DNA from: Arenicola marina
Lineage: Eukaryota > Annelida > Polychaeta > Arenicolidae
Direction: 5' to 3'
DNA length: 64,000 nt
Assembly (NCBI GenBank): GCA_964019135.1
Contig: OZ025253.1
Location: forward strand, 4,221,059 to 4,285,058
In this document: piece by piece, positions 1 through 64,000 of the stretch
Position numbering within the stretch: position 1 is the first letter of the stretch
How the letters are laid out: every line of letters begins with the position of its first letter
Notes under the pieces: generated by a model
Told to the model about the DNA's origin: nothing
Database searches by the model: none
Seen by the model: only the letters and a program-made list of their open reading frames with translations
Made by a program: the position numbers and the translations under genes

Positions 1-460
1 CCCACATTCGGGTATCCAGTCGGCTTAATTTGTTATATCTGGTTATGTCTCGGGGTGGGGCACAAAGGACTGGGAAAGGCAGGGTTTTTTTCAGTGGGGG
101 GGGGTGCATCTACAGGACCCCAGTGGCAAGTTTCCATTTGTAATACATGGAAAGTGTGACACGTTCAGTTTGGAGATGAAACAGTGAACATAGCAAAGTA
201 ATCATCAAAAGTGATCATGATTACATTAACAATGTAATCTATTACGATTACTTGGAAAATGTAATCGATTACAATCGATTACAATTACTGATTATGATTA
301 CCCCATGTTTGGTGTATTCCTCTTTGATGTCAGTTTAGTCGTTCGCAGAATATAAGTTCGTGTGTGCAAAAATGAAGGAAAAAGGTTTTCCCTTCTACTA
401 TTTTGGGCGTTATAATTAATGTAGAAGAATAATATCAGCTAATGTTGTTTTGACGTGACA

Positions 461-542
461 AACTTTAAACTTACAACCGCTAACTTTTAACTTACAACCG
501 TTAACTTTTAACTTACAACCGTTAACTTTTAACTTACAACCG
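461..542. repeat. 21-bp tandem repeat
   Basis: About four copies of TTAACTTTTAACTTACAACCG; preceded at 200-302 by repeated GTAATCGATTAC palindromes. Confidence 0.85.
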
Positions 543-934
543 TCATTCAAATCGTAAAGTTGCACCGGCAGTTGCCCTGGTTGTGTACCGTCCTAATACA
601 ACGTGTCTGATGAAATGTCATATGCAAGCGAATATATACATATATATAATTGTAGAAGCTGTAGCAAGACCACACTTTGTGAAATCCCGCCAAACAACGA
701 CTGCGACTCTGAGGCTCAAGACAATATGGGATGTGCAAATGTGTCCAGTGTTATATATATATACATGTATAAAACTGGAAATGATAATCTTAGGGTCGGT
801 GCGGGTGGAGCCGCCAAAAGTTCACATTACCACGTCCCATCTGTGTCTTGGGCCTCAGATTCGCAGTGGTTGTTTGGCGTGATTTAACCCATGGGCACAC
901 AAAGGTGGCGCAAAACATTGCTCCATCGCCGTAC

Positions 935-1024
935 CTGGCGTCGTTGATTTCATTGATGGAGTGGACACGGCAGCCGACTCTCTTGTCGGGTCAAACGTTA
1001 TAACCTGGTCATCGCTTGTCGCAG
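935..1024 (-). CDS. Gene A short Thr/Ser-rich stalk exon
   Basis: Phase 1-1 exon of 90 nt between acceptor GATCCAG and donor GTACGG. The encoded ~30 residues end in STPSMKSTTP, matching the STPSKDSTP end of the 5.2 kb mucin exon of gene C, so it is the same exon in unexpanded form. An alternative acceptor at 1054-1055 would create an in-frame stop after the chitin-binding exon and is therefore disfavoured. Confidence 0.6.
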
Positions 1025-4000
1025 CTGGATCAAAACGTATTTTCATACTTATTCTAGGTAGACACGGAACAATTCGTTCAGCCAGAAAATTAGCAGCAGT
1101 GTTAATAATAGAGCGAGTATCCAACACTTGTATATTTTAAGTCTATACATGATAACACAACTATTAAGATGACGATGGATCTTATCTAAGATTCTAAATT
1201 TGCCGATTTCAAGTAAACAACAACTAGCATGGGTTTAGTTTGAACGCTAATCTTCTTGTTGCTAACATAGCCCAATTCGTTCAGGTTGACATGAAAAAAA
1301 CATTAGTAAGCGGAATCATAAGTTGGCTAAGTCATATGCCAGGTTTTTGATATGAAATTGGGTTTTTGTTCATATTCTTACCAGAGCTAATGATGTATCC
1401 GGCGCAGGGAACGTTATGGGAATCATGACAAGATTGACTGGCGGGATCGAACACAAGTCCTCCCGCACACGGCCTCTCGTAGGCCATACCCGATGCGCAC
1501 ATGATGTACTTCGAACAGTCAAATGGGTGTGGATAACGTCCATCTAACACTCCAGAACAGCTCGAGTCTATGATATCTGGAATAAACAAACCAGAGTCGG
1601 TATTAACCCCTACCATCTGCTTAATTTAAGTGCGACATTCGTGGCCCTTGGCGTTATTGCTAGAACTGTTTGTCATTGTCCCGTAATGTGTTTGTACTGT
1701 TCAGCTCTACATCAAATATATGTTCATGTCGGAATCAAATTCATGTTTACATCACATTTATGAGCTTATACCGTGACAATACACCCCAACATATATGAAA
1801 GGTATGACTGTGTTTACTCATTATGATATAAGTCCATACCTGGGATCCCATTGTTGTTAATCCAAAGGATGCCTACCTATAATAAATATAGACCGCGGCC
1901 CTATGTAGACAGGTAACCATATGACCCAGTTGACTATATAAGGGCGCATGCCTGGTTGTGCCTAACTGACAGGGTGCTTTGTATATAAGAAACGCAAAAT
2001 CCATTGTTAGCGTCACATACGTCATTGCTGTGTTCATTTTCAATGCCTCTCAGAACTTAGACCGATAAGCGATCACTCACCGATGCTGCACCTTTCGTTG
2101 GTTGTCCCGTTGTAACACTGACAGAGAGGGTCGCAGTCGCAGCGATAATCCGTTCCCATGGCAACGCACGTGCCATGGACACATGGGGTGACGGCGCAAG
2201 GATCTAGACGGGCAGATAATGGAAGTTATGTAAAGATATAATGAGCTTTGAGGAGTATTATAGGTTAGAGCTTTTTATAGGTTCAGAACAAATTATTACA
2301 TGTGATATGCCGGTATGACGTCACGCATTGACGGCTCACCCACTCTGCTCTGGACGCTAGGATCCGGGTCCTGCTGAACCGATTCACGCGGAGACAAAGG
2401 AATGTATTCCTCCGCCTGGAGCGTTAACAGTCTTCCAACGTCTGTCAATAAGTCGTGCAAGATCGGACAGGGTGACACAGAGAAAAAAATGAAAGTCTAT
2501 TAACAAAAATGAGAAGAAAGAAAGGATACATGTGAATTGATGAGAAGCCACGATTATTGCAAAAATATTGATTCCAAATTTTGATATAATGCGTAATTTG
2601 TACCTGGGAGTGATTGCGATGGCTCGCTTGTGGCCAGCAGTGTGACTAAAGACCTAAAGACCAAAGCCTCCTGTCCTTTTTTCCATGAAATCAATTTCTA
2701 CAATGTATCGTAAACATTTACTATTTCTATTTCATGATAGAATCGACCTTTAAAATAGATGCTTATCGAAGATAAACACATGTATTGATAGGCGAACGCC
2801 CGTCGGGCCTTCTCGACGAATTTCCGTATTTAGCAACGGTTAAAAGGAGCCGGCTGCTTTCGGTCTCTGCAAGCGGTCACAGACGGAGACGATTTCCCAC
2901 TATATTCTGCTTATGCTTATATTCTCCTATGTTTGAGCCACATTTTTCTATTTTCTGCATATGAGCTACATTGTACATTTCATCATATCTTGTGCATCAC
3001 TGGTCATATTATTTAAATGTTGTTGGTATATGTGTTGGTTGTGTCTTGTAAACCCAAGTTGATGGCCTCGCCAAAGACTGTATGTTAAGTGCTGGATGGC
3101 TATGAGTTATTAAGCTTTGGATTCCTTATATCGTTGAGCTTCATTGTTTGGATATCATTAAGCTACAGTGACTTTATGACGTTAAGGTTCAGTGAATTTA
3201 TGAAGCTATGTGTTTAGCTTCACTGGCTACCTTAATTACCTTATGTATGGCATATTTCATCTTTAGTGACCTGATGATGCTGTTAAAATTCAGTCTTGTA
3301 GCGGAATCTTATATACGTTTACGCAACAAAACTGGTCAAAAAGAGGTGTATACAGATATGGATGGTTGGATAAGTCCTTGTGTTGTTGCATAGCGATAAT
3401 CTTTCCAGAAATGCAAGAGCCAATAACTAAGGTGGACCTAGAATATCGACGGCATTCTGGGTGAGGATGGCCCGGTTTCATGAGGTCGGGGGGGGGGGGG
3501 GGTAAGATCCGTCCATGCATCGGTTAGACATAGCCAGGATATATATTTCAAATATATACAATTGGAGGAATTCGTACATATATTTTATGTGTCAGGTGCA
3601 AGAGTTAAAGAATATACTTGTGTGTTATACTGCCAAAATAAGTAACAAATCCCGACAATTTCCCTACATCCATATAAACGGATATATGCTCCAATATTTT
3701 ACAAATTCCTCTAATAATTCATATATTTTGAGGTCCAAACATGGCTGAAATTTATGCCACTGGTTTATCATTGTCCTACTGTTTGTTATGGTGAGCTAAA
3801 TTAGTGTCATGTTTGTATATGGTCCATTTCAGTCGCTGACCTCATCGAGCTCGTTGTTTCTAGATGTTATTGCATAACTTGCAGTATCTTGATATTTGAC
3901 CTGCGTGCAATAATAAATCGTTAAGGAAAACGGTATTTAGCAGGTTAAGGTGCATGTTGTGATTTCTATTCCCTTATCTCTTGTCAAGGTAATGTGGTAT

Positions 4001-7000
4001 CGGTTTAAACGGAACTTTCACATTGGCTTATTAATTAAACTCGGTATGACTTTTAGTTCCCATATTATTCTGTCGTTCAAACTCCAGTAACAATATATCC
4101 ATGTTAAAATATTGTTCTTGATATTTTGTATCAGTAGAATCTCTTAGCATATCTCTGTCAATGGTTATATTTGCATTAATTATACCTATTTACTTAGCAA
4201 CATAGGTAACAACGATGAGGGGGACCCTTCAGGCTCTCTCTCACAAGCCAATTGATATAGTTTCGTATCGGCTAGTGACGATTGTAATTTTAGATCGCTG
4301 CCTACCACCATTCTCTATGGCGGGGTTTGGCTTTCGATCCACGTAAATGAAACGGCTACGAATGGTTAGGCAAGAATCCAATCCAGGTCTCATTCGTGGC
4401 ATGATGATTATTGAATGGCTCTGAATTGTTCACGTTTATTATTAGCAAGTCATTAATAAATGACCATACCAACACATCTTGGTGTTATCCATTTGCGTAT
4501 TTGAGAACCAAGTTTGTATCGTATAAACCTCATTTAGTAGTCGACAGGAGTTAAAATGTAACAAGCCAACGATATCTAAGTTACGCACTTACTCGCCTTA
4601 TTTCTTAGATTTATACATAAGGATGCCTTGATGAAACAAAAACGTATATCGGATTCATCTTTTGCATATTAATACACGCATAATGTCCTGTATACACCTA
4701 CAGAGTGTCGTGGCCGCCATTACGGTAGTCAGCAGAATAACGGTCACCACCAAAACGAGGCTCCGGTAGACCTCGTCACTTGGGGGTTCCACCTGGCGGT
4801 GCTGATGTCCTGCCGGCTCCGGGCTGAAGGAAGACCATGATAACACATATAGGTTAAATTGATTGCTTTAAGTTGGAGGCTTTAACCTATGCAGGTCATA
4901 GAATAGGGCCTCCGTGGTGTAGGACACCTCATTGAGGGCATGTTTCAGTCGTTAAGCATATCCACGTCCCGGGAGGTGCCTAGAAATTGTGTATGATATA
5001 TATAATATATAATTTATTCTGATAATGCGCACACTCTTTTTCTCAGTCAGCCCCTCACGACGGGCGTGTCGTCTGTCAATATAAACTTAGAACTTCGCAA
5101 AATCATCTGGTTAGACGCCAACAGACTAGTCCTTAATGTGCACAAGTCTAAATTCCTGGTCTTTCACACACCTCAAAGAATAGTTACATCCGCTGTTTTT
5201 GAGATTAATAATCAACGAAACAGTCTCGAACTAAACTAATCTTATAACTGGGTCGCTGCGGCCCATAGTATACCTACCTTTCTACAATTCCATTCCATGT
5301 TTTAGCCACTAACTCCCAGTTTTGTGATGCACGTGGAGTTTCTTTTCGATTCATCTATTGACTTTTTTTAGGCGGCTCCCATGCTAGCGAATAACCGTCT
5401 TACTGGGAATCTCCTCAACTAATGCGAATGTATTTTTGTCTTGTCAGTACTATTCACTGTGTTTCTCTTATGTATTTGTTGGCATGTTGAAATAAACATA
5501 CATCACACCGCTTGTGTACCCAAAGGCTGGTAAAAAGACACCAATTCATATAATTTGTGTAGGTCATATCGAGACAATGAGAAGGATCAAGTTAGACAGG
5601 AGCCGTGTCTTTGAGTACCAATATTATAAGTCATAGGTCAATACATCTATATAATTCTGCATTAGTCTCATGTTTTTATCATTATTTATTGCTCCTGCGA
5701 AAGAGTTACAGAGTTGTGTATCTTTACCTTTGGTTAAATCGAATGTTTGTGCCACTCACTTGTGTTCCATACGCGTAGGGTTTTTTTAAACTTATAACAT
5801 TCTCCAAAAGATCAATATACATGAACAATTACTTATAATATAGGTGCTTAAGAAGAAAGTAACTATAGAAATAACAAATATCCTCTCCTCTACAAATACT
5901 CGAAATTGACAGTCGGCTGTTTGTAAAGTATGTATAATTTTCCTTTAATGCTGAATGGGTGTAAATTGTCTGCAGAAAGATGTCTCCTCAGCTTCGGAAC
6001 AGCTGTAATTATAAATTAATGAAAGCAATTGCAGTGGGGGGCGGGGAAGGGGGGGGGGGGTGGGTAGGCTCCTGGACACAAGCTCCTAGTCTACTTGTGA
6101 GATAAGACAAGTACATGTTAATGTTGGAGGCCATATAATATATAGCTTGGCTAAGTACTACTACTCCGTGAAATCTACTTGAGCCTCAAACCACTGAACT
6201 TGAACGCTACCCGAATTCAAGTGCTTTCTTCCTTCTTTGTGAAAAACTGAACCGTTCGATGTTTCGTCAGGTTTGAAGTGGCAACTGGTATTCTTATATG
6301 TTATTTATGCTTTCGTGGCCACCCATAACAAAGCGCCAATGTCTGCTTGGTGATAACGAGTAAATCTTTTGGTAAAACAATTCTTCTTCCAGTGTTGACT
6401 ACGCTCGTGGTTGACAAGGACTTAACATATTACGGTGCTCGGTGACCTAGAATCTTAACTTTTATCATGTATCAAAAACACATTTAGCCATAAGGCATTT
6501 ATCTATAATACATGTCTATATATAACACACATATTGATATCGCATGTATATATAACACACATATATATAACACACATATTTATATCACATGTATCTATAA
6601 CAATGTGCTTATAACACATGGATATTTAACGTATGCATCTATAACGCATGTACTATGGTATGTTCTATGACACATGTACTTACAACACATCTATCTGTAA
6701 CACAGGAAATATGGAATATAAGGCAGTCGCAGATTTATAAATATATTGCGACGGTGCATAAAGTAAAGGAACACAATATTAAATGTGTTGTTGATGGATA
6801 TGTTATCCTTTGAGAAACCAAATTACCAAATAATAACGTCTTATGGAATTTAAGTTCTAAATGGAGTATGGCAAGCGTTAATGCTTTACTGAAGGACGGA
6901 AATGTCGGTAGGTATTTTGGCGTAATAAATTGCGTATTATCTCAATTTTAATATTCTTACATGTTATGCGCTCTGTGAGAAGCCCATTTATTACTCACGA

Positions 7001-7264
7001 CTGCCATTCCACTTTGTTTGAATGAAAATATTTAGTTCGACTTCTCAGCTCACAGTTTACGCAATGGCATGACGTCATACTAATGGTTTAATTTGGTCTC
7101 ATTGAGTCAATCAATTTCTGGGTTCCCTATAACCGTACACTCTTGAAAAACTTGCAGTTCAGAAAATAGCATGACGCCATAACAATAGTTATTTAATCTG
7201 AATAAAAGAAAATAGCTTACCTCGGTTTCTGTCTCCCACTATCACTCGAGCTTTGTAGTTTCAT
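935..7264 (-). CDS. Gene A: EGF/chitin-binding mucin receptor paralog, 5' half only (partial at left edge)
   Basis: Multi-exon gene read right to left; exons seen: 7221-7264 (start Met), 4698-4823 (hydrophobic segment), probably 2604-2645, 2340-2441 (linker), 2081-2203 (EGF-like), 1382-1576 (chitin-binding), 935-1024 (Thr/Ser-rich). The last visible exon ends in a phase-1 donor at 934-933, so stalk, IPT domains and membrane anchor should lie beyond the left edge of the window. Exons are placed by AG/GT consensus and by equal length and phase with copies B and C. The order matches copy C except that C has two EGF + chitin-binding pairs and A one. The protein is inferred to be a cell-surface receptor with an N-terminal signal anchor; its ligand is unknown. 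The junction between 4698 and 2441 is the least certain part because the phases do not fully reconcile. Confidence 0.7.
1382..1576 (-). CDS. Gene A chitin-binding (Peritrophin-A/CBM14-like) exon
   Basis: 195-nt phase 1-1 exon encoding one complete six-cysteine domain: SSC, then YPHPFDCSKYIMC, CAGGLVFD, QSC and VPC. The PxxFDCxxY core is characteristic of type-2 chitin-binding domains, which bind chitin or related glycans extracellularly. Flanked by acceptor TTTGTTTATTCCAG and donor GTAAGA; the homologous exon in gene C (33087-33281) has the same length and same flanks. Confidence 0.85.
2081..2203 (-). CDS. Gene A EGF-like exon
   Basis: 123-nt phase 1-1 exon encoding DPCAVTPCVHGTC, then MGTDYRCDCDPLCQC and a last Cys before the donor GTGAGT. 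Eight cysteines in about 41 residues, so it is an EGF-like variant rather than a canonical six-Cys EGF. Acceptor CCCGTCTAG. Both homologous exons of gene C have the same length and cysteine spacing. Confidence 0.85.
2340..2441 (-). CDS. Gene A linker exon between N-terminal hydrophobic segment and EGF domain
   Basis: Conserved AG at the same place in all three copies gives a 102-nt exon (TGACAG acceptor here, G|GTGAGC donor). Reads QAEEYIPLSPRESVQQDPD, ending SRV plus the first base of the Asp codon that opens the EGF exon (phase 1). Substitutions against B and C favour this frame by several third-position changes. The upstream phase does not match the end of the 126-nt exon, so the exact start may lie a few codons further in. 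Confidence 0.6.
2604..2645 (-). CDS. Gene A candidate small exon
   Basis: After acceptor GGTCTTTAG the frame set by the preceding exon reads (S)HTAGHKRAIAITP and meets a donor AG|GTACAA. The same acceptor and a similar peptide occur in B (from 24851, HTAGPKPTIQINP) and C (31247-31283, HIAGHKTIIQMN), which is why I call it. The 3' ends differ between copies and the following phase is not fully consistent. Confidence 0.4.
4698..4823 (-). CDS. Gene A N-terminal hydrophobic (signal-anchor) exon
   Basis: 126-nt phase 2-2 exon with acceptor TGGTCTTCCTTCAG and donor AG|GTGTAT. Encodes a polar stretch with QHRQVEPPSDEVYRS followed by about 20 hydrophobic residues (LVLVVTVILLTTVMAATTLC). With the 14 residues of exon 1 before it, the hydrophobic part starts about residue 37: either a type II signal anchor or a long cleaved signal peptide. 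Same length and high similarity in B and C. Confidence 0.75.
5051..5239 (+). pseudogene. Reverse transcriptase fragment of a non-LTR retrotransposon
   Basis: One open frame of 62 codons ending in TAA reads NLELRKIIWLDANRLVLNV followed by HKSKFLVFHTP. The W-L-x-A-N-R-L-x-L-N-x-x-K-S-K pattern is the region after the catalytic motif in non-LTR (CR1/Jockey/RTE-type) reverse transcriptases. No catalytic YADD box or flanking endonuclease is visible, so it is a dead remnant in intron 1 of gene A, sense opposite to the gene. Confidence 0.6.
6480..6725. repeat. TATAACACATG-type AT-rich degenerate tandem repeat, intron 1 of gene A
   Basis: Imperfect repeats of TCTATAACACATGTAT and variants (CATGTATATATAACACACAT). 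Equivalent arrays occur in intron 1 of B (27000-27365) and inverted in C (29280-29640), so the array predates the duplications. Confidence 0.75.
7221..7264 (-). CDS. Gene A exon 1 with start codon
   Basis: Start Met at 7264-7262 opens MKLQSSSDSGRQKP, ending AG|GTAAGC in phase 2. An in-frame TAG lies four codons upstream of this ATG (TAA at the same place in B), which supports this start. Joined to the next exon it gives a short Ser/Glu/Pro-rich cytoplasmic N-terminus. Confidence 0.7.
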
Positions 7265-7440
7265 GTCTATGGCGTCCTATGACTAGCCTCAGTCAGTACC
7301 TGTTGCTTGCCAATTCTTCCGATCTTTCTCGTTTTAACCTATCACCACAGGAGGTTATGGAGAACTATAGCTCTCTGGCTCGACACTCACGCAATGCGCC
7401 GAGCGGTCCTAGGACGATGTAGGCCATCCCCGCTGAGCTA
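7265..7440 (-). promoter_or_regulatory. Conserved 5' leader/proximal promoter of gene A
   Basis: About 170 bp upstream of the start codon is recognisably conserved in all three copies (B 27946-28140, C 28930-29123), including CGAGCCAGAGAGCTATAG and a TGATAGGTTAAA block. Coding potential is absent, so it is most likely 5' UTR plus proximal promoter. No TATA box is evident. Confidence 0.45.
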
Positions 7441-7587
7441 TAGTAATTTTATTGTTATAGAAAACGTTCTTCAAGTGTCATTTCCTGGTCATTAGGCAGG
7501 CAGCTACATTCTATCAATACAACTTCTGTCCCACTACTACCGTGATATACGGAACAAGTTTTTCAACGATGCGCTTTATCTAACAAT

Positions 7588-7830
7588 GGGGGGTCCCACA
7601 TGGCCCGATGGGTAGCACGTTCGACCGGTGTCAAGTGTTTTCAGCTAGGTCAGCCCACGCTGCCGGTGCGTGGTGTGACCTCAACATCTGCAGATATATA
7701 CTTTATGCAAGATACAGATCAGATGTCGTTGTTCGCAAAGAGTAGACGGTTATATGGAGACATGGCTTATCTCTATCGTCATCAGGAATCACGGCAAGAG
7801 TGTAAGACTTGAATAGATATTTATATCATA
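7588..7830 (+). mobile_element. tRNA-like SINE, copy upstream of gene A
   Basis: Begins CATGGCCCGATGGGTAGCACG (A-box-like) and is followed by AGCCCACGCTGCCGGTGCGT and a common body (ACAGATCAGATGTCGTTGT). A second copy sits at the same relative place upstream of gene B (28348-28590, with B-box-like GGTTTGAGCCC). It was therefore present before A and B duplicated. Confidence 0.5.
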
Positions 7831-9330
7831 TCGTTTGTTTTGTTTCCTATTTCAAAGAATACCATTGTCTAGTTTTAATTTCTCTCTGAATCGCCATTGT
7901 CATGTCGTATTAATAAACGTTGGCATACTGTTTGGTAGATGAGAAAACGTCGTTTGGTCTGTCACATGGACTAGTAGTATGGTTACAAACTGAATGGCTC
8001 TAGGACTCATATGTGTTAAAGTTAAATCAATGAACATTCAAGCGGGAACTGTGACGCTGAACTTGAGCCCCAGCCCGACACCAATAAGACATGCCAAGAC
8101 ACACATTTACCAACACGAAATAGCATTGTGTTAGATATATTTCCAGGTGATTTCTGCCTCGGGTAACTTCAAGTGCTGGAGAACTTGCCGACATGTTTAC
8201 TCACAACCATTAAATGACTCCACCGTCTTCACGAGAGCGTTCCCTGGCGGACTCCTGTTCGCTCTCCACACGACTCACAAAACTCATGGCGCTACCAAAT
8301 ATAGCTAACGCGAACTTGGAGCCCAATAGACGAGTGATCTGAATGTGTCCGGTCGGAAAGAAATAGGTGAACGCTGATTAAGCATAAAATATGTAAACCG
8401 AGCAAATGTAATCGCACAGCAGGAATTATTGGAGCATTGTACGCTGCATACATGCACCTGATTCGGGACCACTTGGGACAAGCTCTGTGTGTACGTATCA
8501 CTCGTATGGTCACTTCCTTAATGGGACAAGCATTAGGACGTATACGAGGTAAATTTTGCTTCTCGTGGGTTATTGCTCGAAGTTTTGCGACTCACGCGCC
8601 GAAGCGCTTTTATCCGCAAACTATGTAGAGTGCGTTCGTGTCAAGTTTTTGTGCACACTATTAATTTGCGAAGTATCAACTAAAAACTGTTTCACACCCA
8701 CTCGATTCTTCACGTACACACCGCGCAGCCAGCCAGTACCGGACACTAAACTATTACTACAACGAGTGCGCTTGGGAGGTTATGCTGGAGCACCTGCGCG
8801 GGAACTGCATAATGCTATTGGCACTGGTTCGAGTGTGAAAAGTAATACATTTTGTAGAAATCGCTTTGACTGGAAACAGTGGTTGCCTGCCCTGCATGGG
8901 CCTCGATGTCAACGTGACGTGTGGCTCGTTTCACTAACACGTAGGCCTACGGCTCGTAATCTTACCTTCTACATGCTAATCCACCGACTGGTCCTTTACG
9001 TTAACCAGTTTACGAGCTACCATATTACACGTTGTATAATATGGCATACGATTTATGCTGTGGCCAACGTTAGCAGAAACGTGATGGGGGGACTACATTA
9101 CCACAGTGGCGGGGATGTGCCGCCCATGTTAGTGAGGGTAGATGGAGAGTGAGAGAAAAATGCCAGATTTTGGGGTCACTGAGAAAGAACCTTTTGGTTC
9201 AAAAAGGCATCGAAAATAGAAACTGACAGTTCTCTCTTCACGATTAAGCGTATCATTCGCAATCTGGCTTGCTGAGCCCCAAACTGATCAAACACATTCG
9301 AATAACTCATACGTCACACACACGGCAAAT
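7830..9330. other. Intergenic sequence without recognised gene
   Basis: Contains a 597-nt open frame at 8556-9152 (+) that I do not recognise; it has no visible domain, and 8640-8780 within it is a diverged copy of the repeat at 9925-10005 (TTTCACACCCACTCGATTC). The first ~130 bp align with the region upstream of gene B. Confidence 0.4.
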
Positions 9331-10124
9331 GGCTGTACAGTCACTTCGGGATCTCATCGAGACCCCACGAGACAGGGATACCTATGCTCTACGTCAATGC
9401 CTAGCATCAACTGCCTGTACGTGCTGCCTACCTTCCGGTTGTTTGTTGCCTTCACTCGCCTCACAGACAAGATCGGCTAAAGCTGTCCTTGGAAGCACAA
9501 ATAACCACTGAAGTTATGTGCATATCCGAATTGTAACCATCCGAGTACATTTATGTAATGTATGAGCGGTTAGGCAGTTGATCAACGCGAATGCGGTTGT
9601 CTCATGAGTGACTGTCAGTGTCAAACGATCTAACGTGCTGCGCGGGGTTTTCCATGTCGTATGACGTAATAATCATCATGACCCGCGTGTCTGCCGCGGT
9701 ATCTATGGTTACGTAACAACGCTCCTTATATGGACAGAGCAGGTGAGGAAAATGGTGCTCCCTTTGTCGTAGAACTGTAAACATCGATGATTTGGCTCAA
9801 AATACAACGGTTCCAACAGTCTCGTCGAACGGACCACATGCATTATGGAGGGATAAATGTCTTATCTTTAATTATATTATGATTTTATAGTTAGTAATGT
9901 CTGGACCAAAGCAAACAAAAAATGGTTTCGCACCCACTCGATTCTTCAAGCACAAACCGCGCAGCCGGCCGGTTCCCAACACTAAAACGTTGACTACAAT
10001 GAGTGCGAGTCACGCAGTTGCAGCAAGGCACCAGCGTGATGCGCACTCGTTCTAAGAGCATGTGTTTTTTTTGGTCCCCAAAAGACCTAAACCGGAAATA
10101 AAACCCGCGAAAACTGTACAGCCT
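9331..10124. mobile_element. Non-autonomous DNA transposon-like element, copy 1
   Basis: About 794 bp bounded by inverted GGCTGTACAG ... CTGTACAGCC termini. A second full-length copy in opposite orientation is in gene C (43417-44199). No transposase frame. Part of it (ACCCCACGAGACAGGGATAC, CTACGTCAATGC) also recurs in every tandem unit of the gene B stalk array. Confidence 0.6.
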
Positions 10125-11040
10125 TATAGCTTTCTATAGCCTGGTTCCGCGGCCCCAACTTCGCTTGTATACAGTTTAGATTTTCTGAGATTGGGGCTTG
10201 TAGAATTGGAGACGAGCAACAGACCGACGCATGAGCAAGTGACCGGCTATATTAGCAAGCGACTCGATTGTCTACACCAGAAATATACGCGTTTGAATAA
10301 TAAAATCTGACCTACATTCTAGGAATGTGTTCTTAAACAGAATAAGTTGGTGCCGCATGTGAGAACTATTTCCTCTCGCGGATATAACGTACCCGGTGAT
10401 TATGACGTCGTTAATCAGACAGTAAGTAGTTCGGAAAAGCGCGGACGAAGCGGCGGCAGTTTAGTTTGAATTTTATGTTTAACTTCACCGTGCCTATCGA
10501 TCACACTATCTGACAATGCCTATATTACACCTGCTGGTAAATAAAAAATAATGATATTAATCCCGTAGTGACATTTATAACATTTGGGCGTGGAACCAGC
10601 CAGCCCAATTCTAGGAGACCCCAACTGCGGTTCTCGATTATTGAAGTGCTGCTACCTTGTGAGCTCTCTTGGAGACAGATTTGCAATGTTTCGTCCTCTA
10701 AGGAGTGAACATTTATTGATGCGTGACGTGAAATAAAACATAGCGAAATAACCCGATTTACGTAGTATCCGGTTTGATGAGGTTCCTGTGTTATAACGTT
10801 GTGTTTAAAGTATTATACGGGTGCTGGCCCCGGCTCTACACTGGGCACACTATGATGTCAGTGTTCTATGACTAGGCCGCTCAAGGATGACGAGAAGTAT
10901 AGCTTTACCAACTCAACAACCACCCCAAAGGCCGTGTCCGTATCATTTATTGTTACATAACATTTTCAGTCAGCAAATTGAAAACCCCAAAATAGCTGCG
11001 GTGACATATGTAGGAGTTTCAGAGAGGTCCGTTTGGCTCT
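10125..11040. other. Intergenic sequence, nothing recognised
   Basis: No ORF with visible domain. Holds a possible minus-strand AATAAA at 10946-10951 and otherwise unique sequence downstream of gene B. Confidence 0.4.
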
Positions 11041-11043
11041 CAA

Positions 11044-11049
11044 TTTATT
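11044..11049 (-). promoter_or_regulatory. Candidate poly(A) signal of gene B
   Basis: AATAAA on the minus strand about 270 nt past the gene B stop codon; another at 10946-10951. Choice between them cannot be made from sequence. Confidence 0.35.
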
Positions 11050-11319
11050 ATTCCGTGGCCATTTAAATAGGCTTTATCATGGGGATGAGTGGCACGATCC
11101 GTATCTGGTTGGTACGCACGTACGTAGGATGGCCACTGTGTCTGATAAAGCCGTCCATGACACTGTACACCAAGGGTCACATTCATAAGTGTCGCAAGCG
11201 ACGAAATGAGCCTTGTCGTCGGAGCCGTTCACGGTATTATATCGTTAGAATCACAACAAGTTGTCGACTTAAATGTGTGCACTTGCACCAACGCGGCCTG
11301 GTGTTATTCTTTTTCTTCG

Positions 11320-12207
11320 TCATTGGCCGGGAAACCCAGTAGAGTTCTGGTAGATAGGCTCGCCGAGGTCAGCCCTGCCATCCCCGTCTCGGTGGTGTGG
11401 CGGTTGAGATACGGGGAAGTCCACCTTCCTGTGCGTCTCCGGGGTCCAGTTTTGGTAGAGGGGGTCACCATTGGCTGCATTGTGCTGTGCTACCGGCTGA
11501 TGGTGGGGGTGGTCGGTCGTATGTGGCTCCTCTTCCCCGCTCCCCGGGTCCCGCCCCACCCCCGCCGTACCTCCGTACAGGTGACTACGCCTCTTCAGTT
11601 GCCCAGTCTCGGCGAAGTCGTCCACGATGCTCCCCGGTCTGTACTTGGCGGGGGTGATGTACCCGTCGTTAGGGCGGGGCTGTTCCCTAGTAACTGCCGC
11701 TCGCCCCCCGCTGTGGTCAATACCCTCCTCCTCCAGGAAACCCGGAGGGGCGCGAGTGACACTAGTCGGCCGCTTGCCGCTTAAGTTCATCCGCATCTTG
11801 CTGAATCTGGTAACCATGGTGGTAAACAGGGTGCGCCGCCCCCTTGCGTCCTGTGTGGGGCACATATCGTCGTCCTCCACGGGGCAAGGCACCTCGAGCT
11901 TCCCCTCCCGCCCGGGTATAAAGGTCTGCAGAGATACCGCCTGGCTATCTGGTTGGTTGGCCATCTCGAAGGCCTCCAACATGGTGTCAGGCCTCGGGAG
12001 GGGCTCTGTATCAGGATTACTCCGGAGATTGTTTATCTCACGCCGTCTGGTCTGCTGTGAACTCCTCCGCCGAATCAGGCACACCATTAATATGGTTAAC
12101 GCGATAAGTAAAAGAGCGCCCCCTAGTGAGGCGCCAATTATGAGCAGGAGACTGGAACCGTATGTTATCTGCCCGAGATCGAAGCTCACCCGACGTCCTA
12201 AATGTAC
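11320..12207 (-). CDS. Gene B transmembrane and cytoplasmic-tail exon
   Basis: Starts after acceptor CCTCTGTCAG in phase 0 with GRRVSFDLGQITYG, an end-of-IPT/juxtamembrane motif like plexins, then TM helix LLLIIGASLGGALLLIALTI and a basic stop-transfer RRRSSQQTRRR. The tail has a single QTFIPGREG unit (expanded in C), a conserved block with GYITPAKYRPGSIVDDF and LKRRSHLYGGT, and ends with two YxN motifs, DPLYQNW (Tyr codon 11455-11457) and EPIYQNS (Tyr codon 11350-11352), the Grb2 SH2 consensus. No kinase, GAP or TIR domain is present. Stop at 11320-11322. Confidence 0.85.
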   Translation of the reverse strand, partial: VHLGRRVSFDLGQITYGSSLLLIIGASLGGALLLIALTILMVCLIRRRSSQQTRRREINNLRSNPDTEPLPRPDTMLEAFEMANQPDSQAVSLQTFIPGREGKLEVPCPVEDDDMCPTQDARGRRTLFTTMVTRFSKMRMNLSGKRPTSVTRAPPGFLEEEGIDHSGGRAAVTREQPRPNDGYITPAKYRPGSIVDDFAETGQLKRRSHLYGGTAGVGRDPGSGEEEPHTTDHPHHQPVAQHNAANGDPLYQNWTPETHRKVDFPVSQPPHHRDGDGRADLGEPIYQNSTGFPGQ

Positions 12208-15200
12208 CTGACAGAGGGAAACATGGTCCGGATTATGTTGCTGTTTTTTGTGTGTAAATAGCACTACATTTTTAGTATGCTCCTCGGCTAATCTTCCATG
12301 TTACAGCCTGATAAATCGATTATTGTTGTCAATTGTAGACATGAGTTACATGTGAGCTATGCTGAAACAATGACACATTCTACCAAAAAGTCATTCAATG
12401 AAGAAACGATGATCAATCTTCTTATGTAAAATTCATAATCCGTCTATAATGAACTATTACAAATGTGGATTCCAGGAATCAGGATATAATGTTGGTTACG
12501 ATATTTTGCTTGCACTCGCCTGAATAGTGTGAGTCACGTCCTTGACGCTAGAGGCTCCCTGGTCGCCAGGTGACGGTGGGGAACAGATCAAAAGCTGGCG
12601 GGAGGTCTGCACCCCCTGACACACGCCCTCCCCCACCTCCACCACGTAGTTACTGACGTCAATGACGTCCACGTAATAACCCTGAACAACGAGAGAATGT
12701 TATTTTATGTATAAAAGTAACTTTTTCCAACGATCATGGGTCTTTTTCAAACCTTAACATGACTGCACAAATATATCTAGTTTGGCTAGCACAATTGCTC
12801 ATAAGGCATGTGAGGAAGACAGATAGGTATAAGTATATATAGATTAAATTACGTTGGTTACCTAGATTACTGTTATTACTTTAATAGCTTTTGAATAATT
12901 AACCTAATTACAATAATTACTTTAATTACTTATTTATTTTAATTATTTTAAGCACTTTTCAAATTACTTAAATTATTTTTATTATTAAATTGCTTAAATT
13001 ATTTTTATTATTAAATTACTTGAAATAATCAGGAGATCAGATGTCTTTCGGTGGATGATCAGCAGCAATATTACTATCGGCATGTATGATACAAACTGAT
13101 AAATTTATATAATTATTTTATTTCATGTGTCAATGGCAGAATGATATAGTTGTTTTCGCAAATCACAGCTGTCCGTCTGCCCATCATATTTTCGTTCTTT
13201 ATTTATTGTTAATTTTGGAGGCCATTCCTCTATATAATTTATTGCACGAATATTTACCGGAATACTTAGAGGTGTCCCCTCGGCGTAGTCAATCCTCAGC
13301 GACACGTTGAAGTACGGAGTGACGACGATTTCCAGCAAACCCTTGGCGGCCAGCGCCTCATCCGTGACGTTGCTGATGTTGGTGTACGCCAAGTAGCCGT
13401 CAAACTTGAAGCCGATGTACAGCGTGACGACGGCCAGGTCTGTGTCGTACGTCACGACGGATGAATTGCCGCCGAGCGAGCTGATGTCGCCAGCGGCAGA
13501 CCGGATGTCGTCGGGAATGTCGCTAGGGGGCGTGGGGCAGCGTATGATGGTTCCGCCGCTGTTGTTAACGTGCTCGCAAAACTGTGATATATATACTAAC
13601 TTATATATATTGCAGGTAGACAATGAATACATTTGCTGTAGCTCTTTGTGATATGCGTGCATTTCCCTGCGCGTTCCGTGACGGCACTTTATCGTATGTA
13701 TACTATTTGTAGACGTGGTGTACAGGACAAGACAAATGATGAAAATACGGCATCGTAAATAATAACCGATCGCATTAAATCAAGAAGTATTACCTCCGAT
13801 GACACAATGTTTGTCTCCTCAAAGGTTGAATTGTTCCCATCGGTTATGTTTCTGATGATCTTTGTGGTCACTTCCAGTATCGGTCTAAATGCCGCGTCCA
13901 GCGATTTGCCCACAACAGTGAGGGTGGTTCCACCTCTGAAAATTACAAGACATTTTCATTAACTGGCAAATAATGGACCGGTTGGCTGCTACAGTTTGAT
14001 GAAGTCTAACTTCATGATAAACTCTCGTTATTACTATAATTGAAGTGGTGTAATTCAAATTCAAATTTACCTCCCCTATGGGCTGGGCACAAATCTCCTT
14101 GCTACTTTCGTTTAGCTTCTGATTAAAAATTCCGAAGTGAAAGATTTGACGGCCGACTCAATTGTCAGCAAATTGAAGCTTTCATACGTCTTGCCAGCCA
14201 ATCGCAAGCTTTCCCACGTCTTGTCAGCCAATCGCAATCGTTTCCACATCTTGTCAGCCAATCGCAAGCTCTTCCACGTCTTGCAGCAAATTGCAAGCTT
14301 TCCCACGTCTTGTTAGTCAATCGCAAGCTTTTCCACGTCCTGCCAGCCAATCGCAAACTATCACACGCCTTTTCAGCCAATCGCCGGGTTTCTGTACACT
14401 GTATATGGCAGACCCGGGATAACACCCCCCCCCCCCACCCCGAAGCCCAGTGTTTGTGCACTCTGTTTCTCTAAATGTCTGTTGAAAAGGCCACAGGGCG
14501 GTTCGGGTCAGGTTACGCGACTTTAGCCGCCTTCAGATTTGCCTCAAAGTTAAGGTCGATTTTCGAATATGCTGTCTATGGATCTACTTGAAAAGCCAAT
14601 AAAAACATATTTTATTTCACTTTAAACAAATCGACGTCATCCTGGTCAAGATTTTGCCTCTGTTTAAGCCAAACTTCCGTGCGGAAGTCTAGCGTCATGT
14701 TTAATATATAATAGCAACATACACGTTACTGAATTAAGTTTTGCTCTTAGACTATAAGCTCGATTATAACCAAAGTAGGTTATAAAGATCTTGTCCTACT
14801 CACTCAAGTAACGTGGTGAGCGGGAAGATGTCCGAAATGTGGGGGTTTGCCCTGTAGGTGAAGGTCCAGTGATCGGCCAATGGGATGACCCGCCCATCTT
14901 GGAGACGAAGGCTGATGCGTAACGACCGTTCCAAATCCGTCTCCATGCCAACGGGTGTCAATGCCGTCAGGGTCGTGTCATTCCTAGGTAATGACACATC
15001 AACATGAGAACGAAATTGCGTCACCGGTAGGGTGAGATGACGTAAAATTTAAAATCCAGATTATGTCTTCGGTCCACTACAATGACCTTGATCTTAACAG
15101 TTGACTTGACTGTGACTGTGACCTGTGACCTACAGACCCCGTTAACGAACTTGCTCGGATATCGATGAGTAAATTTATACGACGAAATGTTGCGTTTTGT

Positions 15201-18200
15201 GGCCTACGCAGAGTGCACAGACATACCCTGAGATCCAGATTTGACCATTCAATTCGTATTTAGCCTCTTAGATCCAGATTTGATACCTCAGATCCGGCAA
15301 CTCCATAACTGTCGTTATAGTGAGCATCCTCTCAATTGTTAGCCCATCCCAAAAGTAAAAGTCACTCTTCAGCTTCAACGATCTCACTCGGTGGACATCT
15401 GAAACCAAACTGCCCGTTTATTTAGTTTCAGTCTACATTTCTAGTTTCTACATCCCTACCATGCACATTAGTTTCATAGCAAACATCTCAATCATCCCAC
15501 CACCCATCTTGACCCCCCCCCCACCCTCCCACCTCCCCCCGCTTTCCCCACAAACAACAGTAGACTCGCACCGCGGCAGTCGGTATCCCACGCGATCGCC
15601 CAACGCCTCGCTGTTTGTTTTCTAACGCAGATTAGCGAGTCGTCGCGCTTTGTCATGATATAAGGCATGCGGTAGTGTGAGGCACCTGACAGCTCACCAG
15701 GCGATAGAGGTTGACCAGCTGTTCCTAATAGTTAATAGCTCTCGTAGGGTCTTATGTTGGAGTTGAGCAATTTTTGGCAGACAAACTAATTAAGCGATTT
15801 TCAAAATTCAAAGACGTTATACAAGTTACCTACGGGCTCAATACGTGACATAATGTACAGCGTCATTAAATGAACATTGTAAACGTTATAGCGACTTTTC
15901 CGATTTTTGATCCTGTCTACCAATGGTTAAGGAACAAACAAAAAAATCCTGTGACCTTGACCTTTGCCGTACATATCCCGCTAACGAACTTGACCGAGCC
16001 ATGTCGAATATCGATGGTTAAAGTTACAGAACGAAATGTGGCGTTTTGCGATCTACACAGCGCGCACACCCAGACACACAGAGACATACCAATGTAGTGA
16101 TAGATGCCATAAAATCGTAGATTTTACGTCATAACAACAAAGCCACAGGCAAAATCATTTGTAACGATATGTAATGCTGGTAGAATATTGGTTATCGCAG
16201 GACTGTTGTGTTGTACAACATAATATACTCACAGGAATTGCACGGTTGCCTCGTAACTGTCGCCAATGTCAACTGCAATAACGGGAGATGAGAACTCCAA
16301 GGCACTCCCGAACATAGTAATTAGCGTGCTTCCTGCCAGAGGACCGCTGTCCGGAATCACCATGGCAACATCTGACGAAGGACAATATAAAAATATTACC
16401 AAAACCACTTTTTGGTCGCTCAGTAACGGTTATCCAGACGGTGGGCATTTCACTGAATTTCAAATTATGGTGTTGCGACAGTAAAGCGAAAGATTGTCAT
16501 AATTGGAATAATATTGGCTGGAAACAAATGTCATCTCCCTTTGTTGCTCCTTATCTCAATTGGGATCAGTTGTTAAATTACCCGAGAATTACGAGTTTAA
16601 ACTCTCAACGCTAAACACCGAGAAGCTTTACAAATCACCCGGGCGATTGGTTGGTTCCGTTGACGTTGTGCGCACAGCGTTTGGTGTGGTTGTTGGGACA
16701 TCCTCTGTAGCCACGTGACCAAGTGTTGTAGCCATTGTGGAATCTGCAGCAAGAAAATTATTAACTGCTTGTGAAGTGCTTTAGAGATATAGCAGTTCAA
16801 GGGGGGGGGGGAGTTCAAGACGCCCATAAAGCCATTTTTATCTTAGTTTGTTAAACATCCTGACTGTGGAAATGATTTAATTATGTCATTATTTCATCAA
16901 TGTCAATATGTTGATTCAACAAAGAAATGCGGATGTTGTTTTGCCAGACAAGTACATGTACATATTTTGGAATTTAAATTTATTGTTTGCTACGTCATGG
17001 GAATTCCCTTTCTTCGCTGTTTTAATGTTATGACTAACAAGATCAGAAGTGTGACTGATAGACTCTTGAACATTTACGGTCAGTGCGTCTCGTGGATGTT
17101 TGTTTTACCCGCAGGCGAAGGTATCTCCTTGACAAGCGCGTAACCTCAAAAAATGGTCAACCTGTTTATCCTTCCTGTAGCCATACATAAATAGCTACTT
17201 TACGGATAACTGGAGTACTACCCTGCATACTGATATAGGGGCAACGCAGTCACTAGGGTGCCTGATCCCAGACACACCACGAGACAGGGATACTTATGTC
17301 CTACGTCAATGCTATGTTGTCCCTGGTCTGTGATGCATACCTATTGGTGGTTGTTCCCACTCACTCGCTTCAAACAAACAATTGGCTAAAACTATGCCTA
17401 GATGCAAAAAGAACCACTGAATTTAATGCGTATAGTGTAATTATAACCGTCAGAGTCGAGGGCGAGTATTGTTTTTATGGTTAAGTTCTTTTCGTTGAGT
17501 TCAAGCCAATGAGCAGAGATAATCTGAGTATCAATGCAAAACACATGCGTTTGTATTCCTTTTTGGCGTCACTTTCCTCGCTCGCGGAATTTAAATTGTT
17601 AGGTGCGAAAACAATTGAAAAACGTATGCCCTTCTACTATTTGGGGCATTATAGCTCGATCATATAAGCTTGGAAACACAGAAGATTAATATGAGCTACA
17701 GTTGTTTCGGCGCGGCGCCAACTGTTTAAATTACACGATGGTTACGAGGTTTAAACTATCAAAGAAACGCTTGAACACGAGGATTATTTATAAACACTAA
17801 ACACCGAAAAGCTTTACTAATCACCCAAGCGTATGGTTGGTTCCGTTGACGCTGTGCGCAAAGCATCCGGTGTGGTTGTTGGAACATCCTCTGTAGTCAC
17901 GTGACCAAGTGTCGTCGCCATCGTTGAATCTGTAGCAAGAAAATTATTAACTGCTTGTGAAGTGCTTTAGAGATATAGCAGTTCAAGGGAGGGGGGGGGG
18001 GCGGTGTTAATGGTTTAAGGTACCCATAAAGCCATTTTGATCTGAGTTATTTGATTTATAAACATCCTGCATATGGAAATGATTCAATCATGTCATTATT
18101 TCATCAATGTCAATATGTTGATGCAACAAAGAAAAAAAATATTGACAAGGACACTTTTTGCCAGACAAGTACATGTACATCTTTTTGAATTTCAATTAAT

Positions 18201-21200
18201 TGTTCGCTACGTCATGGGAATTCGCTTTCTTCGCTCTTTTAATGTTATGACTAATACGTTCAGGCAATGCGTCTGGCAAGCTTCAAATCGTGTACATGAC
18301 ATTTGTTGTGTGAGACATGGCGTTTGTTTTGTTAGCAACTTAACAATTGATAATCGTAGCGAACATTATGGAACCAAAGCATGCATCATGGATTATAGTG
18401 TGACTGATAGACTCTTGAACATTTACGGTTAGTGCGTCTCGTGGATGTTTGTTTTACCCGCAGGCGAAGGTGTCTCGTTGACACGCAGGTAACCTCAAAC
18501 AGTGGTAAACCTGTCTTTCCTTCCTGTAGCCAGGCCATACATAAATAGCTACTTTACGGATAACTAGAGTATTGCCCTATAGGGGCTATGCAGTCACTAT
18601 GGGGTCGGTTCCCAGAGACCCCACGGGGAAGGCTCGACAGCTCAGTGGGCTAGAGCGCTCGCCTTGAGTGCTCTGGGCCCGTAAGTACGATAGGGCAAAT
18701 TGCGGGCAAAACGGGGGCGGGGAATTGTGCCCGGCCTCATGGCAAGGGCAAGGCCAAGGCGGGGCGTTTTCCGAAAAAAAGGCCCCGTCACCTGAGAGCC
18801 TAACGGCACGTGGGTCGGTGGTTCGAGCCCTGCTGGGGCCATGTCTGTGTGGTCGCAGGATAAAGATCCCATGTCTTTCTTCGTAAAGAGTAGGGGGTTA
18901 CCCCCGAGGACCTGGCTCCACTCTCCCTTCCTCCTCCCATTGAAGCGATATGACCAAAAGTGGTTAAAGCGTCCTGAATAACCATCCAACCAACCAACCC
19001 AGAGACCCCACGAGACAGGCCATACTTTTGCCCTACGTCAATGCTATGTCGTCCCTAGTCTGTGATGCATGCCTGTTGGTGGTTGTTCCCACTCACTTGC
19101 TTCAGATAAACAATGGGCTGAAGCTATCCCTAGATGCCAAACAAACCACTGAATTTAATGCGTATATTATAATTATAGAGAGTTAAGGGCGAGTATTGTT
19201 CTTATGGTTGAGTTCTTTTCGCTGAGTTCAAGCCAATGAGCAGAGAGAATCTGAGTATCAATGAAAAGGCACATGCGTTTGTATTCCCCTTTGACGTCAC
19301 TTTCCTCGCTAGCGGAATTTAAATTGTTAGGTGCGAAAACAAGCGGAAAACGTATGCCCTTCTACTATTTGGGGCGTTATAGCTCGATCATATGAGCTTG
19401 GAAACCCAGAAGATTAATACGAGCTAAAGTTGTTTCGGCGCGGCGCCAACTGCTTAAATTACACGATGGTTACGAGGTTTAAACTATCAGAGAAACGCTT
19501 GTACACGAGGAATATTTATAAACACTAAACACCGAAAAGCTTTACTAATCACCTAAGCGTGTGGTTGGTTCCGTTGACGCTGTGCGCATGGCATCCGGTG
19601 TGGTTGTTGGAACATCCTCTGTAGTCACGTGACCAAGTGTCGTAGCCATCGTTGAATCTGTAGCAAGAACAGTATTAACTGCTTGTGAAGTGCTTTAGAG
19701 ATATAGCAGTTCAAGTGGGGGTGGGGGGGGGGGGGGTCAAGACACCTATAAAGCCATTTTTATCTCAGTTTGTTAAACATCCTGACTATGGAAATGATTT
19801 AATTGTTTCATTATTTCATCAATGCCAATATGTTGATTCAACAAAGAAAAGGGGATGTTGTCAAGGACACTTTTTGCCAGACAAGTACATATACATATTT
19901 TGGAATTTAAATTTATTGTTTGCTACGTCATGGGAATTCCCTTTCTTCGCTGTTTTAATGTTATGACTAACACGATCAGACAATGGGTCTGGCAAAGTTT
20001 CAAATTATGTAGGTGGGATTTGGTGTGTGAGCAACTTAACAATTGATAATCGTAGCCAAGATTATGGAAGCAAATCACGCATCATGGGTTAAAGTGTGAC
20101 TGATAGACCCTTGAACATTTACGGTCAGTGTGTCTCGTGGATGTCTGTTTTAACCGCAGGCGAAGGTGTCTCGTTGATAGGCGCGTAACCTCAAAAAATG
20201 GTCAACTTGTTTATCCTTCCTGTAGCCAGGCCATACACAAATAGCTACTTTACGGATAACTGGAGTACTGCCCTGCATACTGATACAGGGGCAACGCAGT
20301 CACTACGGGGCCTGATCCCAGACACACCACGAGACGGGGATACTTATGTCCTATGTCAATGCTATGTCGTCCCTGGTCTGTGATGCATACCTCTTGGTGG
20401 TTTTTCCCACTCACTCGCTTCAGACAAACAATCGGCTTAAGCGATGCCTAGATGCAAAAAGAACCACTGAGTTTAATGCGTGTATTATAATTATAACCGT
20501 CAGAGTCGAGGGCGAGTATTGTTTTTATGGTTGAGTTCTTTTCGTTGACTTCAAGCCCATTAGCAGAGAACATCTGAGTCGCCATGCAAAAGCACATGTG
20601 TTTGTATTCCTTTTTGAGGTCACTTTCCGCGCTCGCGGAATTTAAATCTGCGGAGTCAGAAAAGGACGTTAAACACTCGTGAGTTTTAGACCTTGGTGTC
20701 TCTTTGGGGATCGGTACCCGCTCCGTTTCAACAGAATTATCCCCCGGCATATAGCCGGAAGACACATTAAAAATCGCGGACACGCCTCTATAAATAAACC
20801 TGCAGCTAACCACAAGTTCATTTTGAGGTCACTTTCCTCGCTCGCGGAATTTAATTGTTAGGTGCGAAAACAAGTGGAAAACGTATGACCTTCTACTATT
20901 TGGGGCGTTATAGCTCGATCAGATAAGCTTGGAAACACAGAAGATTAATATGAGCTACAGTTATTTCGGCGCGGCGCCAACTGTTTAAATTACACGATGG
21001 TTACGAGGTTTAAACTATCGGAAAAACGCTTGTACACGAGGATTATTTATAAACACTAAACACCGAGAAACTTTACTAATCACCCAAGCGTATGGTTTGT
21101 TCCGTTGACGCTGTGCGCATGGCATCCGGTGTGGTTGTTAGAACATCCTCTGTAGTCACGTGACTAAGTGTCGTCGCCATCGTTAAATCTGTAGCAAGAA

Positions 21201-24200
21201 AATTATTAACTGCTTGTGAAGTGCTTTAGAGACATAACAGTTCAAGGGAGGGGGGGTAATGGTTTTAGGTATCCATAAAGCCATTTTGATCTGAGTTATT
21301 TGAGTTATAAACATCTTGCATATGGAAATGATTCAATCATGTCATTATTCAATCATGTCATTATTTCATCAATATCAATATGTTCATGCAACAAAGAAAA
21401 GAAATATTGTCAAGGACACTTTTTGCCAGACAAGTACATGTACATATTTTGGAATTTAAATTTATTGTTTGCTACGTCATGGGAATTCCCTTTCTTCGCT
21501 TTTTTAGTGTTATGACTAATACGATCAGGCAATGTGACTGGCAAAGTTTCAAATCATGCACATGGCACTTGTTGTGTGAGCAACATAAAAAATGATAATC
21601 GTAGCCAAGATTATGGAAGCAAAGCACGCATCATGGGTTAATGTGTGACTGATGGACTCCTGAATATTTACGGTTAGTACGTCTCGTGGATGCTTGTTTT
21701 ATCCGCAGGCGAAGGTGTCTCGTTGACACGCGGGTAACCTCAAAAAGTGGTCAATCTGTCTTTCCTTCCTGTAGCCAGGCCATACATAAATAGCTACTTT
21801 ACAGATAAGTGGAGTATTGCCCTGTATACTGATATAGGGGCTATTTAGTCACTATGGGGTCGGATCCCAGAGACCCCACGGGGAAGGCTCGACAGCTCAG
21901 TGGGCTAGAGCGCTCGCCTTGAGTGCTCTTGGCCCGTAAGTTCGATAGGGCAAATTGCGGGCAAAACGGGGGCGGGGAATTGAGCCCGGCCTCAGGGCAA
22001 GGCCAAGGCGGGGCGTTTTCCGAAAAAAGGCCCCGTAACCTGAGAGCCTAACGGCACGTGGGTCGGTGGTTCGAGCCCTGCTGTGGCCATGTCTGTGTGG
22101 TCGCAGGATAAAGATCCCATGTCTTTCTTCGAAAAGAGTAGGGGGTTACCCCCAGGAACATGGCTCAACTCCTCCTTCCTTCTCCGATTGACGCGGTATG
22201 ATCAAAAGTGGTTAAAGCGTCCTGAATAACAATCCAACCAACCAACCCAGAGACCCCACGAGACAGGCCTACTTCTGCCCTACGTCAATGCTATGTCGTC
22301 CCTGGTCTGTGATGCATACCTCTTGGTGGTTGTTCCCACTCACTCGCTTCAGACAAACAATGGGCTAAAGGTATCCATAGATGCCAAACAAACCACTGAA
22401 TTTAATGCGTATATTATAATTATAACCCTCATAGTTGAGGGCGAGTATTGTTCTGATGGTTGAGTTCTTTTCGTTAAGTTTAAGTCAATGAGCAGAGAGA
22501 ATCTGAGTATCAATGCAAAAAAACACATGCGTTTGTATTCCCCTTTGACATCACTTTCCTTGGCAGTGGAATTTAAATTGTTAGGTGCGAAAACAAGTGG
22601 AAAACGTATGCCCTTCTACTATTTGGGGCGTTATAGCTCGATAATATAAGCTTGGAAACACAGAAGATTAATACGAGCTAAAGTTGTTTTGGCGCGGCGC
22701 CAACTGTTTAAATTACACGATGGTTACGAGGTTTAAACTATCAGAGAAACGCTTGTACACGAGGATTATTTATAAACACTAAATACCGAGAAGCTTTACT
22801 AATCACCCAAGCGTATGGACGGTTCCGTTGACGCTGTGCGCAAAGCATCCGGTGTGGTTGTTGGAACATCCGCTGTAGTCACGTGACCAAGTGTCGTGGC
22901 CATCGTTGAATCTGTAGCAAGAAAATTATTAACTGCTTGTGAAGTGCTTTATAGATATAGCAGTTCATGGGGGGGGGGGGAGGGGTTCAAGACACCCATA
23001 AAGCCATTTTTATCTGAGTGTGTTAAACATCCCGACTATGGAAATGATTCAATTATGTCATTACCTCATCAATGTCAATGTGTTGATTCAACAAAGAAAA
23101 GGGGATGTTGTCAAGGACACTTTTTGCCAGACAAGTACATATACATATTTTGGAATTTAAATTTATTGTTTGCTACGTCATGGGAATTCCCTTTCTTCGC
23201 TGTTTTAATGTTATGACTAACACGATCAGGCAATGTGTCTGGCAAAGTTTCAAATTATGTACATGGGATTTGTTGTGTGAGCAACTTAACAATTGATAAT
23301 CGTAGTCAAGATTATGGAAGCAAAGCACGCATCATGGGTTAAAGTGTGACTGATAGACTCTTGAGCATTTATGGTTAGTGCGTCTCGTGGATGTGTGTTT
23401 TACCCGCAGGCGAAGATGTCTCGTTGACAAGCGCGTAACCTCAAAAAATTGTCAACCTGTTTATCCTTCCTGTAGCCAGGCCATACATAAATAGCCACTT
23501 TACGGATAACTGGAGTATTGCCCTGCATACTGATATAGGGGCTATGCCGTCACTATGGGGTCGGATCCCAGAGACCCCACGAGACAGGGATACTTATGTC
23601 CTACGTCAATGCTATGTCGTCCCTGGTCTGTGATGCATACCTATTGGTGGTTGTTCCTACTCACTCGCTTCAGACAAACAATTGGCTAAAGCTATGCCTA
23701 GATGCAAAAAGAACCACTGAATTTAATGCGCATATAATAATTGTAACCGTACGTAAGTGACTAAGTTTATGTAACATGCCCGAGGTTATATAGTGAAAGT
23801 GATAAACTCGGATTTGGTTTTTTTCCGTGAGTGACTGTCTGGCGAACAATCGACCGTGAAAAAAGGGCAAGGTCAGATGCACACGTTGGGACACATCAAG
23901 TAGGCCCATTCTGTTGTCCAAGTGGCCGGAGCACAGAAACATGCGCGTCGGGGCTGCGTGGGCGTTCTCCTGTCGTACCATGAGAAATGTAGCTCTATCG
24001 GGAGGGGTTTGGGGTATGCACTGGGCATACCTCGGACGAAGGGCCAATTTATGTCTCGAGTTATTCTAAGCTAAATTTGTTTGGCCTAATGAAAAGTTTC
24101 AATTCTTCCAATTGAGAACATATATTAAGGTCCTTATTTTATTAAAAATAAAATAAAAGCAACATTCAAAGAATAAAAAGGCATGTTGTATGGGCTATTT

Positions 24201-27200
24201 TCGCCCGAATGGTATGGGATTGACCATTGGTATTAATAGATGTGCTATTCCTGTATGACGTCACACACTAGATGCGCTACGCCGGTATGACGTCACACAC
24301 TAGATGCGCTACGCCGGTATGACGTCACACACTAGATGCGCTATGCCTGTATGACGTCATACATTAGACTCTCACCGATTCGGCTTTTGACGCGGAGATC
24401 CGGGTCCTGCTGAACCGATTCACGCGGAGACAAACGAATGTATTCCTCCGCCTGAGGCGTGAAGAGTCTTCCAGCGCCTGTCAATAAGTCGTGCAAGATG
24501 GTACAGGGGTGATCCAGAGAAAAAACTAAAAGTAAACGACTGTATTGAAAGTAATGAGAAGAAAGGATGCATAAGAAATGATGAGAAGCCAAGATTATTG
24601 CAAAAATATGGATTCAATATTTCGTTTTGTAGCATGGGTGGCAGGGGCGGATCCTGGAATTCAAACAGGAGGGACGGTCCATTGAAACTTGCGACCGGGG
24701 GAAGGGGAGCGGAGTAGGGGCGGGGGGGGGGGGCTCTGAACCGCAACGCCTGGCCGTGGAGGGTGGCCCTACAACTGTACCCCCCGCCCCAACCACCGGC
24801 GTATTCGCCCTTGGGTTGATTTGGATGGTTGGCTTGGGGCCAGCAGTGTGACTAAAGACAATACTCCTGTCATATTTTCCATGAAAGCAATTTCTACAAT
24901 ATATCTCATTCATGACATTCATCATTTATATTAAAAGACGTAATACTATGTGGGATTATGTTTTCGCATATTTTATGTCTATAAATATATAAGACGCATT
25001 TGTAATGTGATATATCGAAGGAGAAGTCGCCAAATGAACATAACGTGATGTATGCACCTACAGAGTGCCATGGCCGCCATTACGGTAGTCATCAGAATTA
25101 CGGTCACCACCAAAACCAGGCTCCGATAGATGTCATGACTTGGGGGTTCCACCTGGCGGTGCTGGTGTCCTCCCCACTCCTCACTGAGGGAAAACCATAT
25201 TAGAACATAGGTTATATTTATTGTTCTAAACAGCTGGTGCCACGCCAAAACAAATTTAGCTCATATTAATCTTCTGTGTTTTCCCGCTTCTATTATCGAG
25301 CTATTACGCCCCAAACAGTAGAATCGAATACTTTTTCCAGTTTTCCAGTTTTCGCACCTACATACTTAAATTCTGGGAGCGAGGAAAGTGACGTCAAAGG
25401 GAAATACAAACGCATGTGCTTTTACACTGAGACGCCCTCGACAACAGCTGTCTACGCACCGCATCAAAGCTCACCTGTCAATCTTGTGACACCATATGGG
25501 AATTTCTAAATACCGCTCAGATGCTATGCTCCCAGAATTAAATCCGCCGGCCCTCACTTTTGCTACTTTGACGAAAGCGTGTATAGTGATATTGTGGAAA
25601 AAAACCTGTAAACTCCCATTAAAACAAATTCTTATGTGGTTGTCTTTCCTAAACAAAGTTAACTCTGAGCTAAACAAAATGGTGGCACGAACACTATAAG
25701 TTGGAGGCTTTAGCCTATGAAGGGTACAGAAGTGGGCCTCTGTGCCAGACCTTGTGTACACAAAGGCTGATAAAAAAGACACCAATTCACATAATTTGTG
25801 TAGGTTTAATGGAGACAATGAGAAGGCTCAAGTTGGCGTGGAACCATGTCTCCAGGTTCTTGTCAGTCAAGAGCACTTGTGCTAATGTTTATTGTTGACT
25901 TGTATATACCGACGTTAAAAAAAACTTTTATCTTATCTTACCTTATCTTATCTTATCTTATCTTATCTTATCTTACTCCCTGCAACGCAAGTTATATATA
26001 CACACAAACATAGACATGCAACAACCAAGAGGGCTGGTTGTGAACCAATTGAGACCTAGTATTTTTTAAGTACTTGAAGTACTATTTAAACGATGAATCG
26101 ATCGTTGGGTACTTATTAATGTTATGTTTTTATTAATATTTATAACTCTCGTGGAAGAGTTGTGTATCTTTGCATTTGGTTAAATAAAATGCTCGCGTCA
26201 CTCACTTGTGTTCCGTACGAGTAGCAATTTCCTAAACATATCAATTCATACAATCCGATATATCAATATAAATGAACTGCTACCTATAACATATGTATTA
26301 TAGCCGAAGTAACTATACAAACAAAAAATACTTCTCCTCTAGATATACGCTGTGTTTATAGGCGGCCATTTTTAAAGAATCTTTCCCTTTAACAATATAT
26401 TTAATTTTAGCGTTCTGTACATAGGAGGTTCAACTACGTGTTGAAATGTAACACAACCCGTCATGCCTATTTATCGTTCAAACGGGCCCTTCTGGATATC
26501 TAAAGTGTCATAGGACACTTCGCAGTTTTTGCTGTACTAATGGTGCGCAGTTGGGGGCGGGGTGGGGGGGTGCGGGTGGGTGGGGGGGGGGGCTCCTAGA
26601 CACAAACTCTGGTTCTTTCTGTCAGATAAGTCAAGTACCTGTTAATGTTGGAGGTCCTATAATGTAGCTATACTACTACTCCGTGTAATCGTGTCGGGCT
26701 TCACCAAGCAGTAAACATGGAGTGTTCCTTTTTAACTTGAGCGTCAAAGCACCGAACTTGAACGCTACCAGTACTTTTTTCTTTGTGAAAAACTCTGTTT
26801 CTCAGTCGTAACTAGTATGCTTTTGTGCTATTTATTTTTTCGTTGCTGCACGTAACAAAGCTCTCTTGACCTGCTTGGTGTTACCGAGTAAATAGTAAAA
26901 CAACTTCCTCTTTCAGTGTTGAATACGCTGGTGGTTAATCAGGAATTAAAATCTTACCACGGTACTCCATGACATAGAATCTGAACTTGACTCATGTATC
27001 AAAAACGCATTAACCCATAAGGTATATATTTATATCGCATGTATCTATAACGCATATATTTATATTACATGTATCTATAACACATATATTTATATCGCAG
27101 GTATCTATATCACACGGCACGATATAGCCTTACAGGCTGAAAGTGCCGTTAAAACCCAATCAAATCAAATCTATATCCCATGTATCTTTGACAATGTGTT

Positions 27201-27945
27201 AATAGCACATATAGCTATAACACGTGTATTTATAGTATATAAAGCTGTAGCACATGTATCTATAACACATGTATATTTAACGTATGCATCTATAACGCAT
27301 GTACTATGACATGTTGGTGTGACACATGAGGTTACAACACATCTATCTATAACACAGGATATATGGAATATAAGGCAGTTGCTGATATATATACAAATTG
27401 CGACGGGGCATAAAGTCAAGGAACACCGTATTAAATATGTTGGTGACGGATTGGTTATCCTTTGCACAATCAAATTATCAAATGATAAAAAAAATTAGGA
27501 TGAAACTTTTGGATGGAGTATTCCTTTCAAGCGTTATTGCTTTAATGAAGGTCGGAAATATCGGTAGGTATTTTTGCGTAATACATTACATATTATCTCA
27601 ATTTCAATGTTCTTACATGTTATGCGCTCTGTGAGGAGCTCACATATTGCTCACCACTTCCATTGACTGCGATTTGTCGATTTCGTAATCGTAAACGTTG
27701 TTTGAATGATAATATTTTTTGTCCAATTTTCAGATCACTATAACTGTGCATTATTGGCAGTTTAGAAAATAGCATGACGTTAGGGTCAATCAATTTCTGA
27801 GCTCCCTATAACCATAGACTCTTGAAAAAATTGCAGTTCAGACAATAGCATGACGTCATAACAGTATTTTGTTTCAATCTAAATGAAAGAAAATAACTTA
27901 CCTCAGTTTCTGTCTCCCACTGTCAGTCCAGCTTTGCAGTTTCAT
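11320..27945 (-). CDS. Gene B: IPT-domain transmembrane receptor with duplicated Thr-rich stalk exons
   Basis: Minus-strand exons: 27902-27945, 25058-25183, a small exon starting 24851, 24376-24477, five Thr-rich exons (22807-22911, 21084-21188, 19553-19657, 17825-17929, 16639-16743), IPT exons 16233-16371, 14804-14983, 13794-13935, 13258-13581, 12520-12681, and transmembrane/tail exon 11320-12207. Predicted protein ~870 residues: N-terminal signal anchor, linker, short mucin-like stalk, plexin/MET-like IPT (TIG) region, one TM helix, ~250-residue tail with tyrosine motifs. EGF and chitin-binding exons found in A and C are absent between 24376 and 22911; because the exons are phase 1-1, the linker can splice straight into the Thr exons in frame (G|AT gives Asp). 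All identified exons are open, so the gene looks functional. Ligand and pathway unknown; the tail suggests SH2-adaptor signalling. Confidence 0.75.
12520..12681 (-). CDS. Gene B last IPT exon
   Basis: 162-nt phase 0-0 exon; GYYVDVIDVSNYVVEVGEG, VCQG and ICSPPSPGDQG, matching the C-x..-l-x-C-x-P-P pattern of IPT/TIG domains. Donor is GC rather than GT (CAG|GCGAGT); the homologous donor in gene C is CAG|GTGAGA. Followed by a 312-bp intron. Confidence 0.85.
12835..13022. repeat. AT-rich simple repeat in gene B intron
   Basis: Degenerate TTAATTACTTTAATTA / TTAAATTATTTTTATTATTA blocks, almost free of G and C. Confidence 0.75.
13258..13581 (-). CDS. Gene B IPT exon (central)
   Basis: 324-nt phase 0-0 exon. 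Opens with FCEHVNNSGGTIIRCPTPPS, the typical end of one IPT domain, continues to VTLYIGFKFDGYLAYTNISN and VTPYFNVSLRIDY, resembling the plexin third-IPT pattern (GFxxDG ... PxF). Acceptor ATATATCACAG, donor CCG|GTAAAT. About 97 percent identical to gene C 45638-45961 by eye. Confidence 0.85.
13794..13935 (-). CDS. Gene B IPT exon (GGTTLTVVGKSL)
   Basis: 142-nt exon, phase 2 to 0. GGTTLTVVGKSLDAAFRPIL is the hallmark opening strand of an IPT/TIG domain. Acceptor AATTTTCAG, donor GAG|GTAATA. Homologous to 44742-44883 in gene C. Confidence 0.85.
14163..14392. repeat. ~30-bp minisatellite in gene B intron
   Basis: About eight imperfect copies of a unit containing CAGCCAATCGCAAGCTTTCC and CACGTCTTG. 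Followed by a poly(C) run at 14427-14439. Not present in the equivalent intron of gene C. Confidence 0.85.
14804..14983 (-). CDS. Gene B IPT exon (FTYRANPHISDI)
   Basis: 180-nt phase 2-2 exon reading NDTTLTALTPVGMETDLERS ... DHWTFTYRANPHISDIFP. The FTYxxxPxIxxIxP motif marks the boundary between successive IPT domains in plexins and MET. Acceptor TTACCTAG, donor GA|GTGAGT. Same length in gene C (42757-42936). Confidence 0.85.
15480..16100. other. Gene B intron: simple C-rich tract and a dispersed repeat pair
   Basis: 15510-15540 is C-rich. 15120-15235 and 15950-16090 are diverged copies of one ~110-bp sequence (CTAACGAACTTG, GAACGAAATGTGGCGTTTTG). No coding signal. Confidence 0.45.
16233..16371 (-). 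CDS. Gene B first IPT exon
   Basis: 139-nt exon, phase 1 to 2: VAMVIPDSGPLAGSTLITMF, then VDIGDSYEATVQF. P-x-x-GPLAG-x-T-L-I-T is an IPT/TIG domain start. Acceptor TCCTTCGTCAG, donor CT|GTGAGT. Homologous to 42199-42337 in gene C. Confidence 0.85.
16639..16743 (-). CDS. Gene B Thr-rich stalk exon, copy nearest IPT
   Basis: 105 nt, phase 1-1, 35 residues: DSTMATTLGHVATEDVPTTT ... TTSTEPTNRP. Acceptor TTGCTGCAG, donor G|GTGATT. Thr/Pro/Ser-rich and so probably O-glycosylated. Confidence 0.8.
17825..17929 (-). CDS. Gene B Thr-rich stalk exon, second copy
   Basis: 105 nt, phase 1-1, open, reading DSTMATTLGHVTTEDVPTTT and ending TASTEPTIRL. Acceptor TTGCTACAG, donor G|GTGATT. Confidence 0.8.
18626..18997 (+). 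mobile_element. tRNA-derived SINE, copy 1
   Basis: 372 bp between a perfect 15-bp target duplication CCCAGAGACCCCACG (18611-18625 and 18998-19012). A-box region ACAGCTCAGTGGGCTAGAG and perfect B box GGTTCGAGCCC; ends in a (CCAA)n tail. Spacing of the boxes is far wider than in a real tRNA, so not a tRNA gene. Confidence 0.85.
19553..19657 (-). CDS. Gene B Thr-rich stalk exon, third copy
   Basis: 105 nt, phase 1-1, open; TTTPDAMRTASTEPTTRL at its end. Same acceptor TTGCTACAG and donor G|GTGATT as the other copies. Confidence 0.8.
21084..21188 (-). CDS. Gene B Thr-rich stalk exon, fourth copy
   Basis: 105 nt, phase 1-1, open. Most diverged copy at protein level (DLTMATTLSHVTTEDVLTTT), losing one Pro and gaining hydrophobics; splice sites intact. 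Confidence 0.8.
21881..22245 (+). mobile_element. tRNA-derived SINE, copy 2
   Basis: 365 bp, flanked by the same 15-bp target duplication as copy 1 (21866-21880 and 22246-22260). Identical insertion point shows it came along by duplication of the host unit rather than by a second insertion. Confidence 0.85.
22807..22911 (-). CDS. Gene B Thr-rich stalk exon, first in transcript order
   Basis: 105 nt, phase 1-1, open, reading DSTMATTLGHVTTADVPTTT and ending TVRTLG-region TASTEPSIRL-like residues. Would be spliced to the linker exon at 24376 in gene B because no EGF or chitin-binding exon lies between. Confidence 0.75.
23750..24240. other. Gene B intron sequence without recognised exon
   Basis: Searched for EGF and chitin-binding exons expected from genes A and C; none found. 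A 125-codon minus ORF at 23670-24047 has no recognisable domain. Confidence 0.45.
24240..24366. repeat. 32-bp tandem array with four TGACGTCA sites
   Basis: Four copies of a 32-bp unit (GTATGACGTCACACACTAGA ...) place the palindrome TGACGTCA at 24256, 24288, 24320 and 24352. Single TGACGTCA-containing sites lie at the same place just after the linker exon in A (~2316) and C (~31526). The octamer is the CREB/ATF consensus; function here is untested. Confidence 0.8.
24376..24477 (-). CDS. Gene B linker exon
   Basis: 102 nt, homologous to 2340-2441 and 31409-31510: QAEEYIRLSPRESVQQDPDL, ending SRI plus G. Acceptor TTATTGACAG, donor G|GTGAGA. Confidence 0.6.
24640..24851 (-). CDS. Gene B candidate small exon (3' end unresolved)
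   Basis: Acceptor TTGTCTTTAG at 24853-24852 begins a frame HTAGPKPTIQINPRANTPVV as in A and C, but the 3' boundary is blurred by an inserted G/C-rich repeat (24640-24780 with a poly(G) run). The stated left end is an outer limit. Confidence 0.3.
25058..25183 (-). CDS. Gene B N-terminal hydrophobic (signal-anchor) exon
   Basis: 126-nt phase 2-2 exon: EEWGGHQHRQVEPPSHDIYR followed by SLVLVVTVILMTTVMAAMAL. Acceptor GGTTTTCCCTCAG, donor AG|GTGCAT. Confidence 0.75.
25184..27000. other. Gene B intron 1, repeat-rich
   Basis: 25276-25420 is an inverted copy of a dispersed repeat also in the stalk array (TTCGCACCTA, GGAAAGTGACGTCAAAGGG). 25700-25830 matches 5510-5610 of gene A. 25929-25977 is a (TTATC)n run that looks like the 3' tail of a non-LTR element. 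26550-26600 is a poly(G) tract. Confidence 0.45.
25929..25977. repeat. (TTATC)n microsatellite
   Basis: About nine near-perfect pentanucleotide units following TATACCGACGTTAAAAAAAA, as at non-LTR retroelement 3' ends. Confidence 0.9.
27000..27365. repeat. AT-rich TATAACACATG repeat, intron 1 of gene B
   Basis: Homologous to 6480-6725. Interrupted at 27111-27172 by a SINE tail (GGCACGATATAGCCTTACAG ... AATCAAATCAAATC). Confidence 0.75.
27902..27945 (-). CDS. Gene B exon 1 with start codon
   Basis: ATG at 27945-27943 opens MKLQSWTDSGRQKL and ends AG|GTAAGT in phase 2. In-frame TAA four codons upstream confirms the start. Confidence 0.7.
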
Positions 27946-29123
27946 ATCTATGGCGTTTTATGAGTAGCCTAAATCAGTATCTGTTGCTTGCCAATTTTTC
28001 CGGTCTTTCTCGTTCAACCTATCACGAGAGGAGGTTACGAAGAACTATTGCTCTCTGTCTCGGCAACTATTGCTCTCTGTCTCGGCACTCACGCCGTAGG
28101 CCGGCTACCGGCAGGACGGTCCAAGCCCTCAACACTAAGCTGAGGCAATTTTATTTTTATGGAAAAACAAAAATCAGAAATGGTAAGTGTTATTTAGAGG
28201 TCGATGGCATGTCCTAGTTACATACCATCAGCTTCAAGTGCCACTTCCTCGTCCGTAGGCAGGTAGCTCTCTGCTCTTAAGACGACGTCTGTTCCATTAA
28301 TACCGTGATATAGAGAATACGTGTTTCAACGAAACACCTTATCTAACAATGGGGGTCCCACGTGCCCCAATGGGTAGTGCGTTCGGCCATTGTCAAGTGT
28401 TCTCAGCTAGGTCAGCCCAAGCTGCCGGTGCATGGTTTGAGCCCAATATCTGAAGATATCTACCTTTATGCAAGATACAGATCAGATGTCGTTGTACGCA
28501 AAGAGTAGACGGTTATATGGAAACATGGCTTATCTCTATCTTGACGAGGAATGACGGCAGAAGTGTAAGACTTGAATATATATTTATATTATATCGTTTG
28601 TTTTATTTCCCATTTCAAAGAATACCATTGTTGATTTGTCTCTAATTCGCCCCCTGCCATATCTTATTAACAGACGGTGGCAGACTGTTAGTTAGATGAG
28701 GCACATATCGATGAGAAAAAAAACAGACGTTGGATAGCAGGTAGCTTTCTGTAGCCAGTAAATGGTACTTGAAGTCCAGCGTATAAATACAGCATTAGAA
28801 GCCAATGTTGCATATTCAGAAAGGTTTTAAACCCTAACCCTAGCCAGCTGGGCCATCGGGGCAGCCCCACCAGAGATCTCTAACTGGCACTTGCCATTTT
28901 GATATTTTTTGGGATCGTGACGAAATCGCTGCCGCTAAGTGTAGAGGACCTACACCGTTCTACGGCCAGGTGGCGTATCGCGCGAGAGTGTCGTGCCAGA
29001 GAGCTAGAGTATACCAACGTGTTCTGCTGATAGGGTTAAACAAGAAATAGCGGCATAACAGGCAAGGTACTGGCTGACGCTACAAGAACTCCGCAAAAAT
29101 TCCGTTACTCCGACGCCATAGAT
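27946..29123. promoter_or_regulatory. Divergent promoter region between genes B and C
   Basis: 1.18 kb between the two start codons. Each side carries the conserved 5' leader also seen upstream of gene A (B side 27946-28140, with a 29-bp internal duplication around 28040-28085; C side 28930-29123). The middle holds a SINE-like copy (28348-28590) and the A/B homology ends near 28735, where the inverted C side begins by 28900. Confidence 0.5.
28348..28590 (+). mobile_element. tRNA-like SINE, copy upstream of gene B
   Basis: Matches 7588-7830 over its length; GTGCCCCAATGGGTAGTGCG (A-box-like) and GGTTTGAGCCC (B-box-like). Confidence 0.5.
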
Positions 29124-29167
29124 ATGAAATTACAAAGCTGGAGTGACTGTGGGAGAAAGAAACAGGG
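29124..29167 (+). CDS. Gene C exon 1 with start codon
   Basis: ATG at 29124 opens MKLQSWSDCGRKKQ, ending GG|GTAAGC in phase 2. Unlike A and B there is no stop directly upstream in frame, so a longer N-terminus cannot be excluded, but conservation begins at this Met. Confidence 0.65.
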
Positions 29168-32100
29168 GTAAGCAATTTATTTAACAGTAACTTATTGTTA
29201 TGACTCTATTGTCCGAATGTAGGATTATAGTTTGGTTTATTGACCAAATTAGACCAAATTAAAGTATTAATATAGACACATGTGCGCCATATAGATTTAA
29301 GGTCGTTATAGATTTAAGGTCGTTATAGATTTAATGTCTTACAATACGCGTCTTATAGATACGCGAGTTATGCATACATATGTCATAGCTGCATTTGTTG
29401 TCAATACAAGTTTTATAAATACAGATTATATAGATATAGATGTGTTATAGACACGCAAGCTATGCATACCTGTCATAGATTCACTTGTTGTCAATACAAG
29501 TGTTATATATACGGATGTTATAGATATAGCTGTGTTATAGATACGCGAGCTATGCAGACATATCTCATAGATGCATTTGTTGTGGATACAAGTGTTATAA
29601 ATACTGATCTTATAGATGCATGTCTTATACATATATGCGCCGGTTAGGTTCTACTTTAGATTCTATGTGGCCGAGTGCCGTATATGCGTTAAGTACATGT
29701 TAGCTACCAGAGTGTTCAACACTCGAAGAGGGACCTTTTTTTACCATTATTTTGATGTCAACCAGCAGAAATAGAGCGCGTTCTTAAGTGCGGCAAGTGT
29801 CAAATAAATAACATAAAATGTTAACGGTTGGAGAGACTTGGAAAAACGCAGAGAGATTGAACTTTTATCAAAGAAGGAAGTACAAGTACTACCTGGACAC
29901 CGGCAGTAGTTCAAGTTAAGAAGAAAAATAGTCTATTGCTTGGTGAATTTCGAATGACACTCTTCGCAAGGAACAGTATGCAGTCAAGCTACACACCTTA
30001 GTCTATATACTGAATCATTAAAATGTACTTGATATATGTCACTGGAGCCTATACACACCTATACCCCCACCATCTCTACACCTTTTTTGTAGAGCAAGCA
30101 AGTATATATTACAGCCATCTATATTACAGCCGGACTAGACATCTGCCTGCAGACAATTTTCACCATTCAGCGCTAAAGGGTGGTTAAGCATGTTTCGCAA
30201 AATATTTATCTTAAAATTAAAGGCGTTCAACCAACTTGATCGATGAATCTTTGTAAACGTTATTGTAACATATGTTTGCATTGTGTGGTGGTGTCTGGCT
30301 TACGCTTTAAGCGTATACAAATTACAACATTAACTTATTTGAAACGACCATAAACAGCTGTGTTTTGCGTTGTGATAACCCTGCGGTATGCTGTCCAATT
30401 CGATAACTCCTTCTATGTTAGAGCCTCCTACTTTACGCAATCAATATAATCAATAACAATCAATAATGTCCTATCCTTCAGCGAGGAGTGGGGAACAGAC
30501 CAGCACCGCCACGTGGAACCCCCAAGTCATGAGATCTACCGCAGCCTCGTTCTGGTCGTAACCGTAATCCTGACGACTACCCTAATGGCGGCCATGACAC
30601 TCTGTAGGTGTATATATGACATTATTTGGCGGCTTCGCCGTCGATAGTGTTTTCCCTTAGACTTTGGCAAAGAACCGCGTTTTTTTGCATTTATAAGGTG
30701 AACATATGTGAAAGCTGAATCATATACAAGTCCTTTATGTGGGCGTGTCGTGTGTTGAAATACCACGGAACCGAAGCTAGTTTGATGGGCGGAAGAATTA
30801 CAAGCATGTATGGTAGGAAAGGCCAATAAAATGTTTATTGACGGTTAAAAATTAAATTGAGCCAATCGAAGGTAGGGTTTAAAGGGCCACGCACAGCATA
30901 GTGCCAAGCCTGAAACAAATAAACTGCATATCAATAAGCAGATTTTATGAATAAATCGTGAATATGAAATCAAGATTGCAGGGATGGTGGGGAGGAGGGG
31001 GGTGGGTGGGAACACTTGTCATCACGGATCGAAGTGGGAGCTGGTCCCTGTAATTGGTTCATATACAATGCAGGACTAAACAATGAGAGACATAGCTCGA
31101 TCGTACAAAGATAATCGACTACCCCCGATAAATGTGTTTTAACGTTGCACAAACTGTTTATTAGTTCTATCATGCATGACATATAGGATAAACATTTATG
31201 ATGCAATTGTATTATCAATTAATCTAAAACGATCATTTTCATTCAGTCACATTGCTGGCCACAAGACAATCATCCAAATGAACGTCTGCTAGAATTACAT
31301 ATTAAAGCACATCAGTCAATATTATATCTAATTTCTTTGAATAATTTTTTTGAATACATTTATTTTGTTGTTCCAAGTCCCAACCTGTGCTATGTTACTT
31401 TTTGAAAGACGTCACCAAACCGTTCACGCCCCAGGCGGACGAATACATCGATTTGTCTCTCCGTGAACTGGTGCAGCAGGACCTGGATCCTAGCATCCAG
31501 AGCCGCGTGGGTGAGCCGCTAATGCGTGACGTCATAACGGCATATCATTAACAATGTACTATTATCACTATCAAATCACTAATAATGTAATATTAATGTA
31601 ATAATAGTGAGTTATTGCACTGCGTTTTCGGTTTAACGTAAATGATTATCGATGAACATGCAACATGCAACTCGGGTTGTTTCCTGACCTACATAGATAC
31701 GTTTGCGCGACAAAGTATTTTACGGTGCAAAATCTCCGCCCGGTGGAACACTGACTACCATATCATATCATATAGAGTCGCGCGAGAGTTAACATCGGAA
31801 GGTAAACGTATTTGAGCTAACGGGTCGGGATGAGCGTCAGTGGCGCGGGGAGGAAGGACAATAACGCTATATTATCAATAAAGTATCTACGCCACGGATG
31901 ATTAGCGCCATCTCGCGGGTGGCTCCATCACCCGTCAATGCCATTGTTGTTGCACAGTTAAAAGGGTTTAGTTTACGTGTATTGGGAATAAACTCAGAGA
32001 AGTGACTGTTGTTGTTATCTGGCGTGGTGGCAGCGGTTTACAAACCCTCGCCCGAAGTAGCATAGTGTATCAACAAGACGAAAAGACTGAAACAGCTTCA

Positions 32101-35100
32101 CTCACCTTCGATTTGGAAAATTGAAGTTTCCTCATGCAAGTAAGCTAAGCGTCTTCGTTCGCTCCGAAGCAATGGTCTTTGACCAAGCAGGAGACGCTAT
32201 TACAAACACAAACACATTTGTTTAATGACGTAACTTGAGGCAATACACTGCAACCATCCGCCCGGATATCCTAAACATATAAATAGTTGTCGCCTATCAA
32301 AACGTTCAAACTGTCAATACGTTTAGCCTGTATGTACATATATATTGTATCGTGCTTGTATAAGTTCATACAAACAATTGCAAAGTTGGTTTTGTTCGCT
32401 CTGTTCTCATCTAGATCCTTGCGTCGGTAGCCCATGTGACCATGGAACATGTGTTGCCATGGGAACAGATTTTGTCTGTGATTGCGACCCTCTCTGTCCC
32501 TGTTACAGCGGGACAACAAACGACAGATGCACCATCGGTGGGTGATTAGCTTATCGATGCCCGTCTGTGAAACGTGACGCTACAAGGAACTAGTAATATA
32601 ATGACACTAATGGATAGCCCATTAGCGACTAAAAATAACAATGAGAAATGACATTGTGCGGGAGGCTAGGGTTTCCAGAACCCCCCCCCCCCCCCCAATA
32701 CACCCCCACCCCGCTCCGTTTCACAATCGATGCCTCTTTTCGTGCCAGTTGTGCGCCTTGTTGAATAGTAGTTTGTTCCCAATTGATTGATACTAAAATT
32801 GAATTCAAAACATTGTGTGCTTATGACCCAACCCGGTGATAAGAGATTAAAGCCTTGCAGTCACATCAGTAATGATTTTGATAAAATCTCGCTTTAGACA
32901 TATGCTGCTAAGATCAGTGGAATAAATGCGATTGTTAATTGTACATCATTTATTCGCAACTGTTATATCTAGGCTATGTGGGAAAGAAGACACATCTGGC
33001 GAATCATCATTCAGTGTAATCAACCATTAATGTCAGTTGCCATGAAGACGATTATGATAATGACAACGGGGACGTGTTTATTCCAGACATCGTAGACACG
33101 AGCTGCGCAGGACTGTCGGATGGAAATTACCCAAACCCCTTCGACTGTTTGAAGTACATCCTGTGTATATCTGGCTTCGTCCTCGAGGGACAATGCGAGG
33201 CAGGACTCGTGTTTGACGCCATTAGCCGGCAGTGTGACGTCATCGACAACGTCCCCTGCGCCGAAAACATCACTAGCTCTGGTAAGAAAATAAACTGGAA
33301 TAACCACGTTGCTATTATGTTATCAGGCAAAACTCCCTCGTTTAAAATTTGTACTAAACGTTCAGAGAGACTCACAAGTCATGAATAATGATGACGAGGT
33401 TCCTTTGATGAACAACGACGACAGGATAGATAAAACTCTCACATGAGGCGTCATGCTGTATTGTGTAAATACAAATGTTCCTGTCACTTTTCACACGTAC
33501 TTTCGTTGTGTGTATTAGTCATGACGAATCCTAATCATTTGAAAAACGCATTGTTAACATATAACGAACTAATATGTTTCACCACTATATAAATTAGTCT
33601 GGGTACACCCAGTTACTGGGAACGATCATCAGGCAGGAGTTCAGCAAGGGAAGCGAAGCGGTAGGTACCAGGCAAGTCCGACCAGTGGCGCCACCACGTG
33701 TGTTTTCTCCTTCAGGTCCATGCGCATTGAGGCCATGCGAGTACGGCACGTGTGTTGTCATGGGAACGGATTATCGTTGCGACTGTGACCCTGTGTGCCA
33801 GTGTTACAACGGTGTGATCAACGACAAGTGCAGCGTAGGCAAGTTATATAGTCCCGATATCCTCACATATAGTTCGAGTACCTTCTAATAGAGTACTTGA
33901 ACTACGTGAAATCACGTCAGTTAGTAGATAATGAACACTAACTGATATTTGTTATGTTACATTGCGACAGGTGCGTTGCATTCACTGGAATGTTTATTGT
34001 TGTATGTTATGGCGTATCCAGGGGGCATCCCGACTCACTTAAATACGGTTCTATTCTTTTAAAATGTAGAAATAATGACCCTATGCTAATGGCAAACGCA
34101 GCGCTCCCTAAAGTAGAATATTTTGAATTTCTAGATATAAATTGAGACTGGACATAATTGGTGATGTCGAGACATAAATTGGTCCTCCGTCTCAGATGGT
34201 TAGTGCAAAAATAATTAGAAGGTCCAATACCAAGTCCATGCAAGCCGTTGCTTATGGGGCTCACCCCACACGGGACGTCCGGTGGGTTTTCTGCAGATGT
34301 GCTGGATAACGACTGTGCTGGAGTGCCTGAAGGTTATTACCAAAACCCGTTTGACTGCTCGGCGTACATTCTATGTCTGGGAGGCATCACCCTGCCCGCC
34401 TCATGCAATCTCGGAACAGTGTTTGATGTCGACCTCCAAGATTGCGTCCACCCCTCGGGACTCCCATGCGCATATTATGCAACAGGTGAGCGAAAGCAGT
34501 ACCAACAATTCATTGGGTGATTAGTCCAGCGGATATGGCTCACTTGTCTCTTATACCCTTGCAGTCAAATTTAGCTATAGTGTCAAGTCAGATTTTATCC
34601 ATGGCGGCTTGGGCGGCCATTTTTAAAAATAGCCGACCATACTATCAAAAATATCCAATATCTCGTAAATTAACTATGATAGAACTATTACTTCATATTC
34701 TTGTATAGGTTTTTGGGGTCGCTGAATTCAAGAAACATATTCTCATGTATCTAGGAGCAACGCTTCCACCATTTACCAAGATGGCGGACAAGGCCAACAA
34801 AAATACTCAATATCTTGAAAACTAAGAGGCGCAGAGTCGCTATGTTAATGCCTATCCATAGGTTTTCCGGGCCGCTGAGTACAAAAAAATCGTGATTGAG
34901 TAGCCAGAAGCAACGCATCCGTCATTTTCCAATAATACTTAATATCCTGAAAACTAAGAGGGATATAACTATTATTTTAATACATGCAGTCTTCGACCCC
35001 AGTGCTAGCCGTGTCCGCCATCTCGGAAAATGGCGGATGCGTGTGTCTTGAATTGACTTGACACCATAGCTAAATTTGATTAGACATGCATTTCCGACAT

Positions 35101-38100
35101 TTGTGCCAAATTTCATGCTCTTACCACAAAATGCACGATTTTCCGCTTATCCGCTGGACTACATGTTTTAATACTGTGGCGGATCCAGAGAATGTGCGTA
35201 AACGCAATCGATATTAAGGCAGGTCAGACATGCCCTGTCCACCAACACAACGCAAGACGTACCTTCCATGGATCAAGTTGCATATGCTAAATAAACACAC
35301 GCATAATATTGCAAGAACCTTGTTCCCAGTAGGTTTGCCCTGTAATTGTGCTACTGGTCAAGTTGTTCTCAACACGAGGGATCACTGTCGTCCTCCAAAT
35401 TATTTCCAGATACAACAACGACCAGTGTCGGTTCAACTACAACTAACTTTGTCCTCACCACATCAACCATGACTAATTTAGTTTTAGCTACAACAGACGT
35501 TGTCCCGACTAGAACAGAAGTTGTCCCGACTACAACAGACGTTGTCCCGACTACAACAGACGTTGTCCCGACTACAACAGAAGTTGTCCCGACTACAACA
35601 AACGTTATCCCGACTACAACAGAAGTTGTCCCGACTACAACAGAAGGTGTCCCGACTACAACAGAAGCTGTCCCGACTACAACAGAAGTTGCCCCCACTA
35701 CAACAGACGTTGTCCCGACTACAACAGTTGTCCCGACTACAACAAACGTTGTCCCGACTACAACAGACGTTGTCCCGACTACAACGGAAGTTGTCTCGAC
35801 TACAACAGAAGTGGTCTCGACTACAACAGAAGTTGTCCCGACTACAACAGAAGTTGTCCCGACTATAACAGAAGTTGTCTCGACTACAACAGAAGTTGTC
35901 TCAACTGCAACAGAAGTTGTCCCGACTACATCAGAAGTTGTCCCGACTACAACAGAAGTTGTCTCCACTACAACAGAAGTTGTCCCCACTACAACAGAAG
36001 TTGTCCCCACTACAACAGAAGTTGTCCCCACTACAACAGAAGTTGTCCCCACTACAACAGAAGTTGTCCCCACTACAACAGAAGTTGTCCTGACTACAAC
36101 AGAAGTTGTCCCCACTACAACAGACATTGTCCAGACTACAACAGAAGTTGTCCCCACTACAACAGACATTGTCCAGACTACAACAACCGTTGTCCCGACT
36201 ACAATAGACGTTGTCCGCACTACAACAGACGTTATCCCGAGTACAACAGAAGTTGTCCCCACCAGAACAGACGTTGTCCCGACTGCAACAGAAGTTGTCC
36301 CCACCACAACAGGTCTCCCGACTACAACAAACATTGTCCCCACTACAACAGACGTTGTCCAGACTACAACAGACGTTGTCCCCACTACAACAGACGTTGT
36401 CCCGACTACAACAGACGTTGTCCCGACCACAACAGAAGTTCTCCCGACTACAATAGACGTTGTCCCGACTACAACAGCAGTTCGCCCGACTACAACAGAC
36501 GTTGTCCCGACTACAACAGAAGTTCTCCCGACTACAACAGAAGTTCTCCCGACTACAACAGACGTTGTCCCGACTACAACAGAAGTTGCCCCGACTACAA
36601 CAAACGTTATCCCGACTACAACAGAAGTTGTCCCGACTACAACAGAAGTTGTCCCGACTACAACAGAAGCTGTCCCGACTACAACAGAAGTTGCCCCCAC
36701 TACAACAGACGTTGTCCCGACTACAACAGTTGTCCCGACTACAACAAACGTTGTCCCGACTACAACAGACGTTGTCCCGACTACAACGGAAGTTGTCTCG
36801 ACTACAACAGAAGTGGTCCCGACTACAACAGAAGCTGTCCCGACTACAACAGAAGTTGCCCCCACTACAACAGACGTTGTCCCGACTACAACAGTTGTCC
36901 CGACTACAACAAACGTTGTCCCGACTACAACAGACGTTGTCCCGACTACAACGGAAGTTGTCTCGACTACAACAGAAGTGGTCCCGACTGCAACAGAAGT
37001 TGTCCCGACTACAACAGAAGTTGTCCCGACTATAACAGAAGTTGTCTCGACTACAACAGAAGTTGTCTCAACTGCAACAGAAGTTGTCCCGACTACAACA
37101 GAAGTTGTCTCCACTACAACAGAAATTGTCCCCACTACAACCGAAGTTGTCCCCACTACAACAGAAGTTGTCCCGACTACAACAGAAGTTGTCCCCACTA
37201 CAACAGAAGTTCTCCCGACTACAACAGACGTTGTCCCGACTACAACAGACGTTGTCCCGACTACAACAGAAGTTGTCCCGACTACAACAAACGTTATCCC
37301 GACTACAACAGAAGTTGTCCCGACTACAACATAAGTTGTCCCGACTACAACAGAAGCTGTCCCGACTACAACAGAAGTTGCCCCCACTACAACAGACGTT
37401 GTCCCGACTACAACAGTTGTCCCGACTACAACAAACGTTGTCCCGACTACAACAGACGTTGTCCCGACTACAACGGAAGTTGTCTCGACTACAACAGAAG
37501 TTGTCCCGACTACAACAGAAGTTGTCCCGACTACAACAGAAGTTGTCCCGACTATAACAGAAGTTGTCTCGACTACAACAGAAGTTGTCCCCACTACAAC
37601 AGAAGTTGTCCCCACTACAACAGAAGTTGTCCCCACTACAACAGAAGTTGTCCCAACTATAACAGAAGTTGTCTCGACTACAACAGAAGTTGTCTCAACT
37701 GCAACAGAAGTTGTCCCGACTACAACAGAAGTTGTCCCGACTACAACAGAAGTTGTCCCCACTACAACAGAAGTTGTCCCCACTACAACAGAAGTTGTCC
37801 CGACTACAACAGAAGTTGTCCCCACCACAACAGACATTGTCCAGACTACAACAGAAGTTGTCCCCACTACAACAGACATTGTCCAGACTACAACAGAAGT
37901 TGTCCCGACTACAACAGAAGTTGTCCCCACCACAGCAGACATTGTCCAGACTACAACAGAAGTTGTCCCCACTACAACCGAAGTTGTCCCCATTACAACA
38001 GAAGTTGTCCCCACTACAACAGAAGTTGTCCCGACTACAACAGAAGTTGTCCCGACTACAACAGAAGCTGTCCCGACTACAACAGAAGTTGCCCCCACTA

Positions 38101-41100
38101 CAACAGACGTTGTCCCGACTACAACAGTTGTCCCGACTACAACAAACGTTGCCCCGACTACAACAGACGTTGTCCCGACTACAACGGAAGTTGTCTCGAC
38201 TACAACAGAAGTGGTCCCGACTACAACAGAAGCTGTCCCGACTACAACAGAAGTTGCCCCCACTACAACAGACGTTGTCCCGACTACAACAGTTGTCCCG
38301 ACTACAACAAACGTTGTCCCGACTACAACAGACGTTGTCCCGACTACAACGGAAGTTGTCTCGACTACAACAGAAGTGGTCCCGACTACAACAGAAGTTG
38401 TCCCGACTACAACAGAAGTTGTCCCGACTATAACAGAAGTTGTCTCGACTACAACAGAAGTTGTCTCAACTGCAACAGAAGTTGTCCCGACTACAACAGA
38501 AGTTGTCTCCACTACAACAGAAATTGTCCCCACTACAACCGAAGTTGTCCCCACTACAACAGAAGTTGTCCCGACTACAACAGAAGTTGTCCCCACTACA
38601 ACAGAAGTTCTCCCGACTACAACAGACGTTGTCCCGACTACAACAGACGTTGTCCCGGCTACAACAGAAGTTGTCCCGACTACAACAAACGTTATCCCGA
38701 CTACAACAGAAGTTGTCCCGACTACAACAGAAGTTGTCCCGACTACAACAGAAGCTGTCCCGACTACAACAGAAGTTGCCCCCACTACAACAGACGTTGT
38801 CCCGACTACAACAGTTGTCCCGACTGCAACAAACGTTGTCCCGACTACAACAGACGTTGTCCCGACTACAACGGAAGTTGTCTCGACTACAACAGAAGTT
38901 GTCCCGACTACAACAGAAGTTGTCCCGACTACAACAGAAGTTGTCCCGACTATAACAGAAGTTGTCTCGACTACAACAGAAGTTGTCTCAACTGCAACAG
39001 AAGTTGTCCCGACTACAACAGAAGTTGTCCCGACTACAACAGAAGTTGTCCCCACTACAACAGAAGTTGTCCCCACTACAACAGAAGTTGTCCCGACTAC
39101 AACAGAAGTTGTCCCGACTATAACAGAAGTTGTCTCGACTACAACAGAAGTTGTCTCAACTGCAACAGAAGTTGTCCCGACTACAACAGAAGTTGTCCCG
39201 ACTACAACAGAAGTTGTCCCCACTACAACAGAAGTTGTCCCCACTACAACAGAAGTTGTCCCGACTACAACAGAAGTTGTCCCCACCACAACAGACATTG
39301 TCCAGACTACAACAGAAGTTGTCCCCACTACAACAGACATTGTCCAGACTACAACAGAAGTTGTCCCGACTACAACAGAAGTTGTCCCCACCACAACAGA
39401 CATTGTCCAGACTACAACAGAAGTTGTCCCCACTACAACCGAAGTTGTCCCCATTACAACAGAAGTTGTCCCCACTACAACAGAAGTTGTCCCGACTACA
39501 ACAGAAGTTGTCCCCACTACAACCGAAGTTGTCCCCATTACAACAGAAGTTGTCCCGACTACAACAGAAGTTGTCCCGACTACAACAGAAGTTGTCCCCA
39601 CTACAACCGAAGTTGTCCCCATTACAACAGAAGTTGTCCCGACTACAACAGAAGTTGTCCCCACTACAACCGAAGTTGTCCCCATTACAACAGAAGTTGT
39701 CCCGACTACAACAGAAGTTGTCCCGACTACAACCGAAGTTGTCCCCATTACAACAGAAGTTGTCCCCACTACAACAGAAGTTGTCCCCACTACAACAGAA
39801 GTTGTCCCCACTACAACAGAAGTTGTCCCCACTACAACAGAAGTTGTCCTGACTACAACAGAAGTTGTCCCCACTACAACAGACATTGTTCAGACTACAA
39901 CAGAAATTGTCCCCACTACAACAGACATTGTCCAGACTACAACAACCGTTGTCCCGACTACAATAGACGTTGTCCCCACTACAACAGACGTTATCCCGAG
40001 TACAACAGAAGTTGTCCCCACCACAACAGACGTTGTCCCGACTGCAACAGAAGTTGTCCCCACCACAACAGGTCTCCCGACTACAACAAACATTGTCCCC
40101 ACTACAACAGACGTTGTCCAGACTACAACAGACGTTGTCCCCACTACAACAGACGTTGTCCCGACTACAACAGACGTTGTCCCGACTACAACAGAAGTTC
40201 TCCCGACTACAACAGACGTTGTCCCGACTACAACAGCAGTTCGCCCGACTACAACAGACGTTGTCCCGACTACAACAGAAGTTCTCCCGACTACAACAGA
40301 AGTTCTCCCGACTACAACAGACGTTGTCCCGACTACAACAGACGTTGTCCCGACTACAACAGAAGTTCTCCCGACTACAACAGACGTTGTCCCGACTACA
40401 ACAGAAGTTCTCCTGACTACAACAGAAGTTGTCCTGACTACACCAGAAGTTCTCCCGACTACAACAGACGTAGTCCCGACTACAACAGACATTGTCCCCG
40501 CTACAACAGACGTTAGGCCCACTACAAAAGATGTCGTCCCAGCAACCATATCGGATGCTGCGTCCACTCCATCAAAGGACTCAACGCCGTCACCAGGTTG
40601 GTTGGTTGATTGTATATATATTCAGGACGTTTGAACCAATTCTGGTCATACCGCGTCAATGGCAGAAGGAAGGGACAGGGGAGCCATGTGTCCGGGAGTA
40701 ACCTTCTACTCTAAGGACATGGGATCTTTACCCTGCGACCACACAGACATGGCCCTGTCACTAGATACGTAAATCGTGTTCTGGGCTCTATGTACACATG
40801 GGCTAAAGTTGGCTACCATCAGGCCCCGCGGTGTATACGCACAAGTAAGAGAATTAATGGATTAGTGCATCGGGCCACTTGTTTACATGCAGGGGCCAAA
40901 TCGGGCCAAGTGAACCCGCGGACAATGAAATGGAAGGTAGAAAAGGACCCACACTCTTGTGCTTATATGCCGCCAAATTGTTGGTCTGTAGTCGAGTGGT
41001 CACGCTGTGACTAGTCATAGGGGTCTGGAAGGAGTATATGGCGAGACAGGCCAACACTGACACTGACGATCTGAAAAAGCGACATCGACATAAATTTTTG

Positions 41101-44100
41101 ACAAAAAGACACGTCACTTCGTGAAAAAGTAAAATAGACACTGAACACTCAACCCCCCCCCCCCCCCCTTCGAGCCCCATAGTTATTGGAATCACAGAGA
41201 GCTCGCGTGACACAATGAACTGTGCGGGATCCACCCGGCATCCGGTAACGTATAAAGTTACTTGTGGTGGTTAAGAAGTCATTGAGAAACAATGCGGGGC
41301 ACCTCACTCCAGCGGTCCCATTTAAGTGTTTAGCCCCTAGTTTACGTCACTTTCCATAGCAGTACCCAATGTATCCGTGAAGTGCTTTACGATTCTATCG
41401 CTTGCTGTCCTAGCTACGACACTGTTAACCCGGTTGACCACCTTTGTGGCCAGGGGGGCTGTGCAGACGACCGCTGAAGTTGAGCGCTTGTCCACGGCGC
41501 CTTTGTGTAAAACACGCCATACTCGATACGTGTTGCGTTGCGCGAAAAACAGTGCGAATGTTCAAGAGGCTATTAGAAACACTCTCCCCTTTCACCTTTG
41601 CGTGTTTTGCATCCATGTTCCTAGCTATGACTCTCTTGAAGTTGCTCATAGACCTACGCCAAATTCCACGTCAAGGATGTGACAGTTTCAGGTGAAAAAA
41701 ACACGTTGAGCACTTCACAAACTGTGGAAAGTGTTCTCCCTACAGCTACAACTGAGATGGCGACACTGGGTCACGTGACTACCGAGTATGTACCAACCTC
41801 CAAACCGGCTTCTGTGCGCCCAACGTCAACGGAACCAGCCAAAATCTTTGGTGATTAATAAACCTTTCCTTAGTGTTTATCAATAATTCACCAGGACAAC
41901 ACTTGTGATAATGTTTTGTCATCGGCGTTTCGCTTTTTTCGCGTTTTCGAGTTGCGAGCCCCGCATAATTAATAAACTGATTGCAAGTTTAAAAAGCGTT
42001 CGTCTTCTCGCCAATTTGTTTCCAGCCACTATTATTCCAATTAAAAATTTATATTCTGTCTCGCAATGAATTAAACTGTCTTAGAAATTCAGTGAAATGC
42101 CCTCGGTGGATACCGCACGCACGCTGGCTCTATTCTGTTCATCATTCACATGACGTAGATACAGTGGTTTATGGCATGCTGACATTTTTTACCCTCAGCG
42201 GTTGCTATGGTGATACCTGACGGTGGTCCCCTGGCTGGGGGTACCTTAATTACTATGCTCGGGAGTGCCCTGGAGTCACCATCTCCGGTCACTGCAGTTG
42301 ACATTGGCAACCCTTACCAGGCAACGATGCAATCTCGGTGAGTAGTAGGGGGGGGGGGGGCAAAGGGTATTTCCGTTACTCGTGAATAGGCTTTTTATTT
42401 CACCGTGAACTGGGAATGAGGCAAATAATTATTCGTAAACTGGGAATGCGGTATTACCGACCTTCGTGATCAAGATTTCTCATTAATCGTGAACCGGAAA
42501 TCTTAATATTAAATAACCGTGAATCGAAAAGTCGTAAATTTAGTATCATGTGTCAGCCCTTCTTTTGCATGCGGGGAGTTCGCCTTTTAATTCATCGTAT
42601 CCTGGGAAAACTGGTTTTGACCCCCCCCCCCCCCCCCACCACCCCTAATTAGGCGGTAAAATAAAACTGTGATACAAAATTTCGTACCTACATCATACAT
42701 TGTTGTCAGTATTTTTCATATGGTTAATTTATACGTTGCTAATTTATTATTATTAGCAACGACACCACCCTGACGGCCTTGACCCCCGTTGGTATGGAGA
42801 CCGATTTGGAACGGTCATTACGCATCAGCCTCCGTCTCCAAGATGGACGGGTCATCCTATTGGCTGATCACTGGACCTTCACCTACAGGGCAAACCCCAA
42901 CATCTCAGACATCTACCCGTTGACTACGTTGCTTGAGTGAGTAGGGTATTCAGCCATAAATTACAAACTTACACAGACCAGAGCCCGTTAATTCGAACAA
43001 CCAGGGCTGTATAAGTCGCCCAGCTCTCCGCTAATGTCTCATTCTGGGGCGAAACATATGGCAGTGCGGAACTTACCGGGTCCGGATATTGGGATCCGGA
43101 AATCTGAGCAATTTCATATATGAAAAATCGACATTCGACATTGACCCCCAAATTCCGACACTGAAGATCGGAAAAAGCGACATCAACACAGATTTTGGAA
43201 AAAACGACACTGGACTTAGCCAAAAAACGACAAGAATCGGCGTGAAAAATTGACATTCGACACAGAGAATGTTGACAAATCGACATTGGACGCTGGTCGT
43301 GCTTTGTTGTAAGTAGTAGCGTTAATTCTGAAGGCGGCTAAAGTCGTGTAACCTGACCGCCCCGTGGCCCCTTGAATAGACCATCATCGTCATAGTGACA
43401 TTACGTGAAACAATAGGGCTGTACAGTTCTCGCGGGTTCTATTTCCGGTTTAGGTCTTTTGGGGACCAACAAAAAAACACGTGCTCTTAGAACGAGTGCG
43501 CATCACGCTGGTGCCTTGCTGCAACTGCTTGACGCGCACTCATTGTAGTCAACGTTTTAGTGTTGGGAACCGGCCAGCTGCGCGGTTTGTGCGTAAAGAA
43601 TCGAGTGGGTGTGAAACTAGTTTTTGTTTGCTTTGGTCCAGGCATTGTTAAATATAAAATCATAATATAGTTAAATGTATCTCTCCGTAATGCATGTGGT
43701 CCATTCGATGAGACTGTTGGAAGCGTTGTATTTTGAGCCAAATCCTCGATGTTTAGAGTTCTACGACAAACGGAGCACCATTGTCCTCGCCTGCTCAGTC
43801 CATATAAGAAGCGTTGTTACGCAACCATAGATACCACGCGCAGACACGCGCGTCATGATGATTATTACGTCATACGACATGGAAAACCCCGCGCAGCACA
43901 TTAGATCGCCTGACACTGACAGTCACTCATGAGACAACCGCATTCTGGTTTATCAACTGCCTAACTGCTCATACCTTACATACATCTACTCGGATGGTTA
44001 TAATTCGGATATGCACAGAACTTCAGTGGCTAGTTGTGCTTCCAAGGACAGCTTTAGCCGATCTTGTGTGTGAGGCGAATGAAGGCAAACAACCGGAAGG

Positions 44101-47098
44101 TAGGCAACACGTACAGGCCGTTGATGCTAGGCATTGACGCAGACCATAGTTATCCCTGTCTCGTGGGGTCTCGATAAGATCCCGAAGTGACTGTACAGCT
44201 AGCTATCAATATCAACCGCCTAACTGAGTGAGTCGTAGTTGCAAGGAACCCAGGAATAGAGCGTCCCTTACAAAGACGGCGCTTCTGACATCCTGGATCC
44301 AATGTAAAACACTCACACTGTCATCAGGTATTACTAGCATCATCTATGTGCACAAATCCAGAAGGCAAGGATCGCAAAGCTTTTCCTTTGAATGTTGTAT
44401 GCGGAAGTCAAGCCAGATAAGCAAAGAGACATGTTAACGCCCAGCCCATATGTGAGGTAACTTTAAATTCAAATGCAACCCGTAATGATAGTTATAGCGT
44501 GAACTATCGGAACTGTGCATTTTACTGGCCCTTGATCAATCTGTGGCAACATTTCAGTCGATTTTCATCGTGCGAAAGTAACGGGGTGCTCCAGCTTGAT
44601 AAAGGGTAAATACAATTGACTAGGACCGCGATATGACGCACGAAGTGGTGTGTTACAACTTGATGTCAGGCCAATAACATTGACAAACGCCTCATTCACG
44701 GTGTTTTTTCATACTGGTGGCGCCCGTCTTGTCACTTTCAGAGGTGGAACCACCCTCACCGTTGTGGGAAAATCGCTGGACTCGGTATTTAGACCGATAC
44801 TGGAAGTGACCACAAAGATCATCAGAAACATAACCAATGGCAACAATTCAGGACTCGAGGAAACAATCTTTGTCTCATCTGAGGTATTGCTGTCATTCCT
44901 TGCCTGATGTATTGCGAATAGCTATTATTCATTATGATGTAGTACTCAACAGTAGTACTGTATTTTCATTATTATTTCTTATAAGCAATCGCCCTTCAAT
45001 ATAAGCTCCACCCAAAAGATATATACACCGTAAAATCGTAATTTCAGTTATAAACACGGGCTAAACCCGTTTAACACCAACCTTCATGCAACAGATACCG
45101 TTTCTGCTAGGTTTACCATTCCATTTTTAAGCCAGTGTTAGTGTCTTGTTAAAGGTGAACGCTAATCATCCATTTCAATGTACTAAACACATTTTGTATA
45201 ACTGGCGAAAAATAACTGTTCGAATAGCTTTAAGTTGTTGTATACAACTCTCGATTTGCGCACGTGTGACGGAGGCAACATATTCTCGTGAGATTACGTA
45301 CGTGGTGCGCGTGAACGACTCCGTATGTGCCAAGATAAACACGTGCTGGTCACGTGTCAGACACGATCTTCTGGTATTTGTGACAGCAGTAAGCTGTTGT
45401 TGTCACGGGATCCCTATACCTCCCCCTCCCGCCCCCTAGTACCAAGCGACATAAAACCTGCACACCTACATCGAAACACATACAAACCTGTATTTCTAAA
45501 TGTGCTTAATGTTATATACTTGTTTAGTTAAACGCGTAAAAAATGGGTACAGCTGGCCTATTTAGCTTATTTAGAAAAGCCTTTGTTATCAGTACCATGT
45601 TTAAAGTTTAGCAATATACATAATATATATATCACAGTTTTGCGAGCACGTTAACAACAGCGGCGGAACCATCATACGCTGCCCCACGCCCCCTAGCGAC
45701 ATTCCCGACGACATCCGGTCTGCCGCTGGCGACATCAGCTCGCTCGGCGGCAATTCATCCGTCGTGACGTACGATACCGACCTGGCCGTCGTCACGCTGT
45801 ACATCGGCTTCAAGTTTGACGGCTACTTGGCGTACACCAACATCAGCAACGTCACGGATGCGGCGCTGGCCGCCAAGGGTGTCCTGGAAATCGTCGTGAC
45901 TCCGTACTTCAACGTGTCCCTGAGGATTGACTACGCCGAGGGGACTCCTCTGAACATTCCGGTAATAGCCACCCAATAAAGTTCAAGTTTCAGGGGAAAA
46001 CTGCCAGGGCACTGGAGAGGTAGCTTGGCGCAGAGTAATCCGCATTGAGCTGGCCCCCAGCGTACCCGCGTTTTACAGGAGGCCATGGGGGAAGGGTCCT
46101 CAACGGTCTAGTCTCGCCATCCCACACATACCCTATAAAGTTAAACTCATATCCATACAGATATGGATCTGCACAATAAATGAAAAGTACTAAAGGGCTA
46201 TAGATAGCGACGTAACTGTAATATAACATTCAGTCCATGGGACATTACTCTTAAAATATACCGAAACATGGATCTGAAACAAGAATAATATCTAACAAGT
46301 ACAACAAGTATGAAGCGCCATATGTACAGCCCTCCGCACTTCACAAGAACAAATTTGTGGGGCATTTCCCGCTTATTTATTATAAGTATTAAATATAAGT
46401 AATAAGCATTTTAAGTAATTTAATTTCAGCAATTTCGCTGGGCAAACTTCACCCCAGTGCACCAACTAGCACAGACACCACTATTAGCAATCCTACAGAT
46501 ACATTGGCATAATGATGTAAGTTGAAACAGAACATGAGCGTTGGTACCATGGCTAACTTTTATAATTCGAAACACCATTTCCTTTCCTCTCCTCAGGGTT
46601 ATTTCGTGGACGTCATTGACGTCAGTAACTACGTGGTGGAGGTGGGGGAGGGCGTGTGTCAGGGGGTGGATATATCCCGCCGACTCCTGGTCTGTGTCCC
46701 ACCGTCACCTGGCAACCAGGGCGCCTCTACCGTCAAAGGCGTGACTCACACTATTCAGGTGAGAGCAAGGGAAATGTCGTAACCAACATAGTTTCCGGCT
46801 TCCTGGTTACACATTGCTGGTTACCATACTTTATTGTGCATCATTAACTTGTGACAGATGATGAAATCATCCGTTTACAGCCCTAAATACTAACTTTTAT
46901 ATATCAAACTAGATCATCTTTCCCTTTCGAGTAATTTTTTTCAGAATTTTTTACTTGGCGATCTTTGGGGAATATCATTGGAGCCAATATCACCCCAACC
47001 CACATCCTCCTTTTTCCCACCAAATGTTCATCCCACCCATGCATGTACAATATCAGGGACAAATGCCGGCGATGATGCACGTATCAGGTAATATAATA

Positions 47099-47153
<55 letters not shown>

Positions 47154-50100
47154 ATACTAATCGTACTATTAGGAGACTATTGGTGAACTTTTAGGAGACT
47201 CAAGACTATCGGGAGACAGGGTGAGAGTCTCCCGATAGTCAATGGTGCGTAGTTGATTAAGAAGGAGTGTCATTTCAAATTAAACTTAATCAGAACAAGT
47301 AGAGACGTCCAATAAAGTTAGACAAGATGAATTGGCGAGCCAAATAAAAGAAGAATTTCTTTTAAAAGAAATATATTTTTTACGCTATTTTTACCGAATC
47401 GACTTTTGGGAGACTCACGTTAAATTGCCAATAACATTAAAATCAGCATATATATCACATGTAAAATTTTCACAAGTTGTTCCAAACATAGTTCTATACA
47501 TCCTAAAAGAATTTGGGTAAAATATAAGCGATAATAAAGTATAACCGGCAAATATACTTTTTATGTTACATACATGCATGCCATCTATGATAAAATTGTT
47601 CGAGTTCCGAGCTCGGACGGTGGCGCCGTCTTCAGGGCACACGGTGTACACAATTTTCAATGGCGGTCATTTTGAAAATCGAAGCGAGCGCATCATGGAC
47701 GATCCAACGTCTTGTAGCCGAGGTAAGCCTGCATGGATTAGTGTTTGTGTTTTTTAAAGTGTTTTTTAAAGCTTTAAAACAGCCGAATAACCAAACATAA
47801 AGGTGTGAAATACCGTGTTTACCAACCAACCAAGCGGCAAAGCGGCATGTGCACAACCGCAGTGCACGGTAATGCACAACCAGTGGCAACCGGCTATCCA
47901 CCCGCGTGACGCGGTTCCATCCACACTCCCTGCCACCATCTGCCTAATTCCATAGCCCCCCCCCCCCCCCCCGCCCCCTCCCATATCATCAGTTCTTCCT
48001 AACCAGGACATTAGCGTGCTATCTAGACCTGTCCTTAGAGCAACAAAACCATGCAAGAAACTGTCCAACAAGGCTATCACCTCCTCAAACAATTGGTGGT
48101 TGTATAAATCTACCTCGTAAAATGATGTTTAGCTTACTTCCTGTCGGGACATGGCAACTTTCGTCGGATTCACAGCCACAGCTGGCTACGGAACAGTAAA
48201 CACTGGTGACTAGTAAACTAACGCAGAATGGCGAGTGTATGAAGCCGGGGGAGGGCGTAGGGGATTTGGTAGTCTCGTGTGACGTTTCTATTCCTTGAAT
48301 TGGGCCACGTGACTTGGGGCTAGGGATTTGGGGGACTTGCATCACCACACTGAGACAATGCCGGCGCTAGACCTACTCGCCAGGTTTGTGCGGGGCACGG
48401 CTTTGCCTTTGACTTCGACTAGGCTAACGTTTGTTTACTCTCCACAGGTTTTATACCAACATTATAAGTTAACCTGCTAGACCTACATGGGGGGGGGGGG
48501 GGGCAAGGGGTATTTGCATTGCTCCGGATTGGGTATTTTCTTTCACCGTGAACTGGGAATGAGGAAAATAATCCTTTGTGAACTGGGAATGAGGAAAATA
48601 ATCCTTTGTGAATTGGGAATGAGGAAAATATTTTTTTGTGAACTGGGAAAGTAGCCGACAGCTGTGATCAAGGATTTTCATTAATCGTGAAACTGTGAAT
48701 TTTAATATTAAACATTTGTGAGTAGGGAAACCATTAATTTAGTATTTTGTAGATCTATCAGCCGTTCCATTGCATGCAAGACTTTGATCTGCTTTTAATT
48801 CAGGGTGACCTGGGAATAAAGAAATTGATTCTTCATGATCTGGAAACATGACCTCCCCCCCCCCCCCACCCCCATCTGCAAGTTAACTTGTATTTGAATT
48901 TCTTGAACAAGTTCAACCTAGCTTGTTGACACTTCGGTTTACATGAGGATGTTAACATATTCAACTAAAACCTCAACTAAAATACAAAGGTATTCAGCTC
49001 GTTTGTTTATTCTCAATATGTTGTAGGTTTTTTTATCCTCGACAGGTTGCATTGAAGATTCTTCAACAAAGGTAAATGTAAACAACAAACCTTCAACATG
49101 CTGAGAATATAAACACCCTCTAAGACATACATTGTCAGTGAACATGCACTCTCAGCTTCTCCACCTAACTTCTGCACAATGCCTCAGCTATAAAACCCAC
49201 TGAGCTTCGAATATAGTAAGGTTGAACTTGTTTAAGAGGTTGAAGTAAACTTGCTGAAATTTCCCATTTGTTGAGAATAAAAAAAATTGCCTGAATTAAC
49301 TGAATGGCGCCATCAAGGCAACTGGCTGCTTCGAAGTGCAGCAAAGCTTATTGTGTAAATGGCAAGACTTTCGTTTGCTGAAACTGTAATTGTAAACAAA
49401 TGAAACAATGCATTAAACCTTTGCTGGTCCAATCATTAAAGCCAGTACATTTCCTAACTCAGTTTCAGTTTTATATGGGTTTCATGCATATAAATTGAAT
49501 GCACCTTAAGTCTTATTTGGTTTTGCAGCATGAATATTACATCCCCCCCCCCCTCTCACGCAAAGATGTGTAAGTTTCACTCTCACAAAGGTTGGTGCCA
49601 CTGCAATGATATTGAGCCAGTTGAATATGTTTACTGTTTATGTTTACCTTTGTTGAAGAATTTTCAATGTAAGTCTTTTAAGAATAACAAACATGCTCTT
49701 TATTAAGTGTACTATTTATAAGTCAACAGCTTTTCATTATGTTATATGATGTAGTTTGTCAAATCTGGTTTAAGATTCTGTAAATTGGACAAAATATGCT
49801 TTCTGAGCCACTCTCAGGTAATGGGGTAATTCTGTTCAAGCAAAGGGTGGCATTTTTAAAGCAGTATAGTAACGAGCAAGTCTAGCACAAAAGTATTAGA
49901 AGTTTCCGAAGGAATCTATTATAAGAAGATATTAAAAATAGTTTGAAAACAAATTGCCAAATCAAACATGAGGAAAATTAGTATTACAAAAGGGTGTTTC
50001 TGTGGTAACACTATTCAACTGGTACTTTTGTTACTAATATAATTATCTTATTTGGGACCAGTTTAATATGCTTAATGTTGTTTTAGGTCTTGGGTGTCCC

Positions 50101-53100
50101 TGCAAGCAAAATCTATTTATTTAACTTTTTATTTAAAGTTTAAACTAGATGTACCACGACATTATTATTTCCTTTCCTTGCCTCTACCTAATGTATAGAG
50201 AATTTAAAAGAAAAGTACAGGACCTGTAATATATTATAAAGATTCAATATTGAAGAACTAATCCTATTTTGTTGATTATAAAATGTAGGGGCATATATGT
50301 TACATGCATCATGGTAAACTTCACATATATAAGGTTAGCAGCTATGCACTATGTTCCTTTTTTTTTTACAAGACTTTATTTTCACTAGTTTCCAGGCATA
50401 CTGTATAAGGCATTTTACCAGTTTGCTGTTGTGATTTCATGTTTACCTAGTTATTAATTACATTCTTAAATAAAAAAAATACCAAGAATAGTTCATCTAC
50501 AGGTTGCAATATATAGCCTTTCCAAAGAAAATTACAATAAATAATTTACACTTAAGGCCTGCTGTATTTGTGAAATAATTAATTTACTTTAATGTATTCA
50601 AGGTTCTCTGTCTTAACAACTTCAAAATCAACTGATAATGCCCAAATCCAACTGCACTAACATGTTAGGCTTATCAGAAACAAAACCCCACTGTTTACTG
50701 ATTCTACTGAGGCTTGTGGTGCATACAGCTTTTTTCTGGGCTACACCACATTATTTGCAAGTTGTGCAGTAGTTTTTTTGTCTTATAATCTGACTAGATA
50801 CCTAGGATCAGCATATCTTTCAATATTGGGGCCTTTGAGACTATATAAAATATGCAATACAACTCAGGATCAGTAAACTTTTTTTGTAACAACAGATCAA
50901 TTGGTGATAACATTACATTTAGATGTGTCAGCAATTTTCTTCAATCAAACGTCTGTCCATTGGTGACCAAACCTATAACCCTGGCAGTATAGGTACATTT
51001 ATTTCCTGTATTTGTATGTGTACATATATGTAATTTGCTAAAACATATTATTGCCAAAACATATTGAATATACTTTATTCCTTTGATGTTGTTATTTTCA
51101 CTATTAAAAAGGGTTAACTTCTGTTTTGATCGATCACCTGCCAATATTTATTATTGTAATTACATTTAGTAAATTCATATATTTTTACTTCTGTTTAACA
51201 TTATAACAGTGATGCTAATTTTATAATTTAGCATGGAATGGGAACATATAGTGCACTAAGTACCTTAATGTTTGTATATAATTGTTGTCACTGTGCATGT
51301 AATTTTGACACAGATTTTGTTCCAGCGTAGTGAAGAGGTAACTGCAGACAACAGCTGAATGCGGAATACATATTCCGAAGGACAAGCACCACTGTCAATT
51401 GGACTGCTTTGTTCATGCAGATTCAGGTTCATATTTCAATAATTCTGCGTCCGGAAAAGATCCCGGTAATTAGTTTAATTAAGGTGAGAGGTTCAGCCAA
51501 GATGAGATGGGGCTGATGGTGAGAAGTCTCGTCGGGATGAGATGGGGCTGATGGTGAGAGGTCCAGTCAGTATAAGATGGGGCTGATGGTGAGAGGTCCA
51601 GTCGGATGAGATGGGGCTGAGGGTGAGAGGTCTAGTCGGATGAGATGGGGCTGATGGTGAGAAGTCTCGTCGGGATGAGATCGGGCTGATGGTGAGAGGT
51701 CCAGTCAGTATAAGATGGGGCTGATGGTGAGAGGTCCAGTCAGGATGAGATGGGGCTGATGGTGAGAGCTCCAGTCGGATGAGATGGGGCTGAGGGTGAG
51801 AGGTCCAGTCAGTATAAGATGGGGCTGATGGTGAGAGGTCCAGTCGGGATGAGATAAGGCTGAGGGTGGGAGGTCCAGTCAAGATAAGATGGGGCTGAGG
51901 GTGAGAGGTCCAGTCGGGATGAGATGGGGCTGAGGGTGAGAGGTCCAGTCAGTATGAGATGGGGCTGAGGGTGGGAGGTCCAGTCGGGATGAGATGGGGC
52001 TGAGATTGAGAGGTCCAGTCGGGATGAGATGGGGCTGAGGGTTGGAGGTCCAGTCAGTATAAGATGGGGCTGATGGTGAGAGGTCCAGTCGGTATGAGAT
52101 GGGGCTGAGGGTGGGAGGTCCAGTCAGGAGGTCCAGTCAGGATGAGATGGGGTTGAGGGCTGGAGGTCCAGTCAGTATAAGATGGGGCTGAGGGTGCGAG
52201 GTCCAGTCGGGATGAGATGGGGCTGAGGGTGAGAGGTCCAGTCAGGATGAGATGGGGCTGAGGGTGAGAGGTCCAGTCAAGATAAGATGGGGCTGAGGGT
52301 GAGAGGTCCAGTCAAGATAAGATGGGCCTGAGGGTGAGAGGTCCAGTCAGGATGAGATGGGGCTGAGGGTGGGAGGTCCAGTCGGGATGAGATGGGGCTG
52401 AGGGTGAGAGGTCTAGTCGGATGAGATGGGGCTGAGGGTGAGAGGTCCAGTCAAGATAAGATGGGGCTGAGGATGAGAGGTCCAGTCGGGATGAGATGGG
52501 GCTGAGGGTGGGAGGTCCAGTCAAGATAGGATGGGGCTGAGGGTGGGAGGTCCAGTCAAGATAAGATGGGGCTGAGGGTGAGAGGTCCACTCGGGATGAG
52601 ATGGGGCTGAGGGTGAGAGGTCCAGTCAAGATAAGATGGGGCTGAGGATGAGAGGTCCAGTCGGGATGAGATGGGGCTGAGGGTGGGAGGTCCAGTCAAG
52701 ATAAGATGGGGCTGAGGGTGAGAGGTCCAGTCGGGATGAGATGGGGCTGAGGGTGAGAGGTCCAGTCAGTATGAGATGGGGCTGAGGATGGGAGGTCCAG
52801 TCAGTATGAGATGGGGCTGAGGGTGAGAGGTCCAGTCGGGATGAGATGGGGCTGAGATTGAGAGGTCCAGTCGGGATGAGATGGGGCTGAGGGTTGGAGG
52901 TCCAGTCAGTATAAGATGGGGCTGATGGTGAGAGGTCCAGTCGGTATGAGACGGGGCTGAGGGTGGGAGGTCCAGTCAGGATGAGATGGGGCTGAGGGTG
53001 AGAGGTCTAGTCAAGATAAGATGAGGCTGAGGGTGGGAGGTCCAGTCGGGATGAGATGGGGCTGAGGGTGAGAGGTCCAGTCAGGATGAGATGGGGCTGA

Positions 53101-56100
53101 GGGTGAGAGGTCCAGTCAGGATGAGATGGGGCTGAGGGTGAGAGGTCCAGTCAGGATGAGATGGGGCTGAGGGTGAGAGGTCCAGTCAGTATAAGATGGG
53201 GCTGAGGGTGAGAGGTCCAGTCAGGATGAGATGGGGTTGAGGGTGGGAGGTCCAGTCAGTATGAGATGGGGCTGATGGTGGGAGGTCTAGTCGGGATGAG
53301 ATGGGGCTGAGGGTGGGAGGTCCAGTCGGGATGAGATGGGGCTGAGGGTGAGAGGTCCAGTCAGGATGAGATGGGGCTGAGGGTTGGAGGTCCAGTCAGT
53401 ATAAGATGGGGCTGAGAGTGAGAGGTCCAATCGGCATGAGATGGGGCTGAGGGTGGGAGGTCCAGTCAGGATGAGATGAGGCTGAGGGTGGGAGGTCTAG
53501 TCAGGATGAGATGAGGCTGAGGGTGAGAGATCCAGTCGGGATGAGATGGGGCTGAGGGTGAGAGGTCTAGTCAAGATAAGATGGGGCTGATGGTGAGAGG
53601 TCCAGTCGGGATGAGATGGGGCTGAGGGTGGGAGGTCCAGTCAGAATGAGATGGGGCTGAGGGTGAGAGGTCTAGTCAAGATAAGATGGGGCTGAGGGTG
53701 GGAGGTCCAGTCGGGATGAGATGGGGCTGAGGGTGGGAGGTCCAGTCAGGATGAGATGGGGCTGAGGGTGGGAGGTCCAGTCAGTATGAGATTGGGCTGA
53801 TGGTGGGAGGTCTAGTCGGGATGAGATGGGGCTGAGGGTGAGAGATCCAGTCGGGATGATTTGGGGCTGAGAGTGAGAGGTCCAGTCAGTATGAGATGGG
53901 GCTGAGGGTGAGAGGTCCAGTCGGGATGAGATGGGGCTGAGGGTGGGAGGTCCAGTCAAGATAGGATGGGGCTGAGGGCGGGAGGTCCAGTCAAGATAAG
54001 ATGGGGCTGAGGGTGAGAGGTCCAGTCGGGATGAGATGGGGCTGAGGGTGAGAGGTCCAGTCAAGATAAGATGGGGCTGAGAATGAGAGGTCCAGCCGGG
54101 ATGAAATGGGGCTGAGGGTGGGAGGTCCAGTCAAGATAAGATGGGGCTGAGGGTGAGAGGTCCAGTCGGGATGAGATGGGGCTGAGGGTGAGAGGTCCAG
54201 TCAGTATGAGATGGGGCTGAGGATGGGAGGTCCAGTCAGTATGAGATGGGGCTGAGGGTGAGAGGTCCAGTCGGGATGAGATTGGGCTGAGATTGAGAGG
54301 TCCAGTCGGGATGAGATGGGGCTGAGGGTTGGAGGTCCAGTCAGTATAAGATGGGGGTGATGGTGAGAGGTCCAGTCGGTATGAGATGGGGCTGAGGGTG
54401 GGAGGTCCAGTCAGGATGAGATGGGGCTGAGGGTGAGAGGTCTAGTCAAGATAAGATGGGGCTGAGGGTGGGAGGTCCAGTCGGGATGAGATGGGGCTGA
54501 GGGTGGGAGGTCCAGTCAGTATGAGATGAGGCTGATGGTGGGAGGTCCAGTCAGGATGAGATGGGGCTGAGGGTGAGAGGTCTAGTCAAGATAAGATGGG
54601 GCTGAGGGTGGGAGGTCCAGTCGGGATGAGATGGGGCTGAGGGTGAGAGGTCCAGTCAGGATGAGATGGGGCTGAGGGTGAGAGGTTCAGTCAGGATGAG
54701 ATGGGGCTGAGGGTGAGAGGTCCAGTCAGGATGAGATGGGGCTGAGGGTGAGAGGTCTAGTCGGGATGAGATGGGGCTGAGGGTGAGAGGTCTAGTCAAG
54801 ATAAGATGGGGCTGATGGTGAGAGGTCCAGTCGGGATGAGATGGGGCTGAGGGTGGGAGGTCCAGTCAGTATGAGATGGGGCTGAGGGTGAGAGGTCCAG
54901 TCAGGATGAGATGGGGCTGAGGATGGGAGGTCCAGTCAGTATGAGATTGGGCTGATGGTGGGAGGTCTAGTCGGGATGAGATGGGGCTGAGGGTGAGAGA
55001 TCCAGTCGGGATGATTTGGGGCTGAGAGTGAGAGGTCCAGTCAGTATGAGATGGGGCTGAGGGTGAGAGGTCCAGTCGGGATGAGATGGGGCTGAGGGTG
55101 GGAGGTCCAGTCAAGATAGGATGGGGCTGAGGGTGGGAGGTCCAGTCAAGATACGATGGGGCTGAGGGTGAGAGGTCCAGTCGGGATGAGATGGGGCTGA
55201 GGGTGAGAGGTCCAGTCAAGATAAGATGGGGCTGAGGATGAGAGGTCCAGTCGGGATGAGATGGGGCTGAGGGTGGGAGGTCCAGTCAGGATGAGATGGG
55301 GCTGAGGGTGAGAGGTCTAGTCAAGATAAGATGGGGCTGAGGGTGGGAGGTCCAGTCGGGATGAGATGGGGCTGAGGGTGGGAGGTCCAGTCAGTATGAG
55401 ATGAGGCTGATGGTGGGAGGTCCAGTCAGGATGAGATGGGGCTGAGGGTGAGAGGTCTAGTCAAGATAAGATGGGGCTGAGGGTGGGAGGTCCAGTCGGG
55501 ATGAGATGGGGCTGAGGGTGAGAGGTCCAGTCAGGATGAGATGGGGCTGAGGGTGAGAGGTTCAGTCAGGATGAGATGGGGCTGAGGGTGAGAGGTCCAG
55601 TCAGGATGAGATGGGGCTGAGGGTGAGAGGTCCAGTCGGGATGAGATGGGGCTGAGGGTGAGAGGTCTAGTCAAGATAAGATGGGGCTGAGGGTGAGAGG
55701 TCCAGTCAGGATGAGATGGGGCTGAGGATGGGAGGTCCAGTCAGTATGAGATTGGGCTGATGGTGGGAGGTCTAGTCGGGATGAGATGGGGCTGAGGGTG
55801 AGAGATCCAGTCGGGATGATTTGGGGCTGAGAGTGAGAGGTCCAGTCAGTATGAGATGGGGCTGAGGGTGAGAGGTCCAGTCGGGATGAGATGGGGCTGA
55901 GGGTGGGAGGTCCAGTCAAGATAGGATGGGGCTGAGGGTGGGAGGTCCAGTCAAGATACGATGGGGCTGAGGGTGAGAGGTCCAGTCGGGATGAGATGGG
56001 GCTGAGGGTGGGAGGTCCAGTCAAGATAGGATGGGGCTGAGGGTGGGAGGTCCAGTCAAGATACGATGGGGCTGAGGGTGAGAGGTCCAGTCGGGATGAG

Positions 56101-59100
56101 ATGGGGCTGAGGGTGAGAGGTCCAGTCAAGATAAGATGGGGCTGAGGATGAGAGGTCTAGTCGGGATGAGATGGGGCTGAGGGTGGGAGGTCCAGTCTAG
56201 ATAAGATGGGGCTGAGGGTGAGAGGTCCAGTCGGGATGAGATGGGGCTGAGGGTGAGAGGTCCAGTCAGTATGAGATGGGGCTGAGGATGGGAGGTCCAG
56301 TCAGTATGAGATGGGGCTGATGGTGAGAGGTCCAGTCGGGATGAGATGGGGCTGAGATTGAGAGGTCCAGTCCGGATGAGATGGGGCTGAGGGTTCCAGG
56401 TCCAGTCAGTATAAGATGGGGCTGATGGTGAGAGGTCCAGTCGGTATGAGATGTGGCTGAGGGTGGGAGATCCAGTCAGGATGAGATGGGGCTGAGGGTG
56501 AGAGGTCTAGTCAAGATAAGATGGGGCTGAGGGTGGGAGGTCCAGTCGGGATGAGATGGGGCTGAGGGTGGGAGGTCCAGTCAGTATGAGATGGGGCTGA
56601 TGGTGGGAGGTCCAGTCAGTATGAGATGGGGCTGATGGTGGGAGGTCCAGTCAGGCTGAGATGGGGCTGAGGGTGAGAGGTCTAGTCAAGATAAGATGGG
56701 GCTGAGGGTAGGAGGTCCAGTCGGGATGAGATGGGGCTGAGGGTGAGAGGTCCAGTGAGGATGAGATGGGGCTGAGGGTGAGAGGTCCAGTCAGGATGAG
56801 ATGGGGCTGAGGGTGAGAGGTCCAGTCGGGATGAGATGGGGCTGAGGGTGAGAGGTCCAGTCGGGATGAGATGGGGCTGAGGGTGAGAGGTCCAGTCGGG
56901 ATGAGATGGGGCTGAGGGTGGGAGGTGCAGTCAGGAGGTCCAGTCAGGATGAGATTGGGCTGAGGGTGAGAGGTCCAGTCGGGATGAGATTGGGCTGAGG
57001 GTGGGAGGTCCAGTCAGTATGAGATGGGGCTGATGGTGGGAGGTCTAGTCGGGATGAGATGGGGCTGAGGGTGGGAGGTCCAGTCGGGATGAGATGGGGC
57101 TGAGGGTGGGAGGTCCAGTCAGTATGAGATGGGGCTGATGGTGGGAGGTCTAGTCGGGATGAGATGGGGCTGAGGGTGGGAGGTCCAGTCGGGATGAGAT
57201 GGGGCTGAGGGTGAGAGGTCCAGTCAGGATGAGATTGGGCTGAGGGTGAGAGGTCCAGTCGGGATGAGATGGGGCTGAGGGTGGGAGGTCCAGTCGGGAT
57301 GAGATGGGGCTGAGGGTGAGAGGTCCAGTCGGGATGAGATGGAGCTGAGGGTGAGAGGTCCAGTCAGGATGAGATGGGGCTGATGGTGAGAGGTCCAGTC
57401 GGGATGAGATGAGGCTGAGGGTGAGAGATCCAGTCGGGATGATTTGGGGCTGAGGGTGAGAGGTCCAGTCGGGATGAGATGAGGCTGAGGGTGAGAGATC
57501 CAGTCGGGATGATTTGGGGCTGAGGGTGAGAGGTCCAGTCGGGATGAGATGGGGCTGAGGGTGGGAGGTCCAGTCAGTATGAGATGGGGCTGAGGGTGAG
57601 AGGCCCAGTCGGGATGAGATGGGGCTGAGGGTTGGAGGTCCAGTCAGTATGAGATGGGGCTGAGGGTGGGAGGTCCAGTCAGGAGGTCCAGTCAGGATGA
57701 GATGGGGCTGAGGGTGGGAGGTCCAGTCAGGAGGTCCAGTCAGGATGAGATGGGGCTGAGGGTGAGAGATCCAGTCTGGATGAGATGGGGCTGAGGGTGA
57801 GAGGTCCAGTCAGTATGAGATGGGGCTGAGGGTGAGAGGTCCAGTCAGTATGAGATGGGGCTGATGGTGAGAGGTCCAGTCGGGATGAGATGGGGCTGAG
57901 GGTGAGAGGTCCAGTCAGTATGAGATGGGGCTGAGGGTGGGAGGTCCAGTCAAGATAAGACGGGGCTGAGGGTGAGAGGTCCAGTTGGGATGAGATGGGG
58001 CTGAGGGTGAGAGGTCCAGTCAGGATGAGATGGGGCTGAGGGTGAGAGGTCCAGTCGGGATGAGATGGGGCTGAGGGTGGGAGGTCCAGTCAAGATAAGA
58101 TGGGGCTGAGGGTGAGAGGTCCAGTCAGGATGAGATTGGGCTGAGGGTGAGAGGTCCAGTCAGGATGAGATGGGGCTGAGGGTGGGAGGTCCAGTCAGGA
58201 TGAGATGGGGCTGAGGGTGAGAGGTCCAGTCAGTATGAGATGGGGCTGAGGATGGGAGGTCCAGTCAGTATGAGATGGGGCTGAGATTGAGAGGTCCAGT
58301 CCGGATGAGATGGGGCTGAGGGTTCTAGGTCCAGTCAGTATAAGATGGGGCTGATGGTGAGAGGTCCAGTCGGTATGAGATGTGGCTGAGGGTGGGAGAT
58401 CCAGTCAGGATGAGATGGGGCTGAGGGTGAGAGGTCTAGTCAAGATAAGATGGGGCTGAGGGTGGGAGGTCCAGTCGGGATGAGATGGGGCTGAGGGTGG
58501 GAGGTCCAGTCAGTATGAGATGGGGCTGATGGTGGGAGGTCCAGTCAGTATGAGATGGGGCTGATGGTGGGAGGTCCAGTCAGGCTGAGATGGGGCTGAG
58601 GGTGAGAGGTCTAGTCAAGATAAGATGGGGCTGAGGGTGGGAGGTCCAGTCGGGATGAGATGGGGCTGAGGGTGAGAGGTCCAGTGAGGATGAGATGGGG
58701 CTGAGGGTGAGAGGTCCAGTCAGGATGAGATGGGGCTGAGGGTGAGAGGTCCAGTCAGGATGAGATGGGGCTGAGGGTGAGAGGTCCAGTCGGGATGAGA
58801 TGGGGCTGAGGGTGAGAGGTCCAGTCGGGATGAGATGGGGCTGAGGGTGGGAGGTGCAGTCAGGAGGTCCAGTCAGGATGAGATTGGGCTGAGGGTGAGA
58901 GGTCCAGTCGGGATGAGATTGGGCTGAGGGTGGGAGGTCCAGTCAGTATGAGATGGGGCTGATGGTGGGAGGTCTAGTCGGGATGAGATGGGGCTGAGGG
59001 TGGGAGGTCCAGTCGGGATGAGATGGGGCTGAGGGTGGGAGGTCCAGTCAGTATGAGATTGGGCTGAGGGTGAGAGGTCCAGTCGGGATGAGATGGAGCT

Positions 59101-61056
59101 GAGGGTGAGAGGTCCAGTCGGGATGAGATGAGGCTGAGGGTGAGAGATCCAGTCGGGATGATTTGGGGCTGAGGGTGAGAGGTCCAGTCGGGATGAGATG
59201 AGGCTGAGGGTGAGAGATCCAGTCGGGATGATTTGGGGCTGAGGGTGAGAGGTCCAGTCGGGATGAGATGGGGCTGAGGGTGGGAGGTCCAGTCAGTATG
59301 AGATGGGGCTGAGGGTGAGAGGCCCAGTCGGGATGAGATGGGGCTGAGGGTTGGAGGTCCAGTCAGTATGAGATGGGGCTGAGGGTGGGAGGTCCAGTCA
59401 GGAGGTCCAGTCAGGATGAGATGGGGCTGAGGGTGGGAGGTCCAGTCAGGAGGTCCAGTCAGGATGAGATGGGGCTGAGGGTGAGAGATCCAGTCTGGAT
59501 GAGATGGGGCTGAGGGTGCTAGGTCCAGTCAGTATGAGATGGGGCTGAGGGTGAGAGGTCCAGTCAGTATGAGATGGGGCTGATGGTGAGAGGTCCAGTC
59601 GGGATGAGATGGGGCTGAGGGTGAGAGGTCCAGTCAGTATGAGATGGGGCTGAGGGTGGGAGGTCCAGTCAAGATAAGACGGGGCTGAGGGTGAGAGGTC
59701 CAGTTGGGATGAGATGGGGCTGAGGGTGAGAGGTCCAGTCAGGATGAGATGGGGCTGAGGGTGGGAGGTCCAGTCGGGATGAGATGGGGCTGAGGGTGGG
59801 AGGTCCAGTCAAGATAAGATGGGGCTGAGGGTGAGAGGTCCAGTCAGGATGAGATTGGGCTGAGGGTGAGAGGTCCAGTCAGGATGAGATGGGGCTGAGG
59901 GTGGGAGGTCCAGTCAGGATGAGATGGGGCTGAGGGTGAGAGGTCCAGTCAGTATGAGATGGGGCTGAGGGTGAGAGGTCCAGTCAGTATGAGATGGGGC
60001 TGAGGGTGAGAGGTCCAGTCGGGATGAGATGGGGCTGAGGGTGGGAGGTCCAGTCAGTATATGTAACTCAATGTAATTATAGAAAAAAAAAAAAATGATG
60101 TAAGAATTGAATGCACAGGTACCGGACCTGGCTTGGTAGTCTCTGCTTTAAATGCTGTTATGTGGCTTTTTGTACGGCTTGGATGTTGTATTCGAGACTG
60201 GGAAAATCGCTCACCCCGTGGCATTAGGTCTAGTTCCTTTAAGAGATAAGCACAGAAAATGTGTGGAGAAGAGAGAGTTTACATTAAATTATTGTTGACT
60301 TTGGACTGCATAAAACGTTAACTATGTTGTAGAGTCATTTTTTCTTATGACAGTGCTATTCTTCAGAATAGTCTACACGGACGTGTTTTAGGGTAAATGC
60401 ACCTTTTCGCAAGCGAACGTTTTCTTGTGTAGAATTTGTTCGATGGTTCGATGGGTGATATTGTCATTCTGTATATGTTATATACGTGCTGAGCTGTCTG
60501 TCACACATGGTAATGAAGTGTGTATCCGGTCATATGTATTGTACCAACTGGCGACAGTGGCCGTATTCAAGCTTGTTGTAATTTATAATTCCATTGTGGT
60601 ATTTACTGATGGTTTGTGTCTCTAATGACATAAAATACATTTGCTGAGTGATGATTTGTTGTTTTTGCGATGAAAACGGTCTCCAAGTTAACAAATAAAA
60701 AAAACAAAGATAGGCTGTATGTCGAAACGCATACATATGCATGTCTGCCCTCCACGCCCCCGCGCACACACACACCTGTTCTTTTCAACCCAAACCCGCT
60801 TGCTGCAGACGTTTCCACTGTCTTCCTCTAGTCCCGAGAGACTAGGGTCAAAATGTTCATAGAGAAGTTCCAGGGAACTGGTAAATGCGATTATTAAAGA
60901 TTTCATGAGACTTCCTTGGAGACATTTCCGAACACTATTACCGATTACTAGGAGACACTCTGGTCTCTCCAAAGTAGACACTAATAGTCTCCCGATAGTC
61001 TTATATCTATCTTTATATAAGTCTCCCGAAAGTTCATGCCTCCTAATAGTTCCCTT

Positions 61057-61092
<36 letters not shown>

Positions 61093-61361
61093 CTTTCGGG
61101 AGACCCGATGGCTTGTACTATTGGGAGACACCCGTGTCTCCCAATAGTACATTAAATGCAAATGAATTGGGCTTTTACTATCGGGAGACCCGATAATATA
61201 TAAAGTGCTCATAATACTAATATAAAGGCTAAGAATGTATGCAGAGTGTGATTAAATGATAAATGGCACTAAATAATATCGATTTACATGGTTAATGTAA
61301 GAAATAAACCACTTTGACCAAAGTCTCCTAAAAGTTCATGTCTCCTAATAGTTGCATTTAG

Positions 61362-61405
<44 letters not shown>

Positions 61406-62794
61406 GCATATAGGAAATGTATCAATCGATTTATACACAGCATGGTGTATAACTATGAGTCGCCAGAGGTCTCTGCAAACTGATTGCGAGTGGGTCGTTC
61501 TTCAGGCCTAAAGGTAGCATACTCAAATCGTGGTGTAATTTACACCCAAGAAAATGCATCACGTTAAAAATACGCCAGTGTGGCATGTTTTCGTTATCCT
61601 GATTATATTTCCCTCTGTCAGATACATTCGGGACGTCGGGTGACCTTCGATGTCGGACAGATAACATACGGTTCCAGTCTCTGGCTCATAATTGGCGCGT
61701 CACTAGGGGGCGCTCTTTTACTTATCGCGTTAACCATATCAATGGTGTGTCTGATTCGGCGGAAGATTTCACTGCAGACCAGACGGAGTAAGATGAAGAA
61801 ACTCCGGGATAATCCTGATGCAGAGATTGACCTTGGCCCGTTGCCAAGTGAACCTATGGCGAGAGACCAGGATGCTCCCGAGTCTCGGAAGCCACATGCG
61901 GGGAGTGAGTCCCACCCGAGGCCTGATAGCATGTTGGAGGCCTTCGAGTTGGCCAACGAACCGTGTTACCAGGTGGAACATCTGCATACCCACTTATCTG
62001 ACCAGGAGGGGTATCTGCAGACCCACTTATCTGACCAGGAGGGGTATCTGCAGACCCACTTATCTGACCAGGAGGGGTATCTGCAGACCCACTTATCTGA
62101 CCAGGAGGGGTATCTGCAGACCCACTTATCTGACCAGGAGGGGTATCTGCAGACCCACTTATCTGACCAGGAGCGGTATCTGCAGACCCACTTATCTGGC
62201 CAGGACGGGTATCTGCAGACCCACTTCTCTGACCATGAAGGGTATCTGCAGACCCACTTATCTGACCAGGAGGGGTATCTGCAGACCTTGCTGCCCGGGC
62301 GGGAGGGGATGCTCGAGATGTCTTCCGTCGAGCCGGATGACTATCTGTGCCCCACACAGGACGCAGGGGACGTGCGCACAATCTTTAACACCATGGTTAC
62401 CAGATTCAACAAAACTGGGAAGAACGTCAACGGCAAGCGGCCGATTAGTGTCACGCGCCCCACGAGGGGTTTCGAAGAGGAAGAGGGCACTGACCACAGC
62501 GGGGGGCGAGCGGCAGTTACCCGGGGACAGCCCCGCCCTAACGACCGGTATATCGCTCCCGTCAGACCGAAGTACAGACCGGGGAGCATCGTGGACGACT
62601 TCGCCGAGACTGGGCGACTGAAGAGGCGGAGTCACCTGTACGGAGGTACGGGCGGGATGAGGTGGGAGAGCGGCTGGGAGGACGGGGGTACGGCGGCGGT
62701 GAGGTGGGACTCAGAGAGGGGGGACGAAGGGACGGTGGGGGTGAGGCGGGACCCGGGGTTGGGTGGATGGGGAACATCGGGGGTGAGATGGTAA
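29124..62794 (+). CDS. Gene C: EGF/chitin-binding mucin receptor with IPT domains
   Basis: Exons: 29124-29167, 30482-30607, 31247-31283, 31409-31510, EGF 32415-32537, chitin-binding 33087-33281, EGF 33716-33838, chitin-binding 34297-34485, mucin 35410-40596, Thr-rich 41746-41850, IPT 42199-42337, 42757-42936, 44742-44883, 45638-45961, 46597-46758, TM and tail 61622-62794. Read through, the protein would be about 2,770 residues: N-terminal signal anchor, two EGF/chitin-binding pairs, a ~1,700-residue mucin stalk, IPT region, TM helix and tail. A TAA at 37332-37334 interrupts the mucin exon, so as given the product ends after ~940 residues as a mucin without IPT or anchor. All other exons are open with good splice sites, so the stop is a recent mutation, an allele or a sequencing error. 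Confidence 0.75.
29280..29640. repeat. AT-rich degenerate repeat, intron 1 of gene C
   Basis: Units containing TAGATGCATTTGTTGTCAAT and ACAAGTGTTATAAATAC; inverted counterpart of the arrays in A and B. Confidence 0.7.
30482..30607 (+). CDS. Gene C N-terminal hydrophobic (signal-anchor) exon
   Basis: 126-nt phase 2-2 exon: EEWGTDQHRHVEPPSHEIYR, then SLVLVVTVILTTTLMAAMTL. Acceptor CTATCCTTCAG, donor AG|GTGTAT. If the donor were skipped the frame would end at a TAG ~45 nt later. Confidence 0.75.
30660..31246. other. Gene C intron, nothing recognised
   Basis: No repeat family or coding signal identified apart from a short G-rich run near 30985-31010. Confidence 0.35.
31247..31283 (+). CDS. Gene C candidate small exon
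   Basis: Acceptor TTTTCATTCAG then (S)HIAGHKTIIQMN; only a weak donor (GTCTGC) is available before an in-frame TAG. Called because the acceptor and peptide recur in A and B. Confidence 0.4.
31409..31510 (+). CDS. Gene C linker exon
   Basis: 102 nt, DVTKPFTPQADEYIDLSLRE ... SRV plus G, donor G|GTGAGC. Acceptor TTTTTGAAAG is weak; use of the later CCCCAG (31430s) would give phase 0 and match the candidate small exon. Confidence 0.6.
31550..32414. other. Gene C intron, nothing recognised
   Basis: Unique-looking sequence without ORF or repeat that I can name. Confidence 0.35.
32415..32537 (+). CDS. Gene C EGF-like exon 1
   Basis: 123 nt, phase 1-1: DPCVGSPCDHGTC, FVCDCDPLCPC and RC; eight cysteines. 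Acceptor TTCTCATCTAG, donor G|GTGGGT. Confidence 0.85.
33087..33281 (+). CDS. Gene C chitin-binding exon 1
   Basis: 195 nt, phase 1-1: SCAGLSDGNYPNPFDCLKYI then LC, CEAGLVFD, QC and VPC; six cysteines of the Peritrophin-A/CBM14 type. Acceptor TGTTTATTCCAG, donor G|GTAAGA. Confidence 0.85.
33716..33838 (+). CDS. Gene C EGF-like exon 2
   Basis: 123 nt, phase 1-1: PCALRPCEYGTC, YRCDCDPVCQC and KC. Acceptor TTTTCTCCTTCAG. The donor is GC (TAG|GCAAGT), a strong match to the accepted GC-AG intron consensus. It resembles the EGF exon of gene A more than EGF exon 1 does. Confidence 0.8.
34297..34485 (+). CDS. Gene C chitin-binding exon 2
   Basis: 189 nt, phase 1-1: DCAGVPEGYYQNPFDCSAYI, LC, SC, GTVFDVD, DC and LPC; six cysteines. 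Acceptor GGTTTTCTGCAG, donor G|GTGAGC. Two codons shorter than exon 1. Confidence 0.85.
34522..35161. mobile_element. MITE-like element with 14-bp inverted ends
   Basis: TAGTCCAGCGGATA at 34522-34535 is exactly inverted at 35148-35161; taking TA as target duplication the inverted repeats begin GTCCAGCGGATA, the Tc1/mariner-type arrangement. About 640 bp, no transposase frame; interior contains repeated TGAAAACTAAGAG and ATGGCGG motifs. Confidence 0.65.
35410..40596 (+). CDS. Gene C giant mucin exon (7-residue TTTEVVP repeat)
   Basis: 5187 nt, exactly 1729 codons, phase 1-1, acceptor ATTTCCAG. Apart from short ends it is a 21-bp tandem repeat encoding TTTEVVP with variants TTTDVVP, TTTNVIP, TTTEVVS, TTTDIVQ and a 6-residue TTTVVP form; by length about 240 units. 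Three Thr and one Pro per seven residues make it a dense O-glycosylation scaffold, so it should form a long stiff stalk between the chitin-binding head and the IPT region. Frame is kept throughout; the only interruption is TAA at 37332-37334 (GAA to TAA). Higher-order blocks recur: the 6-residue form appears about seven times, and a GLPTTTNIVP landmark appears at ~36311 and ~40071. Antisense and frame-2 ORFs here are by-products. Confidence 0.85.
37332..37334 (+). other. In-frame TAA stop inside the mucin exon
   Basis: The unit reads ACAACATAAGTTGTC where all others read ACAACAGAAGTTGTC or similar; a single G-to-T change turns GAA into TAA. The frame is open on both sides. Confidence 0.9.
40597..40768 (-). 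mobile_element. Truncated, inverted SINE abutting the mucin exon
   Basis: Matches the 3' half of the SINEs at 18626 and 21881 in reverse: (GGTT)n tail first, then TTCAGGACGTTTGA and GGGATCTTTACCCTGCGACC. Its first bases supply the GT of the mucin exon splice donor (CCAG|GTTGGT). Confidence 0.75.
40790..41745. other. Gene C intron, repeats only
   Basis: 41050-41170 is a diverged copy of the GACATTCGACA repeat at 43090-43300 ending in a poly(C) run. 41368-41715 is bounded by inverted GTGAAGTGCT/AGCACTTCAC and contains an unrecognised 101-codon frame. Confidence 0.4.
41746..41850 (+). CDS. Gene C single Thr-rich stalk exon
   Basis: 105 nt, phase 1-1: TTEMATLGHVTTEYVPTSKP ... TSTEPAKIF. The direct homolog of the five duplicated exons of gene B, with matching acceptor context (AGCACTTCACAA ... 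CTACAG) and donor G|GTGATT. Confidence 0.8.
42199..42337 (+). CDS. Gene C first IPT exon
   Basis: 139 nt, phase 1 to 2: VAMVIPDGGPLAGGTLITML, then AVDIGNPYQATMQS. IPT/TIG start. Acceptor TTTTTACCCTCAG, donor CG|GTGAGT. Confidence 0.85.
42348..42637. repeat. Dispersed repeat capped by poly(G) and poly(C), copy 1
   Basis: Starts with a G13 run, then GGTATTTCCG, CACCGTGAACTGGGAATGAG, TTCATTAATCGTGAAC-type blocks, ends with a C17 run. Copies at 48489-48867 and 63512 to the right edge. Confidence 0.75.
42757..42936 (+). CDS. Gene C IPT exon (FTYRANPNISDI)
   Basis: 180 nt, phase 2-2: NDTTLTALTPVGMETDLERS ... DHWTFTYRANPNISDIYP. Acceptor TTATTATTAG, donor GA|GTGAGT. Confidence 0.85.
43090..43310. 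repeat. GACATTCGACA degenerate repeat
   Basis: Short irregular units such as AAAAATCGACATTCGACATT and GGAAAAAGCGACAT; related sequence at 41050-41150. Confidence 0.6.
43417..44199. mobile_element. Non-autonomous DNA transposon-like element, copy 2
   Basis: Full-length inverted match of 9331-10124 with the same CTGTACAG termini; absent from the equivalent intron of gene B, so it inserted into C after duplication. Confidence 0.65.
44742..44883 (+). CDS. Gene C IPT exon (GGTTLTVVGKSL)
   Basis: 142 nt, phase 2 to 0: GGTTLTVVGKSLDSVFRPIL, then EVTTKIIRNITNGNN. Acceptor GTCACTTTCAG, donor GAG|GTATTG. Confidence 0.85.
44890..45637. other. Gene C intron, nothing recognised
   Basis: No domain or named repeat; the last ~30 bp before the next exon match gene B. 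Confidence 0.35.
45638..45961 (+). CDS. Gene C IPT exon (central)
   Basis: 324 nt, phase 0-0: FCEHVNNSGGTIIRCPTPPS, VTLYIGFKFDGYLAYTNISN, VTPYFNVSLRIDY. Acceptor ATATATCACAG, donor CCG|GTAATA. The first ~135 nt are identical to gene B. Confidence 0.85.
46597..46758 (+). CDS. Gene C last IPT exon
   Basis: 162 nt, phase 0-0: GYFVDVIDVSNYVVEVGEG, VCQGVDISRRLLVCVPPSPG. Acceptor CTCTCCTCAG, donor CAG|GTGAGA. Followed by a 14,863-bp intron. Confidence 0.85.
47098..47152. repeat. (TA)n microsatellite, left border of insert
   Basis: About 27 TA dinucleotides; equivalent arrays lie at 61058-61091 and 61363-61405 at the right side of the insert. Confidence 0.95.
47595..47722 (+). other. Possible captured promoter/first exon inside the insert
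   Basis: CpG-rich GACGGTGGCGCCGTCTTCAG followed by ATG (47660 or 47695) and donor GAG|GTAAGC. The 47660 frame reads MAVILKIEASASWTIQRLVA. No partner exon identified. Confidence 0.25.
48489..48867. repeat. Dispersed repeat capped by poly(G) and poly(C), copy 2
   Basis: G15 run, three direct copies of TTTGTGAACTGGGAATGAGG, C-rich end; homologous to 42348-42637. Confidence 0.75.
48880..51480. other. AT-rich non-coding interior of the insert
   Basis: No ORF above about 70 codons, no recognisable domain; contains inverted CTTCAACAAAGGTAAA/TTTACCTTTGTTGAAGA (49061 and 49646). Confidence 0.4.
51484..60058. repeat. 8.6-kb minisatellite, 35-bp G-rich unit
   Basis: Unit GAGATGGGGCTGAGGGTGAG + AGGTCCAGTC + variable five bases (GGGAT, AGGAT, AGTAT or AAGATA). 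By length about 245 units. Higher-order blocks are visible: the marker GATTTGGGGCTGAGAGTGAG recurs at ~53855, ~55010 and ~55818, and GGATGAGATGGGGCTGAGGGTTC at ~56372 and ~58292. Minus-strand ORFs (TSHPQPHLI) are by-products, since 35 is not divisible by 3. Confidence 0.95.
60060..60900. other. Insert right flank, nothing recognised
   Basis: Unique sequence beginning with an A13 run; short (CA)n at 60764-60774. Confidence 0.35.
61058..61091. repeat. (TA)n microsatellite
   Basis: Adjacent to an additional copy of the terminal motif (AAGTTCATGCCTCCTAATAG at 61030-61050). Confidence 0.9.
61363..61405. repeat. (TA)n microsatellite, right border of insert
   Basis: About 20 TA dinucleotides immediately outside the right terminal repeat. 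Confidence 0.95.
61622..62794 (+). CDS. Gene C transmembrane and cytoplasmic-tail exon
   Basis: Starts after acceptor TTCCCTCTGTCAG in phase 0: GRRVTFDVGQITYG, TM helix LWLIIGASLGGALLLIALTI, basic RRKISLQTRRSKMKK. The tail then has ten tandem 11-residue units of the form YLQTHLSDQEG (about 61975-62295), the block conserved with B (KYRPGSIVDDF, LKRRSHLYGGT), and a terminal G/R/W-rich stretch built from a GC-rich minisatellite that stops at 62792-62794. The two YQN motifs of gene B are missing. 390 residues from this exon. Confidence 0.85.
   Translation: MHSGRRVTFDVGQITYGSSLWLIIGASLGGALLLIALTISMVCLIRRKISLQTRRSKMKKLRDNPDAEIDLGPLPSEPMARDQDAPESRKPHAGSESHPRPDSMLEAFELANEPCYQVEHLHTHLSDQEGYLQTHLSDQEGYLQTHLSDQEGYLQTHLSDQEGYLQTHLSDQEGYLQTHLSDQERYLQTHLSGQDGYLQTHFSDHEGYLQTHLSDQEGYLQTLLPGREGMLEMSSVEPDDYLCPTQDAGDVRTIFNTMVTRFNKTGKNVNGKRPISVTRPTRGFEEEEGTDHSGGRAAVTRGQPRPNDRYIAPVRPKYRPGSIVDDFAETGRLKRRSHLYGGTGGMRWESGWEDGGTAAVRWDSERGDEGTVGVRRDPGLGGWGTSGVRW
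61975..62295. repeat. 33-bp coding minisatellite in the tail
   Basis: Ten in-frame units of GTATCTGCAGACCCACTTAT + CTGACCAGGAGGG; central units identical, outer ones diverged, as in recent amplification. Gene B has one unit equivalent. Confidence 0.9.
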
Positions 62795-63110
62795 CCGGGA
62801 TTGGGGGACCGGGGACGGCGGGGTAAGACGGGAACCGGGGTGGGGGGCCGGGGGACGGCGACTTTAGTGGGCAACCGGGGTGGACGAATGGGAGGATGGC
62901 GGTGGTGAGGTGGGACACGGGGTCAGGGGACCGGGGGTATGGCGATATGAGGCGGGACCCGGGGTGGGAGGACGTGTGGAGGGCGGGGTGAGGCGGGACC
63001 TGGGGTGAGGGGACAGGGGGGACGGCGGGCTGAGGCGGGACCTGAGGTGTGGGGAAGGGGAGGACGGGGACAGGCGAGGGCTGGCCTCATGGTAGCGGGA
63101 CCAGGGGTGG
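62640..63110. repeat. GC-rich minisatellite spanning the gene C stop codon
   Basis: Imperfect ~30-bp units of GGTGAGGCGGGACCCGGGGT type. The first part is coding (GVRRDPGLGG), the rest 3' flanking. The seed corresponds to TAGVGRDPGSG of gene B. Confidence 0.8.
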
Positions 63111-63313
63111 GTATGGGTGGCAAGGCAGCCAGAAGCGATTTTCCCAGGGCTTTGAGATGAGATCTCCCCGATGAGTCGTATCCGGCTTTAGCTACAGAAT
63201 AGACGCATATCAAGTTGCTTGCTTCATAAACACGCTATCGGGCCCATACAAGCACGAAATCGTTTCACTCATACCTGGCTTGTATTTTGGGTCACCCCCC
63301 AAGTTATACAACT

Positions 63314-63319
63314 AATAAA
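63314..63319 (+). promoter_or_regulatory. Candidate poly(A) signal of gene C
   Basis: AATAAA 520 nt past the stop codon; the first one in this direction. Confidence 0.35.
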
Positions 63320-63511
63320 AGTTACGACTTGTGTTGATTTGTGGAAGATTTGCTGTCATACGGTATGTTATAAATATGTGCGCTGTCATTTGGCCCCACA
63401 TATTGTCTTCAATCTCCTACACTGTTTTCAATGTTTATCTTTCTTGACACCCGAGCGGCACCCGAGCGGGAACCAGTTCTACACCCCGCTATGTGCTGGA
63501 TCATGTCATAT

Positions 63512-64000
63512 GGGGGGTTGGGGGGCAAGGGGTATTTCCGTTTCTTGGGTACGGGCTTTTCATTTCACCGCCGTGAACTGGGACTGAGGCAAATAATTTT
63601 CGTGAACTGGGAATGAGATGTTTGTATTTGTATTTTATTTCAAATGAACAATTCAACAACATGGAAAATAAAAGCATATGACAATCGTAAAGCGGGGTCA
63701 CATCGAGATGTCCACACGTGGGAATAAAATTTCATATATAGGCATATCATCCCTGTGGAAAGGGATAAGAACATATTAAGAGGAATACATTAATATATCA
63801 GGGGCCTGTTGGGGGGAGTAGGAATACATGTCGTAAAGTTTCCACCTACAGCTTTTCTTTATTATCAGGGAGCTGTGTTGGGACTGGACTCGGCTAAGGA
63901 TTCATTCATACTGCAATACTTCATCCACGCTTCTTAATGAGATGTCAGCCGATCGTCGTGATCAATGATTTTCATTAATCGTGAACTGAGAATTGTAATA
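63512..64000. repeat. Dispersed poly(G)-headed repeat, copy 3, with nested insertion, cut by window edge
   Basis: GGGGGGCAAGGGGTATTTCCG and GTGAACTGGGAATGAG as in copies 1-2; interrupted at 63622-63935 and resuming with CAGCCGATCGTCGTGATCAA. Confidence 0.7.
63622..63935 (-). mobile_element. Nested ~314-bp insertion, probably a SINE-like retroposon
   Basis: Flanked by 10-bp direct repeats AATGAGATGT (63612-63621, 63936-63945) and splits the poly(G) repeat. T-rich left end suggests reverse orientation. Confidence 0.55.

Follow-up and report, generated by a model that had tools for sequence, protein, structure and literature searches.

Stalk remodelling by minisatellite growth and exon duplication in neighbouring IPT-receptor genes of Arenicola marina

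Among neighbouring receptor genes of the annelid Arenicola marina, the M array of gene C, the five Thr exons of B, the three M exons of A, the array of D and the stalk exons of E and F indicate that remodelling of the stalk recurs. On balance, we attribute it to an abundant supply of repeats and duplications that was filtered by reading frame and by tolerance; selection on stalk length or glycan density is possible. The first-pass annotation, which had contrasted two mechanisms in B and C, suggested such selection. What holds is recurrent remodelling by several routes in A–F, although the C case carries a stop in the assembly; the recurrence and the retained frame agree with selection without demonstrating it.

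Genes A, B and C form part of a family that numbers at least 30 Met/plexin-like IPT receptors. With the 108-aa IPT exon as query, 54 genome matches were found at E≤0.01 (30 at E<1e-37), none with an internal stop, and 21 of the 30 strongest fall in one 0.9-Mb cluster (C6:3.66-4.56 Mb). The gene models of B and C are phase-consistent. A Pfam scan of their modelled exons, in models that leave out the 5′ exons, yielded CBM_14 (E=2.1e-23), TIG (E=1e-13 in B, 1.4e-11 in C), weak hEGF, weak TM_ErbB1, weak DUF7596 and nothing else; no SEA domain was matched in the exons modelled, nor a RasGAP or tyrosine kinase domain in the tail exons of B or C. The best PDB matches of the IPT part are MET (E=1.1e-10) and Plexin-A1 (E=6.7e-6). 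On the favoured reading, the three genes belong to a tandem family whose products would be single-pass receptors with IPT ectodomains of the Met/plexin kind, and symmetric phase-1 exons placed between a variable head (in A and C, EGF-like plus CBM_14) and the first IPT domain would encode a Thr/Ser/Pro-rich, presumably O-glycosylated stalk. Their features in the window, the whole 64,000-nt stretch analysed, are as follows.

2203-2081 and 1576-1382, minus strand: EGF-like exon and CBM_14 exon of A, the remainder of which lies to the left of the window
12207-11323, minus strand: B TM/tail exon, with the stop that ends the tail
16371-16233, 14983-14804, 13935-13794, 13581-13258 and 12681-12520, minus strand: B IPT-region exons
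16639-16743, minus strand: B Thr exon copy 1, adjoining IPT1 (105 nt, phase 1-1, open, AG/GT ends)
17825-17929, minus strand: B Thr exon copy 2 (105 nt, phase 1-1, open, AG/GT ends)
19553-19657, minus strand: B Thr exon copy 3 (105 nt, phase 1-1, open, AG/GT ends)
21084-21188, minus strand: B Thr exon copy 4 (105 nt, phase 1-1, open, AG/GT ends)
22807-22911, minus strand: B Thr exon copy 5, the most 5′ (105 nt, phase 1-1, open, AG/GT ends)
17561-23750, minus strand: two tandem 3-kb blocks of B, two Thr exons each
32415-32537, plus strand: C EGF-like exon 1 (hEGF match only below the cut-off)
33087-33281, plus strand: C CBM_14 exon 1 (Pfam CBM_14)
33716-33838, plus strand: C EGF-like exon 2 (GC donor, AG/GCAAGT)
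34297-34485, plus strand: C CBM_14 exon 2 (Pfam CBM_14)
35410-40596, plus strand: C stalk exon M of 5187 nt (phase 1-1; array of 21-bp units that translate to the consensus EVVPTTT)
37332-37334, plus strand: in-frame TAA in C exon M (unit consensus GAA)
40597-40755, plus strand: dispersed repeat adjoining the donor site of C exon M
41746-41850, plus strand: single Thr exon of C, 105 nt
42199-42337, plus strand: first IPT/TIG exon of C (IPT1)
42757-42936, 44742-44883, 45638-45961 and 46597-46758, plus strand: C IPT-region exons
51483-60057, plus strand: 35-bp array in the last intron of C (internal control)
61622-62794, plus strand: C TM and cytoplasmic exon (stop 62792-62794)
61980-62287, plus strand: 33-bp array in that exon, which also holds the start of a 42-bp array

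All three genes share two further conserved 5′ blocks (near 2442, 24472 and 31408, and near 4810, 25170 and 30501); as we read them, their phases fail to join.

An exon of 5187 nt built on a 21-bp minisatellite had been described in C, and this is borne out: the array spans 35488-40540 (241.9 copies by TRF, or 245 units counting degraded ends) within an exon bounded by AG before 35410 and GT at 40597. The exon encodes 705 T, 35 S and 205 P among 1728 residues, and both of its ends resemble the 90-nt M exons of A in sequence, phase and place. One long frame runs through it; the TAA, a single base change from the consensus GAA, is the sole stop among the 1729 codons read. The donor borders a dispersed repeat, of which the other 39 scored copies (40 were scored among 3694 candidates) begin at query base 1-10 or 19-23. 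The openness of this frame is weak evidence of coding, because only 1/63 single-base changes of the unit gives a stop in it and another plus-strand frame is open for 1667 aa; as proof of coding it was rejected. With exon M spliced in, C as assembled would yield a truncated product lacking the TM segment; since the exon is symmetric, skipping it keeps the frame and would yield a short-stalk receptor. The cytoplasmic tail of C holds arrays too (33-bp and the start of a 42-bp array), as does an intron (35-bp), and the tail, cut short within the 42-bp array, is without the last 71 residues of B, including two YQN motifs.

B has five 105-nt Thr exons and no 21-bp array, as previously noted. Its Thr exon was said to have been duplicated five times; five copies are present, but three duplications suffice, because a 3-kb block with two Thr exons was itself duplicated (23750-20821 versus 20500-17561, 90.9% identity). 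Every one of the five exons has a dispersed-repeat copy on its 5′ side (at 17267-17450 for copy 1). A candidate remnant in B of the intron following the C array exon (18836-18999 and 22085-22247) was rejected, the 159-nt stretch being a dispersed repeat. Between copy 1 and copies 2-5, pN is 0.10-0.16 and pS 0.28-0.31, so that the Thr peptide looks constrained. The view that both genes lengthened the same stalk is contradicted: C expanded exon M and B copied the next exon, Thr, so the changes affect different exons, both of which are present in A. C does have a single Thr exon, but the wording that exons or arrays were "kept" does not fit this anatomy either.

Comparable changes are seen in other neighbouring paralogs. 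A has M as three 90-nt exons with one Thr exon, and its CBM-M part is duplicated (85.6% identity). In D, an IPT exon is joined to a Thr/Pro array of 18-bp units. At the Thr position, E and F each carry an exon that is itself an 18-bp Thr/Pro array, of 2313 nt with an open reading frame in E and 117 nt in F, and the introns that follow are 94.5% identical over 128 nt. Thr-rich stalk lengths are 39 aa in F, 125 in A, 175 in B, 771 in E and 1764 in C; neither tblastn nor blastn turned up an EGF, CBM_14 or M exon in B, which leaves its Thr-rich length close to that of A. A Thr-rich stretch lies at or just before the stalk position in 11 of the 12 paralogs with upstream DNA read (exon ends are unsettled in one of the 11). 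The Thr exon of A/B/C may be homologous to the D/E/F exon, based on place, phase, ends and modest similarity; per 2000 shuffles, the score was reached at the nucleotide level by 6 (A), 54 (B2), 215 (B1) and 623 (C), and at the protein level by 4 (B2), 24 (A), 40 (B1) and 259 (C). B and C as simple sister genes were rejected: the five B Thr exons are 0.78-0.83 identical to that of A and 0.70-0.76 to that of C, and IPT1 and e2 also place B nearer A, whereas e3 is nearer C (A e4 was left out of this comparison). B and C group with full support in the 108-aa exon, perhaps through gene conversion. Over all 380 codons compared, B versus C gives pN/pS of 0.067/0.196=0.34, whereas in the first 67 TM-exon codons pN (0.118) exceeds pS (0.085).

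The arrays differ in how indels affect the frame. None of the nine indels in the exon arrays of C and E (7,345 bp) shifts the frame, versus 35 of 64 in four intron arrays (17,028 bp). Indels were counted with a custom script and the P values treat them as independent, which arrays violate, so identical indel types were collapsed; 5.2 frame shifts would then be expected in the exon arrays (P=0.006, or 0.02 without gene F), and the C exon array against its own intron array alone gives a non-significant P=0.31. The 33-bp tail array of C (308 bp) and a 33-bp array of D (1845 bp, exon status unsettled) hold no indels and were left out, and the 12-bp TDTI/SLTP arrays of D-F, taken to be intronic, served as controls; an exonic reading of them was rejected, since in D each frame holds 68 to 100 stops. 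Also rejected was purifying selection acting on the amino acids that the arrays encode, no constraint on array variants being found (synonymous types 15 versus 14.8 expected in C, 4 versus 4.9 in E). Within the window, 25% of the sequence is tandem array; the figure is 18-51% for five further 30-kb upstream regions, four of which are related to each other, and arrays comparable in size to those of the stalks also lie outside exons.

In the explanation that we favour, in-frame changes would be tolerated because the stalk exons are phase 1-1 and probably disordered. Two kinds of mutation, both frequent in this region, would continually alter them: minisatellite growth within an exon (21 bp in C exon M, 18 bp in D/E/F) and unequal crossing-over between dispersed repeats, which would copy exons with their introns (the B Thr exons and the A CBM-M block). 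Frame-breaking changes would be removed while a gene is in use, and stalk length would drift. Two observations point away from drift: the constraint-like pN<pS among the B Thr exons, and the unrelated 21-bp and 18-bp units that both encode PTT-type peptides before IPT domains, which chance and tolerance alone would not predict and which therefore count against this reading.

Selection for stalk length or O-glycan density, with each gene using whatever mutation arose, is an unlikely alternative. It draws support from the number of routes, at least four among six neighbours (three M exons in A, five Thr exons in B, the 21-bp array of C and the 18-bp array of E), all before IPT domains, from the frame kept in the exon arrays of C and E and from the Thr-rich stretch at or just before the stalk position in 11 of 12 paralogs; but stalk lengths follow no uniform direction, B yielded no head or M exon, amino acids inside the C and E arrays are unconstrained, the tail and an intron of C hold additional arrays, exon M of C contains a stop, and tandem arrays are common throughout the region, outside exons as well. 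With its stop and the repeat at its donor, C may have entered decay instead of drift, which also counts against the favoured reading. We consider it unlikely, though slightly less so than selection, that C has become a null allele or is decaying, disabled by array growth and the dispersed repeat with the TAA as one lesion: the shortened tail and the excess of pN over pS at the start of the TM exon agree with it, whereas pN/pS is only 0.34 overall, the modelled C exons have no other stop before the terminal one and exon M could be skipped without loss of frame.

An assembly error in the TAA, in the B block copies or in the length of the array is improbable. Near-identical array copies in C (up to 717 nt with at most three differences) are hard to assemble and the TAA rests on a single base, but the window has no N, similar arrays are present in other paralogs, and the B blocks, about 91% alike with interleaved dispersed repeats, are too different for duplicated haplotypes. 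It is similarly improbable that the 21-bp array of C is a non-coding intronic array, open by accident: the rarity of stop-forming changes, the other open frame and the one stop present would fit, but the exon ends match the A M exons in sequence, phase and place and no frame-shifting indel occurs across 5 kb of array.

Exonic minisatellites and exon duplication are each already known, and a literature search found no report of this case, although its absence is not thereby proven. MUC7 and the MUC3A/MUC3B/MUC12/MUC17 mucin cluster carry Thr/Ser/Pro repeats in one coding exon with recurrent copy-number change (PMC4997351, PMC9578598). The present genes are similar in holding repeats in one exon and in the widely differing repeat number of neighbouring paralogs; unlike that mucin cluster as described there, the A/B/C stalk sits on Met/plexin-like IPT domains, the modelled parts yield no match to SEA, and the sister gene B shows whole-exon duplication. 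Of the traits of transmembrane mucins, a large exon with Ser/Thr/Pro tandem repeats is present in C (exon M), and a continuous frame through the repeat exon is broken in C by the TAA and open in E. CD209 and CLEC4M (PMC3261175) offer a second parallel: in these related receptor genes the neck differs in length through tandem repeats, and selection there has been claimed as well as disputed, but the units are of 23 aa in 4 to 9 copies and the head is a C-type lectin. Met and plexin receptors (PMC6374515) have IPT/TIG ectodomain repeats before one TM segment, as do B and C, whose modelled parts differ in giving no RasGAP or kinase match, with an EGF-like/CBM_14 head in C; these parts, which begin downstream of the 5′ exons, also gave no Sema or PSI match.

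Adjacent paralogs with stalks changed by different routes offer replicate cases in one genome, with intron arrays as internal controls, so that selected versus tolerated stalk length becomes testable by genotyping a few loci. We tentatively raise the unlikely idea that the stalk beside the IPT domains acts as a module for rapid tuning of length, its symmetric phase-1 Thr exons being lengthened again and again by unrelated routes (21-bp and 18-bp minisatellites, copying of whole exons via dispersed repeats), so that paralogs range from 39 to about 1,760 stalk residues. The E/F pair, with stalk exons of 2313 and 117 nt beside nearly identical flanking introns, would be a direct test object for this idea; if it is true, paralogs would display distinct heads at varying height above an IPT base that is conserved.

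In the window, which spans C6:4221059-4285058, gene models of B (minus strand) and C (plus strand), two neighbouring Met/plexin-like receptor genes, are consistent in phase throughout. C runs from alternating EGF-like and CBM_14 exons (two of each, EGF-like first) through stalk exons M and Thr to IPT1 (the first IPT exon), four more IPT-region exons and a TM/tail exon, and B carries five Thr exons of 105 nt each, followed as in C by the IPT-region exons and a TM/tail exon. The stalk exons of C are:

35410-40596, + strand, exon M, 5187 nt
41746-41850, + strand, Thr exon, 105 nt

Thr exon donors fit the donor consensus at 6 or 7 of nine positions, and the other listed exons at 5 to 8. GC donors (n=2) end the second EGF-like exon of C (AG/GCAAGT) and the fifth IPT-region exon of B (CAA/GCGAGT), giving GC-AG introns at window positions 33839 and 12519, respectively. 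The 108-aa IPT exon (13258-13581 in B, 45638-45961 in C) is 96.6% identical between the two genes, against 78-90% for other compared exons, a likeness that possibly reflects local gene conversion. Upstream of A, B and C lies a conserved exon-like block (4697-4849, 25057-25209, 30474-30608) encoding a hydrophobic helix, YRSLVLVVTVILLTTVMAATTLC, perhaps a signal or anchor exon.

The first-pass annotation held that both genes lengthened the same stalk, C by a 21-bp minisatellite and B by fivefold copying of its Thr exon. That contrast stands with a correction: the exons differ, C having expanded M and B having copied Thr, the exon after M. The array in C (35488-40540, 241.9 copies by TRF), its 5187-nt exon and its single 105-nt Thr exon are as described, but the frame contains one in-frame stop (TAA, 37332-37334, replacing the GAA of the unit), and the exon donor sits where a dispersed repeat begins (3694 candidates, of which 40 were scored), whereas the M exons of the neighbouring gene A end CAG/gtacgg. 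Because only 1 of the 63 possible changes of the unit can make a stop (GAA to TAA), the openness of the remaining frame is little evidence; a second plus-strand frame across the array is also open (1667 aa). The exon resembles the 90-nt M exon of A at both ends and is therefore read as a short M within which an array has grown.

The five Thr exons of B were likewise found, but five separate copyings are not needed. Roughly 3 kb of the gene, containing two Thr exons, is itself present in duplicate (23750-20821 versus 20500-17561, 90.9%), and B1, the copy next to IPT1, is the most divergent, so three steps suffice: an exon unit would have been copied to give B1 and a second exon, the latter would have become a doublet, and the doublet would then have been copied. 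Each Thr exon has on its 5′ side one copy of a dispersed repeat found on many contigs (40 scored of 1530 candidates), an arrangement consistent with unequal crossing-over between such repeats. Among B2-B5, identities overlap between exon (0.905-0.962), 5′ flank (0.869-0.944) and 3′ flank (0.759-0.936), and the exons are thus not clearly better conserved than their flanks; pN/pS is mixed, exceeding 1 for B4 versus B2. Between B1 and B2-B5, pN is 0.095-0.155 and pS 0.277-0.314. A search of B for EGF or CBM_14 exons found none, and its Thr copies therefore lift no such head.

Gene A, whose first EGF and first CBM exons lie in the window and which runs on outside it, has two EGF-CBM-M sets plus a third M and a single Thr exon; its M exon is in phase 1-1 in all three copies, and its CBM-M part is duplicated (copies 85.6% alike). 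A weak match near L054rc 3108-3156, in the stretch carrying A, possibly represents a second, decayed Thr exon. Across the genome (867 Mb, 762 contigs), a search with the Thr exon at E<=10 recovers seven matches, the five of B and one each in A and C.

The 108-aa IPT exon has 54 genome matches at E<=0.01, none with an internal stop codon. Thirty are strong, distributed as follows:

C6, 3.66-4.56 Mb: 21
C6, 9.8-10.1 Mb: 4
C14: 3
C3: 1
C4: 1

Pfam matches are CBM_14 and TIG, and the closest solved structures by sequence are MET and plexins. The cluster holds 4 of 23 CBM_14 matches at E<=0.01 (two each in A and C) and 5 of 10 EGF relatives (two each in A and C, one in D); D also has a weaker CBM_14 match (E=2.6e-4, 31 loci searched). 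Judged from these matches, the head of the cluster receptors is variable. EGF-CBM pairs related to the A and C heads occur on contig C7 at 28.957-28.968, 29.06 and 4.54 Mb. Upstream of its CBM_14-like segment, D carries a 33-bp Ser/Thr-rich array (L055 reverse complement, 96-1940; 56 copies, peptide ASTVSSVTTVL) with one frame open.

Of the 30 strong members, 12 had the DNA upstream of their IPT exons read: A-F, a seventh gene of the cluster, the four at C6 9.8-10.1 Mb and one on C14. The stalk exon of E is open over 2313 nt with 127 units of 18 bp (DIPTTE), and that of F is 117 nt; the introns that follow are 94.5% alike over 128 nt. In D an 18-bp Thr/Pro array is fused to the end of the second IPT exon, with no IPT1 match nearby. 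In place, phase and ends this D/E/F exon agrees with the Thr exon; its likeness over and above composition is modest to the Thr exons of A and B2 and absent to that of C. The 18-bp peptide gave 58 matches among the 150 of 763 candidates scored, the family members among them being D, E and F only. The four genes at C6 9.8-10.1 Mb, which form two near-identical pairs, each have an exon rich in Thr/Ser but no tandem array in it. A brief Thr run with unsettled exon ends is present in the seventh cluster gene, and no Thr-rich stretch was seen in the C14 gene within 1.5 kb upstream of IPT1. Thr-rich arrays with long open frames also occur outside the cluster, at C17 24.21-24.22 (the longest, up to 2664 aa), C19 7.98, C5 48.48, C2 16.93 and 17.76, and C10 1.40 Mb, and on C293.

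Selection on stalk length or glycan density had been suggested from the C/B pair. Tandem arrays make up 25% of the window and 1.3% of the 9 kb of A; in five 30-kb regions, four of them interrelated, their share is 18-51%. C has further arrays in its cytoplasmic tail (33-bp, 61980-62287, about nine copies of YLQTHLSDQEG, where B has none; and 42-bp, 62680-63067, inside which the C frame ends) and a 35-bp array in an intron, and is therefore repeat-prone generally, beyond the stalk. C has no clear equivalent of the final 71 residues of B, which include two YQN motifs. The variants within the arrays give no signal of amino-acid constraint in C (15 synonymous types, 14.8 expected) or E (4, 4.9 expected). 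None of the 9 indels in the exon arrays of C and E shifts the frame, whereas 35 of the 64 indels in four intron arrays do so (P=0.006 with indels collapsed by type, 0.02 without F, and 0.31 for C alone versus its own intron array). The kept frame supports the view that the array exons are or were translated; it does not support a favoured stalk length. Nor is the direction of change uniform, with stalks of 39 residues in F, 125 in A, 175 in B, 771 in E and 1764 in C, the stop disregarded. Selection on stalk length is possible. The C/B pair is one case within a broader turnover of stalks, and mutational supply combined with a filter of frame and tolerance explains the observations.
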